Of a DNA stretch of 64,000 bases, positions 1 to 64,000 are shown piece by piece. The position numbers and the translations under genes were made by a program. Origin of the DNA: Bacteroides zhangwenhongii (GTDB taxonomy: Bacteria; Bacteroidota; Bacteroidia; Bacteroidales; Bacteroidaceae); NCBI RefSeq assembly GCF_009193325.2, contig NZ_CP059856.1, positions 558,001 through 622,000 on the forward strand. Direction: 5' to 3'. Position 1 is the stretch's first letter. Each line of letters opens with the position of its first letter. The notes beneath the pieces are model-generated. The model saw only the letters and a list, made by a program, of their open reading frames with translations. It did no database searches and was not told where the DNA came from.

Positions 1-1
1 G

Positions 2-559
2 ATATTCCGACATCCGGAGGATTTCCGGAAAATATATGGGCTGGAGGAAGAACAATATCAGACTCTTCTTCCCTACATCCGGATTGCAGAGAAGATCCGC
101 CCAAAAGATACAGTACGATTGCTCACCATACAAAACGTACGAAAAGACACGGTATTCAAGTATCAGTCTGGTACTGTTATCAGCCTCAACCAAGCAGACA
201 CAACCGAACTTAAAAAGATTCCGGGAGTCGGGAGTAGTATCGCCCGGATGATTGTAAATTACCGTAAGAGGCTGGGAGCTTTTTATAGAATAGAGCAATT
301 GCAAGAGATTCATCTAAAGGTAGAAAAGCTTCGTCCATGGTTCTCAATCAATCCCGATGAGATACACCGTATCAATTTGAACAAGGCAAGCGTAGAACGA
401 ATGATGCATCATCCGTATATCAATTATTATCAGGCAAGAGTGATTGTAGAGTACCGGAAAAAGAAAGGAAGATTAAAGAGCTTGAAACAGTTATCACTCT
501 ATGAAGAATTCACTTCTGCCGACCTTGAACGGATAGAGCCCTATATCTGTTATGATTAA
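2..559 (+). CDS. helix-hairpin-helix (ComEA-like) protein, 5' end outside the window
   Basis: The frame is open from the first base, so the true start lies upstream and only about the last 185 residues are present. Two helix-hairpin-helix units are visible: one around IPGVGSSIARMIVNYRKRLG and a second, more degenerate one around NKASVERMMHHPYINYYQAR. An N-terminal remnant reading FRKIYGLEEEQYQTLLPYI is in frame with them, as in the repeated HhH proteins common in Bacteroidetes. HhH motifs bind DNA backbone without sequence specificity. ComEA homologues act in DNA uptake, but Bacteroides copies often have no known role. The gene converges with the leftward ABC ATPase; the 183 bp between them holds no gene that I can see. 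Confidence 0.8.
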   Translation: MFRHPEDFRKIYGLEEEQYQTLLPYIRIAEKIRPKDTVRLLTIQNVRKDTVFKYQSGTVISLNQADTTELKKIPGVGSSIARMIVNYRKRLGAFYRIEQLQEIHLKVEKLRPWFSINPDEIHRINLNKASVERMMHHPYINYYQARVIVEYRKKKGRLKSLKQLSLYEEFTSADLERIEPYICYD

Positions 560-742
560 TTAAAAGAAAGATGCATTCCTATCACACCAGACAAGAATGC
601 ATCACACACAAACAAAACAAACACTCTACTATCATCTTCACAGACTTCTGTAGAGAAGCGACTATAAATATATAACTAAAAGATAGAATACCTGCAATAC
701 TCCACCTTTTTGGTATACATTTTTAGAAGTTAGGTTCTTTAA

Positions 743-1399
743 TTAATCTTTTTTAATCATACCATCCACCATATGAACCGTTCGGTCAGTGATTTTAGCA
801 AGTCCCTCATCATGGGTAACGATCACGAAAGTCTGACCCAGCCGATCTCGCAAATCAAAGAACAGGCGGTGTAAATCTTCTTTATTTTGAGTATCCAGAC
901 TTCCGGAAGGCTCGTCCGCCAGAATTACAGCCGGATCGTTGATTAAGGCTCTCGCCACAGCCACCCGCTGTTTCTCTCCTCCCGACAGTTCATTCGGTTT
1001 ATGGGAGGCACGGTCTGCCAGCCCCATAAAATCCAGAATCTTCATGGCACGATCGTTTGCCTCCCTTGAGGACACGCCTGCAATGAATGCAGGAATCATC
1101 ACATTCTCTAACGCCGTAAACTCCGGAAGAAGTTGGTGGAACTGGAAGACAAAACCAATATTCTTGTTACGGAATGCAGACAACTCTTTCTCCTTCATCC
1201 GGCTGACCACAGTTCCGTCGATTTGTACCAGACCGGTATCCGGTTCATCCAAAGTACCCATAATTTGCAGCAGCGTTGTCTTACCCGCTCCACTAGGACC
1301 TACAATGCTGACAACCTCACTCTTATTGATTTCAAGATCAATGCCTTTCAGTACTTGTAATGAACCGAAGCTCTTCGTTATTCCTTCTAACTTTATCAT
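743..1399 (-). CDS. ABC transporter ATP-binding protein, LolD/MacB type
   Basis: A complete 218-residue nucleotide-binding subunit. The Walker A motif GPSGAGKTT is at residues 34-42, the signature LSGGE at about 138-142, and Walker [13 protein letters not shown] begins near residue 158, followed by a VTHD switch histidine. The sequence most resembles LolD/MacB subunits, which power lipoprotein release or export across the envelope. No permease gene lies beside it, so the partner must be encoded elsewhere. It starts 8 bp after the tcdA stop and ends a leftward operon of antiporter, tcdA and this gene. The LolD-like assignment is by similarity of motif context only; other MacB-type exporters are possible. 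Confidence 0.85.
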
Positions 1400-1407
1400 A
1401 ATAGCTT

Positions 1408-2124
1408 TTATAATCTTTTAATGACATATTCCGCCAGATAACATCCAAACACAGCAGGCATATAACTGACCGTTCCGCAAGTCGATTTCTTGTTCTGTTC
1501 GTCATCTGTGAGCAACACCGCCTTTGCATCAGCCTGTTCGGTACTGAACACAACCGGGAGTTTACGTTTCATCCCCATTTTCTGTAACCGTTTCCGCACC
1601 GCTTTGCTCAATCCGCAATGATAAGTATCCCAAAGATCGGCAAACCGTACCTGCGTAATGTCACTTTTTGCCCCTGCTCCCATACTGGAAACAATCCTGA
1701 TCCGCCGTTTCATCGCCTCATAAATCAAGAAACACTTCGGACTGATGGTATCGATAGCGTCCACTATGAAATCATATTTGCCGACATCCAATAGCTCCGG
1801 TATATTTTCATCTTTCAGATAAACAGGTAAAACGGTCAGGTCGATATCGGGGTTTATATCTTTATACCGGGTAGCCAGCACTTCCGCCTTCGACATCCCC
1901 AAAGTGGAATGCAATGCAGGTAACTGACGGTTCAGGTTAGTCGGCTGCACTGTATCGGCATCTACAATCGTCATTCGTCCGACCCCTGCACGACAAATCA
2001 TTTCTGCCGCATAAGCTCCCACTCCCCCCAGCCCCACGACCAATACGTGAGAGTTCCGGATACGATTCATCTTCTCTTCTCCCAAAAGAAGTTCCGTTCT
2101 TTGTTGCCAGTCGTCTTTTTCCAT
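1408..2124 (-). CDS. tcdA: tRNA threonylcarbamoyladenosine dehydratase (ThiF/E1-like), TcdA
   Basis: A ThiF/MoeB/E1-superfamily protein of 238 residues. An N-terminal Rossmann motif [14 protein letters not shown] precedes [15 protein letters not shown], the adenylate-binding and metal-binding region of the family. The downstream [13 protein letters not shown] and [12 protein letters not shown] segments and the C-terminal [19 protein letters not shown] are typical of TcdA (CsdL), which cyclises t6A37 of tRNA to ct6A in an ATP-dependent step in the cytoplasm. I prefer the start at 2124, whose ATG shares one base with the TGA of the antiporter (TGATG), an arrangement typical of translational coupling. 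A second in-frame ATG at 2142 would add six residues and overlap the antiporter by 19 bp. Confidence 0.88.
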
Positions 2125-4259
2125 CAGCTTTTCTTGAACCATTTATAGAACCATTTACCGACCTTCTCATAATGCTGAGACTCATTATGCCCGCGAGGAT
2201 CGGAGAAAGACACGATCTCTTGCGGTTCACCGAATTGGTCGGGATATAAAATAATCAAACTATTATTTGCAAAATATTTGCCCAACTGTGACGGCAAACG
2301 ATCAAAAGAAGGATCATAAGAGATAGATCCCCGACGGGCGGAAATAACAACCAACAGATGGTCATAGTTAACCTGTCCCGTTAATAGCAAAAGATCATCC
2401 CATTCATCTAATGTAGAAAACTCGGTCGGAGTACCTACATATTTCTTTTTCACAAGTTGCTGAAGCCTCATCAATGTCCGTTCATTCGAGAAGAAATGCA
2501 CACGACATCCTAGAATGCTTCCCATACGGCAGAAATGCTCCACCCACTTTGCAAAGCCGGTCTCATATTCCGCCTTTGGAGGAACGGCAATATTTATCCG
2601 GCGTAAGGTATTCACCGGCATCAGGAATTTTGCGATCATCACCTCGCGATGCGTACCTTTCAGCAGGCTTTCCGCCAAATGCCCGAAAAAAGAATCCACG
2701 ATATTAGCTTTCCGGTGCAAACCGATCACCACATCCGTAGCCTCATACTCTTTTATCGTATGGATAATTCCCGAAGCAATATTCAAATCATAACGACTGA
2801 CCATAGTGACAGGAACGTCGGCAGCCGCAGCAATCATCGCTGCTTTTTCCAGATTACGTTTTCCCTGTAATTCTTTCTTTTCCGAGCTATTATTATCATT
2901 GATTACATTCAATGCTATCAACCCATTTTTCTGTTTGACGTCCTTTATGACCAATGCCAGATTGATGAGGTCTTCAATCGTATCCGGGTTGGCAACCGGA
3001 ATCAATATCTGTTCATTATTATTTTTCACCCCTTCTTTTTCCGACTGCACATTTTCGTCTAAAGCAAAACGGCGGGCAGAACGCTCCGTCACCAAAGAAC
3101 TGATGACACAAGTAAAGAGAATCATCACTACGGTACCGTTCAGCACATCATCATTCAGCAAACGTTCTCCATTCTCCATAATGATTTCGTGTCCGATCAA
3201 TACCGCCGCCAATGTGGCTGCTGCCTGTGCATTACTCAGACCGAATATCATACTCCGTTCATTCGGCTGCATCCGATAAATCTTCTGCGTAGCCCATGCT
3301 GCCAGCCACTTACTGAAAGTAGCTACCACTGTCATTACAATTGCCACCTTCAATGCTTCCCCACCGGTGAACAGACTTCTCACATCAATAATCATTCCGA
3401 CACCAATCAGGAAATAAGGTATAAACAACGCATTTCCGACAAACTCCAAGCGGTTCATCAACGGAGAAACGTGAGGAATCAGCCGATTTAAGACCAATCC
3501 GGCAAGAAAGGCTCCCAAGATACCCTCCATTCCGACAAATTCCATTAATCCACCACCCAGAAAGACCATTGCCAACACAAACACAAACTGCATCACGCTA
3601 TCGTCATACTTCCGGAAGAACCAGCGGCCGATACGGGGGAAGAAGAAAACAATCAAAAATCCGAGAAAAGCGACTTTAGCAACCAGGAACGCCCAAAACC
3701 AACCATCCACAGTTCCCTTAAACATTCCGCCTACAACGGCTAGAATAATCAAAGCAAGGGTAACGGTAACAGCAGTACCGCCAATAGTTATATTGACACT
3801 GCGCAGACGTGACAATCCGTAACGACTGATAATAGGATAAGCGATCAACGTATGGGAAGCGTACATACTTGCCAACAGTACGGCAGTGAGAAAACCATAG
3901 CCCAACAGACTCATACTGCTCCATATACCCAACCCCATAGGAATCAGAAAGGTGAGCCAGCCGAATACAACGCTTTTCGTCCGGTTCTTCTTAAAATCCT
4001 CCATATCCATCTCAAGACCGGCGAGAAACATGATATAATAAAGCCCGACTTTACCGAACAGTTCGAAACTGCTATCACGGTCGAGCACATGAAAGCCATG
4101 CTCTCCAATCAGTACCCCCGCCAGAATCATGCCTATAATATGAGGTATATGAAGCCGTCCGAGAATCATCGGAGCAAAAAGAATAATAATCAATACCAAA
4201 AAAAACACCCAAGTCGGATCAGAAATTGGCAACGTTAAATTGAGATCAAACAGGTTCAT
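2124..4259 (-). CDS. cation:proton antiporter (CPA2 family) with C-terminal USP-like region
   Basis: Residues 1 to about 400 are a polytopic membrane domain with about 12 hydrophobic segments. It contains glycine-rich helices such as GMILAGVLIGEHG and FVGMEGILGAFLAGLVLNRLIP that characterise the Na+/H+ or K+/H+ exchanger fold of CPA2 proteins (KefB/NhaS-like). The remaining 300 residues are soluble and resemble paired universal-stress-protein-like domains, as in other Bacteroidetes homologues. The frame is open upstream to 4355, but the ATG at 4259 (MNLFDLNLTLP) starts directly at the transporter and is the better choice, giving 711 residues. It would exchange monovalent cations for protons at the inner membrane; the ion is not predictable. 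It is the first gene of the operon with tcdA and the ABC ATPase. Confidence 0.88.
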   Translation of the reverse strand: MNLFDLNLTLPISDPTWVFFLVLIIILFAPMILGRLHIPHIIGMILAGVLIGEHGFHVLDRDSSFELFGKVGLYYIMFLAGLEMDMEDFKKNRTKSVVFGWLTFLIPMGLGIWSSMSLLGYGFLTAVLLASMYASHTLIAYPIISRYGLSRLRSVNITIGGTAVTVTLALIILAVVGGMFKGTVDGWFWAFLVAKVAFLGFLIVFFFPRIGRWFFRKYDDSVMQFVFVLAMVFLGGGLMEFVGMEGILGAFLAGLVLNRLIPHVSPLMNRLEFVGNALFIPYFLIGVGMIIDVRSLFTGGEALKVAIVMTVVATFSKWLAAWATQKIYRMQPNERSMIFGLSNAQAAATLAAVLIGHEIIMENGERLLNDDVLNGTVVMILFTCVISSLVTERSARRFALDENVQSEKEGVKNNNEQILIPVANPDTIEDLINLALVIKDVKQKNGLIALNVINDNNSSEKKELQGKRNLEKAAMIAAAADVPVTMVSRYDLNIASGIIHTIKEYEATDVVIGLHRKANIVDSFFGHLAESLLKGTHREVMIAKFLMPVNTLRRINIAVPPKAEYETGFAKWVEHFCRMGSILGCRVHFFSNERTLMRLQQLVKKKYVGTPTEFSTLDEWDDLLLLTGQVNYDHLLVVISARRGSISYDPSFDRLPSQLGKYFANNSLIILYPDQFGEPQEIVSFSDPRGHNESQHYEKVGKWFYKWFKKS

Positions 4260-4382
4260 AGACTGTGGTTTTAGGAATTCAACTACAAAGGAACAAAAAA
4301 GTTCGCATACCTCCAATTCATAAGTAGATAGATTCAAATAATATTTTTTCGACAAAAATGCGGTTTATATGACAAATTGTTA

Positions 4383-4390
4383 TAATTTTG
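4383..4390 (+). promoter_or_regulatory. Bacteroides -7 box of asd
   Basis: The sequence TAATTTTG matches the Bacteroides sigma-ABfr -7 consensus TAnnTTTG exactly. It lies 70 bp upstream of the asd ATG on the same strand, in the divergent gap between the antiporter and asd. No clear -33 element is visible. Confidence 0.55.
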
Positions 4391-4459
4391 CAGTCTAATC
4401 TTTCCTATTAAACAGTATAGAAAGGAAATTACAGTATTCACATTTAACAAAAGAAAAAG

Positions 4460-5467
4460 ATGAAAGTAGCTATTGTTGGCGTAAGCGGAGCCGTGGGACA
4501 GGAATTCCTGCGCGTGCTCGATGAGAGAAACTTCCCGTTGGACGAGTTAGTTTTGTTCGGTTCTAAACGTAGTGCCGGAACAACTTACACTTTCCGCGGT
4601 AAACAGATCGAGGTGAAACTCTTACAACACAACGATGACTTTAAAGGGGTAGACATTGCTTTCACTTCTGCCGGTGCAGGAACATCCAAAGAGTTCGAAA
4701 AGACCATCACTAAATACGGTGCTGTGATGATCGACAACTCCAGCGCTTTCCGTATGGATGCGGATGTACCTTTGGTAGTGCCTGAGGTAAATGCCGAAGA
4801 CGCATTGGAGCGTCCACGCGGTGTCATTGCCAACCCCAACTGTACAACAATCCAAATGGTTGTCGCACTGAAAGCCATCGAACAGCTTTCTCATATAAAA
4901 ACCGTGCACGTATCTACCTATCAGGCAGCCAGCGGTGCCGGTGCTGCCGCTATGGACGAATTGTACGAGCAATATCGCCAAGTATTGGCAAATGAACCTG
5001 TTACAGTAGAAAAGTTTGCATACCAATTGGCTTTCAACCTCATACCTCAGATCGACGTGTTCACAGAAAACGGTTATACGAAAGAAGAGATGAAGATGTA
5101 TAACGAAACACGTAAAATCATGCATTCAGATATTAAAGTCAGCGCGACTTGCGTACGTGTTCCTGCACTACGTGCTCACTCTGAAAGTATCTGGGTAGAA
5201 ACCGAACGCCCTATTTCTATCGAAGAAGCCCGCGAAGCATTCGCTAAGGGAGACGGCCTGGTGCTTCAGGATAATCCTGCGGAAAAAGAGTACCCGATGC
5301 CGTTATTCCTGGCTGGGAAAGATCCGGTTTATGTGGGACGCATCCGCAAAGACCTGACAAATGAAAACGGATTGACTTTCTGGATTGTAGGTGACCAAAT
5401 CAAGAAAGGTGCAGCACTGAACGCAGTACAGATCGCAGAATATCTGATTAAAGTAAAGAATGTCTAA
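4460..5467 (+). CDS. asd: aspartate-semialdehyde dehydrogenase
   Basis: A complete 335-residue enzyme that reduces 4-aspartyl phosphate to aspartate semialdehyde with NADPH, the branch-point step to lysine/diaminopimelate, threonine and methionine in the cytoplasm. The N-terminal nucleotide-binding motif [15 protein letters not shown] is followed by [11 protein letters not shown]. The catalytic cysteine is Cys128 in [10 protein letters not shown], and the segment [17 protein letters not shown] follows. Length is normal for the family. It is a single-gene unit: its own promoter lies upstream and a strong terminator starts 24 bp after the stop codon. Confidence 0.97.
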
Positions 5468-5491
5468 ATCATAAAAGGTGATTTAAGAAAG

Positions 5492-5525
5492 AAAAGTCCG
5501 GTTTCGCCCTTGAAACCGGACTTTT
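5492..5525 (+). terminator. Rho-independent terminator of asd
   Basis: A perfect 14-bp inverted repeat (arms 5492-5505 and 5512-5525, core AGTCCGGTTTC) with a 6-nt loop. The 3' arm ends in a T run, so the A/T tails read as a terminator on either strand. It lies 25 bp after the asd stop codon. Confidence 0.9.
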
Positions 5526-5529
5526 TATA

Positions 5530-5537
5530 TACCTTTG
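5530..5537 (+). promoter_or_regulatory. -7 box of the lamin-tail lipoprotein gene
   Basis: TACCTTTG is an exact match to TAnnTTTG and begins only four bases after the asd terminator, about 95 bp before the next ATG. Terminator and promoter are therefore packed together, and any -33 element would lie inside the terminator's 3' arm. Confidence 0.55.
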
Positions 5538-5631
5538 CATTCACAAAATAGAATTTAAGCCGCAATTGCCTCTGCGTTATACACAAACAAATACGGTTCA
5601 AGCATTAATTATCATCTAAGAATTAAACCGT

Positions 5632-6897
5632 ATGAGAATTTACAAAGTGTTTGCACTTTTAGGTCTGTTCATTTCCATATTCTATAATTGTTCACTTCCT
5701 GCCGATGATGAAAAAGATTCAGAAGGAGAAGATACGGCAACTTCCGGACTTTCTTGGGAAGGAGAAACAGATAAATTCACTATCAATTCTAAAGAAGGAG
5801 TCCATCTGAATGATCCGGCAGAAAATAGTGGAACAGCCTATGTCACCATACCGTCCACGTCAGTAAAGAATACCCGCTGGGAGTTTGGAGTTCACCTTAC
5901 ATTCAACCCATCCGCCAATAACTATGCACGTTTTTATCTGACCTCTTCTTCCAACACTCTCTCCGGTAGCCTAAACGGGTATTTTATACAAATAGGAGGA
6001 GCAAAAGACAATGTGACACTTTATCGTCAGAATGGAGACCAGCCCAAGCTGCTGGCTTCGGGTCGGGAAGTGATGAAGGGTAATAACTCCCCCCAATTAT
6101 ACATAAAAGTAGAATGCGATAATAATGGGTATTGGACTTTTTGGACACGATTGGAATCCGAAGACGGATATACATTGGAAAAGCAAGTGAAAGATACCGG
6201 CATACAAGGTTCCGTTTGTTCGGGAATTTATTGTGTTTACACCAAAACCCGCTGTAAAGGCTTCACATTCCATCATGTACGATTATCCAACGGTGTAGAG
6301 ACAACGACCGACCCCGACAATACTCCCGACGAACCGGATTCCGAAGAGCCGGATATTACCGAACTACCGGAAGATGTCAGAGGTATGCTCCTCTTTAATG
6401 AGATAATGTATGATAATGCCACAGACGGTGCCGAATACATAGAGCTCTATAATCCGACTGAACAGACTATTGTGTTGCCACAGCTTTTTTTATATAAGAT
6501 GCATGAAGACGGCAAAGTGTACAGTACCACTACGTTACAAAATGAATCTTCCTCCCAACCCCTGATCATTGCATCCAAAGGATATCTTTGCTTTTCTAAA
6601 TATCCCGGCAAGATTATTCAAAAACACAATGTCGATAGAGAGAACCTAATAGAAATATCCAAATTCCCGGCACTTGATAATGAAGGAGGCTATCTCGCAC
6701 TGTCCAGCACCCCCAAAACTGGGAAAGGACATACATTTGACACTTGTCGTTTCTGGGACGGAATGCACGATACCGACAAATCCAAAACTATCGGCATTTC
6801 ACTCGAAAAGAAATCCCCGGAACTGCCTTCACTCAACAAGAATTGGCGTTCCTCTAAACATACGACCGGCGGAACTCCTGGAATAAAAAATATGTAA
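5632..6897 (+). CDS. lipoprotein with C-terminal lamin-tail domain
   Basis: A 421-residue secreted protein. The N-terminus MRIYKVFALLGLFISIFYNC is a signal peptide ending in a lipobox-like FYNC, so it is probably lipid-anchored at Cys20. Residues about 45-225 form a beta-rich region with WEFGVHLTFNPSANNYARFYL and many aromatic residues, resembling a concanavalin-like or carbohydrate-binding sandwich; this is inference. An acidic linker rich in D, E, P and T follows. The C-terminal part begins LLFNEIMYDNATDGAEYIELYNPT, a clear lamin-tail (LTD) signature. Such proteins are cell-surface in Bacteroidetes and have no assigned activity. Spacing and its own promoter suggest it is transcribed apart from the downstream recycling operon. 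Confidence 0.8.
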   Translation: MRIYKVFALLGLFISIFYNCSLPADDEKDSEGEDTATSGLSWEGETDKFTINSKEGVHLNDPAENSGTAYVTIPSTSVKNTRWEFGVHLTFNPSANNYARFYLTSSSNTLSGSLNGYFIQIGGAKDNVTLYRQNGDQPKLLASGREVMKGNNSPQLYIKVECDNNGYWTFWTRLESEDGYTLEKQVKDTGIQGSVCSGIYCVYTKTRCKGFTFHHVRLSNGVETTTDPDNTPDEPDSEEPDITELPEDVRGMLLFNEIMYDNATDGAEYIELYNPTEQTIVLPQLFLYKMHEDGKVYSTTTLQNESSSQPLIIASKGYLCFSKYPGKIIQKHNVDRENLIEISKFPALDNEGGYLALSSTPKTGKGHTFDTCRFWDGMHDTDKSKTIGISLEKKSPELPSLNKNWRSSKHTTGGTPGIKNM

Positions 6898-6924
6898 GAG
6901 TATATATATCTATGATAAATTCCC

Positions 6925-6932
6925 TACATTTG
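6925..6932 (+). promoter_or_regulatory. -7 box of the cell-wall recycling operon
   Basis: TACATTTG matches TAnnTTTG exactly and sits 79 bp before the ATG of the glycosyltransferase/HIT fusion gene, in the only sizeable gap (113 bp) upstream of the five-gene operon. A -33 element is not obvious. Confidence 0.5.
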
Positions 6933-7010
6933 TAGCAAAGTAAACAAGTTTATGATAAATATATAAGAAACATCTTACACAACTCATACTACAAAACAAG
7001 AAGTAAAATA

Positions 7011-9476
7011 ATGAAAACAACAATCAACTGTTTTCTTCCTTTCAGCCGGTTGGAAGAAACTGTGCAAACAGTTAAGGAGTTACGTGCATCGACGCTGGTA
7101 GACAAAATTTATTTATTGGCATCACCAATTACCAATGTCTGTATTCCCGGATGCGAACTCATTTCTGTAGAGAAAATGCAGTCTACACAAGCGATGCGGG
7201 CTATTGCAGAACATTCTGATAAAGCATATACTTTACTTTATACCAAACGCACCGCACTAAAAATAGGTCTGTTCGCTCTTGAAAGAATGGTTCAAGTAAT
7301 GGAAATGACCCATGCTGGCATGGCATATGCAGACCATTACCAACAGATGGACGGTGTGCAAAAACCTGCTCCGGTCATTGATTACCAACCCGGCAGCCTG
7401 CGTGACGACTTCAATTTCGGCTCGGTATTACTGTTCAATGCCAACGCATTCAAGGAAGTTATAGAAAATACGGAAGAGGAATATCAATATGCAGGCTTGT
7501 ATGATTTGAGACTCAAAATATCCCAAAAGAGCAAACTGGTACATATCAACGAATATCTATATACCGAAGTAGAAAGTGACAAGCGGAAAAGCGGTGAGAA
7601 GCAGTTCGATTATGTAGACCCTAAAAACCGTCAGGTACAGATTGAAATGGAACAGGCATGCACCAACCATTTGAAGGAAATTGGCGGATATCTTTATCCT
7701 ATCTTCCATCCCGTAGACTTCTCTTCCCACACTTTTGAGTATGAAGCTTCTGTCATTATACCCGTACGCAACCGTATTCGCACAGTCAAAGATGCCGTAC
7801 GCTCGGCACTGGACCAGCAAACGACCTTTCCGTTCAATGTCATTGTCATCGACAATCATTCGACAGACGGAACCAGTGAAGTTCTCCGTGAACTTAGTTC
7901 GGACAAGCGGCTGATTCACGTCATTCCCGAAAGAGATGACCTTGGTATAGGCGGATGTTGGAACATAGGTATCCATCACGAGAAATGCGGAAAGTTTGCC
8001 GTCCAACTTGATAGCGATGACGTGTATAAAGACGAACATAGCCTGCAAATCATCATTGATACTTTCTATAAACAGAAATGTGCAATGGTAATCGGCACTT
8101 ATATGATGACTAACTTTGATATGCAGGAAATTGCCCCCGGCATCATCGATCATAAGGAATGGACGCCCGACAACGGACGAAATAATGCATTACGTATCAA
8201 CGGCCTGGGAGCTCCCCGTGCATTCTACACGCCCATTCTTCGGGAAATCAAAGCCCCGAACACAAGCTATGGAGAAGATTATGCCCTTGGATTGAAAATT
8301 TCACACGATTATCAGATAGGCAGAATATACGACGTGATTTACCTTTGCCGCCGTTGGGACGGCAATTCGGATGCCGCACTGCCTGTTGAGAAAATCAACC
8401 AGAATAATCTATATAAAGACCGACTTCGTACGTGGGAATTGGAACAGCGCATTCTGCAACAAGAAACGACACTAGAGAAAATTCAGCAAAGAATCGAACA
8501 GTTATTCCAAAAGCAAACTCTTTCTTGGGAACTAGCCAAAGAGAATTACCAAGCACTGGAACAGTATCGACCACGAACAAAAGAAATATCCAAATGGTTT
8601 GGTAACAATTGTTTAAGTGCGGAACTATTCCTTAATCCGAAACGTATTCTTTCGGCTGCCGCACAGACAGATACTGTCTCCATTCACTCACGGCCTTGCT
8701 TCCTCTGCCAAACAAACCGACCGCAGGAACAAGAGTTCATCAGTTATGGGAATTATCAGATACTGGTTAATCCATATCCCATATTTAAACACCACTTTAC
8801 AATTGTAGATAAGGAACACAAATCGCAATCCATAGCCGGGCGTTTTAAAGATATGATAGAACTCACCGACATAATGAAAGAATACTTCCTTATGTATAAT
8901 GGACCGGAATGTGGAGCTTCCGCTCCCGATCATGCCCATTTTCAAGCTTGCAGTAAAGAGGAAACTATGCGAGGACCATATTACGATCGCATATTATTAA
9001 TAGATGACGATAAGGTGCAAATTTATTATAAAGATTTCCCGTGCTGTTTCATCAGGATTCAGGCGGAAGATAAGGAAACAATGTCAAAAACCTTTCATCT
9101 GATTTACGACATTTTAGCCTCCAATAATAACGGAAAAGAACCAATGATGAATATTCTTGCCTGGTATGGTTTGGAACGCACCAAAGAGGATTTTAGAAAG
9201 TTCTACGATGATGAATTTGAGTCAGTAGCCGAACACCCTTACAGTTGTGTTATCTTCTTACGCAGCAAACATCGCCCTGACTGCTATTACGCAAAAGGAG
9301 AGGAACAAATTCTCATCAGTCCTGCTATTGCTGAAATGAACGGCATATTCCCTATAGTACGTGAAGAGGATATGGAGAAACTGACTCCTGAAAAGGTATA
9401 TGATATCTATCGGGAAGTATCCATATCTAAAGAAAAACTACAAGAAATAATAGAACGCATTAAAGCCGCCTTATGA
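7011..9476 (+). CDS. GT2 glycosyltransferase fused to a HIT-like (DUF4922-type) domain
   Basis: An 821-residue cytoplasmic protein without signal peptide or membrane segment. Residues 1-230 look like a divergent GT-A domain ([20 protein letters not shown]). Residues 243-480 are a canonical GT2 domain with [28 protein letters not shown] and a QLDSDD metal site. A charged helical linker (about 483-520) leads to a C-terminal region of about 270 residues with PDHAHFQAC. This HxHxQ motif is of the kind found in GalT and Ap4A phosphorylase members of the HIT superfamily, and the region resembles the domain called DUF4922. It overlaps the SpoIID gene by four bases (ATGA) and begins the ampG-murK-murQ operon, so a role with muropeptide sugars is inferred. 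Its reaction is unknown. Confidence 0.8.
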
Positions 9477-10804
9477 CAGAGCCTCAAATAGCAGTTGGTA
9501 TTCTTTCCGGGAAAGAGATTGAATTCTCTTTCCCTATAAAATTTATCTCTTCCGACGGAACAGAAAGCTCCGGTATGCAAAAGGCTATTTACTGGGATGG
9601 GAAGATTCATTGGCAAGGGAAAGAATATAATGAATTATCTTTCACTCCCCAACAAAGTGCACATGCTTTCTTTGAACTGAAAGATGTGACCATCGGAATC
9701 AACTTCCATTGGGAACGCAAAGAAGTCCAAAAATTCAAAGGGGAATTAAAGATCATCGTCGAAGGAGAACAACTAACCGCCATCAATGTGATTTCCATTG
9801 AGGAATACCTCATCAGTGTCATTTCATCAGAAATGAGCGCAACAGCTTCTTTGGAACTACTAAAGGCTCACGCCGTCATCTCCCGAAGCTGGCTAGTTAA
9901 TAAGTTGAGAGTTGAGAATGGAGAGTGGAGAGTTACTCTGCAGCCGGACAGCGCAGCCCACTCTCAACTCTCCATTCTCAACTCTCAACTTATAAAATGG
10001 TATGACCATGAAGCACATAAGAATTTCGATGTATGTGCCGACGATCATTGCCAGCGTTATCAGGGAATTACCCGAGCCTCAACACCACAAGCCATCGAAG
10101 CAGTCTCTGCCACGCGGGGGGAAGTACTGATGTATAAAGGAGCGATTTGTGATGCCCGTTTCTCTAAATGTTGTGGCGGAGCTTTTGAAGAGTTCCAAAA
10201 TTGTTGGGAAAACGTTAAGCACCCTTATCTAATCAGACAACGGGATAGCAAGACTGAAAAACAACTTCCCGATTTGACCATAGAGGCGGAAGCTGATAAA
10301 TGGATACGTACCTCGCCTGTTGCTTTCTGTAATACACAGGATAAGAAAATCCTAAGTCAAGTATTAAACAACTACGATCAGGAAACAGCAGACTTCTATC
10401 GTTGGAAAGTCTGTTATTCGCAACAGGAGCTTTCAGAACTGATTCATCAACGTTCAGGAATTGATTTCGGACAAATCATTGATTTAATTCCTGTAGAACG
10501 GGGAACATCCGGACGTCTTGTCCGGCTAAAGATTGTAGGAACCTTACGAACACTCATCATTGGAAAAGAGTTGGAGATACGCCGCACTCTATCGACTTCC
10601 CATCTTTACAGTTCCGCTTTTGTAGTAGACAAGGAGTACGGAGATGAACTTCCTTCCCGATTTATCCTCACCGGAGCCGGCTGGGGACACGGAGTAGGAC
10701 TTTGCCAAATCGGTGCCGCCGTGATGGGAGAACAAGGTTATAAGTATGAAGAAATACTATCTCACTATTACCCCGGTAGTACACTTGAAAAACAATATAA
10801 ATAA
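9473..10804 (+). CDS. SpoIID/LytB-domain protein without a signal peptide
   Basis: A 443-residue protein. Around residues 95-150 the sequence [20 protein letters not shown] leads to [14 protein letters not shown], the core of the SpoIID amidase-enhancer/lytic transglycosylase family; the Glu of SSEM corresponds to the catalytic Glu of SpoIID. The C-terminal [18 protein letters not shown] is the other family hallmark. Family members usually act outside the cytoplasm, but this N-terminus ([20 protein letters not shown]) is not a signal peptide, so a cytosolic substrate such as imported anhydro-muropeptide is possible. Residues about 143-174 are encoded by a palindromic repeat inserted in frame between SRSWLV and [19 protein letters not shown]. 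Start ATG overlaps the upstream stop (ATGA), suggesting coupled translation. Confidence 0.85.
9900..9993. repeat. 94-bp palindromic repeat inserted in frame in the SpoIID gene
   Basis: Two 27-bp arms (9900-9926 and 9967-9993) are perfect reverse complements and are built from short direct repeats of the type GTTGAGA / GGAGAGT. The 40-bp centre contains a smaller imperfect stem. The element is purine-rich on one arm and pyrimidine-rich on the other, unlike the flanking coding sequence. It keeps the reading frame open and adds roughly 31 residues. It resembles a small REP/MITE-like palindromic element; no transposase is encoded and no other copy was seen in the window. Confidence 0.85.
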
Positions 10805-10819
10805 AATCAAACGAATGCC

Positions 10820-12103
10820 ATGACAACACCCACTATAAAAAGAAATCCCTGGAGTTGGATTCCAACCCTCTATTTTGCAGAAGGATTGCCTTATGTAGCG
10901 GTAATGACTATTGCCGTCATCATGTACAAACGTCTGGGATTATCCAATACCGAAATAGCCTTATACACTTCCTGGCTTTATCTTCCCTGGACTATCAAAC
11001 CGTTATGGAGTCCATTCGTCGATCTGGTAAAAACGAAACGTTCCTGGATTATCGCCATGCAAGGGTTCATCGCCGCCGGATTTGCAGGCATCGCCTTTTT
11101 TATCCCAACGGCACATTACGTACAATTCACTCTTGCTTTCTTTTGGTTATTGGCATTCAGTTCGGCTACGCATGACATCGCAGCAGACGGTTTTTATATG
11201 CTCGGCCTCAACAACAAGGAACAATCTTTCTTTGTAGGCATCCGAAACACATTCTACCGACTCGCCAATATTTTCGGGCAAGGAATTCTCGTCATGCTGG
11301 CAGGATGGTTGGAAACCTCTCAAGGCAATATACCTCTGGCATGGAGCATCACTTTTTACCTCTTGGCCGGATTATTCCTGGCTCTTACTTTGTACCATCG
11401 CTTTATCCTCCCCCATCCCGATTCCGATGTCAAACGTCCCGGACTCACGGCAGGTAAGCTATTAGAAGACTTTCTCCTGACTTTTGTCACTTTCTTCAAA
11501 AAGAAACACCTGGGTCTCATGTTCTTTTTCCTGCTCACCTACCGATTGGGAGAATCGCAGCTAGCCAAAATAGCTTCTCCCTTTCTATTGGATACCGCTG
11601 AAAAAGGAGGACTGGCTTTATCTACGGCAACAGTCGGAATGATCTACGGAACCATAGGTGTCATAGCTTTGCTAATGGGAGGAATTATCAGCGGTTTTCT
11701 CGTTTCCCGTGACGGTTTCAAGAAGTGGATATTACCCATGGCATTAGCCATCAATATTCCCGACCTATTATATGTGTGGATGGCAGCCACTACTCCGGAT
11801 AATACGATACTGATTGCCAGTTGCGTAGCCATCGAGCAACTAGGGTATGGCTTCGGCTTTACCGCTTACATGCTTTATCTGATTTATATTGCGGAGGGTG
11901 AGCACAAAACTGCCCACTACGCCATCGGAACCGGCTTCATGGCGCTTGGAATGATGCTTCCGGGTATGCCGGCAGGATGGATACAGGAACATATCGGATA
12001 TACCCATTTCTTTATATGGGTTTGTATTTGCACCCTGCCCGGTATTATTGCCGCTTTCCTGATTCGCAACCGACTGGAAGAATCTTTTGGGAAGAAACAA
12101 TAA
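10820..12103 (+). CDS. ampG: AmpG-family muropeptide/sugar permease (MFS)
   Basis: A 427-residue polytopic membrane protein of the major facilitator superfamily with 12 predicted segments. The N-terminal WSWIPTLYFAEGLPYVAVMTIAV and the segments SWLYLPWTIKPLWSPFVDL and SSATHDIAADGFYML are typical of AmpG transporters, which import GlcNAc-anhydroMurNAc muropeptides across the inner membrane. It starts 15 bp after the SpoIID gene and is followed by a MurNAc/GlcNAc-type kinase and MurQ, which strongly supports peptidoglycan turnover as its job. The exact cargo (disaccharide, peptide-linked or free MurNAc) cannot be read from sequence. Confidence 0.9.
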   Translation: MTTPTIKRNPWSWIPTLYFAEGLPYVAVMTIAVIMYKRLGLSNTEIALYTSWLYLPWTIKPLWSPFVDLVKTKRSWIIAMQGFIAAGFAGIAFFIPTAHYVQFTLAFFWLLAFSSATHDIAADGFYMLGLNNKEQSFFVGIRNTFYRLANIFGQGILVMLAGWLETSQGNIPLAWSITFYLLAGLFLALTLYHRFILPHPDSDVKRPGLTAGKLLEDFLLTFVTFFKKKHLGLMFFFLLTYRLGESQLAKIASPFLLDTAEKGGLALSTATVGMIYGTIGVIALLMGGIISGFLVSRDGFKKWILPMALAINIPDLLYVWMAATTPDNTILIASCVAIEQLGYGFGFTAYMLYLIYIAEGEHKTAHYAIGTGFMALGMMLPGMPAGWIQEHIGYTHFFIWVCICTLPGIIAAFLIRNRLEESFGKKQ

Positions 12104-12152
12104 AACCCACTTAATCATTGAACGTATTAAACTGAAAAATAGATAGTAAGAT

Positions 12153-13004
12153 ATGATACTTATTGCAGATAGTGGTTCTACCAAGACCGACTGGTGTGTC
12201 ATCCTCAACGGCACACCTATCAAACGGATTGGAACGAAAGGGCTTAACCCTTTCTTCCAGTCAGAAGAAGAAATTCAGCAAGAGCTGACACATTCCCTCC
12301 TGCCACAATTGCCGGAAGGGACCATCAACTCCGTTTATTTCTATGGTGCAGGTTGTACACCCGAGAAAGCTCCCGTTCTCCGACGGGCGATAGCCGACAG
12401 TTTACCTATTGTTGGAAATATCAAAGCCTACTCGGATATGTTGGCTGCTGCCCGTGGATTATGCGGCCATGAAGCAGGCATTGCCTGTGTTCTGGGAACA
12501 GGTTCCAACTCCTGTTTCTATGATGGAAAAGAGATTGTCAACAACATCTCCCCTTTAGGCTTTATCCTGGGCGACGAGGGAAGTGGAGCCGTTCTTGGCA
12601 AATTACTGGTGGGAGACATTCTGAAGAATCAACTTTCGCCTGCCATCAAAGAAGCATTTCTAAAACAATTCGACCTGACAGCTCCCGAAATCATCGACCG
12701 GGTTTACCGTCAGCCCTTCCCGAATCGTTTTCTGGCAAGTCTGTCCCCTTTTATAGCGCAACATCTGGAAGAGCCGGGGATACGACAATTAGTGCTTGGC
12801 AGTTTTATTGCTTTCTTCCGAAGAAACGTAATGCAATATGATTACACGCAGTATCCTACACACTTTATCGGATCAGTGGCTCACTGCTACAAGGAGATAT
12901 TACAAGAAGCTGCACAAGAGACAGGAATCAGAATCGGAAAGATTCTGCAAAGTCCGATGGAGGGATTAATTTTATATCATACCGCTTCATCTCAATCCTT
13001 GTAA
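12153..13004 (+). CDS. murK: BadF/BadG-type amino-sugar kinase, probable MurNAc kinase MurK
   Basis: A 283-residue ASKHA-fold kinase. The N-terminal phosphate-1 motif LIADSGSTKTDWCVI is followed by GAGCTPEKAP, then VLGTGSNSCFYDG and GFILGDEGSGAVLGK (phosphate-2 and sugar regions). This is the pattern of BadF/BadG/BcrA-family N-acetylglucosamine kinases. Bacteroidetes and Clostridium MurK kinases of this family phosphorylate MurNAc and/or GlcNAc. Placement 31 bp before murQ, which needs MurNAc-6-phosphate, and after ampG makes MurNAc the most likely substrate, so the symbol rests partly on context. GlcNAc kinase is the alternative. Confidence 0.78.
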   Translation: MILIADSGSTKTDWCVILNGTPIKRIGTKGLNPFFQSEEEIQQELTHSLLPQLPEGTINSVYFYGAGCTPEKAPVLRRAIADSLPIVGNIKAYSDMLAAARGLCGHEAGIACVLGTGSNSCFYDGKEIVNNISPLGFILGDEGSGAVLGKLLVGDILKNQLSPAIKEAFLKQFDLTAPEIIDRVYRQPFPNRFLASLSPFIAQHLEEPGIRQLVLGSFIAFFRRNVMQYDYTQYPTHFIGSVAHCYKEILQEAAQETGIRIGKILQSPMEGLILYHTASSQSL

Positions 13005-13035
13005 TTTATATTTTTAGTCAATCACCATTATCAAT

Positions 13036-13851
13036 ATGCAGATAACCGAACAACCGTCGCTCTACGACAATCTGGAAAAGAAGTCCGTACGGGAAATATT
13101 AGAAGACATTAACCGGGAAGACCAAAAGGTAGCGTTAGCCGTTCAAAAAGCCATTCCACAAATCGAACTGCTCGTCAACCAGATTGTGCCCCGCATGAAA
13201 CAGGGTGGACGTATCTTTTACATGGGTGCAGGCACCAGTGGTCGCTTGGGAGTACTGGACGCTTCGGAGATACCACCGACATTCGGAATGCCTCCTACCT
13301 GGATTATCGGATTGATAGCCGGTGGAGATACCGCCCTGCGCAATCCGGTAGAAGGCGCCGAGGACGATATGGGCCGGGGATGGGAAGAACTTACCGAATA
13401 TCATATCAACCCCAAAGACACCGTGATTGGCATTGCCGCTTCGGGCACTACCCCTTATGTAATCGGTGCCTTACGGGAAGCCCGCAAGCATGGCATCCTG
13501 ACAGGTTGCATCACCAGCAATCCGGATTCTCCGATGGCGGCAGAAGCAGATGTCGCCATCGAAATGATTGTCGGTCCGGAATATGTCACGGGAAGTTCGA
13601 GAATGAAATCAGGCACCGGACAGAAAATGATTCTGAACATGATTAGTACGTCGGTAATGATTCAACTCGGACGGGTGAAAGGAAATAAGATGGTAAACAT
13701 GCAGCTTAGCAATCATAAACTGGTAGAAAGAGGAACCGGAATGATTATGGAGGAACTGGGATTAGATCATGACCATGCACAAAAATTGTTGCTGTTATAC
13801 GGTTCGGTTAAAAAAGTGATTGACGCTTATCAACACTCAAAAGACTATTAA
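13036..13851 (+). CDS. murQ: N-acetylmuramic acid 6-phosphate etherase
   Basis: A 271-residue SIS-domain enzyme that splits the lactyl ether of MurNAc-6-P to give GlcNAc-6-P and D-lactate in the cytoplasm. Characteristic segments are FYMGAGTSGRLGVLDASEIPPTF near residues 60-80, then GIAASGTTPYVIGALREA (SIS phosphosugar site) and EMIVGPEYVTGSSRMKSGTGQKMILNMIST, the MurQ signature. Length is slightly short of the usual ~300, with a C-terminus that ends soon after NHKLVERGTGMI. It is the last gene of the recycling operon; the next gene belongs to the xylan locus and has its own promoter. Confidence 0.95.
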   Translation: MQITEQPSLYDNLEKKSVREILEDINREDQKVALAVQKAIPQIELLVNQIVPRMKQGGRIFYMGAGTSGRLGVLDASEIPPTFGMPPTWIIGLIAGGDTALRNPVEGAEDDMGRGWEELTEYHINPKDTVIGIAASGTTPYVIGALREARKHGILTGCITSNPDSPMAAEADVAIEMIVGPEYVTGSSRMKSGTGQKMILNMISTSVMIQLGRVKGNKMVNMQLSNHKLVERGTGMIMEELGLDHDHAQKLLLLYGSVKKVIDAYQHSKDY

Positions 13852-13982
13852 GCACACTAAAGCCCCCACACATACAAGATAAAAAGATTTTGAAACAAAA
13901 TCAAAAATATTTATTGAGCAAATCTGTTTGTTCACACTCCCTCATATTATTTCTAAAGAAAAAACTTCCCCAAAAAGTCGAT

Positions 13983-14011
13983 AGGTATCAACAGTATAAA
14001 TAATTGTAACA
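13983..14011 (+). promoter_or_regulatory. putative HTCS operator upstream of GH115 (two phased half-sites)
   Basis: Two 8-bp sites, AGGTATCA (13983-13990) and TTGTAACA (14004-14011), lie 21 bp apart. The second ends 31 bp before the first base of the -7 box. They match the array found at the other promoters of this PUL (consensus near ATGTWACA). Inference from position and repetition. Confidence 0.5.
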
Positions 14012-14041
14012 TACCAAAAGCCCGTTCTTATCAATACCAAC

Positions 14042-14049
14042 TATCTTTG
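14042..14049 (+). promoter_or_regulatory. -7 box of the GH115 gene
   Basis: TATCTTTG is an exact match to TAnnTTTG, 64 bp before the ATG of the GH115 gene. The 261-bp gap after murQ holds this box and the operator-like pair; otherwise nothing was recognised in it. Confidence 0.65.
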
Positions 14050-14112
14050 CATCGTGTCACAATACAAGTGGAATAATAAATAATTAACCACAAATTATTA
14101 AATATTGAAACC

Positions 14113-16650
14113 ATGAAAAAGTTATTTCTATTCTTCTACCTCTCTGTTGTGAGTATAGCGGCATTTGCCGCTGAACAATTTGTAATATTCACACCGGCCG
14201 GTAATCATTTTCCGTTGGTTGCCAACGGAGTTCCTTGTCCGATATACATAGATTCTTCCGAAGACAAAGGGGTAATGATTGCTGCCGGCAATCTTCAACA
14301 AGACATACTGCAGGTATGCGGAAAAAAGCCCGAACTCTTAACAGGCACAAGTTCGAAACAGTGTATCATTGCAGGTACTTATGGCACTCCTTTTATAAAG
14401 AAGCTGATGTCAGCAGGAAAAATAGACAAAAAGGAATTGGATGGAAAAAATGAAAAATACATCCTGCAAGTCATCGCCAATCCTTGTGAGGGAATAGATG
14501 AAGCGGTAGTTATCATCGGCAGCGACAGACGCGGCACTATTTATGGTATCTACGAGCTTTCTGAACAGATGGGAGTATCTCCCTGGTATTGGTGGGCAGA
14601 TGTCCCCGTCATGAAACAAGCAAATGTATATATTAAACCCGGACAATACTCGGACGGAGAGCCGGCCGTAACCTATCGCGGTATCTTTCTGAATGATGAA
14701 GCGCCGTGTCTTACCCGATGGGTAAAACACACATACGGCACCAACTATGGCGACCATCGTTTTTATGCACGGGTGTGTGAACTGATACTACGCCTGAAAG
14801 GTAATTTCCTTTGGCCGGCCATGTGGAGCTGGGCTTTCTATGCTGACGACCCGCAGAATAGTAAAACAGCAAGTGAAATGGGAGTCATTATCGGCACGTC
14901 CCACCACGAACCGATGGCACGCAACCATCAGGAATGGTCACGCAAGCGCAAAGAATATGGTGCATGGGATTATACAACTAACCAAAAAGTGATCGATCAG
15001 TTTTTCCGTGAAGGCATCGAACGGATGCAGGGTACAGAAGATATCGTAACCATCGGTATGCGCGGAGACGGTGACGCAGCCATGAGTAAAAGCACCAATG
15101 TGAAACTTCTGGAGAATGTAGTCAAGAATCAGCGCAAGATTATTGAAGAAGTCACCAAACGTCCGGCCAAAGAGACTCCGCAAGTATGGGCGTTGTATAA
15201 AGAAGTATTGGATTATTACGATAAAGGTATGCGTGTGCCCGATGATGTTATCATGCTATTGTGTGATGACAATTGGGGCAATGTATGCCGCCTGCCAAAT
15301 GCCAAGGAACGTAAGCATCCGGGCGGTTGGGGCATGTATTACCATGTAGACTACGTAGGTGCTCCGAGAAACTCCAAATGGCTGAACGTAACCCCTATAC
15401 AAAATATGTGGGAGCAACTTCAACTCACATACGATTACGGAGTAGAAAAGCTGTGGATACTGAATGTAGGCGATTTGAAACCAATGGAATATCCGATCAC
15501 GCTCTTCATGGATATGGCATGGAATCCCAAGCAATTCAACGTCTCCAACTTGCTGGAGCATCCCCGTCGTTTCTGCGCACAGCAGTTTGGCGAAGACCAG
15601 GCGGATGAAGCCATGCGAATCTTAAACCTGTACAGCAAATACAACGGCCGCGTGACGGGAGAAATGCTCGACCGGAATACTTATAACCTGGAGACCGGTG
15701 AATGGAAGCAGGTTTCCGACGAATATCTGAAACTGGAAGCGGAAGCTTTGAGACAATACATATCACTGAAACCGGAATATAAAGATGCCTACAAGCAATT
15801 AATCCTCTTCCCCGTTCAAGCCATGGCAAACCTGTACGAAATGTATTATGCACAAGCCATAAACCATAAATTGTACAAAGAAAACAATCCGCAAGCTAAC
15901 GAATGGGCAGATAAAGTGGAACAGGCTTTTGCACGGGATAAAGCGTTGAGTGACGATTATAACAACATTATGTCCGGCGGCAAATGGAAGAATATGATGA
16001 TTCAGAAACATATCGGTTATACCTCATGGAATGATAACTTCCCCGCTGATACACTGCCTAAAATCTACCGAATCGAAAATCCGGAAAAGGCTGTCGGCGG
16101 ATACGTCTTCACCGGACAAGACGGATATATAGCCATAGAAGCCGAACATTACTACAGCGCTAAAGCAGCGCCTGATACGGAATGGACAGTGATTCCCTAT
16201 ATGGGGCGTACCCTTAGTGGCATGGCTCTGATGCCTTACACACAACCAACTGACGGAGCTTCTATCTCCTACAAGATAAAGTTGCCTAAAGGAATTGACA
16301 AGGTGACTGTCCATGTGATAGTAAAATCAACTCTTGCTTTCCACGATCGCAAAGGACATGAGTATAGTATCGGATTTGAAGGAGGAAAGGATCAGACGAT
16401 CAATTTCAATCATAACTTAAACGAGCTTCCTGAAAATGTATACAGCATATACTATCCGACAGTCACACGACGCATCGTTGAGAAAAAAGCAAAACTGAAT
16501 GTACCGAATACATCAGACGGTATGCAAACAATCACTTTCAAACCTCTTGATCCGGGCATCGTGCTGGAAAAGCTAATCGTAGACTACGGAGGCTATAAGA
16601 AATCTTATCTGTTTATGAACGAATCGAAAAGTAAGAGAGAAAGTAGATAA
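14113..16650 (+). CDS. GH115 xylan alpha-1,2-glucuronidase
   Basis: An 845-residue secreted enzyme with an N-terminal signal peptide (MKKLFLFFYLSVVSIAAFAAE). The stretches YRGIFLNDEAPCLTRWV, RLKGNFLWPAMW and GTSHHEPMARNHQEW, followed by TIGMRGDGDAAMS, are hallmarks of family GH115. These enzymes remove glucuronic acid or 4-O-methyl-glucuronic acid from internal and terminal xylose residues of glucuronoxylan. The C-terminal part (about residues 660-845, YIAIEAEHYYSAKAAPDTEW and onward) forms the extra beta domain of the family. It is transcribed rightward at the edge of the PUL from its own promoter with the shared operator-like sites. Likely periplasmic or surface; signal-peptide type I rather than lipoprotein. 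Confidence 0.93.
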   Translation: MKKLFLFFYLSVVSIAAFAAEQFVIFTPAGNHFPLVANGVPCPIYIDSSEDKGVMIAAGNLQQDILQVCGKKPELLTGTSSKQCIIAGTYGTPFIKKLMSAGKIDKKELDGKNEKYILQVIANPCEGIDEAVVIIGSDRRGTIYGIYELSEQMGVSPWYWWADVPVMKQANVYIKPGQYSDGEPAVTYRGIFLNDEAPCLTRWVKHTYGTNYGDHRFYARVCELILRLKGNFLWPAMWSWAFYADDPQNSKTASEMGVIIGTSHHEPMARNHQEWSRKRKEYGAWDYTTNQKVIDQFFREGIERMQGTEDIVTIGMRGDGDAAMSKSTNVKLLENVVKNQRKIIEEVTKRPAKETPQVWALYKEVLDYYDKGMRVPDDVIMLLCDDNWGNVCRLPNAKERKHPGGWGMYYHVDYVGAPRNSKWLNVTPIQNMWEQLQLTYDYGVEKLWILNVGDLKPMEYPITLFMDMAWNPKQFNVSNLLEHPRRFCAQQFGEDQADEAMRILNLYSKYNGRVTGEMLDRNTYNLETGEWKQVSDEYLKLEAEALRQYISLKPEYKDAYKQLILFPVQAMANLYEMYYAQAINHKLYKENNPQANEWADKVEQAFARDKALSDDYNNIMSGGKWKNMMIQKHIGYTSWNDNFPADTLPKIYRIENPEKAVGGYVFTGQDGYIAIEAEHYYSAKAAPDTEWTVIPYMGRTLSGMALMPYTQPTDGASISYKIKLPKGIDKVTVHVIVKSTLAFHDRKGHEYSIGFEGGKDQTINFNHNLNELPENVYSIYYPTVTRRIVEKKAKLNVPNTSDGMQTITFKPLDPGIVLEKLIVDYGGYKKSYLFMNESKSKRESR

Positions 16651-16754
16651 AAAAGCTCAATCCAATCAATGCAGGGATGAGTAAATAACTACATCACTGA
16701 TTGTATTCACATACAAATTTTGCAGTTCTTATTATCAGCCTATTATTTTATCCT

Positions 16755-16827
16755 GTGGAACATACACCATATATATTAGTAACATTTATATGGAAAGAAG
16801 TTACTTCCAAGGTAGATTTCAGAAACA
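16755..16827 (+). promoter_or_regulatory. putative HTCS operator upstream of GH95 (four phased half-sites)
   Basis: Sites GTGGAACA (16755), TAGTAACA (16777), AAGTTACT (16798) and CAGAAACA (16820) are spaced 22, 21 and 22 bp. The last ends 31 bp before the -7 box. The two middle sites keep the GTWAC core; the outer two are degenerate, so they count mainly through their spacing. Confidence 0.45.
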
Positions 16828-16857
16828 GTTTTTTGCCTTTTGTATTGGGAAATGAGC

Positions 16858-16865
16858 TACCTTTG
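16858..16865 (+). promoter_or_regulatory. -7 box of the GH95 gene
   Basis: TACCTTTG matches TAnnTTTG exactly and lies 17 bp before the ATG, giving a very short leader. A TTTTG at 16831-16835, 22 bp upstream, could be the -33 element. Confidence 0.65.
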
Positions 16866-16882
16866 CTACAAATCCATATAAT

Positions 16883-19315
16883 ATGAACAGAAACACTTTT
16901 TTTGTATTATTCCTATTAATAAGCAACCTTGTTTCAGGACAGGACCTGAAACTGTGGTATAGTCAACCTGCGCAAAATTGGTCGGAAGCTCTCCCTATTG
17001 GTAACTCCCGTCTTGGAGCCATGGTATATGGCGGAATCGAACGCGAAGAATTACAACTCAACGAAGAAACATTTTGGGCAGGTTCTCCATACAATAATAA
17101 TCCGAATGCCGTACATGTGCTACCGGTTGTACGCAAACTGATTTTTGAAGGGAGAAACAAGGAAGCGCAAAGACTCATTGACGCCAACTTCTTAACCCAG
17201 CAACACGGAATGAGCTATCTGACATTAGGTAGCCTTTATCTGGAATTTCCGGAACCCCAAAATGCATCCGGCTTTTACCGCGATCTGAACCTAGAGAATG
17301 CAACGACAACTACCCGTTATCAAGTGGATGACGTCACTTATACCCGCACCACTTTTGCTTCATTTACTGATGATGTCATTATTATGCATATCAAAGCAAG
17401 TAAAGCGAATGCACTGAACTTTACTATTGCATATAACTGCCCTCTAGTACATAAGGTGAATGTTCAGAATGATCAGCTGACCGTCACCTGTCAAGGGAAA
17501 GAGCAGGAAGGTTTGAAAGCTGCACTACGGGCAGAATGTCAAATCCAAGTAAAAACGAATGGCACTCTCCGCCCGACAGGAAATACTCTCCAAATAAATG
17601 AAGGAACAGAAGCCACCCTTTATATATCGGCAGCAACCAACTACGTAAACTACCAGGATGTCAGCGCCGATGAATCCCACCGAACCAGCGAATATCTGAA
17701 AAGAGCAATGCAAATACCTTACGAAAAAGCTCTCAAAAACCATATCGCTTATTATAAAAAACAATTTGACCGTGTACGCCTTACATTACCGGCAGGCAAA
17801 GCTTCCCAACTGGAGACTCCCAAACGAATTGAAAACTTCGGAAATGGGGAAGACATGGCAATGGCAGCTCTACTTTTCCATTATGGACGTTATCTGCTGA
17901 TTTCTTCTTCGCAACCGGGTGGGCAACCGGCTAATCTGCAAGGTATATGGAATAACAGTACTCATGCACCTTGGGATAGTAAATACACCATCAATATCAA
18001 TACAGAAATGAACTATTGGCCGGCAGAAGTCACTAATTTAAGTGAAACACATAGTCCGTTATTCTCTATGTTGAAAGATTTATCCGTCACAGGAGCAGAA
18101 ACAGCCCGAACCATGTATGATTGTCGGGGATGGGTGGCACATCATAACACTGACTTATGGAGAATCTGTGGTGTAGTCGATTTTGCAGCAGCCGGCATGT
18201 GGCCTAGCGGCGGCGCATGGTTAGCTCAACATATCTGGCAACATTACCTCTTTACAGGAAATAAAGAGTTCCTGAAAGAGTATTATCCCATCCTGAAAGG
18301 AGCAGCGCAGTTCTACATGGATTTCTTGGTAGAACATCCAGTGTATAAATGGTTGGTAGTGTCGCCTTCTGTGTCGCCGGAACACGGTCCCATCACTGCC
18401 GGATGCACCATGGATAACCAGATTGCTTTTGATGCACTGCATAATACCTTATTGGCTTCATACATCGCTGGTGAAGCCCCTTCTTTCCAAGACTCCCTCA
18501 AACAAACACTAGAGAAGTTGCCACCTATGCAAATAGGAAAACATAACCAACTACAAGAATGGCTTGAAGATATTGACAATCCCAAGGACGAGCACCGTCA
18601 TATTTCACATTTGTACGGGCTATATCCGAGTAATCAAATTTCTCCATACTCAAATCCCGAGTTATTCCAGGCAGCAAGAAACACATTGCTTCAACGCGGT
18701 GATAAGGCTACCGGTTGGAGTATCGGCTGGAAAGTCAACTTCTGGGCACGTATGCTGGATGGAAACCATGCCTTCCAAATCATCAAAAATATGATTCAAC
18801 TATTGCCCAACGATCACTTGGCTAAAGAATATCCGAACGGGCGTACCTATCCCAATATGCTGGATGCCCATCCGCCTTTCCAGATTGACGGTAATTTCGG
18901 TTATACAGCCGGAGTAGCGGAAATGTTGCTCCAAAGTCATGACGGTGCCGTACATTTATTGCCGGCATTGCCTGATGCATGGGAAGAAGGAAGTGTGAAG
19001 GGGCTGGTGGCACGTGGAAACTTTACTGTTGATATGGACTGGAAAAACAATGTGTTAAATAAAGCGATCATCCGGTCGAATATAGGCGGTACGCTCCGCA
19101 TCCGGTCTTATGTTCCCCTGAAAGGGAAAGGCTTAAAACAAGTAAACGGGAAAGAGTGCTCAAATAGATTATTCGCCACCACTCCTATCAAGCAACCTCT
19201 TGTAGCCAAAGGGGTAAGTGCGCAATCTCCCAAACTGCAGAAGGTTTATGAATATGACATCGAAACAAAGGCGGGTAAAACCTATATTGTAAATACAATC
19301 GAAGGAAAACAATAA
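16883..19315 (+). CDS. GH95 alpha-L-galactosidase / alpha-L-fucosidase
   Basis: An 810-residue enzyme with a type I signal peptide ending near residue 19 (LISNLVSGQ). After it, [48 protein letters not shown] and the run [11 protein letters not shown] are diagnostic of GH95. Likely catalytic residues are Glu500 in SVSPEHG and Asp669 in [11 protein letters not shown], with the Asn pair of NTEMNYW. GH95 enzymes are inverting alpha-1,2-L-fucosidases, but the member in the B. ovatus complex-xylan locus is an alpha-L-galactosidase that removes terminal L-galactose from corn xylan side chains. The xylan setting and the L-galactose-type operon at 54-58 kb favour L-galactose here; the sequence alone does not decide. 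Confidence 0.9.
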
Positions 19316-19342
19316 TACAGAAGAAGGGATAAATCTTTTCTC

Positions 19343-19371
19343 ATGTTACATTATTTACAAACGATGTTACA
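19343..19371 (+). promoter_or_regulatory. putative HTCS site pair upstream of the HTCS gene
   Basis: Two identical 8-mers ATGTTACA (19343-19350 and 19364-19371) lie 21 bp apart between GH95 and the HTCS gene, with the same motif and spacing as at the PUL enzyme promoters. A near-consensus TATATTTA at 19424-19431 lies 53 bp downstream, one period further than at the other promoters. This could mean autoregulation. Confidence 0.45.
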
Positions 19372-19473
19372 ACATCCGATTGTACTCCCGGAGCCTAATG
19401 AAAATATTCATTTTTTATTAGGTTATATTTAGGTTTTTAGTTTTCTTTGTACAACAAACAACGATCTATAACT

Positions 19474-22400
19474 ATGAAAAATGTATTCACTTTTCTATTA
19501 TTATTGTTTTCTTTGTTATGCAATGGACAATCTCCTAAGTTATTCACTACTGACAAAGAACTCTCCAGTAGTCTGATTAATCAAATATATCAAGACCGGA
19601 ACGGTTTCATTTGGATTGCAACAGAAGATGGTCTGAACCGTTATGACGGTGCTAAATTTACCATATACAAACATGAGCCCAATAACGAACATTCGTTAGC
19701 CCACAATTTTGTTCGTACTGTTTTTGAAGACAGCAAAGGTCATTTGCTTATCGGCACATATATAGGAATTCAAATGTATGATCCGGCCACGGACAATTTT
19801 ACTCCACTTGCCAAATTGGAAGATACCGGAGAAACGCTTGAAAGCAACATTAATTCTTTCATCGAGCGAAAAAACGGAGAGATATGGGTATCCGGAAATG
19901 TGTTGTGCAAGCTGGACATCAAAGACCATCTGTTGACTGTCCGGAAAGTCGATATTGCAGTCACTTCACCCGGAAGCCTGTTTGAAGATAAAAAACAAAA
20001 TGTATGGATGGCAAAAGGGGAAGAAGGAGTATATCAACTCACTCCCGACAATCAGCTTACGTTACACTTGTCTAAAGACAACGGATACGTCAAAAGTATA
20101 TGTGAGGATCAACGAGGCAACATTTATGTAGGAAGTATACGAAAAGGACTATTCATTTACGATAAAGAACGTAAAACCTTTGTTCCGGTCGATTTGAAAG
20201 AGAAAGGAGAACTTCCTGTTTGCTTCCTTTATTCCGGTATACCCAATGAATTGTATATCGGCACTGACGGCAAGGGAGTAGCCATTTATAATATCCGAAC
20301 ACACGAAATCTCCGAATACAAGTTTGACAATAATTATTTCGATTCGGGAAACTCAAAAATACACTCCATTCTAAAGGACAATTCGGGTAACTTATGGCTA
20401 GCTGTTTATCAGAAAGGAGTTATATTAATTCCGGCCCGCACCAACAGCTTTAAGTATATCGGACATAAATCAACAGATAAAAATTGCATAGGCTCCTGTT
20501 GTATTACTTCGTTCTGCAAAGATAATAACGGAACTTTATGGATAGGAACGGATAACGACGGTATTTATGCCCTTACAGAAAAATTAGAACCGGCAAAACA
20601 TTTCTCACACACCACCCATCCTCATTCAGTACCCTCAACTGTTATTAAATTGTATGAAGACTCCGAACACAATATGTGGATTGGCTCCTTTATCAACGGT
20701 ATGGGAAAGCTGAACAAACAGACAGGATTATGCGATTACCAGTACAAACTGGTAGATAAGAACAACAACTATATACAACGTGTATATGATTTCGCAGAAG
20801 ATAAAAACAAGCGTCTCTGGATTGCGACAATGGGATTCGGTTTGTTCTACTATGACCTGAAAACGAAAGAATTTACATCCGTACAATCTCAGACATCTCT
20901 AATCAACGAATGGATAGGTTGTCTGCACTATTCCGATGATAATAAACTGTATGTCGGAACTTATGACGGCGTCAACTGTATAGACCTTGACAGTCCTGAT
21001 TTTCAAAGTCATAAGATACTCTCACAAAATGTTATTTATTCAATCTTTGAAGATGACGAAGGAGTTGTCTGGTTGGGCAGTTCCGAAGGATTATCCGGTT
21101 GGAATAAAAATACGAAAGAACTAACCACTTATACTACTGCAGACGGATTGCCCAGTAATACAATATATGCCATACAAGGAGATGGAAAAGATTTTCTTTG
21201 GATAAGCACCAATGCCGGAATTTCCCAATTCCAAAAGAAAAACAACAAATTTATCAATTATTATGTCAGCGACGGATTACAGGGAAATGAGTTCTACAAG
21301 AATGCCTCCTTCAAAGATAAACAAGGTATTATCTGGTTTGGCGGAATGAATGGTATCACCTATTTCAATCCGCAAGACATTATCAATCCGGCAAAAACAT
21401 GGAATATCCGGATTACCGACTTTTTCCTGCATAACAATCCGGTTAGAAAAGGAATGAAATCCGGTATTCACAATATTATCAACTGCCCTGTATTCAACGC
21501 AAAAGAGTTTTATCTATCCCATAAAGACAATGTGTTCAGTATCGAGTTTGCCACTCTGGAATTAAATGCCCCCGAACACATCAACTACCTTTATTCTATC
21601 AACGATGAAAAATGGATTAGTTTGCCCAAAGGTGTAAACCGTATCTCATTCAGCAATCTGAAACCCGGTACCTATAACTTTAAAATCAGAGCAAAAGACA
21701 ACACTGTGTATTCAAATATAAAAGAAATTACCATCTTTATATCTCCTGCATGGTATGCTTCATGGTGGGCCAAAGTTATCTATTCCTTATTATTACTGAC
21801 CATTATATTTATCATTATTCTTCAGATCAGACATCGGTACAGAATGCATCAGGAAATGCTGCAACATATCCATGCCGAACAAATCAATGAAGCAAAATTG
21901 CAGTTCTTTATCAACATCTCTCATGAGATACGCACTCCGATGTCTCTAATCATCAGCCCTCTACAGAAACTGATTAAGAATGAGGACAACAATGAACGCC
22001 TGAAAATATATCATATTATCTACAGAAATGCGGAACGTATTCTGAATCTTGTCAATCAACTAATGGATATTCGGAAAATTGATAAAGGACAAATGTTCCT
22101 GATGTTCCGGGAAACCAACATTATTCCTTTTATTGAGGATTTATGTACAACTTTCAGTCAACAGGCAAATACAAAGAATATCCGGCTACAACTTCACAGT
22201 ACGCTCCGGGAACTGAATGTATGGGTAGACACAGGTAATTTTGATAAGATTATCCTGAATATTCTGTCTAATGCCTTCAAGTTTACTCCTGAAAAAGGAA
22301 ACATAGATATTACCATCCGTACGGGAGAAGATAATACACTGCCCGATCCCTTGAAACAATATGCCGAAATAATTATCGCGGATACCGGAACAGGCATCGA

Positions 22401-23493
22401 TGAACAGGAAAAAGAACATATCTTCGAACGTTTCTATCAGATCCGTAACAGCCAACAGAATCCGAAAGGCGGAACAGGAATAGGATTACATCTGACTCGT
22501 TCATTAGTGGAATTACATCATGGAATTATCTATGTAGAAAATAATAAAGAACAACCGGGTTGCCGTTTTATTATCCGATTACCGTTGGGTAACAAGCATC
22601 TACGACCTGAAGAAGTTGACAACAATAAGCAAAAGGTAACAGTTACCGTACCAACTGTTCCTGTCATCTCTTCCATTATAGAAAATGAGGAAGAAAAGAA
22701 AGTCAGGGTAAAAACTAAATATCGCGTATTAATTGTAGAAGACGACGAAGAAATCCGAAATTATATAGCGAAGGAGTTTGGGGACAAATTTCATATCATG
22801 GAAAGCCGTAATGGTAAAGAAGCATTAGAGCAAATATTTAAAAAGGCTCCGGATTTAGTCATTAGTGACATCATGATGCCCGAAATGGACGGACTCACCT
22901 TATGCCGGAAGATCAAGCAAAATGTAAACCTCAACCATATCCCAGTCATTTTGCTTACTGCGAAAACGAGGGAAGAAGACAACCTTGAAGGTCTGAATAC
23001 AGGAGCCGACGCCTATATCATGAAGCCATTCAATATCGAAATTCTGCAAAAGACTGTAGAAAATCTGATTAATACACGACAGCAGTTACGCAAAGTATTT
23101 ACAGGCCAGCAAAACCTGGAGAACAAGGTTCAGAAACTAGAAGTGAAATCACCCGATGAGAAATTGATGGAACGTATTATGAAAGTGATCAATGAAAACA
23201 TCAGTAACCCTAACTTGACAATAGAGACAATCACCACCGAAGTAGGTATCAGCCGCGTACATCTTCACAGGAAACTCAAGGAGCTCACCAACCAGACAAC
23301 CCGTGACTTTATACGTAATATACGTTTAAAAGAAGCCGCTCGTCTATTGTCCGAAAAACAGCATACCATATCCGAGATAGCCATGTTAACAGGATTCACT
23401 GATCCTAATAATTTCTCGACAACATTCAAAGAATTGTATGGAATGCCGCCTTCAATGTATATGAAAGAGCAGTTGAGTAAAAAAGAAGAGTAA
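19474..23493 (+). CDS. hybrid two-component system (HTCS) xylan sensor-regulator
   Basis: A 1339-residue one-protein two-component system. A signal peptide (MKNVFTFLLLLFSLLCNG) is followed by about 660 residues of repeated propeller blades of the type DRNGFIWIATEDGLNRYDG (periplasmic sensor). Next come a Y_Y_Y domain (about 690-755), one membrane helix (765-790), the histidine kinase with His817 in NISHEIRTP, and an ATPase domain (NILSNAFKF, IADTGTGID, GGTGIGLHL). A receiver domain follows with Asp1132 in VISDIMMPEMDG, then a C-terminal AraC-type DNA-binding domain (about 1240-1335). HTCS proteins bind imported oligosaccharides in the periplasm and switch on the PUL; xylo-oligosaccharide is the likely ligand. 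I prefer the ATG at 19474 to an in-frame TTG at 19447, because the signal peptide follows it directly. Confidence 0.95.
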   Translation: MKNVFTFLLLLFSLLCNGQSPKLFTTDKELSSSLINQIYQDRNGFIWIATEDGLNRYDGAKFTIYKHEPNNEHSLAHNFVRTVFEDSKGHLLIGTYIGIQMYDPATDNFTPLAKLEDTGETLESNINSFIERKNGEIWVSGNVLCKLDIKDHLLTVRKVDIAVTSPGSLFEDKKQNVWMAKGEEGVYQLTPDNQLTLHLSKDNGYVKSICEDQRGNIYVGSIRKGLFIYDKERKTFVPVDLKEKGELPVCFLYSGIPNELYIGTDGKGVAIYNIRTHEISEYKFDNNYFDSGNSKIHSILKDNSGNLWLAVYQKGVILIPARTNSFKYIGHKSTDKNCIGSCCITSFCKDNNGTLWIGTDNDGIYALTEKLEPAKHFSHTTHPHSVPSTVIKLYEDSEHNMWIGSFINGMGKLNKQTGLCDYQYKLVDKNNNYIQRVYDFAEDKNKRLWIATMGFGLFYYDLKTKEFTSVQSQTSLINEWIGCLHYSDDNKLYVGTYDGVNCIDLDSPDFQSHKILSQNVIYSIFEDDEGVVWLGSSEGLSGWNKNTKELTTYTTADGLPSNTIYAIQGDGKDFLWISTNAGISQFQKKNNKFINYYVSDGLQGNEFYKNASFKDKQGIIWFGGMNGITYFNPQDIINPAKTWNIRITDFFLHNNPVRKGMKSGIHNIINCPVFNAKEFYLSHKDNVFSIEFATLELNAPEHINYLYSINDEKWISLPKGVNRISFSNLKPGTYNFKIRAKDNTVYSNIKEITIFISPAWYASWWAKVIYSLLLLTIIFIIILQIRHRYRMHQEMLQHIHAEQINEAKLQFFINISHEIRTPMSLIISPLQKLIKNEDNNERLKIYHIIYRNAERILNLVNQLMDIRKIDKGQMFLMFRETNIIPFIEDLCTTFSQQANTKNIRLQLHSTLRELNVWVDTGNFDKIILNILSNAFKFTPEKGNIDITIRTGEDNTLPDPLKQYAEIIIADTGTGIDEQEKEHIFERFYQIRNSQQNPKGGTGIGLHLTRSLVELHHGIIYVENNKEQPGCRFIIRLPLGNKHLRPEEVDNNKQKVTVTVPTVPVISSIIENEEEKKVRVKTKYRVLIVEDDEEIRNYIAKEFGDKFHIMESRNGKEALEQIFKKAPDLVISDIMMPEMDGLTLCRKIKQNVNLNHIPVILLTAKTREEDNLEGLNTGADAYIMKPFNIEILQKTVENLINTRQQLRKVFTGQQNLENKVQKLEVKSPDEKLMERIMKVINENISNPNLTIETITTEVGISRVHLHRKLKELTNQTTRDFIRNIRLKEAARLLSEKQHTISEIAMLTGFTDPNNFSTTFKELYGMPPSMYMKEQLSKKEE

Positions 23494-23505
23494 CCCAACT
23501 GCTCT
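23466..23505. terminator. possible bidirectional terminator between HTCS and GH43
   Basis: A 10-bp inverted repeat (AGAGCAGTTG / CAACTGCTCT) with a 20-nt loop spans the 3' end of the HTCS gene and the 21-bp convergent gap. The loop is long and no clear T run follows, so this is a weak call. Confidence 0.35.
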
Positions 23506-23514
23506 CTAGCATGT

Positions 23515-24903
23515 TTATCTGTTAAACTTGTACCAATCAAAGTTAAACAGTTTACAGCCTTTACGTCCTTTGAATACAAAATAAATATCTTGTATTCCTG
23601 TGACCGGTTTTACAATATCAGCCTGCAATGTTTTCCAGCATTCCCAACCTCCCGTTGAAGGAATAGTCAGTTCCGCAATTAATGGTCCGCTTATACTGTC
23701 TGTACGTACTTCAAGTGTCCCGCCACGAAGGGCACTGGCAACGGTAGCTGTAAACCGTTTGGGAGATTTATTGCCGAAATCCACTTCACGTACCTTTAGA
23801 TAGTCTCCATTATGAATTTCAGATATATATATACCGGTTTTCACATTTGGCTCGGACTTCACTCCTTCAGAAAAAGCGATTGTTTCAGCTTCCACCCTTT
23901 CGTAAGGATTGAGCGTGCCTACTGGTGACACCCCTTCCCGGGTAGCATTAATAATCGGGAAAGTGCCGTCAGCGTTATATTTGAACTGCTCCACCGCTGC
24001 ACTTCGCCCGAAGCCTCCGCCACCTGGCAGTTTACCTGTATGGTAGAAAAAGTAGGAATTGCCTTTATAGTCTATCACCCCACAATGGTTGGTAAACGAG
24101 CCCGTATCCTGTAAAGGCATGATTTCTCCCATATACTTCCACGGTCCAAGAGGTCCGTCACTCATGGAATAGGCAATATGTTCGGGTACACCTCCGGCAG
24201 CATAAAGAAGATAGTATTTTCCTTCCCGTTTATGAAGCCATGGACCTTCAGTATAAGTATCTTTATACTTAACACCTTTGACACGCTTTTCCGGATTGGG
24301 TGCACCGAAACTTTCAATAGTCTGTTCCAGTTTGCCCACTTCACCTTTCAAGGAAATCATGTCGTCATTCAGTTCTGCATAATAGATATTGGGATTTCCC
24401 CAATACAGATAAGCACGACCGTCATCATCAATGAAGACCGTAGGATCAATATAGTCCCAGCTTCCGTCATGAAGGGGTTTACCGATGGCATCCTTAAAAG
24501 GACCGACAGGCGTATCGCCTACCGCCACACCGATTGCCATGGCATTGGTCAGTTTAGAGTGTAAACAGACATACCAATAAAACTTACCATTACGTTCGAT
24601 GCACTGTGCTGCCCAGGCACGGTCGTCCGCCCAAGCAAATGATTCAATAGCAAGAGGAGAACCATGGTCAGTCCAATTTACCATATCTTTGGTAGAATAC
24701 ACACGCCATTCCTGCATCCAGAAAAAATCAGCCTTGTCTTCATCGTGTCCCGTATACACATACAAGGTGCCGTCGTGCACCATAGGAGCCGGGTCTGTAG
24801 TAAAGCAAGTTTGCACAATCGGGTTTTGTGCCGACAGTCCTCCTTCGGTCATAACCGAAACGAGCAACAATGTGGCTGCGATAAATGTAGATTTCATTTT
24901 CAT
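23515..24903 (-). CDS. GH43 glycosidase with C-terminal CBM6
   Basis: A secreted enzyme of 462 residues from the ATG at 24903 (MKMKSTFIAATLLLVSVM is a signal peptide); the frame is open further but that start overlaps the esterase gene. The GH43 five-bladed propeller shows the base Asp in CFTTDPAPMVHDG, the pKa-modulating Asp in YIDPTVFIDDDGRAYLYWG, and the acid Glu in YTEGPWLHKR. The last 130 residues (RVEAETIAFSEGVKSEPN to YFVFKGRKGCKLFNFDWYKF) are a CBM6-like module. GH43-CBM6 proteins in xylan loci are arabinofuranosidases or xylosidases; subfamily 29 is likely but unverified. It is a paralogue of the enzyme at 45133-46461 and ends the long leftward operon. Confidence 0.9.
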   Translation of the reverse strand: MKMKSTFIAATLLLVSVMTEGGLSAQNPIVQTCFTTDPAPMVHDGTLYVYTGHDEDKADFFWMQEWRVYSTKDMVNWTDHGSPLAIESFAWADDRAWAAQCIERNGKFYWYVCLHSKLTNAMAIGVAVGDTPVGPFKDAIGKPLHDGSWDYIDPTVFIDDDGRAYLYWGNPNIYYAELNDDMISLKGEVGKLEQTIESFGAPNPEKRVKGVKYKDTYTEGPWLHKREGKYYLLYAAGGVPEHIAYSMSDGPLGPWKYMGEIMPLQDTGSFTNHCGVIDYKGNSYFFYHTGKLPGGGGFGRSAAVEQFKYNADGTFPIINATREGVSPVGTLNPYERVEAETIAFSEGVKSEPNVKTGIYISEIHNGDYLKVREVDFGNKSPKRFTATVASALRGGTLEVRTDSISGPLIAELTIPSTGGWECWKTLQADIVKPVTGIQDIYFVFKGRKGCKLFNFDWYKFNR

Positions 24904-24910
24904 GCTATTT

Positions 24911-26845
<1,935 letters not shown>

Positions 26846-26848
26846 TTA

Positions 26849-28174
26849 TTATTCATCCATTTCGGCATACTCTTTAAACCAGTGATAAATAGCCCACGGG
26901 CACGCTTCCGGATCATTCAAAAAAGTATAGTTTCCCGGTTCACCCGCTACATCCTTAAAAGCAGCCAGTTCATGAGACTTTGTAGTAAAGAACAGCCAGG
27001 AAACATTGCCGGATTGATCGGCTATGTATTTGAAATTAGCTCCAAAACCTTCGCCTTTCGCCACTCCCGTAATACTTTTCCCCCATGTTGCATCATATTT
27101 CTTCGGTGCCCAGTCTATCTCAGTCACCATGACAGGAGCAAAACTAGCTACCGGACCTACTTGCTTGTCCCAACCACGTTGGAAAGGTTCATATCCCCCT
27201 CCTGTAGAGGAGCCATTTCCTTCACCACTGTCCTGTTCGGCATCACTTCCATACCAGCCCGGATAACAGTGTACGGCAAAACCAATATTTTCTCCTTCGA
27301 TACGATGGTCTTTATAGCCACTATACTGAGATTGCCAGCCCAATCCGGGTACCCAAATGATATTGTTACAAGCATTTCCACGTATTTTATCAACAATCGC
27401 CTGAAAATACTTTTGCATATTGATGAAGCAAGCATCACCGTCACCACCATATTTACCGTCTGTACCTTTTATATGAACGGGTTCATTAGCCAATTCGAAC
27501 ATAATCCCGGGATTATTCTTCACAACAGCATTCTGCGATACAATGTCCCATACTTTCAGCAGAAACTCCTGATAAGAATCTCCCAACTCTATACCTAGAT
27601 ACCTGTTATCTTCAGTATCACCTGCATGTGGACAAACTCCCGGCGGGCGCATCACCACATACATCCCTTTAGAAATAAAATATTCCGCCATCGGGACAAA
27701 TAACTCTTTCAGGTACTTCTTGAAACGTGTTTCCGAGAAACGTTCATGTCCTTCATAACGCACATAAGGCAACGTAGTATCATCACTCCAATAAGGATCC
27801 ATGTGCAGACGTACAAAGTTAAATTTCCATCCGGCAGCCAGTATTTTATCCACCATACTTTTGTTATAGCTAAGACAACTGCTTACATCATAATTACTCC
27901 ATGCGTTGTTATTAAAATAAGGACTATAAGTCTGCGTAAATCCATGCAAGTTGACAATTTTCCCTTGTTCATTTTTCAGATAACGTCCCTCTACATGTAA
28001 AGGAACAACCAGCTTCGGAGAATCAGGATCATCATCCGATTCATCACCGCCGGTATCATCACCGGGTGTTGTTTCTTCTGTTTTTTTTTCGTTTTCCTCT
28101 TGCGGAATTTCATCCTTGCCACAAGCAGAAAACAACAGACAAGACAAAGTTAATATACCTATTATTCTTTTCAT
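26849..28174 (-). CDS. GH5 endo-xylanase-type lipoprotein
   Basis: A 441-residue lipoprotein: signal peptide MKRIIGILTLSCLLFSAC with the lipid-modified Cys at residue 18, then an acidic, E/D/T-rich linker (about 20-55) of the kind that displays surface enzymes. The (beta/alpha)8 domain has the acid/base Glu231 in MFELANEPVH and the nucleophile Glu352 in MVTEIDWAPK. LHGFTQTYSPYFN and RLHMDPYWSD are also recognisable. Bacteroidetes xylan loci carry GH5 subfamily 21 endo-xylanases at this position; the subfamily is inferred from context. Likely cuts xylan at the cell surface together with GH10. A stable hairpin lies between GH10 and this gene. Confidence 0.88.
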   Translation of the reverse strand: MKRIIGILTLSCLLFSACGKDEIPQEENEKKTEETTPGDDTGGDESDDDPDSPKLVVPLHVEGRYLKNEQGKIVNLHGFTQTYSPYFNNNAWSNYDVSSCLSYNKSMVDKILAAGWKFNFVRLHMDPYWSDDTTLPYVRYEGHERFSETRFKKYLKELFVPMAEYFISKGMYVVMRPPGVCPHAGDTEDNRYLGIELGDSYQEFLLKVWDIVSQNAVVKNNPGIMFELANEPVHIKGTDGKYGGDGDACFINMQKYFQAIVDKIRGNACNNIIWVPGLGWQSQYSGYKDHRIEGENIGFAVHCYPGWYGSDAEQDSGEGNGSSTGGGYEPFQRGWDKQVGPVASFAPVMVTEIDWAPKKYDATWGKSITGVAKGEGFGANFKYIADQSGNVSWLFFTTKSHELAAFKDVAGEPGNYTFLNDPEACPWAIYHWFKEYAEMDE

Positions 28175-28212
28175 AATTTCATCAATCTATTTAATTACAT
28201 CTATTTAAAATA

Positions 28213-28243
28213 ATAGCGGAGCTCTATCGAGAGACTCCGCTAT
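28213..28243 (-). terminator. intercistronic hairpin between GH10 and GH5 genes
   Basis: Arms ATAGCGGAG and CTCCGCTAT form a 9-bp GC-rich stem with an inner stem in the loop. On the transcribed (minus) strand it is followed by an A/T-rich stretch with a TTATTTT run. It sits in the 127-bp gap downstream of the GH10 stop. It may be a partial terminator or an RNA-stability element separating xus-GH10 from the downstream enzymes. Confidence 0.5.
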
Positions 28244-28301
28244 CCGGACGAGCGTGCCTAATCTAAATCAGCATAAACTACATGATAGTTCTCTATCTCA
28301 T

Positions 28302-30500
28302 TTATTTACTGGCAGTACCATTTTTCAAACCTTCAAGGAAACCAACATAGACAGGTTTGCGATTGTAATTCAAATCCCACAGACCAATTGGTTGTCCTTT
28401 TCTCCAGAAGGAGTTTTCAGAAGGGCTGTCTGTCGGACTCCAATGAGTGATGCCATATTGCTGTGCCACTGGAATAATCTCAAAATATTTCTCAATAATG
28501 AACTGATAGAAATCAGACATATTCTGCTGCATTTCGTCTGTCAGATTCTCTGTCAGTATCGTTTCACCAGCTGCATCGACAATACCCATATCCAATTCTG
28601 TGATCTTTATGAGCTTACCGGTAGAAGCTAACAGGGTAAACATATTGATAATGGCGTTTTCCTTACTAGCCTGAGTAGCAGGATTCATATAGTAAGACAC
28701 ATGCATTTGAGTACCGATACCGTCCACCTTTGTTTCCCCGTCAGACTCCCAACGTTCGATCCAATGTATCAAGCTCTTTAACTTCTTATTCTGATCCCAG
28801 TCGGATTCCAGATTATAGTCGTTAATAAAAAGCTTCAACTCATCAGGGTTACCACCGGACTCCGCAAAATACTTACGCGCAAACTTAATCGGAATACGGG
28901 CGTAATCATCACCCAAATAATCCTGCCAATAGAAGTTTTCACCGGAAACACCATTATCATCTGTTTGAGAAGCTGACTGAAGATCGTAATAGCCATCCCC
29001 ATCCGAATCTTTTCCGGAAATAGGTTCATTCACGACATCCCATGCCTTAACATAACCACCGCAAGATTCCAACATACCTTTAATCCAACGCTCCAATTCG
29101 TTCGTTAGGATTTCTTCTTTCTCTTCCGGAGTCAGAGGAATCGTATTACCCGATTTCTGCCAATATATAGACAAATCATCAATATAGATGGTACCGACAT
29201 ACTTCCCATAATTAAAAAGAATACGAGTAGCCGCATCTCCCGTGCAGTTGGTAAATACAGTAACTTCTTCCCATTCTGTTGTAATTGGTATAGAAGGGAA
29301 GTCACCACGCCCGGCAAATCCGTCCGGTTTTTGAAAGGCCGCCCCAATACTACCTGCTACACTGCCTTTAATCTTCATCTTTAAGAAATAGGTAGTCCCT
29401 TCTGTCAAAGGAGCTGAAAAATCATAGCCAGCCTGTGCTTCCCAAGGATTTACTTCCGACGAATTTGTCATTTGATGTACTCCGTCAATCACCTGCCGAG
29501 TCGAATTATTTCCCCACCCCATCATAGCTGTTCCACTTGAAAAGTCATCCTCTAATATATATACATTAGTTAACACGGATCCACTTTCCTGAACCTCCTC
29601 TATACCATAGGTAAAATCAATCCAACTCGCTTTGCTCCATCGGGACAAATCTTTGCTTTCTTCGAAAGTAGAGTTTATAATCAAATTCCTATCAGAGCCC
29701 GCGGCAGTCAATGTTAAATCATCAAAATACAAATCACCGCCAAACAAACCGAAACAGAATCGTAACCTATCTATATCAGCAGAAGGCGTAAACGTGAATG
29801 TGTTAGTTGACCATTGCTCACCCGCTGAAAAGGTCCCTGCACCATATTGAGTGTCAGTCCCATCTTTCTTCCCCGGCCAGAACGGAAAGGTTATAGCCGA
29901 AGAAGCCTTCATCCGCACACTTATAGTATATTCTTGATTTGCTATTAATGCTTCATCCAAATCATAATACAATTCCCAATCCCATACATTCGCTTGAGGC
30001 TTCGAGGTTTTTATATGAAGTGCGATTTCTGAACTACCAGGAACCGGTTCCGGTTCTTTATCCGCAATCAGCCCATTCAAATAAGCATTTTGCTGCTGTG
30101 AATGCCAACAGAGCGTATGCCCGTAAATACTGATTCCCGTTTCTTTAGCAGTTTTCACAAACTTCTTGACTGTACCGAAATCCATATTTCCTTTGGCATC
30201 TACACAGGAGCTATATTTCATGGCATTACCAGCCGTCACGTCGTCATAGTTATTGACAGTCAAAGTATAAACCAAATCTTGCTTCAAGAAGTCACTCACC
30301 GTGACTCCCGTTCCCAACTTGAAATCGGGATGGGAGATACGATCAATATATGTTTTCAAATCACCATATTCGTTCAAGTACTCATACTTTTTCAGACTCT
30401 CCGGTTTCTCCGTCTTGTAGTCCGCAAAAAGCGCATCCGCACAAGATACAGTTATTCCGACAACCATAGCAAGCAGTAAAATTCTATTATAGTATTTCAT
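28302..30500 (-). CDS. GH10 endo-beta-1,4-xylanase with inserted carbohydrate-binding modules
   Basis: A 732-residue lipoprotein (lipobox VGITVSC, Cys20). The GH10 barrel is split. The N-terminal part (residues about 45-150) includes FKLGTGVTVSDF and GHTLCWHSQQ. About 310 residues are then inserted, and the barrel resumes with YVKAWDVVNEPISG (acid/base Glu492) and KITELDMGIVD (nucleophile Glu635). The insert contains two beta-sandwich units: one with ALHIKTSKPQANVWDWELYY and LYFDDLTL, one with GWGNNSTRQVIDGVHQ and IYIDDLSIYW. They resemble CBM4/CBM22-type xylan-binding modules. GH10 enzymes with tandem inserted CBMs are the conserved partner of xusABCDE in Bacteroidetes. It acts at the cell surface, making xylo-oligosaccharides for the two SusC-like porins. 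Confidence 0.95.
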   Translation of the reverse strand: MKYYNRILLLAMVVGITVSCADALFADYKTEKPESLKKYEYLNEYGDLKTYIDRISHPDFKLGTGVTVSDFLKQDLVYTLTVNNYDDVTAGNAMKYSSCVDAKGNMDFGTVKKFVKTAKETGISIYGHTLCWHSQQQNAYLNGLIADKEPEPVPGSSEIALHIKTSKPQANVWDWELYYDLDEALIANQEYTISVRMKASSAITFPFWPGKKDGTDTQYGAGTFSAGEQWSTNTFTFTPSADIDRLRFCFGLFGGDLYFDDLTLTAAGSDRNLIINSTFEESKDLSRWSKASWIDFTYGIEEVQESGSVLTNVYILEDDFSSGTAMMGWGNNSTRQVIDGVHQMTNSSEVNPWEAQAGYDFSAPLTEGTTYFLKMKIKGSVAGSIGAAFQKPDGFAGRGDFPSIPITTEWEEVTVFTNCTGDAATRILFNYGKYVGTIYIDDLSIYWQKSGNTIPLTPEEKEEILTNELERWIKGMLESCGGYVKAWDVVNEPISGKDSDGDGYYDLQSASQTDDNGVSGENFYWQDYLGDDYARIPIKFARKYFAESGGNPDELKLFINDYNLESDWDQNKKLKSLIHWIERWESDGETKVDGIGTQMHVSYYMNPATQASKENAIINMFTLLASTGKLIKITELDMGIVDAAGETILTENLTDEMQQNMSDFYQFIIEKYFEIIPVAQQYGITHWSPTDSPSENSFWRKGQPIGLWDLNYNRKPVYVGFLEGLKNGTASK

Positions 30501-30519
30501 ATTCTTCTAGATTTAACGA

Positions 30520-31587
30520 TTAATTCTTCACATAGACCGGCGTAAAATCTTCTCTTGCCACACCACGACTATGCGCAACCAATGTATCTTCTGTTTCAAA
30601 CTTTAATCCATTACTGAAATCCACAGTATACTTCAAATAAATGGCATCACGATCTTTATTGCCCCAACTATTCTTCTCACCGTCTTGAACAAACTTACCT
30701 GTACCAGTAGCCGTAACGCCGTCCAACCCGGAAACCACACATTCATCGCCATTAAAAGCCAGCAGTAACTTATAACTGATATTACGCGGATTGTCCGTTG
30801 TCCCCAAATTGGTAGTAACTGTAAGAATGGTTTCAGTCAAGGATTTTGTTACAGTCTGACATATTTCATCATCTTCTACATACTCGTTATGACGATCATT
30901 CTCGGTAGTTGTCCCGTTTTCTGTCACTTTGTCCACGCCATGACGCAGATACTTACCAGTCCATTTATTGATGTATTTCACACAATAAAGTACATAATCC
31001 TGTGGTTGCACCAACCACACTGACGAATTACATCTGACGGCTTCTGCCCCTTCGGACAAAGTACCATTCAAAATACGGTCAGCATTAGTCACACCTGTCA
31101 TTACCAAAGGTATGACATAGGTAGCGGTCAGCGCTTCGGGATCAGCAAAGAAAGCATCAGTAAATGAGACTTCCACACCATCCATCAATACATTCTTCAG
31201 AGTGATCTTATCATCGGATAATGTATAGTAATTGGAAGGCATAGCTTTTACCGGCACATTCTCAGATGTAGAAGTGTACGAGTAATAAAGGTTATCACAC
31301 AATGTATTGTCTACTTCAATATCTATCGTGATATCCTTCTTATTAGCATAAACACCGCCCATAGTAGCATTAATCTTACATTTATGAGCGTTGTCCAACG
31401 TCGTATCATACTCATCTTCACCCATAACCAACGTTCTCACCGGATACTGGGTTGCAAAATAGACTGAAGTGCCGCCCTCATAATCAGGAAATTCATTATC
31501 TTGATTTTCACAGGATGTCATCGTCCATGAAACAAAAACTCCAACTGACATGGCAAATATTAATTTAATTAATTTCATATGCTTCAT
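30520..31587 (-). CDS. xusE: surface glycan-binding lipoprotein (DUF1735-type), XusE-like
   Basis: A 355-residue lipoprotein with signal peptide and lipobox WTMTSC (Cys26). The N-terminal half has YEGGTSVYFATQYPVRTLVMGEDEYDT and ITIDIEVDNTLCDNLYYSYT, the pattern of DUF1735 domains in Bacteroidetes surface glycan-binding proteins. A beta-rich C-terminal domain follows (YINKWTGKYLRHGVDKV). It lies between the second SusD and GH10, the fixed position of XusE in the xusA-E/xyn10 core described in Prevotella bryantii. No enzymatic motif is visible; binding of xylan at the cell surface is inferred. The symbol is assigned by position and family. Confidence 0.82.
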   Translation of the reverse strand: MKHMKLIKLIFAMSVGVFVSWTMTSCENQDNEFPDYEGGTSVYFATQYPVRTLVMGEDEYDTTLDNAHKCKINATMGGVYANKKDITIDIEVDNTLCDNLYYSYTSTSENVPVKAMPSNYYTLSDDKITLKNVLMDGVEVSFTDAFFADPEALTATYVIPLVMTGVTNADRILNGTLSEGAEAVRCNSSVWLVQPQDYVLYCVKYINKWTGKYLRHGVDKVTENGTTTENDRHNEYVEDDEICQTVTKSLTETILTVTTNLGTTDNPRNISYKLLLAFNGDECVVSGLDGVTATGTGKFVQDGEKNSWGNKDRDAIYLKYTVDFSNGLKFETEDTLVAHSRGVAREDFTPVYVKN

Positions 31588-31604
31588 TATTTATTATTTT
31601 ACAA

Positions 31605-33392
31605 TTATTTCCAACCGGCATTCTGTTCCAGATTGCTCCACTTCATTACTTCAGCAAAAGGTATTGGCCCGTAAATCATATACTCCTCATACTTTCTTTT
31701 CTCTACCGTAAGCGGAGAGTAGTTCATTATAGAACCGCTCTTGCTTATTTCCACCCCAAGAGCAGTTTCATTCAGTTTGGTCAAATCAACATTCCAGCGA
31801 CGTAAATCCCAGAAACGGAAATTCTCAAAACAAAGTTCGATACGGCGTTCATTACGGATTAGTTCACGCATCTTGTCTTTATTATCCTTTATACTCTCCA
31901 AATAAGCATCTCCATTATCCAGACCTAAACCGGCACGCGTACGAATGGCTTTGATTACATCATAAGCACTAAAAAGATGTCCATGATTATTCTGTGGTCC
32001 CCAAGCCTCATTAGCCGCCTCCGCATAAATCAGAAACATCTCTGTATAACGGATACGTGCCGTATAATGCTTCTTCTTTGTATTATACTGTGAATTAGGG
32101 TTACACTCTTTACGCAATAGTTTCCGCAAGTAATAACCTGTACGAGTAGACTTTCCGCTTTCCTTATTCACAACGTCCGTATTCGTACCGTAAGTCCCTG
32201 TAATAATTTCCGTATCACTAGGACCTTGCTTGCTACCATTGTAAACGATGTATTTTGCCAAACGCGGATCACGGTTATCATACGGGTTTTCTGCATTGTA
32301 ATTGCCTGATGTTTCAGAAATAGGGTAACCATTCGCCATAGGAAAGGCATCCACCAGATTCTGGGTAGGATTGACACGACCGTTTCCGTAAAGTGATGGA
32401 GGGAAGTTAGCTGTTTCCAATGTATTATTATCATCTGTACTACTACGCCAAATAACCTCAGCGGGACTGCCGCCCGTTCCATAATCTTTATCCGCAAGTG
32501 TATACCACTCCAATCCATCTGCATCCAGCCCGCAGCCGCCGCCACCGTTAGCTTTCTCTATAATTTCAGCAGCATAATCGGCAGCTTGTTCCCAAGTCAT
32601 TCCCGACCCGCTTTGAAATGCCGGACTGGCAGCTAACAGAGCCGTTTGTGCACGGACTGCCAATGCAATCCGTCCGCTCATCAACCCTCTATATTCTTCA
32701 CCACAAACACGCCGATAATCACTCGCATTCGTCACACCGATGTTTTTATATTTTTCCGGTATCTCACTATCTGCAAATTTCTTATAATCGAGCGGCAATA
32801 ATTCGATAGCCTTACCGGCATCTTCCATTATTTGCTTCACGCAATCGGAATAAGTGGCACGAGCATGATTAAAATCCGCATCCGGTCCTTCCGATTTCAA
32901 AATAATAGGTACTCCCATCAATGTGCCGTCCGCAATCTTGCCACCATGTGCACGTAACAAATAATACATATGCAGTGCACGCAACCCATAAGCCTCTCCT
33001 TTCAAACGATCAAGAAACATGGTAGAGATACGTTCATCTTTTGCCCATTCTACCTTATCTACATTCTCCAAAAAAAGATTGATATACTGGATAGCATTGA
33101 AACGATTCTGCCACTGGGAAACCGGATTATTATTGGCAGTCCAGGAACCTGTAGCCATTCGCAGATAGTTACTGGAAATCTCATTAGTCACAGCATCATC
33201 CGTAGCCAAGTCACTTGTAGGTGAAGTTTCGTAAGGAAGTATAATATAAGCGTTCGCAAGTATACCCTGCGCATAGCTCGGTTCTTTATACATAGCCTCA
33301 AGATCTCTGTTGTTCTCCAGTGCCGGTTCAAACAAATCGTCACAAGCAGTCAGCAGAGGTAAGAAAGCCAATAATTTGAATATATTTTTCAT
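31605..33392 (-). CDS. xusD: SusD-like surface xylan-binding lipoprotein (second pair), XusD-like
   Basis: A 595-residue SusD/RagB-family lipoprotein. Signal peptide MKNIFKLLAFLPLLTAC with the lipid Cys at residue 17. Helical TPR-rich sections include LKGEAYGLRALHMYYLLRAHGG and YTEMFLIYAEAANEAWG. The C-terminal RRIELCFENFRFWDLRRWN is a strong family marker. SusD proteins sit as lids on SusC porins and hand oligosaccharides to them. It follows its SusC partner by 33 bp in the leftward operon and precedes the XusE-like protein. Ligand inferred as xylan fragments from the locus. Confidence 0.95.
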   Translation of the reverse strand: MKNIFKLLAFLPLLTACDDLFEPALENNRDLEAMYKEPSYAQGILANAYIILPYETSPTSDLATDDAVTNEISSNYLRMATGSWTANNNPVSQWQNRFNAIQYINLFLENVDKVEWAKDERISTMFLDRLKGEAYGLRALHMYYLLRAHGGKIADGTLMGVPIILKSEGPDADFNHARATYSDCVKQIMEDAGKAIELLPLDYKKFADSEIPEKYKNIGVTNASDYRRVCGEEYRGLMSGRIALAVRAQTALLAASPAFQSGSGMTWEQAADYAAEIIEKANGGGGCGLDADGLEWYTLADKDYGTGGSPAEVIWRSSTDDNNTLETANFPPSLYGNGRVNPTQNLVDAFPMANGYPISETSGNYNAENPYDNRDPRLAKYIVYNGSKQGPSDTEIITGTYGTNTDVVNKESGKSTRTGYYLRKLLRKECNPNSQYNTKKKHYTARIRYTEMFLIYAEAANEAWGPQNNHGHLFSAYDVIKAIRTRAGLGLDNGDAYLESIKDNKDKMRELIRNERRIELCFENFRFWDLRRWNVDLTKLNETALGVEISKSGSIMNYSPLTVEKRKYEEYMIYGPIPFAEVMKWSNLEQNAGWK

Positions 33393-33425
33393 AATTTCGT
33401 TCTTTAATTATTGAAATAATCTGTA

Positions 33426-36260
33426 TTAGAAAGTTGCAGTCACACCTAAATTATAGAAGCGGCATTGCGGGCTGGAGCCAACATTCAATTCCAGCGCCTT
33501 GCGTTCCTTGGATATTGTGAGCAAATCAGAACCGCTGATATATGCGGATACTCCATGAACAAAACTATTCTTAAACCACTTGGAAGGCAGGTCATACGTG
33601 ACCTGTACTTTTGCCAAACGGAAAGCATCCGTCTTATACATCCAGAAGTCGGAAGAATAAAAGTTATTAGTTCCACTTTCTGTAGTCAAACGCGGATAAG
33701 TAGCTGTTGCTGCCGTTTCCGGAGTCCAACGCCCCCGGACTACTGCCGAGTATTTATCTTCACCGGATATCCAATAATAAGACTCGTTGTTTTTCATGGC
33801 ATGTCCGCCAAACTCACCTGTACCCAATACAAAGAAAGTTAATCCTTTCCATTTAGCAGTCAAGTTTATACCCAACGCCAAGGGAGCTCCATACCAACCG
33901 CCACGAGCCAGATAAACCTGATCTTTATCATCAATTATACCGTCATTATTCTGATCTACATATTTCAAATCACCCGGTCTTATTGTACCGCCAAGACGCT
34001 GTTCAGGAGAATCTATGATGTCCTGCTCATCCTTGAAGAATCCGATGCACTGTAATCCCCAAATACCGTCAACAGCATATCCTTTACGGTATTGGTATTT
34101 ATCCTGATGCAATTCATCCCGCTTGGTAGCTTTCGTTGTATAGTAAGTTCCGGTAACGCCCGCTGTAAAATCAACCTTACCGAAACGTTTGTTGTAGTTT
34201 ACGTTGAAATCAAATCCCATGCGACGGTCATTATCGTAGTTGATGTACGGACGAAACGAAGCGGTCGGATAATAAGTGAAGAAATACTCCGGATACTGAG
34301 TAGTAGAAGTCACGATTTTACCTTCGATTGAATTAACAAAGAAAGATGCATCCGCTGTTATCATCCGGTTCCATAAAGAAGTTTTCAGATTAACAGAAAG
34401 CTCTTTACGCCTGATAAAGCTCAAGTCTTCATTCGCCCCTTGTTTAGAGTTAGTAGAGTGTAGTGATACACTCTCGCGCCATCCCCACCATGCACCGTCT
34501 GATTGGTTGTAATAACCATCATACATATAATAGTTGTCAATTCCCAAATCCGTATTCAAGATACTGCCAGACACACTCAACATCAGTTCGTCCACTACCG
34601 GAGATTTTTCCAGAAAGCTCTCGTTGGATAATCTCCAGCCCAATGTCAAAGAAGGTGAGAAAGCATTACGATGTCCCGGAGCCAACTTTGCAGAATGTAT
34701 AACAGCCCCACCAAAATCGGCATAATATTTATTGCGGAAGTTATATCCCAACTGCATGCCCAAATTTACATTGCTTGTCTTATGATATTCTCCTGAATAA
34801 CTTTGTTGATAACCGGAGGCTATTAACATGGCAGCCAAATGATGATCATCATTAAAAGTGTTCTCGTAATCGAACTGACCGGAGAATAAAACAGTCTGGT
34901 TATCCGAACTGCCGCTGATATTCTGCACACCAGACTTCTTATCCTCATTGTATTTTGTCAAACCGACAATAATATCTTTCCCCCCATTATTAGACCAGGT
35001 AGGAGCATATGTGGCATAGCTGTTATTATAAGAAGTGATATAAGCAGTAGAGTAATCTACAGAAAACCGAGTATGAAAAGAGAGTCCTTTCAACACCTTG
35101 TCCAAACCAATGTTCACTCCCGCATCAAACTGGAACGAACGATCTGTTGCTTTGCTATAACCTGAAGCATAATAATCGCCAAATACATTTGTCATATCAG
35201 ATTGTGTTCCTGCCAAAAAGTATTTTCCATCAACTATATTATTGCTATTCGCCACCAAATCCCATGCACTGGCTGCATTTGCATCAATATAGCTCAACGG
35301 AATCAACGGAGAAATACGATTGGGACGCAATGTAGATGCCGCACTCCAATAATAAGAGCCATTGGCACTACGACGTGAATAGAAAGATACTTTAGCATTC
35401 ACATAAGCTGTAATAAAGTCATTCAATGTCAAATCTACGTTACCGCGAATATTTAAACCATTGGTCCCATTATGCTTCGCTTCACCGATTTTGAAAACGT
35501 CATTGGAACGAAGATAATTTATATTCGTATAAAAATGGGCACGATGATTGCCACCCGAAATTTCGGCTGTAACATCCGAACGATTATATGCCTTCTTGAT
35601 ATAGTCCGACGAATACATATTCACATTAGCATAACGATAAGGATTCTCACCGGATCCATAATGGTAAATATCTTCCGCGCTATAGAGAGTACCGAGCCCG
35701 TCATTGGCACGTGCTTCATTATAAAGAGTCATGTATTCGGCCGAACCTAAATATTCGGGGTAACTCTTTGCGACATAAAACCCTGTATTAGCACGTACAT
35801 CTACTTGAAGGTCCGTACTCTTACCTCTTTTGGTTGTAATCATAATTACTCCTTTAGCCGCACGACTACCATAGAGCACCACAGCTTGCGCACCTTTCAA
35901 AAAGGTTATTTGGCTGATTTCCGTAGGAGAAATATAATCAATATTGCGAGGTACCCCGTCCACCAATATCAGCTTTTCATCCATTCCCCACAATGAGTTT
36001 CCATTGTAACCACCGACATATCCCTGCATATCGGTCAAGCTCCATGTATTGTAATTTTTCTTCGTCAATTCCTCTACATTTACTACTGAGACACCTCCTA
36101 ATAAATTGCTCTGAGAAACCTTTCGGAAAGCTACCTGCACCAACGAATCGTTTTGCAGCGAACTTGCATTATCCCCTGCCAACTCTTGTGCACCGGTAGA
36201 AATAACAACCGGAAAAACAAGCACTGCACTGAGAATGAGTCTTCTATATATATGTTTCAT
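33426..36260 (-). CDS. xusC: SusC-like TonB-dependent receptor (second pair), XusC-like, without N-terminal CarboxypepD-like domain
   Basis: A 944-residue outer-membrane TonB-dependent transporter. The signal peptide (to about residue 24) is followed almost at once by a TonB-box-like LVQVAFRKVSQSNLLGG and the plug domain (DEKLILVDGVPRNIDYISPTEI, YGSRAAKGVIMITTKRG). The ~90-residue carboxypeptidase-regulatory-like domain present in the first SusC of this operon is absent, which explains the shorter length. A 22-strand barrel follows, ending in an aromatic residue (NLGVTATF). It pairs with the SusD gene 33 bp downstream and probably imports xylo-oligosaccharides of a size or decoration different from the first pair; that part is inference. 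Confidence 0.95.
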   Translation of the reverse strand: MKHIYRRLILSAVLVFPVVISTGAQELAGDNASSLQNDSLVQVAFRKVSQSNLLGGVSVVNVEELTKKNYNTWSLTDMQGYVGGYNGNSLWGMDEKLILVDGVPRNIDYISPTEISQITFLKGAQAVVLYGSRAAKGVIMITTKRGKSTDLQVDVRANTGFYVAKSYPEYLGSAEYMTLYNEARANDGLGTLYSAEDIYHYGSGENPYRYANVNMYSSDYIKKAYNRSDVTAEISGGNHRAHFYTNINYLRSNDVFKIGEAKHNGTNGLNIRGNVDLTLNDFITAYVNAKVSFYSRRSANGSYYWSAASTLRPNRISPLIPLSYIDANAASAWDLVANSNNIVDGKYFLAGTQSDMTNVFGDYYASGYSKATDRSFQFDAGVNIGLDKVLKGLSFHTRFSVDYSTAYITSYNNSYATYAPTWSNNGGKDIIVGLTKYNEDKKSGVQNISGSSDNQTVLFSGQFDYENTFNDDHHLAAMLIASGYQQSYSGEYHKTSNVNLGMQLGYNFRNKYYADFGGAVIHSAKLAPGHRNAFSPSLTLGWRLSNESFLEKSPVVDELMLSVSGSILNTDLGIDNYYMYDGYYNQSDGAWWGWRESVSLHSTNSKQGANEDLSFIRRKELSVNLKTSLWNRMITADASFFVNSIEGKIVTSTTQYPEYFFTYYPTASFRPYINYDNDRRMGFDFNVNYNKRFGKVDFTAGVTGTYYTTKATKRDELHQDKYQYRKGYAVDGIWGLQCIGFFKDEQDIIDSPEQRLGGTIRPGDLKYVDQNNDGIIDDKDQVYLARGGWYGAPLALGINLTAKWKGLTFFVLGTGEFGGHAMKNNESYYWISGEDKYSAVVRGRWTPETAATATYPRLTTESGTNNFYSSDFWMYKTDAFRLAKVQVTYDLPSKWFKNSFVHGVSAYISGSDLLTISKERKALELNVGSSPQCRFYNLGVTATF

Positions 36261-36302
36261 TGTTTATTCATTTATAATTATACATTCAGTAACCATAAGG
36301 AA

Positions 36303-38303
36303 TTACCATCCCGGATTCTGCGGGAATTCAGCATACAGATACACGTCATTATCCAATAAGGGGAACCAGTAATGCTTCGTTCCAAATACCCGTTTCAAAA
36401 TAGTCACCTCACGGAAGTTTCTCACTTCTGCCTCTGCCGGATCATTATTCTTATAAAAGTCTTCATTCTCTACACGTTCGAATTCTTGTGAAGTCTTAAT
36501 AGTATAGGGTTCTTCGGTCAGCAGCAACCAACGCTGCAAATCGTTAAAGCGGAAACCTTCGAAAGACAACTCGACAGCACGTTCACGACGAACTTCATCC
36601 ATAAATTTCTGGGAATTAGAAATATATTCCGGACAAAGAGTACCTTTTTCATCACCCGGCTCTCCTCCACCAACAGGGCCTACTCCCGCACGTTTACGCA
36701 AAGTATTGATCGCATCTTCGGCCGTTTTACCAAAATTCGTAGATTTACCTGCAGCACCATCTACTGCCGCACAAGCTTCAGCGTACATCAGATAAATATC
36801 CGCCAAACGCATGTAAGGTAAGTATGTATGCAGGTTACCCGACCAATTATAGAGCCCATCATATTTATTAGCCTGATGCGGTACTAATTTCTGGATGAAA
36901 TAGCCGGTACGGCTGGCATTGGCCACGGCTCTCATAGCTCCACCCGTATACAGGGTGCAATAGCGCAAGAATTCCTTGTCTGCTTCAGGAATAGCTGCAT
37001 TGACATAATGGAATCCGTCAAAAACTATGTCATGATAAAAACGGGCATCACGATTTCTAAATGGAAAATTCTTTCTAAAACCGGATTTTGTTTCATCTTC
37101 ACTCAATGGCAAACCGTTCTCCATACCATACAAATTCACATAGTTGGCGGTAGGCTGGTGAATGATATTATCATGTTCAACCAAACCATAAATTTTAGGT
37201 CCCCACAATTTGGTCATATTCCAGTTACTACCGTTGAAGTCTTCGGACGGACCACGGAAAATAGCTTCTGTAGTACCCGGCATTTTCCAGTTCTGACCAG
37301 TAGTATAGAATATTTCAGAATAACTATCAGAAGCAGATGCCGATTTGGTATGATTGTAAATATCACTATAATCAAACTGCGCCAATGCATATTGCGTCTG
37401 CCCGCTTTCGACAAGTGTCAGTAACTCTCCGAATGCCTCTGCAGCTTTTTTTGCATATTCTGTATTGTAATTGTAAGTATTGCTTCCACCTAGCTGCGCA
37501 CCATGCTCCATCAAAGGACTGGCAGCCCAAAGATAATTCTTGCCCAGATAGCCTAATGCCATAATCTTGTTGATACGCAAATCATTCTTACCCGCGGTTT
37601 GTTTGCCAACAGTTGTGTTATCCCAATTAATAGGAAGCAAATCCGCTGCCATACGGAAATCGGCTGCCGCTTTATCCGCACATTCCTGATAACTCAGACG
37701 TGGCAAAGACATTTTCTCTGTAGCAGATAAGACTGTATCAATATAGGGCAATCCGCCAAAATATTGCATCATTTCAAAGTGCCACCATGCACGGAAAAAA
37801 TAAAGTTGACCGGCAATCAGATTTTTCTCCTCATCCGTAGCTTCCGTTAACCTTTCTAGATTAGCGATGCCAATGTTAGCCTTACGTATACAATACCATG
37901 CATGTGGCCACAGTGAATGTTTAAACTTAGCATTGCCGTCACTGTTCGGATGATAAGTAGCCGTAGGATCACTGCCGGTACGATAGAGCCAGCATTGATT
38001 ATTGGTAGACCATGCACGGAAGTTACCCAAATCGACCTGATGCGTCATGTGGCTGTCACCTTCCGGGTTGAATATTTCATCATCTCCCCAGTTCCAGGAA
38101 GTAGTATAATTGTTCTTCTCCTTATCAGGAATACAGTTGTATATTTCCTCGATAAACCCCTGAAAATTCCTAAAGTTCTTAAATGCTTCTTCTTCAGACA
38201 CGGTAGAGTCAGCTTCCTTGTCCAGATAGTCCTCACAAGATGAAAATCCCAACGAGAAGAGCAATAAGCTACCGCATAAAAGAGTTCTATATATTTTTCT
38301 CAT
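36303..38303 (-). CDS. xusB: SusD-like surface xylan-binding lipoprotein (first pair), XusB-like
   Basis: A 666-residue SusD/RagB-family protein starting at the ATG at 38303 (MRKIYRTLLCGSLLLFSLGFSSCEDYLDKEAD), with the lipid Cys at residue 23. An upstream in-frame ATG at 38333 would overlap the SusC stop and precede the signal peptide, so it is rejected. Family features are GQLYFFRAWWHFEMMQYFGGLPYIDT, MRLADIYLMYAEACAAVDG and RRERAVELSFEGFRFNDLQRW. It begins 10 bp after its SusC partner. It binds xylan or xylo-oligosaccharides at the surface and closes the SusC channel. Confidence 0.95.
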   Translation of the reverse strand: MRKIYRTLLCGSLLLFSLGFSSCEDYLDKEADSTVSEEEAFKNFRNFQGFIEEIYNCIPDKEKNNYTTSWNWGDDEIFNPEGDSHMTHQVDLGNFRAWSTNNQCWLYRTGSDPTATYHPNSDGNAKFKHSLWPHAWYCIRKANIGIANLERLTEATDEEKNLIAGQLYFFRAWWHFEMMQYFGGLPYIDTVLSATEKMSLPRLSYQECADKAAADFRMAADLLPINWDNTTVGKQTAGKNDLRINKIMALGYLGKNYLWAASPLMEHGAQLGGSNTYNYNTEYAKKAAEAFGELLTLVESGQTQYALAQFDYSDIYNHTKSASASDSYSEIFYTTGQNWKMPGTTEAIFRGPSEDFNGSNWNMTKLWGPKIYGLVEHDNIIHQPTANYVNLYGMENGLPLSEDETKSGFRKNFPFRNRDARFYHDIVFDGFHYVNAAIPEADKEFLRYCTLYTGGAMRAVANASRTGYFIQKLVPHQANKYDGLYNWSGNLHTYLPYMRLADIYLMYAEACAAVDGAAGKSTNFGKTAEDAINTLRKRAGVGPVGGGEPGDEKGTLCPEYISNSQKFMDEVRRERAVELSFEGFRFNDLQRWLLLTEEPYTIKTSQEFERVENEDFYKNNDPAEAEVRNFREVTILKRVFGTKHYWFPLLDNDVYLYAEFPQNPGW

Positions 38304-38313
38304 AGTACTTTGA

Positions 38314-41300
38314 TTATAATGTAAATTTAACACCTAAGTTGAAACGTTTCACCGTAGGATACGCCCCTTGATTGCCCGAACCTGCATAATTCGATTCACG
38401 GTCGTCCGGCATCTTAGACCATACCCATAAGTTGTTTCCATTTAAGTAAATCTTCAAATTTTTCACCCCGAGTTTTCGCACCCATCCATCTGTAAAGGTA
38501 TAGGCTATCTCTGCATTTTTCAGACGAATGTAAGAACCGTCATAATAGTATTGCGTACCATTACTGTAACCGCTCACCTTTGACAACCAGCGCGGAGTTA
38601 CAACATCGGCCGCATCGCCAGCCTCAGACCACCAACTACCCTGGTCGTACACCGTATTCATCTGACTGCCGAAACTGGTCAACTGAACGACACGAGTCAC
38701 ATTATTTACACCATAGAACTGTACAAAAGCGCTGAATCCCTTCCACTCAAAGCCAAGAGTAGCATTATATGTGTTCTGTGGAGTATCAGAGTAACCGTAA
38801 GGAGCTTGGTCCTTGCTGTCGACTACGCCATCACCATTGAAATCGACGATATAATAGTCTCCGGGAAGACGTTGTGAATTGTTTGTATCATGCTGCGGGC
38901 TACCAATCACATCGTCATAAGAATTCAAATATCCATTATCAATATATGCCTTATTCTGACCAATGGCATAACCAGCCACCTTTTGATACCCAGCCAACAA
39001 TGGAGCATCGTCTTTTTCAAGTATCTTATTTTCCGCATGGGTCATGCTCATATTAGCCCAAACGCGCATCCTATTGGAAAATGTCTTGTTGATACGAAGT
39101 TCCAACTCATAACCTTTGGTTCTAACCTTACCTAAGTTAGCGGTAACTGCTGTAGTACCAAAATAAGAAGGAATAGCCCGATCGCTTCCACCCACCAGAA
39201 TATCAGTACGTTTATCACGAAAGACTTCCACGCTACCTGCAAACAAGCCATCCAAAAACGAGTAATCAATACCAAAATTCAATTTCTTTACTTTCTCCCA
39301 ATGCACATCAGAATTACCTACTGCTGATTCACGATACCAAGTATATGGGCTTTCACCACGATCTACATCCAAAGACGAGGTTCCGCCGTAAGCCCATTGG
39401 TTCATATACAACCAACGTGTTTTTACATTATCATCACCAATTTCACCGTAAGAAGCACGAATTTTCAACATATCCAAAATTCTGCGTTCTTTCAAGAATT
39501 TCATAAACGGTTCTTCACTAACCATCCATCCGATAGCACCGGAATTAAAAAACGCAAAACGATTTTCTTTGCTGAACTTCTCGGAACCATTATAAGCACC
39601 ATTATATTCAATAAAATACCGATCCGACCAATTATAAGTAGTACGGAATGCCCAGTCTTCACGATAGTGAGGAATTTCACTTCCTGTAGCCGTTTCCTGA
39701 CGACTGAACAATCCCATAAGGGTAACATTATGCTTTCCAAAACTACGGGCCCAATTTAATTGTGCCTGATAATTAAGATTACGCTGTGTCGCCCAATTCT
39801 TGACTTCACCACCTTCCGTATTCCACATTACACCCTGCATAAAATCAAAACCAGTATTGTTGTCATACGACTTTTTATAACTGACCTCACCTGTATCCGG
39901 ATTAATCCATTTATGTTGTGCGTCGTTATATAGGTCATTGATACCGCGCTTCCATTCTACAAAAGTATTATCCCAAGAAACCATAGCTCTTGCACTCAAT
40001 CCTTTCGTTATAAAGCTCAAATCCTGCTCCAATGCAAAGTCAGTTGTTATCTGTGTAGTAGTGGTAGTCATCGTACCTCCCAATGACACATTTTCTGCAG
40101 AGTTGGTAACATTCGAGATATTCGGATAATATCCCCACGAACCATCCGAATATTTTGGAAGGAATACATCCGGAGCAATATTATACGCCCCCGCCCACTG
40201 CTGGGCAATCGACCAGTCGGCCGAACTATCATAATTGGAATTATTATAAGGAGTTTTCTTGTATCCATTAGAACCTGCTACATTAACCTTAAAAACAGTA
40301 CTCTTGGTTATCTGGAAATCCAGATTACTACGTACATTAATTCTGTCATACCCATAACCGGAATTATAATCACGCCCATTATCAAATACATCGAACAAGT
40401 CTCCCTCATGCACATAATCGACAGAAGCGAAATATTTTACAAATCGAGTACCACCGCTGACATTCACATTTGTATTGTAGGACATCGCATAGTCTTTGAA
40501 CAATACATCCTGCCAGTCCACATTCGGATAGCGTTCCGCTTCTTCCAAATTTGCCGGATTACGATACTTATTAATTATTGCCTGCGGCTTTATGTACGAC
40601 CATGAATCCGGATACAAGCTCAACTCATGCTCAATAGCCATATTGCGCGCCATCAAAGCATCATAAGAATCCAACTTGTTAGGAAGTTTGGAAGGTATCT
40701 TCATCGTGGCATTGGCTGCAATGTTTATTTGGGCAGCTCCCTCAGTTCCGCGTTTGGTCGTTACTAAAATGACACCATTTGCACCTTTCACACCATAAAC
40801 AGCAGTTGCAGAAGCATCCTTCAAGACAGAAATAGATTGTACAGAAGCAATATCCACACTGCTCATCGGACGTTCTATGCCATCCACCAGTACCAACGGG
40901 TCACTATTATTCCATGAACTAGTCCCACGTATTGTGATTTTCGGTTCTTCCTCACCCGGCATACCGGAGCTTTGAGTCGTTATAACCCCCGGCAGGTTAC
41001 CGGTTAACGCCGCACCAATATCAGAAATGCCAGCCGCCCGTTCCAATACTTTTCCAGTGGTCTGCGTGATAGCACCTACCACACTCGCTTTCTTCTGTTG
41101 TCCGTAACCTACAACTACGACTTCTTCCAGCTGTTTAGTATCATCTTCCAACACCACTTTAATAAGACCTTTGGAAACCACTTTTACTTCCTGTGGCTTC
41201 ATTCCTACATACGAAACAATAAGGGTAGACTTCTCATTGGGTACGGTCAATACAAAATTTCCATCTATATCTGAAATCGTACCTATTGAATTATTACCCT

Positions 41301-41463
41301 TTAAAACTACTGAGGCCCCAATAATCGTCTCACCATTACTGTCAAGAACTGTTCCCCTCACCGTCATTTCTTTTTGTGCTTGTGCTGTTACAAAACTAAA
41401 CAACATAAGGAGAAACAAGTAAGGAATCTTTTGAATTTTCTTCGTTACATTTTTCATTACCAT
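38314..41463 (-). CDS. xusA: SusC-like TonB-dependent receptor (first pair), XusA-like
   Basis: A 1049-residue outer-membrane transporter. After the signal peptide (to about residue 29, TAQAQ) comes a carboxypeptidase-regulatory-like domain (MTVRGTVLDSNGETIIGASV to about residue 105). A TonB-box-like region LEEVVVVGYGQQKK follows, then the plug (ITIRGTSSWNNSDPLVLVDG, YGVKGANGVILVTTKRG) and a large barrel ending NLGVKFTL. The ATG at 41457 (MKNVTKK) is an equally possible start. I see no -7 box in the 120-bp gap upstream, so transcription probably comes from the promoter at 43369-43376 through the preceding GH43 gene. It imports xylan-derived oligosaccharides with XusB. Confidence 0.95.
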   Translation of the reverse strand: MVMKNVTKKIQKIPYLFLLMLFSFVTAQAQKEMTVRGTVLDSNGETIIGASVVLKGNNSIGTISDIDGNFVLTVPNEKSTLIVSYVGMKPQEVKVVSKGLIKVVLEDDTKQLEEVVVVGYGQQKKASVVGAITQTTGKVLERAAGISDIGAALTGNLPGVITTQSSGMPGEEEPKITIRGTSSWNNSDPLVLVDGIERPMSSVDIASVQSISVLKDASATAVYGVKGANGVILVTTKRGTEGAAQINIAANATMKIPSKLPNKLDSYDALMARNMAIEHELSLYPDSWSYIKPQAIINKYRNPANLEEAERYPNVDWQDVLFKDYAMSYNTNVNVSGGTRFVKYFASVDYVHEGDLFDVFDNGRDYNSGYGYDRINVRSNLDFQITKSTVFKVNVAGSNGYKKTPYNNSNYDSSADWSIAQQWAGAYNIAPDVFLPKYSDGSWGYYPNISNVTNSAENVSLGGTMTTTTTQITTDFALEQDLSFITKGLSARAMVSWDNTFVEWKRGINDLYNDAQHKWINPDTGEVSYKKSYDNNTGFDFMQGVMWNTEGGEVKNWATQRNLNYQAQLNWARSFGKHNVTLMGLFSRQETATGSEIPHYREDWAFRTTYNWSDRYFIEYNGAYNGSEKFSKENRFAFFNSGAIGWMVSEEPFMKFLKERRILDMLKIRASYGEIGDDNVKTRWLYMNQWAYGGTSSLDVDRGESPYTWYRESAVGNSDVHWEKVKKLNFGIDYSFLDGLFAGSVEVFRDKRTDILVGGSDRAIPSYFGTTAVTANLGKVRTKGYELELRINKTFSNRMRVWANMSMTHAENKILEKDDAPLLAGYQKVAGYAIGQNKAYIDNGYLNSYDDVIGSPQHDTNNSQRLPGDYYIVDFNGDGVVDSKDQAPYGYSDTPQNTYNATLGFEWKGFSAFVQFYGVNNVTRVVQLTSFGSQMNTVYDQGSWWSEAGDAADVVTPRWLSKVSGYSNGTQYYYDGSYIRLKNAEIAYTFTDGWVRKLGVKNLKIYLNGNNLWVWSKMPDDRESNYAGSGNQGAYPTVKRFNLGVKFTL

Positions 41464-41583
41464 TAGTTTAAGATGTTAATTAACCACATTGTTTTCTAAT
41501 CATCATTCTTTTTTTAATTGCACTAGCCGTCATTATAAATACCACTCATAGTTACTAGTATTAGATTTATATAAAAAAAATAA

Positions 41584-43317
41584 TTATTTGCAAGTAGCGT
41601 ATAATCCGATTGTAGTACCAGTAAATCCACCAGCCGTTGTAGTAGAGAGATAACTGGAATCTACATCTTTACAAAGCAGTTTCCAGCTTTTTTCACCATC
41701 AATAGAATAATAGAAATCGTAACCAATTCCTTGAGATACTAATTTCAAATATACCTCATTTGTATCCGCGTCTATTTCATCTGAAGCCAATGTCTGTTCC
41801 TTTTCACCGATTTGTTTCAGAGAAATATTTTTATTCTCACCCACTTTATTCAAGCAGAAAAAATATTGATGCGTCTCATCTTTAAACAACAGCATTCCGG
41901 CTGTTTCCTTATCGTCAGAAGGATTGAACAACATACGGGTAGCACATTCAAATTTATGATGTTGTAACCGACGACAAACAAATGCCGGAGTTTTCTTTTC
42001 CGTAGCGCTAATATCTGCACACTTCAAGGTCAGGTATCCGGGTGTTTCCGACAAAGAATATAGATCGGATGCAGAAGCTCTCAAAGTCATCCAAGTCATG
42101 TCAAGTACAGGAGAATCAAAGTTCGCTACTAACTCGAAGTTACCATAAGTAACTGTCGTATCGCGTTTCGCACCCTCACGTTTTACAATCATAGGTACTA
42201 AATCATCGCCTTGTGTCATGTACGGGAATCCGTCTTCACTCCATTTCACCGGCATCATAAATGTTTCACGTCCCAAATTCTCAAACTGATTATTAATAGG
42301 ACGACAAGCCAGAAAAACAGCCCACCAATCTCCCTCTTTTGTTTGAATCAAGTCTGCATGACCAGCACAGGTTACCGAATTAGGACGGTCAGAATTCAAA
42401 TGTCTTTGCGTCAGAATCGGATTGTTTTTCCATGGAAGAAATTTACCCATCGGAGAATCACCACGGAAAATCACTTCTGAATGCCAGTTCCCCGTTCCAC
42501 CTTCGGCGGACATCAAGAAATACTTTCCATTTATTTTATATAAATGAGGACCTTCTATCCAAATTGGTTTATCTGCCGGTTGAGCTCCTTTGTTTACAAG
42601 AATTTTACGGGGACCGATCGTCTTATCCGCCTTCACATCAAACTCTTGTATGCGTATAGTACGGTGTCCGCTATATTCAGGTTTATTATCCGGAGCCTCA
42701 TCATTATTAACAATATATGCCTTACCATCTTCATCAAAAAAGAAAGAAGGATCAATACCTCCGACCTCCGGCAACATGACGGGTTCCGACCATTCACCAA
42801 ACGGGTCTTGCGTCTTAACAAAGAAATTTCCGGCTCCTACATTGGTTGTTACCATATAATATGTTTTGTTATACGGATTATAAGAAATAGCCGGGGCAAA
42901 AATACCACCACTCACTTTCTGTCCTTCCATCTTCACTAATTGCGAAGCACGATTCAACACATGTCCTATCTGTTTCCAATTCACCAAATCCTTGCTGTGA
43001 AAAATAGGAACACCGGGAAAATAGGTGAATGTAGATGTTACCAGGAAATAATCACCTTCTCCATTTGTGCAAACACTAGGATCGGAATACCATCCCGGCA
43101 AAATTGGATTATAAAAATAATCTTCACCTGACAGAGGATTGGAAATATAAAAATCATCATTTCCTTTATAGGAAAAATAATCAAAGAGAGCCACAGATTT
43201 TCCAATAGCCGGTAATTGTTGTTCTTTCTTTGAGTTACATGACATCATTGTTATCCCCAACATAAATATGGAGAGCCGGACGATTGACATTAATTGTATT
43301 ACCTGTGTATTCTTCAT
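41584..43317 (-). CDS. GH43 glycosidase lipoprotein with C-terminal beta-sandwich
   Basis: A 577-residue lipoprotein from the ATG at 43317 (MKNTQVIQLMSIVRLSIFML, lipobox TMMSC). GH43 catalytic residues are visible as Asp in GWYSDPSVCTNG, Asp in GGIDPSFFFDEDGKAY and Glu in WIEGPHLYKINGKYFLM. The last ~190 residues (VLDMTWMTLRASASDLYSL to GFTGTTIGLYATCK) form the concanavalin-like C-terminal domain of GH43 xylosidase/arabinofuranosidase types. It is a paralogue of the enzyme at 48487-50214, which shows the same two-domain layout. First gene of the xus transcription unit: a consensus -7 box and an operator-like array lie directly upstream. Activity is probably arabinofuranosidase or xylosidase on arabinoxylan; subfamily 10 is a guess. 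Confidence 0.9.
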   Translation of the reverse strand: MKNTQVIQLMSIVRLSIFMLGITMMSCNSKKEQQLPAIGKSVALFDYFSYKGNDDFYISNPLSGEDYFYNPILPGWYSDPSVCTNGEGDYFLVTSTFTYFPGVPIFHSKDLVNWKQIGHVLNRASQLVKMEGQKVSGGIFAPAISYNPYNKTYYMVTTNVGAGNFFVKTQDPFGEWSEPVMLPEVGGIDPSFFFDEDGKAYIVNNDEAPDNKPEYSGHRTIRIQEFDVKADKTIGPRKILVNKGAQPADKPIWIEGPHLYKINGKYFLMSAEGGTGNWHSEVIFRGDSPMGKFLPWKNNPILTQRHLNSDRPNSVTCAGHADLIQTKEGDWWAVFLACRPINNQFENLGRETFMMPVKWSEDGFPYMTQGDDLVPMIVKREGAKRDTTVTYGNFELVANFDSPVLDMTWMTLRASASDLYSLSETPGYLTLKCADISATEKKTPAFVCRRLQHHKFECATRMLFNPSDDKETAGMLLFKDETHQYFFCLNKVGENKNISLKQIGEKEQTLASDEIDADTNEVYLKLVSQGIGYDFYYSIDGEKSWKLLCKDVDSSYLSTTTAGGFTGTTIGLYATCK

Positions 43318-43368
43318 AATACCTCTTATTTTCTTTATAATCAAATATGAATTACTGATCTTTTTCTG

Positions 43369-43376
43369 CAAAGATA
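43369..43376 (-). promoter_or_regulatory. -7 box of the long xus operon
   Basis: On the minus strand the sequence is TATCTTTG, an exact TAnnTTTG match, 52 bp upstream of the GH43 start at 43317. It is the only consensus box seen before the genes running to 23515. Confidence 0.65.
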
Positions 43377-43405
43377 TGCCAGCTCATAAAACTACAAACA
43401 TAATT

Positions 43406-43475
43406 ATGTTACGAGCTTCTTTTCCAAAATAACATCTTCATTTTCAATGTTACATCTATCTTTTCCCTTGTAGCA
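43406..43475 (-). promoter_or_regulatory. putative HTCS operator of the xus operon (four phased half-sites)
   Basis: Read on the + strand: ATGTTACG (43406), AAATAACA (43427), ATGTTACA (43447) and TTGTAGCA (43468), spaced 21, 20 and 21 bp. The proximal site begins 30 bp from the -7 box. The first and third are strong matches; the second and fourth are degenerate. Confidence 0.55.
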
Positions 43476-43498
43476 CAGTAAAACAATCATACTGATTA

Positions 43499-45088
43499 TC
43501 AATGTATTACATTTCTACTTTTTTTATAATGAAAGAAATCAATATCCACATATCCACCTTTCGTTTTCGTAGCATAATTGAATATGGCAAACTTTGTTCC
43601 CATAAAAAACTTGGTAAAATCAAACTTCATTTTGAAATCCTGTCCGACCTTTATCCATTTGCGATTATCCAAACTATAATAGAAAGTAGCCAAATCACGA
43701 TGCTGACTAAAATCACAGTCAATACGCAGATAAATCATATTCTGATCCAAGCCTATCCGCTCTTCCTCAACAGCGTCAACTTTCAGAATCGCTTTGTCAG
43801 AATCATTCAATTCTACAACATTCGTACTCATTGTGAGATATTTCTTATTTCCATCCATTATTATAGACAATAACCCCGAATCCCCGTTAAATGCACTAAA
43901 TCCGGCGACATCCCCATCTTTCATGTGGGATATATCCATAGAAATAGTTCCACTACACGCAGGTCCTTCCATACGCTGTGTGATGGTATTGGGAGCAGCA
44001 TACAAATTATCGACTATCCGATCCGTCTTAAGTCGCAAGTAACCGGGACGTTCACTCAAGGACCAGAAATCGTTCATCGGATTATGGTTCCACTGCCAGT
44101 TAAGCTTTAACTTGGAGACATCAAAATCATCACTTACCACCAAAGGGATTTCCGGATAGCCTTGAATCGGCTTCTCCATCACCAAAGGTACATGTCCATT
44201 TTCATCCCCCAGCATCGGCCAACCGTCTACCCAACGACATGGCATCAAGGTAGGAACACGTCCCACTCCGTTACGGTCTTGAAATATCATGCCATACCAA
44301 CGACCGTCCGGTGTATCAACAATATTCCCTTGTCCCACTCCTCCATACGTATCAAAAGCATCTTCTAAAATCACGTTCTTTTTATATGGCCCGGTTATAT
44401 TATCAGCACGATAACATACCTCTCTGCGGATGCCATTTCTCGGCCATGAAATCATCAACAAATAATACTTTCCATTATGTTTTATCACCTGGCTTCCCTC
44501 CAACAGTCCATTCTCCGTCTCGTCACGTTCGAAGATTTTCATATTGACACCATTGGGTTGCACTCCTGAAAGATCACTCTTTAGTTCAACAAGAGAGCCT
44601 GTCCCGTAAAAAATATACACTTTACCATCATCATCGAAGAAAAGAGATGCATCATGAAAATGCGGTGTACGGGATACCAACTCCCACTTACCGGCCGGGT
44701 CAGTTGTCGAATAAATATATCCTTTGTGCGGCTTGTCATTAGGGGAAAAGAATACATAAAACTTACCATTATGATAACGAATCGATGACGCCCATTGTCC
44801 CCGTCCATAGACAGTACCGTCTTTCAGGTCATAATTCGGAGTATCCGTCAGTTTATCAAATACATAACCTACAATTTCCCAATTTACAAGATCTTTTGAT
44901 TTCATGACAGGCGCTCCGGGCATCAGATGCATTGTAGTACTGATCATATAAAAATCATCACCTACCCTAATCACAGACATATCAGGAACGTCCGCATAAA
45001 TAACCGGATTACGAAATGTATCACTTGCATATCCCATTATCCCGGATAGTAGTAACAAAAACAAAACAAACAGTTTTCTCATGACCAT
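43499..45088 (-). CDS. GH43 glycosidase (arabinofuranosidase/xylosidase type)
   Basis: A 529-residue secreted enzyme; signal peptide MVMRKLFVLFLLLLSGIMGYAS, with the ATG at 45082 as an alternative start. Catalytic pattern: base Asp in YADVPDMSVIRVGDDFYM, second Asp in HFHDASLFFDDDGKVYIFYG and acid Glu in GLLEGSQVIKHNGKYYLL. The C-terminal ~190 residues (LNWQWNHNPMNDFWSLSERPGYL onward) are a concanavalin-like sandwich. The sequence differs from the other three GH43 proteins here (HLMPGAPVMKSKDLVNW, YGRGQWASSIRYHNG) and fits the GH43_12-like group, usually alpha-L-arabinofuranosidases. It is the last gene of the upstream block before the xus promoter. Confidence 0.9.
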   Translation of the reverse strand: MVMRKLFVLFLLLLSGIMGYASDTFRNPVIYADVPDMSVIRVGDDFYMISTTMHLMPGAPVMKSKDLVNWEIVGYVFDKLTDTPNYDLKDGTVYGRGQWASSIRYHNGKFYVFFSPNDKPHKGYIYSTTDPAGKWELVSRTPHFHDASLFFDDDGKVYIFYGTGSLVELKSDLSGVQPNGVNMKIFERDETENGLLEGSQVIKHNGKYYLLMISWPRNGIRREVCYRADNITGPYKKNVILEDAFDTYGGVGQGNIVDTPDGRWYGMIFQDRNGVGRVPTLMPCRWVDGWPMLGDENGHVPLVMEKPIQGYPEIPLVVSDDFDVSKLKLNWQWNHNPMNDFWSLSERPGYLRLKTDRIVDNLYAAPNTITQRMEGPACSGTISMDISHMKDGDVAGFSAFNGDSGLLSIIMDGNKKYLTMSTNVVELNDSDKAILKVDAVEEERIGLDQNMIYLRIDCDFSQHRDLATFYYSLDNRKWIKVGQDFKMKFDFTKFFMGTKFAIFNYATKTKGGYVDIDFFHYKKSRNVIH

Positions 45089-45132
45089 ATTCTTGATATA
45101 TAAAATTAAAAAACAATTGCTGTGTATTGGAA

Positions 45133-46461
45133 CTATTTAAATTCCCAATAATCCAAATTGAAAAGTTTCTTCCCTTTCTCTCCCTTAAAACAAAAATAAA
45201 GATCATGCACCCTTTTGGCATTCTTTATCTTGCATGACATCAGTTTATAGATATCCATTCCTCCTGTAGAAGATATGCTGATATTACCAACTATCTGTCC
45301 GTCAACACCGTCCAAACGAATCTCAATATTTCCTCCTTTTTCAATGCAGGCAGCGCTGACACTAAACTTCTTCGCCCCTTTTGCTCCAAAATCAACACCT
45401 CGCACACACAAGTATTCATCATTGTCAATATCTGTCACATATAAACCTCCATTCTCTAAATTCCCGGTCTTCAGCCCATACCCCCAAGCCATCGTTTCAG
45501 CCTCCACTCTGCGATAAGGATTAAAGGTCCCGATTTGCTCCAGTTTTGTATCCTGCCAATAGGGGACTTCCTGAATTGTCCCATCCGGATTATAATGCAT
45601 TTTTGCAACAGATACCGAACGCCGCTCTTTATGATCGAAAGTCTCCAGATGAAGCAAATCATAATTTAGGCCAAACACATACGAGTCCCCCTTATAATCA
45701 ATAATTCCGGGGTGATTGCCTCTGGTTCTTTCCGTAGGACGCATGATATATCCTTCTGTAACCCATGGACCGGTAGCCTTGTCACTCATGGCATAGCCAA
45801 TACCTTCCGGGCAACAAGTTGAAGCAAAAGCCATATAATAATGTCCGTTCCGCTTATACGTCCAAGGTCCTTCCTGATAATGTTCCGGCTTATCAGCCAG
45901 TTGTACGATTTCTCCCGAATAAGAAACCATATCCTCATTCAGTTTCACGTAATAGACATTTGGATTGCCCCAATACATATAGGCTTGCCCGTCATCATCA
46001 ATAAATACGGTAGGGTCGATATCATCCCAATGCTCTTTTTGCCATACTAACGGTTTATTCAAAGGGTCTTTGAAAAGACCGTAAGGAGAGTCGGATACCA
46101 ATACGCCGATACCATTACCGTGAATCGGGCAATACATATAAAATTTACCATTACGTTCGATGACTTGCTCTGCCCAGGCACCGTTATCACGCTTCACCCA
46201 ATTGAAACTCTTCAAGGAAGCGACTGCACCATGATCCGTCCAGTTTACCATGTCTGTAGAAGTATAAAGCAGCCAGTCCAGCATTTTGAAACCTTCGGCA
46301 TCATCCTCATCATGAGTGGTATAAAGAAAAACGGTATCATTATATACCATTGGAGCCGGATCAGCGGTATATTTTGTCTGGATAATAGGATTTTGTGCCG
46401 TTCCCGAAACAGCCATCATAACCAACAGGAGTGATACACCCCAAAAATTCAAGTTTTTCAT
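45133..46461 (-). CDS. GH43 glycosidase with C-terminal CBM6 (paralogue of 23515-24903)
   Basis: A 442-residue secreted protein with a signal peptide (MKNLNFWGVSLLLVMMAVSGTAQ). The propeller shows the base Asp in KYTADPAPMVYND, the second Asp in DIDPTVFIDDDGQAYMYWG and the acid Glu in HYQEGPWTYKRNGHYY. The C-terminal RVEAETMAWGYGLKTGNLENG region through CFKGEKGKKLFNLDYWEF is a CBM6-like module. Layout and many blocks match the enzyme at the other end of the PUL, pointing to an old duplication with likely different linkage preferences. Gaps to neighbours are 44 bp and 17 bp, consistent with one operon with GH97 and the other GH43 genes. Confidence 0.9.
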   Translation of the reverse strand: MKNLNFWGVSLLLVMMAVSGTAQNPIIQTKYTADPAPMVYNDTVFLYTTHDEDDAEGFKMLDWLLYTSTDMVNWTDHGAVASLKSFNWVKRDNGAWAEQVIERNGKFYMYCPIHGNGIGVLVSDSPYGLFKDPLNKPLVWQKEHWDDIDPTVFIDDDGQAYMYWGNPNVYYVKLNEDMVSYSGEIVQLADKPEHYQEGPWTYKRNGHYYMAFASTCCPEGIGYAMSDKATGPWVTEGYIMRPTERTRGNHPGIIDYKGDSYVFGLNYDLLHLETFDHKERRSVSVAKMHYNPDGTIQEVPYWQDTKLEQIGTFNPYRRVEAETMAWGYGLKTGNLENGGLYVTDIDNDEYLCVRGVDFGAKGAKKFSVSAACIEKGGNIEIRLDGVDGQIVGNISISSTGGMDIYKLMSCKIKNAKRVHDLYFCFKGEKGKKLFNLDYWEFK

Positions 46462-46478
46462 ATTCTATCAGTTTAAAG

Positions 46479-48422
46479 TTATTGGGTTATTAATATTCCA
46501 CCATTGCAAGGAATGGCCAATTGCAATTCTTGTTTCTTACCTATTTCTATTTGTTTTACGCTACCCTGCAATGCCTTATCATCACCATACAGTCTCACCT
46601 TTTCTCCATTGGAGAACATCGGCAAATTAATTTTAAGTTTCAGTGTTTCCTTCTGCGCATTTACTCCGGCAATATACCATTTATCTCCATGACGACGGGC
46701 AAGAATAACGTATTTGCCAGGATAACCATCTATGAAACGTACCTCATCCCAAGTCGTTGGGACCTCTTTCATAAAATCAATTGCCCACGCAGGAGCATCA
46801 GTCAAATTATTCGGTGCCAAAGCGAAATGTTGTACCGGACTTTGAAATAAAACCGCCGTAGCCAATGCAAAGACATCTGATGTCACCCGTCGACTTCCTC
46901 GTGGAGCATTATCCGCATTGTAATATTTGTTCAATGCACTACCTCCGAAATCCATGCTACCTACCGTGTTACGGATAAACGGATGCAGGGTGGCATTAAA
47001 AGCCTCATGATCACAGCTACCTTGAGAGAAATGAAGATTTTCACTAGCCAACACAGCTTCACTCGATGCGTAGTTAGGAAACATATGTTCCCAACCACGA
47101 GGCAAAGTACATCCATGAAAAATAACCAGAAGGCCGTACTCGTTTGCATCCGCCAAGATATCCTCATACAACTGCATAGTCATTTGCTTGTCACCTCCGA
47201 AAAAGTCAACTTTTATTCCGCGGATACCAATGCTTTGCATCCATTTCATCTCCTTACGTCTGGCTATCGCATTATCCATAATACCTCTCGGAGTTTGCGG
47301 AGCATCATTCCAATACCCATTCGAATTATACCACAAATAAAGAGCTACCCCTTTGTCCTTCCCATATTTAGCCAATTCTTCAATTTTATCACGCCCAATT
47401 TGTTTATCCCACAAGGCATCGACCAACACAGATTGATACCCCATCGCTGCCGAGAAATCAATATACCGGAGTTGCTCTTTGTAATTAGTACTTCCATCCA
47501 TACCGATAATCCAGCTCCATGAACCCCGGCCATACGTATACTCTCCTTTTGCCGGATAAAGCGGTTTTACAACATCAAAAGGAACGGTCGTCTCCACTAT
47601 GGGAGCCAAAGTCTTACCTAAAGTAATAGTACGCCAAGGCGTCTCGCCCGGTAATGCTATCCCCGGAGAAACCGTACCATTCCCATTCGCTTCACCTTCT
47701 TGCGGAAATCCAATGGTATATACTCCTCCTTTTTGTCCCAACAGACGGCTCGCACAATATCCGCCATTTACTCCCGTTTCGGAAACAAGCACCCAACCGT
47801 TATCTCCATTACGGAACAGACAGGGAAATGTATATCCTTCTCCCCAGCCATTTTTCCCTGCGACATCATCTGCTGTATAAGACGTCTCATAACTTGGAGA
47901 AGTACGGGCAAATCCCCCCATCGGTTTACTTTGCGGACAAAGGAAAGTGGTGGTTCCGTCAGGAAACGCAAATCCTGTGGCTTCCTTCCTAATCACGCAA
48001 CTTTGTGTCTCACCTTGCGGATACATCTTATATTTAAAAGCAATATCATTATTACTTATGCGGAATATAACATCATAAACTGTTTTCCCTTGTTGTGTAA
48101 ACAAAAATACAGCTTCATTCGCCACATAATGAACCTTGCTCTGTTTAATAGAAGGTAGCTCATAGGTTTCATCTATTTCGTTTATTGAAACATTTTTCTC
48201 TAGCGACATCCCGGATGAAAAATCTCCGATATTTGCAACAATCCCCAATGGAGATGGCCCTAAAAAGAGAACATTGTCATAACTAACAGAATAAGAGGGT
48301 CTCCCATCTCTATCCGAAACTGTTACCACCAGCTTCCCATCAGGACTTGCTATCTGTTTATCTTCTGCACTCGCAACGCTACTAACCAATAACATAGCCA
48401 TTGCTATAAAAAATTTCATCAT
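46479..48422 (-). CDS. GH97 alpha-glycosidase, probably retaining (alpha-galactosidase type)
   Basis: A 647-residue secreted enzyme from the ATG at 48422 (MMKFFIAMAMLLVSSVASAED); an upstream in-frame ATG at 48461 precedes the signal peptide and is less likely. The N-terminal beta-supersandwich (IASPDGKLVVTVSDRDGRPSYSVSYD) leads to a (beta/alpha)8 barrel (GMDGSTNYKEQLRYIDFSA, YLWYNSNGYWND). GIKVDFFGGDKQ places an Asp (about 406) at the position of the nucleophile of retaining GH97 enzymes, which are alpha-galactosidases or related, rather than the inverting SusB-type glucosidases. In this locus it would trim alpha-galactosyl decorations of complex xylan. A C-terminal small domain (GNGEKV-like, LRLKINLPMFSNGEK region) ends the protein. 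Confidence 0.88.
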   Translation of the reverse strand: MMKFFIAMAMLLVSSVASAEDKQIASPDGKLVVTVSDRDGRPSYSVSYDNVLFLGPSPLGIVANIGDFSSGMSLEKNVSINEIDETYELPSIKQSKVHYVANEAVFLFTQQGKTVYDVIFRISNNDIAFKYKMYPQGETQSCVIRKEATGFAFPDGTTTFLCPQSKPMGGFARTSPSYETSYTADDVAGKNGWGEGYTFPCLFRNGDNGWVLVSETGVNGGYCASRLLGQKGGVYTIGFPQEGEANGNGTVSPGIALPGETPWRTITLGKTLAPIVETTVPFDVVKPLYPAKGEYTYGRGSWSWIIGMDGSTNYKEQLRYIDFSAAMGYQSVLVDALWDKQIGRDKIEELAKYGKDKGVALYLWYNSNGYWNDAPQTPRGIMDNAIARRKEMKWMQSIGIRGIKVDFFGGDKQMTMQLYEDILADANEYGLLVIFHGCTLPRGWEHMFPNYASSEAVLASENLHFSQGSCDHEAFNATLHPFIRNTVGSMDFGGSALNKYYNADNAPRGSRRVTSDVFALATAVLFQSPVQHFALAPNNLTDAPAWAIDFMKEVPTTWDEVRFIDGYPGKYVILARRHGDKWYIAGVNAQKETLKLKINLPMFSNGEKVRLYGDDKALQGSVKQIEIGKKQELQLAIPCNGGILITQ

Positions 48423-48486
48423 ATTTCTATTTTTTAGATTCTTCAAAGGATGTATTTTCATAATTACAGAATGATAAAGTTTCTAA

Positions 48487-50214
48487 TTAATTACCAACAG
48501 ATGTTGCATACAGGCCGATCATTGCACCTGTAAAGCCACCAGCCACATTAGTAGAAAGAATATCACCGGAAACGGTTCCTCCTAAATTTATAAAACTTTT
48601 GCCATCAGTCGAATAATTAAAACGATAATCATCTCCATTGGCTGTTACTTGCAGTGTCACAGGTTTCTCTATCTCTATCTTCACCTCGCCTAGAACACTT
48701 GTTTGCCCTTTTTCGGTTCTTTGCAGTATCAGATAATAGTCTTTTTCTTTTTTAGTAATACCGAAAACGTAGTGATATCTTTCATTCTGATAACATGTTA
48801 CACCGGCAAAATCTTTCTCATTTTTCGGTTTGTACTCCATTGTCGCTGCCGCTGTAAATTGATTATGCTGCTGGCGGTAGAACAAGGTAGAAGTAGGTTT
48901 CACTTCATTGATATTTGTGGTAAAAGGAATGATTCGCAAACCTTTACCGGTAATATCCACGAATTCCTCACGAGGACCTCTAAGACCGATCCATCTAAAA
49001 TCCAATGTCTTATCGGAGAAATCATCCTTAAAGACAAAGTTACCACTAGGCAAATAACCATTTTGCCCTGTTTGGTTCTCTACTCCTGAAGGCATCTTCA
49101 ATGTAGGTTTCATAGGAATAAGCCCATTCTCAAAAACAGGAAATGTTCCGCTCCAGTCCACCGAAAGAATAAAAGTTTCACGTCCGGTATTCACTCTATT
49201 CTTCTCATTGGGACGTATCCCCAAAAATACACCATAATATTTTCCATCCGGTCCCTCCACTAAGTCTGCATGACCAGCCCAGTCTACTTTATTCACCCGG
49301 TTTGCAGGAAAATAACGCTGGGTGAGAATCGGATTGTTACTTGCCGGAAGATAAGGTCCTTTCGGATAATCACTTACAAAAATCACTTCACTATGCCAGC
49401 CTCCGGTTCCACCTTCCGCACACATCAAATAGTAACGTCCATCTTTCTTATAGATATGAGGAGCTTCAATCCATATTGGCTTTTCTTCTATATTGATGCC
49501 ACCATTGACAATGATCCGGTCCGATCCCGGAACCACTTTATCATTCTCCACATCATAATCCCATATTTTTATGACACGGTGTCCTGAGTAACATTCATTT
49601 GCTTTAGCAGGAGCATCATTATGCACCACGTATGCCTTGCCATTATCATCAAAGAAAAGAGAAGGATCAATGCCTTCAAATTGAAGTTTGACCGGATCAC
49701 TCCAACCATTCTCCGGATTCTTTGTCTTTACCACCATATTTCCAAAGCCACCGGAAAATTGAGTGGTTATCATATAAAACGTATCATTATTGGGATTATA
49801 TCTTATAGCAGGAGCATATACACCTGCACTAATACCGCAATCTTCAACCTTTAATTGTGACGTTCTGTCCAGCACATGACCGATTTGTTTCCAGTTGACC
49901 AAATCATTAGAATGAAAAATAGGTACCCCGGGAAACATAGCAAAAGATGAGCATACTAAATAATAATCATTACCTTTCCGCGTTATACTCGGATCGGGAT
50001 AGCAACCCTGCAAAATAGGATTATAGAACTCACCCGGCTTTAAAGGATTGTTTTGATAAATAGCATCCTCCCCCTGATAAATAAATTGCGTAAAGACAGG
50101 AGCATTTTTCGTTATTTTACCCTTGCCACTCACCTCCATATTAAAAAACAGCATAATAAATACGACAAGGCCCACGGATTGACAGCCCGACAAAATCAAT
50201 TTTAATGTTCTCAT
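48487..50214 (-). CDS. GH43 glycosidase with C-terminal beta-sandwich (paralogue of 41584-43317)
   Basis: A 575-residue exported enzyme; hydrophobic N-terminus SVGLVVFIMLFFNMEVSGKG acts as signal peptide. Catalytic pattern: base Asp in GCYPDPSITRKGNDYYLV, second Asp in GIDPSLFFDDNGKAYVVH and acid Glu in WIEAPHIYKKDGRYYLM. The C-terminal ~200 residues, from FSDKTLDFRWIGLRGPREEF, form a concanavalin-like domain and end GGFTGAMIGLYATS, almost the same ending as the paralogue. It is the first gene of the second leftward enzyme operon (GH43, GH97, GH43-CBM6, GH43), with a consensus -7 box and a four-site operator-like array upstream. Confidence 0.9.
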   Translation of the reverse strand: MRTLKLILSGCQSVGLVVFIMLFFNMEVSGKGKITKNAPVFTQFIYQGEDAIYQNNPLKPGEFYNPILQGCYPDPSITRKGNDYYLVCSSFAMFPGVPIFHSNDLVNWKQIGHVLDRTSQLKVEDCGISAGVYAPAIRYNPNNDTFYMITTQFSGGFGNMVVKTKNPENGWSDPVKLQFEGIDPSLFFDDNGKAYVVHNDAPAKANECYSGHRVIKIWDYDVENDKVVPGSDRIIVNGGINIEEKPIWIEAPHIYKKDGRYYLMCAEGGTGGWHSEVIFVSDYPKGPYLPASNNPILTQRYFPANRVNKVDWAGHADLVEGPDGKYYGVFLGIRPNEKNRVNTGRETFILSVDWSGTFPVFENGLIPMKPTLKMPSGVENQTGQNGYLPSGNFVFKDDFSDKTLDFRWIGLRGPREEFVDITGKGLRIIPFTTNINEVKPTSTLFYRQQHNQFTAAATMEYKPKNEKDFAGVTCYQNERYHYVFGITKKEKDYYLILQRTEKGQTSVLGEVKIEIEKPVTLQVTANGDDYRFNYSTDGKSFINLGGTVSGDILSTNVAGGFTGAMIGLYATSVGN

Positions 50215-50262
50215 ATTATCACTTTTTATTTTCTATAATTTCCTGTTCCATAGTAGTGATGG

Positions 50263-50270
50263 CAAATGTA
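50263..50270 (-). promoter_or_regulatory. -7 box of the GH43-GH97 operon
   Basis: On the minus strand TACATTTG, an exact match to TAnnTTTG, 49 bp upstream of the GH43 start at 50214. Confidence 0.65.
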
Positions 50271-50300
50271 TTGATTTGATTTCATCGTATCTGAATAATC

Positions 50301-50370
50301 ACGATACAGGCTTCTATATAGAGGTTACATTTATCACAGACATGTAACATTCTTCTTTCTTGGTGTTACA
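50301..50370 (-). promoter_or_regulatory. putative HTCS operator of the GH43-GH97 operon (four phased half-sites)
   Basis: Read on the + strand: ACGATACA (50301), AGGTTACA (50322), ATGTAACA (50342) and GTGTTACA (50363), spaced 21, 20 and 21 bp. The proximal site begins 31 bp from the -7 box. This is the clearest array of the set. Confidence 0.6.
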
Positions 50371-51026
50371 CAAGCATTTAAATCCATAAAATGGTAAGAG
50401 AAATGTTGCATTGAAAAGACAACTAGGGACAGTTGTCCATGGAATGAGAAGATTTCACGATAAGTATTAATAGAAAGAATCTAATCTATTAATAATAAAC
50501 TTGTTCACTATTAAGGGGAAACTTCTGTAGATCAGTATACAAACTTACTCTTCCCTAATTACAATCTATAATTGCAAGCTTCATTTATAAAAACAAAACT
50601 TGCGTTTATAGTTTATAATAGGCGCAAAACAACTTTACCGGTAACTAAAAACATGTTTGTCGGTAATGAAGAGAAACTTTTCTATTAATGGTTTGCGTAC
50701 AGTATTCCTATATTTCTCATTGGATAGAGAAGCGAAGTAGAACATTTAGTATGAGAAATACCTTGATATGCCCTAGAATAGGATGAGAATAAAAGGATTT
50801 CGGGACTAAAATAGGAGAAAAGTATGAGAAATGAATTTCTAGAAAGTATTTCTCATAATGCATCTCCCTGATAATCTATATATTATATAAAATGATGAGA
50901 ATATGAGAAATGAAAATGAAAAATCGTTTGCAGGGCGCTGAATTTAAATTTGAATTCAGCGCTCAATTTATATTGGTTGTAGAAGGTAGATAGTTCCAAT
51001 ATACTGGATAAAATCAGGAAGTATGA
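50371..51026. other. 656-bp AT-rich gene-free region with repeated ATGAGAAAT motifs
   Basis: No coding frame with family resemblance was found between the GH43 operator array and the GH3 pseudogene. The 9-mer ATGAGAAAT or its complement occurs five times in 200 bp (minus at 50712 and 50848; plus at 50751, 50824 and 50903), with a near copy at 50783. The pair 50824/50848 forms an interrupted palindrome centred on TTTCTAGAAA. A 7-bp inverted repeat (GACAACT/AGTTGTC) is at 50418-50437. Function unknown. Confidence 0.6.
50935..50962 (-). terminator. possible terminator downstream of the GH3 pseudogene
   Basis: A perfect 10-bp inverted repeat (GCGCTGAATT / AATTCAGCGC) with an 8-nt AT-rich loop, 65 bp beyond the GH3 stop codon. 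No T run directly follows on the transcribed strand, so it may instead be a stabilising hairpin. Confidence 0.45.
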
Positions 51027-52432
51027 TTATTGCACGTTCATCACTATCGCTTTCAATTTATTTTTATCGGAAGAGCCTCCATACAGCAATTCATAAGTAC
51101 CTGCCACCGGATGCATTGTATTAGTCGCCTCATCAAACCATTCGAAACTCTCATGTGTAAGAGGAATAGTTACTGATTTTGTTTGCCCGGCAGGAATATG
51201 GACACGTTTGAAAGCACGCAGGGTATAACGGGGGCCGTCTTTATCTGCCGGAGATCGCAGATAAACCTGAACCACTTCATCTCCGTCCCGCTGCCCTACA
51301 TTACTTACCGGAACAGTTAACATAGCTGTTTCTCCTTTTCCAATCGTATTCTTACCCAGATTAGCCTCACCATAAATAAACGTTGTATAACTCAGCCCAT
51401 ACCCGAATGGGTAAAGTGGTTGCTGTTGTATATATCGATAAGTACGTCCCTTCATGGAATAATCTTCGAAGTCCGGCAACTGACCGGCATCCTTATAGAA
51501 AGTGACCGGTAAACGTCCTGCCGGGTTATAATCTCCAAACAGTACATCTACAATAGCCGTACCACCTGCCTGACCCGGATACCACGCCTGCAAAATTGCC
51601 TCACAAGTATTTGATTCCGGCACTAATCCGATGGCTGAACCGGAATAATTGATAAAGACTACTTTCTTTCCAGCTTTCTTCAAGGTCCTCAGCAAGTCGC
51701 GCTGAACAGCAGGAAGTTCAATATCCGTACGGTCGCCTCTTTTACATCCGCCTTCTGCACCAAGTCTTTGAAAGCCGGTAGGTAAGTCTCCCATAAATCA
51801 CGGGGAGCAATATTCTCCGCATCAAAACTGTGGCGGTTCCACTCCGGTCCGGAATGGACTGCGAAGTGTTTGGCACAAGCATGCAGTTTGTCGTATTTAC
51901 TATCCTCCGGTCCCTGCAAACCACGAACAACGGCCATCTCCAGTTGTCCCGTCAGATAAGGGTCTTCACCATAAGTCTCCTGTCCACGTCCCCAACGAGG
52001 ATCACGGAATATATTTACATTCGGCGTCCAGAATGTTAGTCCCTGATAGCGTTTTAAGACACCGTTTTCACTGAAAATACGGGATTTCACACGAGCCTCA
52101 TCGGACACAGCGTCGAAAACCTCATATAATAACGAATCATTAAAAGAAGCCCCCATACCGATAGCCTGGGGAAAAACTGTGGCCAACCCTGCGCGTCCGA
52201 CTCCGTGTAACGCTTCATTCCACCAGTCATACTCTTTGATTCCCAAACGCGGAATAGCGGGTGAGGCATTCTGCATGAGTGCAACTTTCTCTTCCAGAGT
52301 CAATCGGGGCAATAAATCTTCCGCCCGCTGTTCAGCCGTTAAAGAAGTGTCTTGATAAGGTAATTTTTGAGCGCAAGAAAAAAGCAAAGAGAGACTGCAT
52401 ACTCCAAGCGCAAATTTTAGTCCTGTATTCAT
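51027..52432 (-). pseudogene. GH3 beta-xylosidase-type gene broken by an internal out-of-frame deletion
   Basis: The N-terminal 249 residues are intact from the ATG at 52432: lipobox SLLFSC, then LTLEEKVALMQNASPAIPRLGIKEYDWWNEALHGV, TFWTPNVNIFRDPRWGRGQE and CAKHFAVHSGPE. After AFKDLVQKADVKE the frame runs into unrelated residues and stops at 51689. In another frame, from about 51737, the GH3 C-terminal part resumes as GDRTDIELPAVQRDLL and continues through YPFGYGLSYTTF and a fibronectin-III-like end to 51027. The two pieces total about 485 residues against roughly 860 for the family. The missing stretch would carry the catalytic Asp (SDC/SDW motif) and start of the second domain. The promoter and operator-like sites are intact, so loss is probably recent. 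Confidence 0.85.
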
Positions 52433-52467
52433 GTTATTACATATTAGTAGGTTATCTTGTTTCAACG

Positions 52468-52475
52468 CAAAGTTA
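52468..52475 (-). promoter_or_regulatory. -7 box of the GH3 pseudogene
   Basis: On the minus strand TAACTTTG, an exact TAnnTTTG match, 36 bp upstream of the ATG at 52432. Its presence supports 52432 as the original start. Confidence 0.6.
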
Positions 52476-52504
52476 ACGGATTTCAGCCAATAGTATATAT
52501 AATC

Positions 52505-52533
52505 ATGTATCAAAGACTTGTATTCGTGTTACA
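52505..52533 (-). promoter_or_regulatory. putative HTCS operator upstream of GH3 (two phased half-sites)
   Basis: ATGTATCA (52505-52512) and GTGTTACA (52526-52533) on the + strand are 21 bp apart, and the proximal one begins 30 bp from the -7 box, the same geometry as at the other PUL promoters. Confidence 0.5.
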
Positions 52534-52590
52534 TATACGCATAGAAAAGCCAAGATTTCCTGATATTACATTTCAACAGAACTAAAATAG

Positions 52591-52666
52591 ACTTAAAACT
52601 TTCCCGATTTCCAATAAAAGTTTGAAGTATACTTAAAACTTTTCCTTATCTTAGCAAAAGTTTTAA
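52591..52666 (+). promoter_or_regulatory. palindromic operator-like array over the ATPase promoter
   Basis: A 28-bp palindrome with a single mismatched pair spans 52616-52643 (half-site AAAAGTTT, centre GTATAC). Further half-sites lie 25 bp out on each side: ACTTAAAACTTT at 52591-52602 and AAAAGTTTTAA at 52656-52666. A near-consensus -7 box, TATCTTAG (52647-52654), sits between the palindrome and the last half-site. Layout suggests a repressor or autoregulatory site. Confidence 0.5.
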
Positions 52667-52689
52667 ATACAAATAAAACCTATAATAAG

Positions 52690-53895
52690 ATGGACTTTCC
52701 TAGAATTCTCAAAAAAAGAAAAGGCTATATCGAACGGATAAAACCTTTCATGCGGAAATCTGTAGCTAAGGTACTGACAGGTCAGAGACGTGTAGGCAAA
52801 AGCTTTCTCCTTTATCAACTTATTGAAGAAATTTTAGGTGAAGAGCCAAATGCTAATATCATTTACATCAATCTGGAAGACTTTGAATTCAGTTCATTAC
52901 AAACAGCCCAAGATTTACATTCCTACATCATTTCTCAAAGTCAGAAGAAAGACAAGAACTATATATTTATCGACGAAATACAGGACATTCCGGGATTTGA
53001 GAAAGTGATTCGTTCTCTTCTCCTCAATGAGGATAACGATATATACATTACCGGCAGCAATGCCAATATGCTTTCAGGAGAACTTGCAACTTATTTAAGC
53101 GGCAGATATATTGAATTCAAAATATACAGTCTCTCTTATTTGGAATTCCTCGAATTTCATGGATTAACTGACAATGAAAAAAGCTATGAGCTATATAGTC
53201 GTTATGGTGGGCTTCCTTACTTGTTGAACCTTCCTCTCGAAGACGAAACAGTAAATGAATATCTAAAAAGCGTATACTCTACGATTGTTTTTCGTGATGT
53301 AGTCAGTCGGTATAAACTACGAAACACATTATTTTTAGAGAAGTTAATCCAGTTCTTATCCGAAAACATAGGAAATCTGTTCTCGGCTAAAAATATCAGT
53401 GATTATTTAAAATCACAACATGCGACGGTTTCTGTGAATCAAATTCAAAATTATACAGAATACCTAAGCAACGCTTTTCTTATTCACCGGGTAGAAAGAT
53501 ATGATTTAATAGGTAAACGTGTCTTTGAAATAGGAGAGAAATATTATTTCGAAAATATGGGAATCCGCAATATTGTTATTGGATACCGCATTACAGACAA
53601 AGCCAAGATATTAGAGAATCTGGTTTATAACCATCTTTTATACAGAGGATATGAAGTAAAGGTTGGTTATTATGGAGATAAGGAAATTGATTTCATTGGA
53701 GAAAAAAACGGAGAAAAACTCTACATACAAGTTGCCTTAAAAATAGACAGTGAAAAAACCGCTGAAAGAGAATTCGGGAATCTACTGAAAATACAAGATA
53801 ATTATCCTAAAATGGTAATAACAGAGGATAACTTCAACGGGAATAGCTATGAAGGGATACGCCACTGTTCAATACGCCAGTTCTTAATGGAGTAG
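52690..53895 (+). CDS. AAA-family ATPase with DUF4143-type C-terminus
   Basis: A 401-residue cytoplasmic ATPase. Walker A is LTGQRRVGKSFLLYQL (residues about 29-44) and Walker B is YIFIDEIQDIPG (about 97). After it come ITGSNANMLSGELATYLSGRYIEFKIYSLSYLEF and a winged-helix/nuclease-like C-terminal half ending in GYEVKVGYYGDKEIDFIGEKNGEKLYIQVAL, whose DxxE...QV spacing recalls a PD-(D/E)XK fold. Genes of this family are numerous in Bacteroides and their role is unknown; links to toxin-antitoxin-like or defence functions have been proposed but not shown here. It stands alone between the PUL and the sugar-oxidation operon, with its own palindromic control region. Confidence 0.85.
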   Translation: MDFPRILKKRKGYIERIKPFMRKSVAKVLTGQRRVGKSFLLYQLIEEILGEEPNANIIYINLEDFEFSSLQTAQDLHSYIISQSQKKDKNYIFIDEIQDIPGFEKVIRSLLLNEDNDIYITGSNANMLSGELATYLSGRYIEFKIYSLSYLEFLEFHGLTDNEKSYELYSRYGGLPYLLNLPLEDETVNEYLKSVYSTIVFRDVVSRYKLRNTLFLEKLIQFLSENIGNLFSAKNISDYLKSQHATVSVNQIQNYTEYLSNAFLIHRVERYDLIGKRVFEIGEKYYFENMGIRNIVIGYRITDKAKILENLVYNHLLYRGYEVKVGYYGDKEIDFIGEKNGEKLYIQVALKIDSEKTAEREFGNLLKIQDNYPKMVITEDNFNGNSYEGIRHCSIRQFLME

Positions 53896-53934
53896 CTTGC
53901 AGCAGTAACTCAATCGATCATCTTCTTAGATGCA

Positions 53935-53974
53935 GATTGCACGGATCAAATAAAAATCTCTGTTCCGTGCAATC
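53935..53974. terminator. convergent terminator between the ATPase and the dehydrogenase operon
   Basis: An 11-bp perfect inverted repeat (GATTGCACGGA / TCCGTGCAATC) with an 18-nt A-rich loop lies in the 108-bp gap between two convergent genes. It may serve both. There is no strong T run after it. Confidence 0.5.
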
Positions 53975-54003
53975 CAGATCATAAGAGCCGACTAAACAGC
54001 TAC

Positions 54004-55020
54004 TTAAAACTCAACTAAAATACGGAATACCTTCCCCGGATTAGCCGCCCATTCCTGCATAGCTTCTAAAGCTCCTTCAGGTTTGGCAACTTTCGAGATC
54101 AACTCTTCTACCGGACAATTTCCTTCTTTCATATAATTGATGACTGCACGGAAATCTGCCGGCAAGGCATTTCTGGAACCACGAATATCCAGTTCTTTCT
54201 GAACAAAGAGTTTCGTTTGGAAAGCAACTTCACTTTTAGCGTAGCCGATACAAACCACCCGTCCTGTGAAACCGACTTCATCCACCGCCATTACATAAGT
54301 CACCGGACTGCCAACAGCTTCAATCACGACATCAGCCCCCAATCCTTCTGTGATCTCCTGCATCCGTCCGTGCACATTTTCTGTCTTGGAGTTAATCACA
54401 TAAGAAGCGCCTACCTTTTTCGCCAGTTCCAGCTTTTCGTCATCCAAGTCAACAGCGATTACTGTTGCACCTCTCAAAGCGGCACGTACAATGGCACCGA
54501 TACCAATCATACCACAGCCAATCACCATCACAAATTCGTTGTCGATCACCTGTGCACGAGATACGGCATGAAAACCGACACTCATCGGTTCGATCAAAGC
54601 ACAGTCACGAGAAGAGATATTACCGGCCGGAATAATCTTTGTCCAAGGCAATACAGCATATTCGCACATCACCCCATTGCGTTGCACGCCTAATGTTTCA
54701 TTATGTTCGCAAGCATTAACACGACCATTGCGACAAGAAGCACATTTTCCACAGTTGGTATATGGATTCAAGGTCACATTCATGCCTTTTTCAAAACCTG
54801 CCGGAACATCCGGACCGATTTCCTCAATGATTGCTCCTACTTCGTGCCCCGGTATCACAGGTAATTTCACCATCGGATTTTTGCCCAGGAATGTGTTCAA
54901 GTCGGAACCACAAAAACCAACAAACTTGATTCTTACTAATACTTCACCGGCTCCAACGGTCGGTTTTTCCAGTTCAACCACCTTCATTTCGGAGGGATTG
55001 ATAATTTGAACTGCTTTCAT
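54004..55020 (-). CDS. zinc-dependent dehydrogenase, probable L-galactonate 5-dehydrogenase
   Basis: A 338-residue medium-chain dehydrogenase. Catalytic-zinc ligands are in GFCGSDLNT and PGHEVGAII. The structural-zinc cysteines are in NCGKCASCRNGRVNACE, and the NAD site is VMVIGCGMIGIGAIV followed by VIAVDLDDEKLELAKKVGA. The family includes galactitol-phosphate, threonine and L-galactonate dehydrogenases. The operon order (aldo/keto reductase, amidohydrolase lactonase, FucP-like transporter, this gene) equals that of the L-galactose pathway of Bacteroides vulgatus, in which this member oxidises L-galactonate to D-tagaturonate with NAD. The substrate is therefore inferred from context; L-fuconate is the main alternative. 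It is the last gene of the operon. Confidence 0.82.
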   Translation of the reverse strand: MKAVQIINPSEMKVVELEKPTVGAGEVLVRIKFVGFCGSDLNTFLGKNPMVKLPVIPGHEVGAIIEEIGPDVPAGFEKGMNVTLNPYTNCGKCASCRNGRVNACEHNETLGVQRNGVMCEYAVLPWTKIIPAGNISSRDCALIEPMSVGFHAVSRAQVIDNEFVMVIGCGMIGIGAIVRAALRGATVIAVDLDDEKLELAKKVGASYVINSKTENVHGRMQEITEGLGADVVIEAVGSPVTYVMAVDEVGFTGRVVCIGYAKSEVAFQTKLFVQKELDIRGSRNALPADFRAVINYMKEGNCPVEELISKVAKPEGALEAMQEWAANPGKVFRILVEF

Positions 55021-55045
55021 TTGATATGTATTTGATAAAATTTTA

Positions 55046-56314
55046 TTAATCGATTACTTTATAACCTTTCCAGCCGTAATAGGCACAGAAGACAAAGCAA
55101 ATCATCGGCACGCAATAAGCTACATAATAAATATGTTCATGGGCATGCATGAAATAAGCCGTCAACTGCGGGAGACAAGCATTACCAACGATCGCCATTA
55201 CAAGAAAGGCCGAACCGCTCTTCGTCTGATTTCCAAGTCCTTTTAAAGCCAATGAGAATTGAGTAGGATACATGATAGACATAAAGAACGAGATAGCCAG
55301 CATCGCATATAGTCCGATCATTCCTCCCCATATCATCACCACTCCGCACAGGAGGATATTCATCAGGGCATAGAGCAACAGCATATCTTGAGGACGGAAT
55401 TTCACCATCAAGCCTGTACCAATCCAACGTCCCAGAAGAAAAGCCAGCATATAGAGTCCGAAGAAAGTGGTAGCCGTATCTTCCGGCAATCCCGCATAGG
55501 TGCAGCAATAGACCAGGAAAAGGCTGTTGATGGCTGTCTGCCCGCCATTATAGAAGAATTGTGCAATCACTCCCCAACGAAGATGCGAGTGTTTTAATAC
55601 TCCGAAGTCTATCAGTTTTTCTTTCTTAGCATCAGTCACCATTGCATCTGAAGAGGTTGTTTCATCTCCAATCTTCGGCAACTTTGAAAAGACAAATACA
55701 ACGGCTATGGCAATGAGCAGTAACGCCAATATCAGATAAGGAAGTTTCATGGCATCCGTTTCCAGTTGGATATAGGCTTGCCAACCACCCGGATAATCTA
55801 CAGGAAGCGTTTCCCGTGTGTAATGATTCCCACTAAGGATGAGTTTGCTTAGGAACATGGCGGCAATGAAAGCTCCGAGCCCGTTGAAGGACTGCGCCAG
55901 GTTCAATCGGCGAGGAGCCGTTTCAGAGGCGCCCAGCACTGTTACATACGGATTGGCAGCCGTCTCCAGAAAGCACATTCCGGTGGCAATGATAAAAAAG
56001 ATGCAAAGGTAAGCCCAATATTCTTTTAGTAGGGCAGCAGGGAAAAAGAGCAGCCCCCCGATAGCGGCCAGGATAAGTCCGAATATAATTCCCGCTTTAT
56101 AGCTGTATCGTTTCATGAACATAGCTATCGGAATAGGGAAAATGAAGTAGGCAAGCCAATAGGCTGTCTCTGTAAAAGAAGCCTCAAAGGTATTCAGTTC
56201 GCAGGTCTTCATCAATTGCCGGATCATTGTAGGAAGCAGATTACTGCTTATCGCCCACAAGAAGAAAAGGCAGAAAACCAAAGCTAAAGGTATTGTATAT
56301 GTATTCTTTTTCAT
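55046..56314 (-). CDS. FucP-family sugar:proton symporter (MFS), probably L-galactose
   Basis: A 422-residue membrane protein with 12 hydrophobic segments. The start PLALVFCLFFLWAISSNLLPTMIRQL, the ETAANPYVTVLGA motif and FLGRWIGTGLM correspond to L-fucose permease FucP and relatives. FucP itself also accepts L-galactose, which differs from L-fucose only at C6. Located between the dehydrogenase (25 bp away) and the lactonase (38 bp), it would bring the released monosaccharide through the inner membrane. L-fucose remains possible, but no fucose isomerase, kinase or aldolase lies nearby. Confidence 0.88.
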   Translation of the reverse strand: MKKNTYTIPLALVFCLFFLWAISSNLLPTMIRQLMKTCELNTFEASFTETAYWLAYFIFPIPIAMFMKRYSYKAGIIFGLILAAIGGLLFFPAALLKEYWAYLCIFFIIATGMCFLETAANPYVTVLGASETAPRRLNLAQSFNGLGAFIAAMFLSKLILSGNHYTRETLPVDYPGGWQAYIQLETDAMKLPYLILALLLIAIAVVFVFSKLPKIGDETTSSDAMVTDAKKEKLIDFGVLKHSHLRWGVIAQFFYNGGQTAINSLFLVYCCTYAGLPEDTATTFFGLYMLAFLLGRWIGTGLMVKFRPQDMLLLYALMNILLCGVVMIWGGMIGLYAMLAISFFMSIMYPTQFSLALKGLGNQTKSGSAFLVMAIVGNACLPQLTAYFMHAHEHIYYVAYCVPMICFVFCAYYGWKGYKVID

Positions 56315-56352
56315 GGCATGAATATAGTTTTACGATAAGGTTGTTTTCTCAA

Positions 56353-57276
56353 TCATTCGGACATGTTCTTGATGTAAGGAAGCACGGGAAGATCTGTAAA
56401 TCCATAGAAATTCCGGGCATTCTCTCCCAAAAAGAGTCTTTTATCCTCTTCCGTTAATTCAGAAGACTTCACCACAAAATCATAAGACATTTTGTAGGTG
56501 ATGGCTGTGATGGTACGCGGATAATCCGAGCCCCACATCAGTTTTTCCATTCCCACCAGATCTGCCGCTTCACGGATGGCTTTTATCGCTCCTTTAAAAG
56601 GATAGAATTCGTCATTGAAAAGCCAAGTGATTCCACCGGATTCAATCATCACATTGGAATGACGTGCCAGACGGATTTGCTCTTTCCAGTCGGGGCGAGT
56701 CACCATTCCGAAGTGTCCGATAGCTATCCGCAAATCCGGACATTCCTGAATAATCTCTTCCATTTCAGGAACCTGTGTGGCTCCGTCGGCTAAATCAATA
56801 GAAAGCAGAATGCCCTTATCTTCCATATAATGGAACATTTCCATCATCTCTTCGCTGTTCAGCATCACCCTTCCTTCTTTCAGCAAAAAACGATGGGCAG
56901 GAATCTTGATGGCTTTAAAACCTTTTGCGATCAGTTCTTTTGCCTGTTCCAGAAATCCCGGTTTACGAAATTCGCACATACCGCAAACAAAGAAACGATC
57001 GGGATAACGGGAAACGACTTCCGACAAATAATCATTCTGAATACCATCAATAAATTCTTGAGTGATAACAGCGGCAGATACTTGTGCATAGTCCATATTC
57101 GAAAGAAAGACTTCCGCACTATTCACCCCGTCTATCATAAAAGGAGGAACCATCTGGCGAATCTCTCCCATAAATTCCGAACGTCCGTTTTCCAACGTAC
57201 GAATAGGCAGTCCGTCTACGACTGTATCTTGCCGTAGCCATAAATGAGCATGTGCATCAATGATTGTGTAGTCCAT
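56353..57276 (-). CDS. amidohydrolase-superfamily lactonase, probable L-galactono-1,5-lactonase
   Basis: A 307-residue amidohydrolase_2-type TIM barrel. The first metal motif is IIDAHAHLWL at the N-terminus. Later IAIGHFGMVTRP gives a metal His, and LMWGSDYPRTI gives the conserved Asp near the C-terminal end of the barrel. Sugar lactonases of this superfamily (L-fucono- and L-galactono-1,5-lactonases) open lactones made by sugar dehydrogenases. With the aldo/keto reductase 15 bp upstream and the L-galactonate-type dehydrogenase downstream, hydrolysis of L-galactono-lactone to L-galactonate in the cytoplasm is the likely role. Metal-dependent decarboxylases share the same fold and cannot be fully excluded. 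Confidence 0.8.
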   Translation of the reverse strand: MDYTIIDAHAHLWLRQDTVVDGLPIRTLENGRSEFMGEIRQMVPPFMIDGVNSAEVFLSNMDYAQVSAAVITQEFIDGIQNDYLSEVVSRYPDRFFVCGMCEFRKPGFLEQAKELIAKGFKAIKIPAHRFLLKEGRVMLNSEEMMEMFHYMEDKGILLSIDLADGATQVPEMEEIIQECPDLRIAIGHFGMVTRPDWKEQIRLARHSNVMIESGGITWLFNDEFYPFKGAIKAIREAADLVGMEKLMWGSDYPRTITAITYKMSYDFVVKSSELTEEDKRLFLGENARNFYGFTDLPVLPYIKNMSE

Positions 57277-57291
57277 ACCAACAAGTTCGTT

Positions 57292-58224
57292 TTATGAGTT
57301 TGCCCAGCTTACACGTTTCTGTTCCCCGATAATCTCCTGAACTTCCCGAACGAGCTCCCAATCAATCGGTTCTTCAATGAAAGCGATATTCTTTTTCACA
57401 TTCTCCGGGTTGGTTGTACTGAACAGGGTGGTGGCAATACGGGGATTGCTGACAGAGAACTGCATAGCCAGTTTTTCAATCGGATAGTTCTTGGCTTTGC
57501 AGTGTTCCATTGCTTTACGGCAGGCTTCTACCAACGATTGGGGAGCCGGATGCCAGGCAGGAACACCACGTTCGCTCAACAATCCCATCGAAAGCGGAGA
57601 AGCATTAATCACACCGATTCCTTTGGATTCAAAATAGTCCAGAAAATCCACTAATTTATCATCGCACAGACAATAATGGCAAAAATTGAGAATGGACTCG
57701 ACTGTGCCGATTGGCGAGTGGTCGATTACCCATTTCAGATTCTCCAACTGTAAATCTGTGATTCCGACATGGCCTACCACTCCTTTCTCACGCAGTGCTA
57801 CTAAGGCAGGCAATGTCTCATTGACAATCTGATTCAAATCGGCAAATTCAATATCGTGTACATTTATCAAATCGATAAACTCTATATGTAAGCGTTCCAT
57901 ACTCTCGTAAACACTCTCAGTTACCCGTTTGGCTGAGTAATCCCAGGTGTTCACTCCATCTTTTCCATAACGCCCTACTTTTGTAGAAAGATAATAACGG
58001 TCGCGCGGAAGCTCTTTCAACGCTTTTCCTAACACGGTCTCCGCTTTATAATGTCCGTAATAAGGAGAGACATCTATAAAATTCATTCCCGATTCAACGG
58101 CGGTAAATACCGCTTGAATGCCTTCTTGTTCTTTTAAATCATGGAAAACTCCTCCTAAGGAAGAGGCTCCGAAACTAAGGGATGACACTTTCATCCCTGT
58201 CTTTCCGATTTCATGGTATTGCAT
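57292..58224 (-). CDS. aldo/keto reductase, probable L-galactose dehydrogenase
   Basis: A 310-residue AKR-superfamily enzyme from the ATG at 58224 (MQYHEIGKTGMKVSSLSFGASSLGG); an in-frame upstream ATG at 58308 would run through the promoter region and is rejected. The catalytic tetrad is visible: Asp and Tyr in NFIDVSPYYG, Lys in YYLSTKVGRYG and His in DLINVHDIEF. FSTTNPENVKKNIAF forms the nucleotide-binding end. The sequence fits the L-galactose/L-fucose dehydrogenase group, which oxidises the sugar at C1 to the lactone with NAD(P). First gene of the leftward operon, divergent from the LacI gene that probably controls it. Confidence 0.85.
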   Translation of the reverse strand: MQYHEIGKTGMKVSSLSFGASSLGGVFHDLKEQEGIQAVFTAVESGMNFIDVSPYYGHYKAETVLGKALKELPRDRYYLSTKVGRYGKDGVNTWDYSAKRVTESVYESMERLHIEFIDLINVHDIEFADLNQIVNETLPALVALREKGVVGHVGITDLQLENLKWVIDHSPIGTVESILNFCHYCLCDDKLVDFLDYFESKGIGVINASPLSMGLLSERGVPAWHPAPQSLVEACRKAMEHCKAKNYPIEKLAMQFSVSNPRIATTLFSTTNPENVKKNIAFIEEPIDWELVREVQEIIGEQKRVSWANS

Positions 58225-58255
58225 ACTTTTAGGTTTTAAATAGTTTTGTATGCGA

Positions 58256-58263
58256 CAAAAATA
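58256..58263 (-). promoter_or_regulatory. -7 box of the sugar-oxidation operon
   Basis: On the minus strand TATTTTTG matches TAnnTTTG, 32 bp upstream of the aldo/keto reductase ATG at 58224, in the divergent gap shared with the LacI gene. Confidence 0.55.
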
Positions 58264-58307
58264 GGTCAGGAATGATTTCCGTATAGCGGTAAAGCCACTA
58301 AAAAGCA

Positions 58308-58323
58308 ACGTAATGGTTTACGT
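58308..58323. promoter_or_regulatory. candidate LacI-type operator in the divergent promoter region
   Basis: A 16-bp inverted repeat with half-sites ACGTAA and TTACGT separated by four bases lies between the aldo/keto reductase and LacI genes. Symmetry and location fit a LacI-family operator controlling both directions; the ends (ACGTAA) are unusual, as is the even 4-bp centre. Inference only. Confidence 0.4.
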
Positions 58324-58402
58324 AAAAAATATTGTTTCAGATATGCGTATTTATCCGGGAATGTGCTTTCTTTGTAAAAGAATCAAAGTAAAGGACCTTC
58401 AA

Positions 58403-59440
58403 ATGGAATACCGGAAACATACTTCACTCAAAGATCTCGCTCAAGCATTGGGAGTATCGATTCCCACTGTATCCAGAGCACTGAAAGACAGCCCGGAAAT
58501 CAGCCGTGAGCTCTGCGCCAAGGCTAAGGAACTGGCAAAAGAAATGAATTACCGTCCCAATCCTTTTGCCATGAGCTTACGGAAAAATGCCCCGCGTATC
58601 ATCGGAGTGATTGTTCCGGATATCGTAACTCATTTCTTCGCCTCTATCTTGAACGGTATAGAAAATATGGCTATCGCCAACGGATATTTTGTGATTATCA
58701 CTACATCGCATGAGTCATACGAACATGAGAAACGGAACGTTGAAAACCTGGTAAATATGCGTGTGGAGGGTATCATCGCCTGCTTATCACAGGAGACTAC
58801 GGACTATTCCCATTTTGCGGCACTAAAAGATATCAATATGCCGCTTATTCTATTTGATCGTGTTTGTCTGACGGAACAGTTTTCTTCGGTTGTTGCGGAC
58901 GGGGTGCAATCCGCTCAAATGGCAACACAACATCTTCTGGATAATGGTAGCAAACGGGTAGCGTTTATAGGTGGAGCGAATCATCTGGACATCGTCAAGA
59001 AAAGAAAGCATGGTTATCTGGAAGCTCTACGTGACAACCGGATTCCCATCGAGAAAGAGTTGGTCGTCTGCCGGAAGATTGATTACGAGGAGGGTAAAAT
59101 TGCCACAGAGACCTTGCTGTCGCTTCCCCAGCCTCCTGATGCCATACTTGCCATGAATGATACCTTAGCTTTTGCCGCTATGGAAGTTATCAAAAAACAT
59201 GGACTGCGTATACCGGACGACATTGCCATCATCGGATATACGGACGAACAACACGCCAATTACGTAGAGCCTAAATTATCGGCTGTGTCCCATCAAACTT
59301 ATAAAATGGGAGAAACTGCCTGCCGACTATTGATTGAGCAGATTAAAGGAGATAAGGCTGTCAAGCAAGTGGTCATTCCGACTCATTTACAGGTGAGAGA
59401 AAGTAGTATAAAATCAAATAAGGTGTTGTATCCCTTATGA
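58403..59440 (+). CDS. LacI-family transcriptional regulator of the sugar-oxidation operon
   Basis: A 345-residue repressor-type protein starting at the ATG at 58403 (MEYRKHTSLKDLAQALG); the frame is open upstream but the helix-turn-helix follows this start immediately. The HTH is TSLKDLAQALGVSIPTVSRALKDS and the hinge ELAKEMNYRPNPFAMSLRKN. A periplasmic-binding-protein-like effector domain follows (IIGVIVPDIVTHFFASILNG, IGYTDEQHANYVEPKLSAV). Divergent orientation from the four-gene operon, with an inverted repeat between them, suggests control of that operon by the sugar or a pathway intermediate. Effector not predictable. Confidence 0.9.
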   Translation: MEYRKHTSLKDLAQALGVSIPTVSRALKDSPEISRELCAKAKELAKEMNYRPNPFAMSLRKNAPRIIGVIVPDIVTHFFASILNGIENMAIANGYFVIITTSHESYEHEKRNVENLVNMRVEGIIACLSQETTDYSHFAALKDINMPLILFDRVCLTEQFSSVVADGVQSAQMATQHLLDNGSKRVAFIGGANHLDIVKKRKHGYLEALRDNRIPIEKELVVCRKIDYEEGKIATETLLSLPQPPDAILAMNDTLAFAAMEVIKKHGLRIPDDIAIIGYTDEQHANYVEPKLSAVSHQTYKMGETACRLLIEQIKGDKAVKQVVIPTHLQVRESSIKSNKVLYPL

Positions 59441-59476
59441 CCAACACCTTATTTATTTTTCTTATTCTTGGGAAGA

Positions 59477-60055
59477 TTAATATCGTTCTACAATCTTATC
59501 CAATTTTACATCATAGACTAGTGCCGAGTAAGCCTGTAAAGAGCCATCGCTACCTGTACCGGAACCATATCCACTTTGATAAGGAATATACAAAGTCCAA
59601 AATTCTCCTTCTGTCATTTCAGTTAGCGTATACCCCCAGCCTGAGATCACTTCATTCAATAAGAATTCCGAAGGCACATCAAACTCGTCAGGCTCTGTTC
59701 CTGCAAAATTCTGTTGAACAACGTCACCATTAAAATAAGACATACGATAATATGCACTTACCTTAGAAGTATATAAAGGTTTATCTTCATCCTTCACGTC
59801 GTCTTTGGGAATTCTTTTCTTGGCATATATTGTCTGCCCATTCGTCAAATCCGTAAAAGGATAAAGTCTCTCTTTTTCATCCGTGACTGTTATGCTGCCA
59901 TTTCGTTGTCCAGCATACACATTGGCTATCGAGTCAATAAAAGCCTCACTACGCGCACGCCAATTGTCATAACGTCCGGCCTCTTCCGTTTCGCTACAAG
60001 CGGTAAACGTCAAAGCCAACAATACTAAGGAGAATAAATAGATCTTTTTACTCAT
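59477..60055 (-). CDS. FKBP-type peptidyl-prolyl isomerase lipoprotein
   Basis: A 192-residue lipoprotein: signal peptide MSKKIYLFSLVLLALTFTAC, lipid Cys at residue 20. The C-terminal ~100 residues keep FKBP landmarks: VISGWGYTLTEMTEGEFWTLYIPYQSGYGSGTG and a final SALVYDVKLDKIV. The N-terminal half has an irregular FKBP core (YFNGDVVQQNFAGTEPDEFDVPSEFLL). It likely assists folding of envelope proteins in the periplasm or at the outer membrane. It begins 11 bp after glyS and is probably co-transcribed with it; this pairing of glyS with an FKBP gene is plausible for Bacteroidetes but was not checked. Confidence 0.85.
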   Translation of the reverse strand: MSKKIYLFSLVLLALTFTACSETEEAGRYDNWRARSEAFIDSIANVYAGQRNGSITVTDEKERLYPFTDLTNGQTIYAKKRIPKDDVKDEDKPLYTSKVSAYYRMSYFNGDVVQQNFAGTEPDEFDVPSEFLLNEVISGWGYTLTEMTEGEFWTLYIPYQSGYGSGTGSDGSLQAYSALVYDVKLDKIVERY

Positions 60056-60066
60056 TCGTCAAAGGT

Positions 60067-61608
60067 TTATTGTAAAGTTTTCAATAGAGAAGTGATGCTT
60101 ACTCTGTCTGCAATGATATTATTCAGTTCAGAGATAGCGACACGCTCCTGCTGCATGGTATCACGGTTACGCAATGTCACACAGTTATCTTCTAATGTCT
60201 GATGATCGACCGTCACACAGTACGGAGTACCAATAGCATCCTGACGGCGATAACGCTTACCGATACTATCTTTTTCATCATACTGGCAATGGAAATGGAA
60301 TTTCAAATTATCAATAATCTCACGGGCCTTTTCAGGCAGACCGTCTTTCTTTACCAACGGCATAACCGCCAGTTTCACCGGAGCCAGAGCAGCAGGCAAT
60401 TTCAGAACAACACGGCTTTCACCATTTTCCAATTGTTCTTCGCAATAAGATGCACTCATGATACTGAGGAACATACGGTCAACACCGATAGAAGTTTCAA
60501 TTACGTACGGAGTATAAGACTCGTTCAGTTCCGGATCAAAATATTTAATACTCTTGCCGGAGAACTTCTCATGTTGAGACAAGTCGAAGTTAGTACGAGA
60601 GTGGATACCTTCCACTTCCTTGAATCCGAACGGCATCAGGAATTCGATGTCAGTAGCGGCATTTGCGTAATGAGCCAACTTATCATGATCGTGATAACGG
60701 TAGCTTGCATCTCCGAAGCCAAGTGCCTTATGCCATTTCAAACGGATTTCTTTCCATTTCTTGAACCAGTCAAGTTCTGTTCCCGGTTTTACGAAGAACT
60801 GCATTTCCATCTGTTCGAACTCACGCATACGGAAGATGAACTGACGGGCAACGATCTCGTTACGGAAAGCCTTACCAATCTGTGCAATACCGAAAGGAAC
60901 TTTCATACGACCTGTTTTCTGTACATTCAGGTAGTTTACGAAAATACCCTGTGCAGTTTCCGGACGCAGATAAATCTTCATAGAGCCATCGGCCGTAGAA
61001 CCCATTTCGGTAGAGAACATCAGATTGAACTGACGAACTTCTGTCCAGTTCTTAGTACCGGAGATCGGGCATACGATTTCTTCATCAATGATAATCTGGC
61101 GAAGTTCTTCCAAATTGTTATCATTCAAAGCTTTTGAAAAGCGAGTATGAAGTGCATCACGCTTAGCCTGATGTTCCAATACACGTCCGTTAGTAGAGCG
61201 GAACTGAGCCTCATCAAACGCTTCACCGAACTTCTTGGCAGCTTTCGCTACTTCTTTATTGATTTTATCGTCATACTTTGCCAACTGATCTTCAATCAGT
61301 ACATCGGCACGATAACGTTTTTTAGAATCCTTATTGTCAATCAAAGGGTCATTGAATGCGTCTACGTGTCCGGAAGCCTTCCAGATAGTAGGGTGCATAA
61401 AGATGGCAGAGTCGATACCGACAATGTTTTCGTGCAACAGCACCATGCTGTCCCACCAATATTTCTTAATGTTGTTCTTCAATTCAACGCCCATCTGACC
61501 GTAGTCATACACAGCGCCTAGTCCGTCGTAGATATCGCTCGAAGGAAATACGAAACCGTACTCTTTACAATGCGATACAAGCTTCTTAAAAACGTCTTCT
61601 TGTGCCAT
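60067..61608 (-). CDS. glyS: glycyl-tRNA synthetase (single-chain, alpha2 type)
   Basis: A 513-residue class II aminoacyl-tRNA synthetase that charges tRNA-Gly in the cytoplasm. N-terminal KLVSHCKEYGFVFPSSDIYDGLGAVYDYGQMGVELKNNIK and WKASGHVDAFNDPLID are family signatures. YLRPETAQGIFVNYLNV, GKAFRNEIVARQFIFRMREFEQMEMQFF (motif 2) and GVDRMFLSIM (motif 3) follow. The C-terminal anticodon-binding domain (LAPVKLAVMPLV to TLRNRDTMQQERV) is present, so this is the eukaryote-like homodimeric type, not GlyQ/GlyS. Its own -7 box lies 53 bp upstream. Confidence 0.97.
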   Translation of the reverse strand: MAQEDVFKKLVSHCKEYGFVFPSSDIYDGLGAVYDYGQMGVELKNNIKKYWWDSMVLLHENIVGIDSAIFMHPTIWKASGHVDAFNDPLIDNKDSKKRYRADVLIEDQLAKYDDKINKEVAKAAKKFGEAFDEAQFRSTNGRVLEHQAKRDALHTRFSKALNDNNLEELRQIIIDEEIVCPISGTKNWTEVRQFNLMFSTEMGSTADGSMKIYLRPETAQGIFVNYLNVQKTGRMKVPFGIAQIGKAFRNEIVARQFIFRMREFEQMEMQFFVKPGTELDWFKKWKEIRLKWHKALGFGDASYRYHDHDKLAHYANAATDIEFLMPFGFKEVEGIHSRTNFDLSQHEKFSGKSIKYFDPELNESYTPYVIETSIGVDRMFLSIMSASYCEEQLENGESRVVLKLPAALAPVKLAVMPLVKKDGLPEKAREIIDNLKFHFHCQYDEKDSIGKRYRRQDAIGTPYCVTVDHQTLEDNCVTLRNRDTMQQERVAISELNNIIADRVSITSLLKTLQ

Positions 61609-61660
61609 TTTCTTTTCTATATCTATTAATTTGAATTTGCTTTTTTCGTAAAAAGTGCCA

Positions 61661-61668
61661 CAAAGATA
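61661..61668 (-). promoter_or_regulatory. -7 box of glyS
   Basis: On the minus strand TATCTTTG, an exact match to TAnnTTTG, 53 bp upstream of the glyS ATG. Confidence 0.6.
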
Positions 61669-61706
61669 GGGATTTATCTTATAAATAAGACAGAGAGGGT
61701 ATTAAT

Positions 61707-61868
61707 TTATCTTACTTTACCCAATAACCACTTCCAAACCGGTATTACCTTGATCGTACATCCTTCTAGCTCAATCTGTTCTTCGTCATCAAATGTTATT
61801 ATCAATAATTGCCGACATTCAAGTACTTTCTTAACATTTTGTTCTAACCATTGAACAAATATAGCCAA
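61707..61868 (-). CDS. possible small ORF (about 53 residues) between glyS and the HU-like gene
   Basis: The 300-bp gap upstream of glyS contains an open frame from a TTG at 61868 to a TAA at 61707. The predicted peptide has protein-like composition (AIFVQWLEQNVKKVLECRQ, then acidic residues and a C-terminal VIPVWKWLLGKVR). No ATG start or clear ribosome-binding site precedes it, so it may be a gene remnant or chance. No family recognised. Confidence 0.25.
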   Translation of the reverse strand: MAIFVQWLEQNVKKVLECRQLLIITFDDEEQIELEGCTIKVIPVWKWLLGKVR

Positions 61869-61908
61869 GTTTCGTTCAATTCACAAAACAATATGGATAT
61901 TTAATTAA

Positions 61909-62406
61909 TTATTCGTCGATTTCCGGCTCTTCTACCTCGAATTCCGCCAGTTCCGTTTCCCGATCCGCCTTTTTCATTTCTTTGGTCAACATACTTTCCG
62001 GCATATAATATTTAAAAGGTATACGCATGCACTTTGTTCTCTTCAGTTCCCGGCTGAACTTGGAGTTCGCAACAAAGTACACACGCGAAATAGATACCTT
62101 TCCTGGTGTCACTTGTTCCGGAAGTTCACATCCCGAACTCGTTAATGCCGTCTGAAATGTCCCAAGCCCCTCAATCGTCACCGAATGTCCCGAAGACAGC
62201 AAATCCTGAATACTTTCAACCAGTTCCGACAGTATTCCTTCTATCTGTCCACGATGGAAACCTGTCGACTTTGCCATACGCACTGCAAGTTCTTTATTTT
62301 TCACTCCGCCTCTTCGTTGCATCTTACTAGACACACCATACCATAACTCTTTTCTCTCTCCGGACGATAAATCCGCTTTCTTTCTCACTACATAAGGGAT
62401 AGACAT
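61909..62406 (-). CDS. HU-like DNA-binding protein (long Bacteroidetes type)
   Basis: A 165-residue protein. The N-terminal ~125 residues are an HU/IHF-like fold: IPYVVRKKADLSSGERKELWYGVSSKM, then KNKELAVRMAKSTGFHRGQIEGILSELVESIQDLLSSGHSVTIEGLGTFQ. That last segment contains the GLGTF turn of HU-family proteins. An acidic tail (ELAEFEVEEPEIDE) ends it. Such extended HU paralogues are common in Bacteroides and have no assigned role beyond DNA binding. Its putative leader contains four 23-bp tandem repeats, a possible autoregulatory region. Confidence 0.85.
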   Translation of the reverse strand: MSIPYVVRKKADLSSGERKELWYGVSSKMQRRGGVKNKELAVRMAKSTGFHRGQIEGILSELVESIQDLLSSGHSVTIEGLGTFQTALTSSGCELPEQVTPGKVSISRVYFVANSKFSRELKRTKCMRIPFKYYMPESMLTKEMKKADRETELAEFEVEEPEIDE

Positions 62407-62456
62407 AAGCTTATATTCCTTTCTTTATTTATTTAGCAATAACTGGTTGCACGACA

Positions 62457-62545
62457 CCCGGATGTCATACATACCGAGACCCGGATGTCATGCACAACAA
62501 CACCCGGATGTCGTACAGCACGAGATCCGGGTGTCATACAAGTTG
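62457..62545. repeat. four 23-bp tandem repeats in the HU-gene leader
   Basis: The core CCCGGATGTCAT recurs at 62457, 62480, 62503 (CCCGGATGTCGT) and 62526 (TCCGGGTGTCAT), exactly 23 bp apart each time, with partly conserved linkers (ACA, GAGA, GCAC). The block lies between the HU-gene ATG and its likely -7 box, so it would be transcribed as part of the leader. It is also upstream of the divergent XylR-type gene. Confidence 0.85.
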
Positions 62546-62554
62546 TTCTTTCTA

Positions 62555-62562
62555 CAAAAGTA
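62555..62562 (-). promoter_or_regulatory. -7 box of the HU-like gene
   Basis: On the minus strand TACTTTTG, an exact TAnnTTTG match. It implies a leader of about 140 nt that contains the 23-bp repeats. Confidence 0.45.
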
Positions 62563-62596
62563 AGCCTTTATTATAGGAAAACAAAAGATATTCATT

Positions 62597-62604
62597 TATA
62601 TTTG
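62597..62604 (+). promoter_or_regulatory. -7 box of the XylR-type regulator gene
   Basis: TATATTTG matches TAnnTTTG exactly, 37 bp before the ATG at 62641 and only 35 bp from the divergent -7 box of the HU-like gene. Confidence 0.55.
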
Positions 62605-62640
62605 CACCATGCTTGCAATATAAGTAAGAAATATAAAGCT

Positions 62641-63786
62641 ATGATCAAAATACTTCTGCTAATAGACTATTCCAGTGAGTTCGACAGAAAGCTGCTACGA
62701 GGTCTTGTACAATATTCCAAAGAGAACGGCCCTTGGCTATTTTATCGCCTCCCTTCTTATTACAGTGCCATGTATGGAGAACAAGGTATTTTGAAATGGG
62801 CCAAAGAATGGAAAGCGGATGCTATCATCGGGCAATGGAACAATGATACGATTGATTTGCAGAAAGAACTGAACATACCTGTTGTATTGCAAAACTACCA
62901 TCACCGAAGCGTTACTTACTCCAATCTGACAGGCGATTATAAAGGTACGGGCAGGATGGCCGCTCAATTCTTTGCCAAACGGATGTTTCGGAATTTCGCC
63001 TATTTCGGTATCAAAGGAGTGGTCTGGTCCGATGAACGCTGTCAAGGCTACCGCCAAGAAGTGAAACGTATCGGAGGCGACTTTTTCAGTTTTGAATCTG
63101 ATAAACAGGAAGATGAAATAAGGATGGAAGTCAGCCAATGGTTACAGGAACTCCCCAAACCTGTTGCCTTATTTTGCTGTGATGATGCACATGCCCTGTT
63201 CATTTCCGAAACTTGCCGAATGACAAACATACCGATTCCGGAAGAAATCGCTTTATTAGGCGTGGATAACGATGAACTGATGTGTAATATCTCCGACCCT
63301 CCCATTTCGTCTATAGAACTCGAAGTAGAAAGAGGTGGATATTCTATCGGCAGACTTATTCATCAACAAATAAAAAAAGAGCATGAGGGCACTTTCAATA
63401 TTGTCATTAACCCTATCCGCATCGAATTGCGACAATCTACGGAGAAGCACAATATCAAAGACCCTTATATCCTGGAGGTGGTGAAGTATATAGATAGTCA
63501 TTATAATTCCGACCTGACTATAGAAAACCTTCTTGCAAACATTCCGCTATCCCGCAGAAACTTCGAAGTAAAATTCAAGAATGCACTGAACACTTCCATC
63601 TATCAATATATACTGAATTGCCGGTGTAATCATCTTGCAGACTTACTACTCACAACCGACCGCCCATTAGCCGATTTAGCCATAGAAGCAGGTTTTAAGG
63701 ATTATAATAATATCTCACGCGTCTTTAAGAAATACAAAGGATGCTCACCTCTTGAATATCGCCAAAAGAAGAGTAGCCTACTATAA
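62641..63786 (+). CDS. XylR-type AraC-family regulator with LacI-like sensor domain
   Basis: A 381-residue regulator starting at the ATG at 62641 (MIKILLLIDYSSEFDRKLLRGLVQYS). The frame is open back through the tandem repeats to 62485, but that part is repeat-derived and not protein-like. Residues 1-270 form a periplasmic-binding-like sensor (WKADAIIGQWNNDTIDLQ, VALFCCDDAHALFI, IALLGVDNDELMCNISDPPISSIELEV). Residues about 285-381 are an AraC-type double HTH (LTIENLLANIPLSRRNFEVKFKNALNTS, ADLAIEAGFKDYNNISRVFKKYKGCSPLEYR). XylR-like proteins activate sugar-utilisation genes on binding a pentose or related sugar. It probably controls the gene cluster that begins at 63937. Confidence 0.88.
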   Translation: MIKILLLIDYSSEFDRKLLRGLVQYSKENGPWLFYRLPSYYSAMYGEQGILKWAKEWKADAIIGQWNNDTIDLQKELNIPVVLQNYHHRSVTYSNLTGDYKGTGRMAAQFFAKRMFRNFAYFGIKGVVWSDERCQGYRQEVKRIGGDFFSFESDKQEDEIRMEVSQWLQELPKPVALFCCDDAHALFISETCRMTNIPIPEEIALLGVDNDELMCNISDPPISSIELEVERGGYSIGRLIHQQIKKEHEGTFNIVINPIRIELRQSTEKHNIKDPYILEVVKYIDSHYNSDLTIENLLANIPLSRRNFEVKFKNALNTSIYQYILNCRCNHLADLLLTTDRPLADLAIEAGFKDYNNISRVFKKYKGCSPLEYRQKKSSLL

Positions 63787-63845
63787 ATTTCGTTTTTTGA
63801 AGATTGATTTTCGTTTTTCCCCCTAAGTCTCTTATTAAAAGAACA

Positions 63846-63853
63846 TACCTTTG
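63846..63853 (+). promoter_or_regulatory. -7 box of the gene starting at 63937
   Basis: TACCTTTG matches TAnnTTTG exactly in the 150-bp gap after the XylR-type gene, 83 bp before the next likely start codon. Confidence 0.55.
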
Positions 63854-63936
63854 TTTTCGTTAATTAGCGAAAGAAGAATCACTGTGAGGAAAAATCTTTT
63901 AAATCAAAAATCTAATATTTAAAAATTTATCATGCA

Positions 63937-64000
63937 ATGAAGAAAATCAGATGGAACCCAAGGTTGCTAACCTTATTAGTTATTACATTCTTCTTGTGTA
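63937..64000 (+). CDS. start of an exported protein, 3' end outside the window
   Basis: Only 21 codons are visible: MKKIRWNPRLLTLLVITFFL followed by Cys. Basic residues then a hydrophobic stretch make a signal peptide. Its position after a XylR-type regulator and a fresh promoter suggests the first gene of another sugar-utilisation cluster, perhaps a SusC-like receptor, but this cannot be decided from the visible part. An earlier ATG at 63932 is followed by a stop after one codon. Confidence 0.45.
   Translation, partial: MKKIRWNPRLLTLLVITFFLC

What the first reader, a model, noticed from the sequence alone, without database searches (positions are those of the whole stretch)
13983..52533. 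Phased ATGTWACA arrays at a fixed distance from the -7 box at five PUL promoters: a candidate HTCS regulon code
Seen directly: upstream of GH115, GH95, the xus operon, the GH43-GH97 operon and the GH3 pseudogene there are two to four 8-bp sites (best copies ATGTTACA, GTGTTACA, ATGTAACA) spaced 20-22 bp. In all five the site nearest the promoter lies 30-31 bp from an exact TAnnTTTG box (14011/14042; 16827/16858; 43376/43406; 50270/50301; 52475/52505). The genes lie on both strands, so the geometry holds relative to transcription. A spacing of 21 bp is two helical turns, as expected for AraC-type domains binding direct repeats on one face. No such geometry was seen at the housekeeping, recycling or L-galactose-type promoters I examined. 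The core GTWAC is short and common; the evidence is the phasing and fixed distance, and some sites are degenerate.
Basis: partly seen in the sequence, partly recalled or inferred. Interest (0 to 1): 0.88.

Follow-up and report, generated by a model that had tools for sequence, protein, structure and literature searches.

The report
Phased control sites for xylan genes
A gut Bacteroides carries evenly spaced copies of a short DNA word at a fixed distance in front of its xylan-digesting genes, and relatives share it, which points to one membrane sensor switching on several separate gene clusters together.

Summary
The pattern is real. At all five promoters two to four TGTWACA-like sites stand in register, starting at -37, -58, -79 and -100 (+-1) from TAnnTTTG. 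These five are the top 5 of 78 such boxes in the window; the best of 407 control boxes in this genome ties with the weakest two. Exact site pairs chosen without regard to promoters have boxes in register in 15 of 18 non-redundant cases, 1.35 expected. A model trained only on relatives recovers all five plus xylan genes elsewhere: esterase-MFS-GH10-GH43-GH67, a second SusC and HTCS, GH43, GH30, GH35-like. Arrays track the HTCS's first recognition helix (22 of 31 non-redundant loci against 1 of 24). In B. xylanisolvens XB1A, where no second such HTCS was found, an array precedes what appear to be the four rPUL 70 genes that a published HTCS mutant under-expresses. Direct repeats 21 bp apart were predicted for other HTCSs in 2013; the xylan word, multi-site comb and fixed distance to the -7 box were not found in the searches named. 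Binding and transcription starts are untested.

The parts
13984..14049 (+). GH115 promoter: sites 13984-13990 (GGTATCA, 5/7) and 14005-14011 (TGTAACA, 7/7); -7 box TATCTTTG 14042-14049
   Evidence: whole-genome hit of the held-out model, E 0.085
14113..16650 (+). GH115 alpha-glucuronidase gene
   Evidence: Pfam PF15979
16778..16865 (+). GH95 promoter: sites 16778-16784 (6/7), 16799-16805 (5/7), 16821-16827 (5/7); box TACCTTTG 16858-16865
   Evidence: held-out model E 0.021
16883..19315 (+). GH95 gene
   Evidence: Pfam PF22124
19344..19371 (+). Exact pair TGTTACA-N14-TGTTACA upstream of the HTCS gene (not in the finding): -59/-80 from a TATATTTA at 19424, or -77/-98 from a TTTCTTTG at 19442; no exact TAnnTTTG in register
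   Evidence: an exact pair is present upstream of the HTCS in the 5 relatives aligned
19447..23493 (+). HTCS sensor-regulator (HTCS-L): propeller sensor, Y_Y_Y, HisKA, HATPase, REC, AraC-type DNA-binding domain; listed ORF starts with TTG, first in-frame ATG near 19474
   Evidence: Pfam; recognition helix SRVHLHRKLKELTNQ; start read
43369..43475 (-). xus-operon promoter: sites 43407-43413 (6/7), 43428-43434 (5/7), 43448-43454 (7/7), 43469-43475 (6/7); box TATCTTTG 43376-43369
   Evidence: held-out model E 3.0e-6 genome-wide
23515..43371 (-). Genes downstream of it, all on the - strand: GH43, SusC, SusD, plug-domain protein, SusD, BT_3987-like, GH10-CBM4, GH5-like, esterase, GH43-CBM6 (the listed ORF start at 43371 is a TTG inside the promoter)
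   Evidence: Pfam; operon inferred from orientation and spacing
50263..50370 (-). GH43-GH97 operon promoter: sites 50302-50308 (5/7), 50323-50329 (6/7), 50343-50349 (7/7), 50364-50370 (7/7); box TACATTTG 50270-50263; a further ATGCAACA at -141
   Evidence: held-out model E 2.3e-6
43499..50214 (-). GH43, GH97, GH43-CBM6, GH43 genes downstream of it
   Evidence: Pfam
52468..52533 (-). GH3 promoter: sites 52506-52512 (6/7), 52527-52533 (7/7); box TAACTTTG 52475-52468
   Evidence: held-out model E 0.080
51027..52513 (-). Broken GH3 gene, two ORFs in different frames (51027-51794 and 51689-52513)

Best explanation
The arrays are the operator of the xylan-sensing HTCS encoded at 19447-23493 (HTCS-L) and very likely of its paralogue in the second xylan PUL (HTCS-S). 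Proposed mechanism: xylo-oligosaccharide in the periplasm triggers autophosphorylation and phosphotransfer to the receiver domain, which frees the AraC-type domain. Its first helix-turn-helix reads TGTWACA and the second makes weaker contacts in the A-rich stretch. Two to four subunits bind head to tail, 21 bp (two turns) apart on one face of the DNA. The comb is locked so that the innermost 7-mer starts 37 bp before TAnnTTTG, just upstream of where a -33 element would lie, so the innermost subunit can stand in for it and hold RNA polymerase, as class II AraC-type activators do. Because the same comb stands before unlinked operons, one sensor can switch on several PULs. Shown by computation: the comb, its register, its xylan-gene specificity, its conservation and its match with the recognition helix. 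Shown by others: the HTCS knockout effect in XB1A, and DNA binding by other HTCS regulator domains. Inferred: direct binding here, class II contact, role of copy number.
For: Top 5 of 78 boxes in the window; control maximum 18 in 407. Shuffles z 8.6. Exact pairs blind to the box: 15 of 18 non-redundant boxes in register, 1.35 expected; 25 of 36 and 33 of 51 with looser sites. Of exact pairs with spacings 3-33 in this genome, 7 of 12 have spacing 14. Held-out model from 23 promoters of other Bacteroides: at E < 0.1, 14 rows at 13 places; 12 of 13 are xylan loci, the two HTCS promoters, GH30 or a GH35-like gene; the other (2515111) is off-target. Relatives' arrays precede GH115, CE15, esterases, GH43, GH95, GH5, SusC. 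HTCS-L and HTCS-S share 14 of 15 residues of recognition helix 1, the other 28 domains compared at most 10. Array near the HTCS in 30 of 40 loci with this helix type and 1 of 25 without; non-redundant at 90% domain identity 22 of 31 and 1 of 24, Fisher p 3e-7; pairs are found in Prevotella, Parabacteroides and Saccharicrinis loci too. XB1A HTCS insertion mutant: six PUL 43 genes tested and four of five rPUL 70 genes tested (GH67, GH10, transporter, GH2) repressed, SusC not (PMC4855328, passages, section). In XB1A an array (score 26) stands directly before SASA/GH2_N, MFS, GH10, GH67. XB1A has the 99% orthologue of HTCS-L, and its next best full-length HTCS match is 31% (130 matches, all 147 candidates scored), so no HTCS-S was found. 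Other HTCS regulator domains bind predicted promoters in EMSA (PMC11253607, passages).
Against: No binding or start-site data for this HTCS. GH115 and GH95 are weak one by one. 10 of 40 loci with the right helix have no pair; only 2 of those 10 (L028, L030) score 22-24 in the looser register test. HTCS-L's own promoter lacks an exact box in register, and HTCS-S's sites are off by 2 bp (-35/-56). One exact pair (3151901) has no box in register. One in-register array in another species precedes a GH32 gene, and another a gene without a Pfam family. The reversed-pattern control is not empty in relatives: 4 against 21 matches, 7 against 43. Despres et al. could not say whether control of rPUL 70 is direct. 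Relatives are not independent samples, several loci were fetched because they held an array, and the helix cut-off of 12 of 15 was set after seeing the helices.
Confidence: 0.87

Rival explanations
1. The sites belong to the global Crp-like regulator BT4338/Cur, whose palindrome wwwTATGTTnTAnAACATAwww shares letters with ATGTTACAT, and the arrays mark carbon-limitation control.
For: The half-site TATGTT/AACATA resembles ATGTWACAT, and BT4338 binds and activates carbohydrate genes (PMC3878776 section 11; PMC6989115 passages).
Against: The 15 array sites tested score 6-9 of 14 on the Cur core, like background (95th percentile 9). Of 9 window matches of 11 or more of 14, none lies at those sites; one (16749) covers the weak TGGAACA at -102 upstream of the GH95 array. 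Cur is global, but the pairs concentrate at xylan genes. A Cur palindrome gives no 21-bp comb.
Confidence: 0.04
2. The HTCS acts indirectly: it induces another AraC-type regulator that binds the comb.
For: Knockout data alone cannot separate direct from indirect control (PMC4855328). The genome has 38 matches to the AraC-type domain.
Against: Arrays accompany the HTCS gene itself across genera and track its own recognition helix. HTCS-type proteins of other PULs bind predicted sites in promoters in vitro.
Confidence: 0.07
3. The two paralogues divide the sites: HTCS-S alone controls the second PUL in this genome and HTCS-L only the window PUL; the shared motif is ancestral.
For: Each HTCS lies beside arrays; helix 2 of HTCS-L and HTCS-S differs (6 of 14 identical). 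B. ovatus is described as regulating its two xylan PULs by different signals (PMC4491172 passages).
Against: Helix 1 is 14 of 15 identical, site words are the same, and in XB1A, where no HTCS-S was found, the second-PUL core depends on the PUL 43 HTCS.
Confidence: 0.25
4. Chance: AT-rich intergenic DNA plus a short common core.
For: GH115 and GH95 taken one by one are only p about 0.02.
Against: Shuffles, box-blind test, control boxes, held-out whole-genome model.
Confidence: 0.01

Closest known systems
Predicted HTCS binding motifs of B. thetaiotaomicron (Ravcheev et al. 2013, PMC3878776; abstract, sections 8, 9, 11, 13 and passages read; supplements not seen)
   Same: AraC-type HTCS, direct repeats averaging 21 bp apart, upstream of PUL operons, related HTCSs share motifs.
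   Different: Those are 16 HTCSs of B. theta; each motif is described as two conserved sites. No xylan HTCS, four-site comb or fixed distance to the -7 box appears in the parts read.
PUL 43 / rPUL 70 cross-regulation in B. xylanisolvens XB1A (Despres et al. 2016, PMC4855328; abstract, section 8 and passages read)
   Same: Same HTCS (99% identical) and orthologous genes; knockout lowers both clusters.
   Different: The paper left open whether control is direct. No binding motif was seen in the parts read (the word 'motif' occurs once in the text).
HTCS regulator domains BT4124 and BT4663 (Gao, Wu and Stock 2024, PMC11253607; abstract and passages read)
   Same: REC plus AraC-type domain; promoter binding regulated by phosphorylation.
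   Different: Other glycans. The window HTCS has NHIP where 84% of HTCS sequences have Ser or Cys in the first position of S/C-HIP.
AraC family activators at tandem sites (recalled: AraC I1-I2)
   Same: Head-to-tail subunits about 21 bp apart next to the promoter.
   Different: Recalled only; there two half-sites and an E. coli -35 box, here up to four sites and a Bacteroides -7 box.

Membership tests
HTCS operator (Ravcheev type) | Direct repeats with about 21 bp between tandem sites | tested here: met
   Period 21 best at the five promoters; 7 of 12 exact pairs in this genome have spacing 14
HTCS operator (Ravcheev type) | Upstream of PUL operons with an HTCS in the locus | tested here: met
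   GH30 and GH35-like genes are orphans outside PULs
HTCS operator (Ravcheev type) | Conserved upstream of orthologues with orthologous regulator | tested here: met
   Changed positions: sites 85 of 668, spacers 236 of 1002, -30..-1 203 of 718, in 8 promoter groups; members chosen partly by score
HTCS operator (Ravcheev type) | Motif varies with the DNA-binding domain | tested here: met
   22 of 31 against 1 of 24 non-redundant loci by recognition helix
HTCS operator (Ravcheev type) | Regulator binds the sites | not testable with these tools
   no binding data for this HTCS
HTCS operator (Ravcheev type) | Asymmetric sites in one orientation (direct, not inverted, repeats) | tested here: inconclusive
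   TGTWACA is palindromic; in transcription orientation the middle base is A in 74, T in 32 and C in 1 of 107 sites; in L211 and L197 one comb serves two divergent promoters
Bacteroides housekeeping promoter | -7 box TAnnTTTG | tested here: met
   Exact at five promoters; positions not selected for are also biased, TA[CT][AC]TTTG[CT], in 43 promoters
Bacteroides housekeeping promoter | -33 element (recalled: TTTG) | tested here: inconclusive
   No conserved column, at most 0.33 bits at -30..-20; TTTG there in 12 of 43 against 24 of 142 control boxes, most of which may not be promoters
Cur/BT4338 site | TATGTTnTAnAACATA palindrome | tested here: not met
   6-9 of 14 at 15 array sites, background 95th percentile 9

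The most novel reading that the evidence does not exclude
A general promoter grammar for HTCS-controlled PULs: whatever word the HTCS reads, its 21-bp comb is locked at -37/-58 from the -7 box, with copy number, and sharing of one comb by divergent promoters, as further settings. In three genomes, 54 non-redundant boxes upstream of short SusC genes show lag-21 self-similarity highest at -37, with nearly equal values from -33 to -40 (4.54 against 3.82 +- 0.145 for cross-promoter pairs, reached by 1 of 2000), while 7 boxes of long SusC genes do not. Against it: lag 21 is also somewhat raised at -26..-22, and lag 30 in register. If true, any HTCS's motif could be read off its promoters without comparative genomics.
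Probability: 0.45. Interest if true: 0.8.

Novelty: new member of a known kind. Interest (0 to 1): 0.62.

Why it matters
It gives a concrete, cheap test for how one membrane sensor coordinates unlinked xylan clusters in dominant gut bacteria. It offers a direct-binding explanation for the PUL 43 - rPUL 70 cross-regulation that was published as direct or indirect, predicts orphan members (GH30, GH35-like), and suggests a spacing rule that could decode other HTCS promoters and guide glycan-inducible expression parts for commensal Bacteroides.

Tried and rejected
Cur/BT4338 sites: rejected. Chance: rejected for the set. An 11-bp-period class of TGTWACA pairs (spacing 4) was seen; two places in this genome share only 19 bases with no wider similarity and were set aside. 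A conserved -33 element was sought and not found. Looking for the generic register with exact boxes at all 56 SusC genes listed for this genome gave only 28 boxes at 21 genes, so two further genomes were added, 30 of the 56 SusC genes listed in each. In some searches SusC genes without an exact box within 330 bp drop out, and 'short' and 'long' rest on open-frame length (cut at 1100 residues), taken as a stand-in for the STN domain and not checked by a domain search. The window-only model search with default filters missed xus and GH3; with filters off all five were found. Training set of the held-out model: 23 of the 24 eligible promoters among the 43 (L130 1537 left out). In one search, 65 loci were given: all 30 loci held and 35 of the 80; the other 45, mostly outside Bacteroidales or matching the kinase part only, were left out before the count, and L010 and L040 are the same contig, which one search corrects. 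No structure prediction was made. The XylRA direct repeats of PMC12125979 (passages) concern a LacI/AraC-type xylose regulator of Vibrio, not an HTCS.

Novelty searches: (one search failed); open-access papers only. The 2003 XynR paper on Prevotella bryantii was seen only as a citation, so a binding site reported there cannot be excluded.


Full report
Observation. The five promoters were read directly. In transcription orientation every one has a TGTWACA-like 7-mer starting at -37 or -38 from the first base of an exact TAnnTTTG and a second at -58 or -59; three have a third at -78 to -80, and two of those a fourth at -99 or -100. Coordinates in the finding are right. Individual sites range from perfect to 5 of 7; GH115 and GH95 are the weakest promoters.

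Chance. All 78 TAnnTTTG boxes of the window were scored for sites in this register: the five named ones rank 1 to 5 (25, 24, 20, 18, 18; next 17). 407 boxes in 20 evenly spread 20-kb stretches of the same genome reach 18 once and otherwise 17 or less. The blind tests are these. (a) Exact TGTWACA pairs 13-15 bases apart occur 7 times in the genome, against 0 for the reversed pattern. The places outside the window are 3151901, 4725307/4725328, 4738525 and 5018853; at 3 of these 4 an exact TAnnTTTG lies exactly in register, on the strand of the adjacent gene. In seven relatives there are 43 such pairs against 7 for the reversed pattern. (b) In 768 kb (window, the own loci L155-L158 and relatives' loci), the boxes within 160 bp downstream of exact pairs are in register in 15 of 18 non-redundant cases (1.35 expected); with looser sites 25 of 36 and 33 of 51; the 400-kb control holds no pair of 13 or more of 14 at this spacing. 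These loci were fetched around arrays or HTCS orthologues, and orthologous promoters below 72% identity count separately, so the cases are not fully independent. (c) Over 60 genomes of the genus, a pattern leaving the distance to the box free between 18 and 48 gave 21 matches in 14 genomes, 11 of them with spacing 14 and gap 30; the reversed pattern gave 4.

Held-out regulon search. A sequence-only model was built from 23 promoters of other Bacteroides (this genome, XB1A and five close genomes excluded) and run on the whole 5.3-Mb genome, where 150 of 2468 first-look candidates were scored and the tool's E-values are rough. At E < 0.1 there are 14 of the 29 rows listed, at 13 places. They are the five promoters of the finding, the HTCS-L upstream array, and in the second xylan PUL the esterase-MFS-GH10-GH43-GH67 operon, SusC, HTCS-S and GH43, then an isolated GH30, an isolated GH35/GH42-like DUF5597 gene, and one off-target place (2515111, at the end of a SusC gene). 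GH115 and GH3 are the weakest two of these (E 0.085 and 0.080). Genes of the GH35-like kind in two other genomes also have in-register arrays.

Conservation. Orthologous promoters keep sites better than spacers (85 of 668 against 236 of 1002 positions changed in 8 groups), with the caveat that members were partly chosen by score. Twenty genes downstream of arrays in other genomes were scanned with Pfam. They include GH115, CE15 glucuronoyl esterase, other esterases, GH43, GH95, GH5, GH31, GH35-like and SusC-type genes, one with only a sub-threshold GH30 match (L168), one GH32 (L125), one without a family (L119), and one leucine-rich-repeat gene whose array is not in register (L129). Two genomes show one comb serving two divergent promoters, each in register (L211, L197), possible because the 7-mer is palindromic.

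The reader of the sites. The window HTCS has the AraC-type domain. Of 30 AraC-type domains compared, out of 38 matches in this genome, only HTCS-S shares its first recognition helix (14 of 15 residues; the rest at most 10). Across 65 HTCS loci, 40 carry this helix type (12 or more of 15) and 30 of those have a site pair nearby; 25 lack it and 1 has a pair. Removing domains 90% or more identical leaves 22 of 31 and 1 of 24, Fisher p 3e-7; at 80%, 17 of 25 and 1 of 24. The positive loci include Prevotella, Parabacteroides and Saccharicrinis. The 107 stronger sites read aTGTAACAt in transcription direction with weak A-richness about 12-15 bases downstream, as expected if helix 1 reads the core and helix 2 contributes little.

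Link to experiment. Despres et al. 2016 (PMC4855328; abstract, section 8 and passages) disrupted the orthologue of this HTCS (99% identical) in XB1A. The six PUL 43 genes tested fell, and so did BXY_46590-46620 in rPUL 70 (GH67, GH10, sugar transporter, GH2), four of the five tested there, while the SusC gene BXY_46550 did not; BXY_46630 (GH13) was not over-expressed on xylan. In XB1A a three-site array with box (score 26) lies immediately upstream of SASA/GH2_N, MFS, GH10, GH67 in one direction, with the GH13 gene on its other side. Equating these with the locus tags is by gene order and family. A search of the XB1A genome with HTCS-L (130 matches, all 147 candidates scored) finds its 99% orthologue and then nothing above 32% over the full length, so HTCS-S (49% to HTCS-L here) appears absent; 3826 bases of L159, the stretch that holds the array, read N, so a hidden gene there cannot be wholly excluded, though the paper describes such remnants as lacking regulatory genes (passage). 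The array thus appears to mark the boundary between responding and non-responding genes and makes direct control the simplest reading.

Mechanism. Shown here: the comb, register, specificity, conservation and helix match. From others: other HTCS regulator fragments bind their promoters, with inhibition relieved by phosphorylation (PMC11253607, passages); direct repeats averaging 21 bp apart as HTCS motifs (PMC3878776); the knockout. Inferred: that HTCS-L binds here, and that the innermost subunit replaces a -33 element (no conserved column at -30..-20 in 43 promoters; TTTG in 12 of 43 against 24 of 142 controls; weak evidence). The boxes look like true promoters because positions not used in selection are biased (TA[CT][AC]TTTG[CT]).

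Wider rule. In three genomes SusC promoters in general show lag-21 self-similarity peaking at -37 (54 boxes at 40 genes, 1 of 2000 cross-promoter shuffles reaching it; 7 boxes at 5 long SusC genes show none). This is exploratory, with one null model, and is the basis of the novel case.

Verdict. The kind of signal (HTCS direct repeats) is known; the xylan word, the multi-site comb, the fixed promoter distance and a shared cross-PUL operator were not found in the papers searched.

Noticed in passing
window 19344-19371: The HTCS gene has its own exact 21-bp pair, present in the 5 relatives aligned, but no exact -7 box in register; suggests autoregulation of a different geometry.
   Followed up: partly
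L211 9441/9592 and L197 19175/19348: Single combs shared by two divergent promoters, each in register with its own -7 box.
   Followed up: partly
G000:C1:4171794-4171895 (L371): Array before an orphan GH35/GH42-like DUF5597 gene far from both xylan PULs; similar genes in two relatives also have in-register arrays.
   Followed up: yes
G000:C1:5018850-5018918 (L158 6854-6919): Array in register before an isolated GH30 gene.
   Followed up: yes
G000:C1:3151901-3151928 (L157): Exact pair near a hexapeptide-repeat transferase gene without a box in register; meaning unknown.
   Followed up: no
G000:C1:2106866 and 5104494; G021 2256774, 2386323, 6061283; G053 C62:39642, C73:84501: A second class of TGTWACA pairs with an 11-bp period (spacing 4); two copies in this genome share 19 bases and nothing around them. 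Possibly another factor.
   Followed up: partly
window HTCS residues 1163-1166: NHIP in the receiver loop where 84% of HTCS sequences have Ser or Cys first (PMC11253607 passages); the paralogue HTCS-S also has NHIP. May alter inhibition of the DNA-binding domain.
   Followed up: no
window 51027-52513: GH3 gene broken into two ORFs in different frames; an open reading frame of 861 residues stands at this place in XB1A (L161), and the promoter array is kept here.
   Followed up: partly
window 52690-53895 versus L161 3798-5402: XB1A has an additional array-bearing GH43 gene beside GH3; in the window an AAA_14/DUF4143 gene lies next to GH3 instead.
   Followed up: no
window 62485-63786: A 433-residue ORF with an AraC-like domain at its end (29% to the HTCS domain), just before a SusC gene beyond the window.
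   Followed up: no
PDB 12aw chain A: A solved HTCS receiver plus DNA-binding fragment is the closest structure by sequence to this regulator's C-terminal part (E 3e-55); no paper on it was looked for.
   Followed up: no
L125 (G048): An in-register array before a GH32 gene, outside the xylan theme.
   Followed up: no
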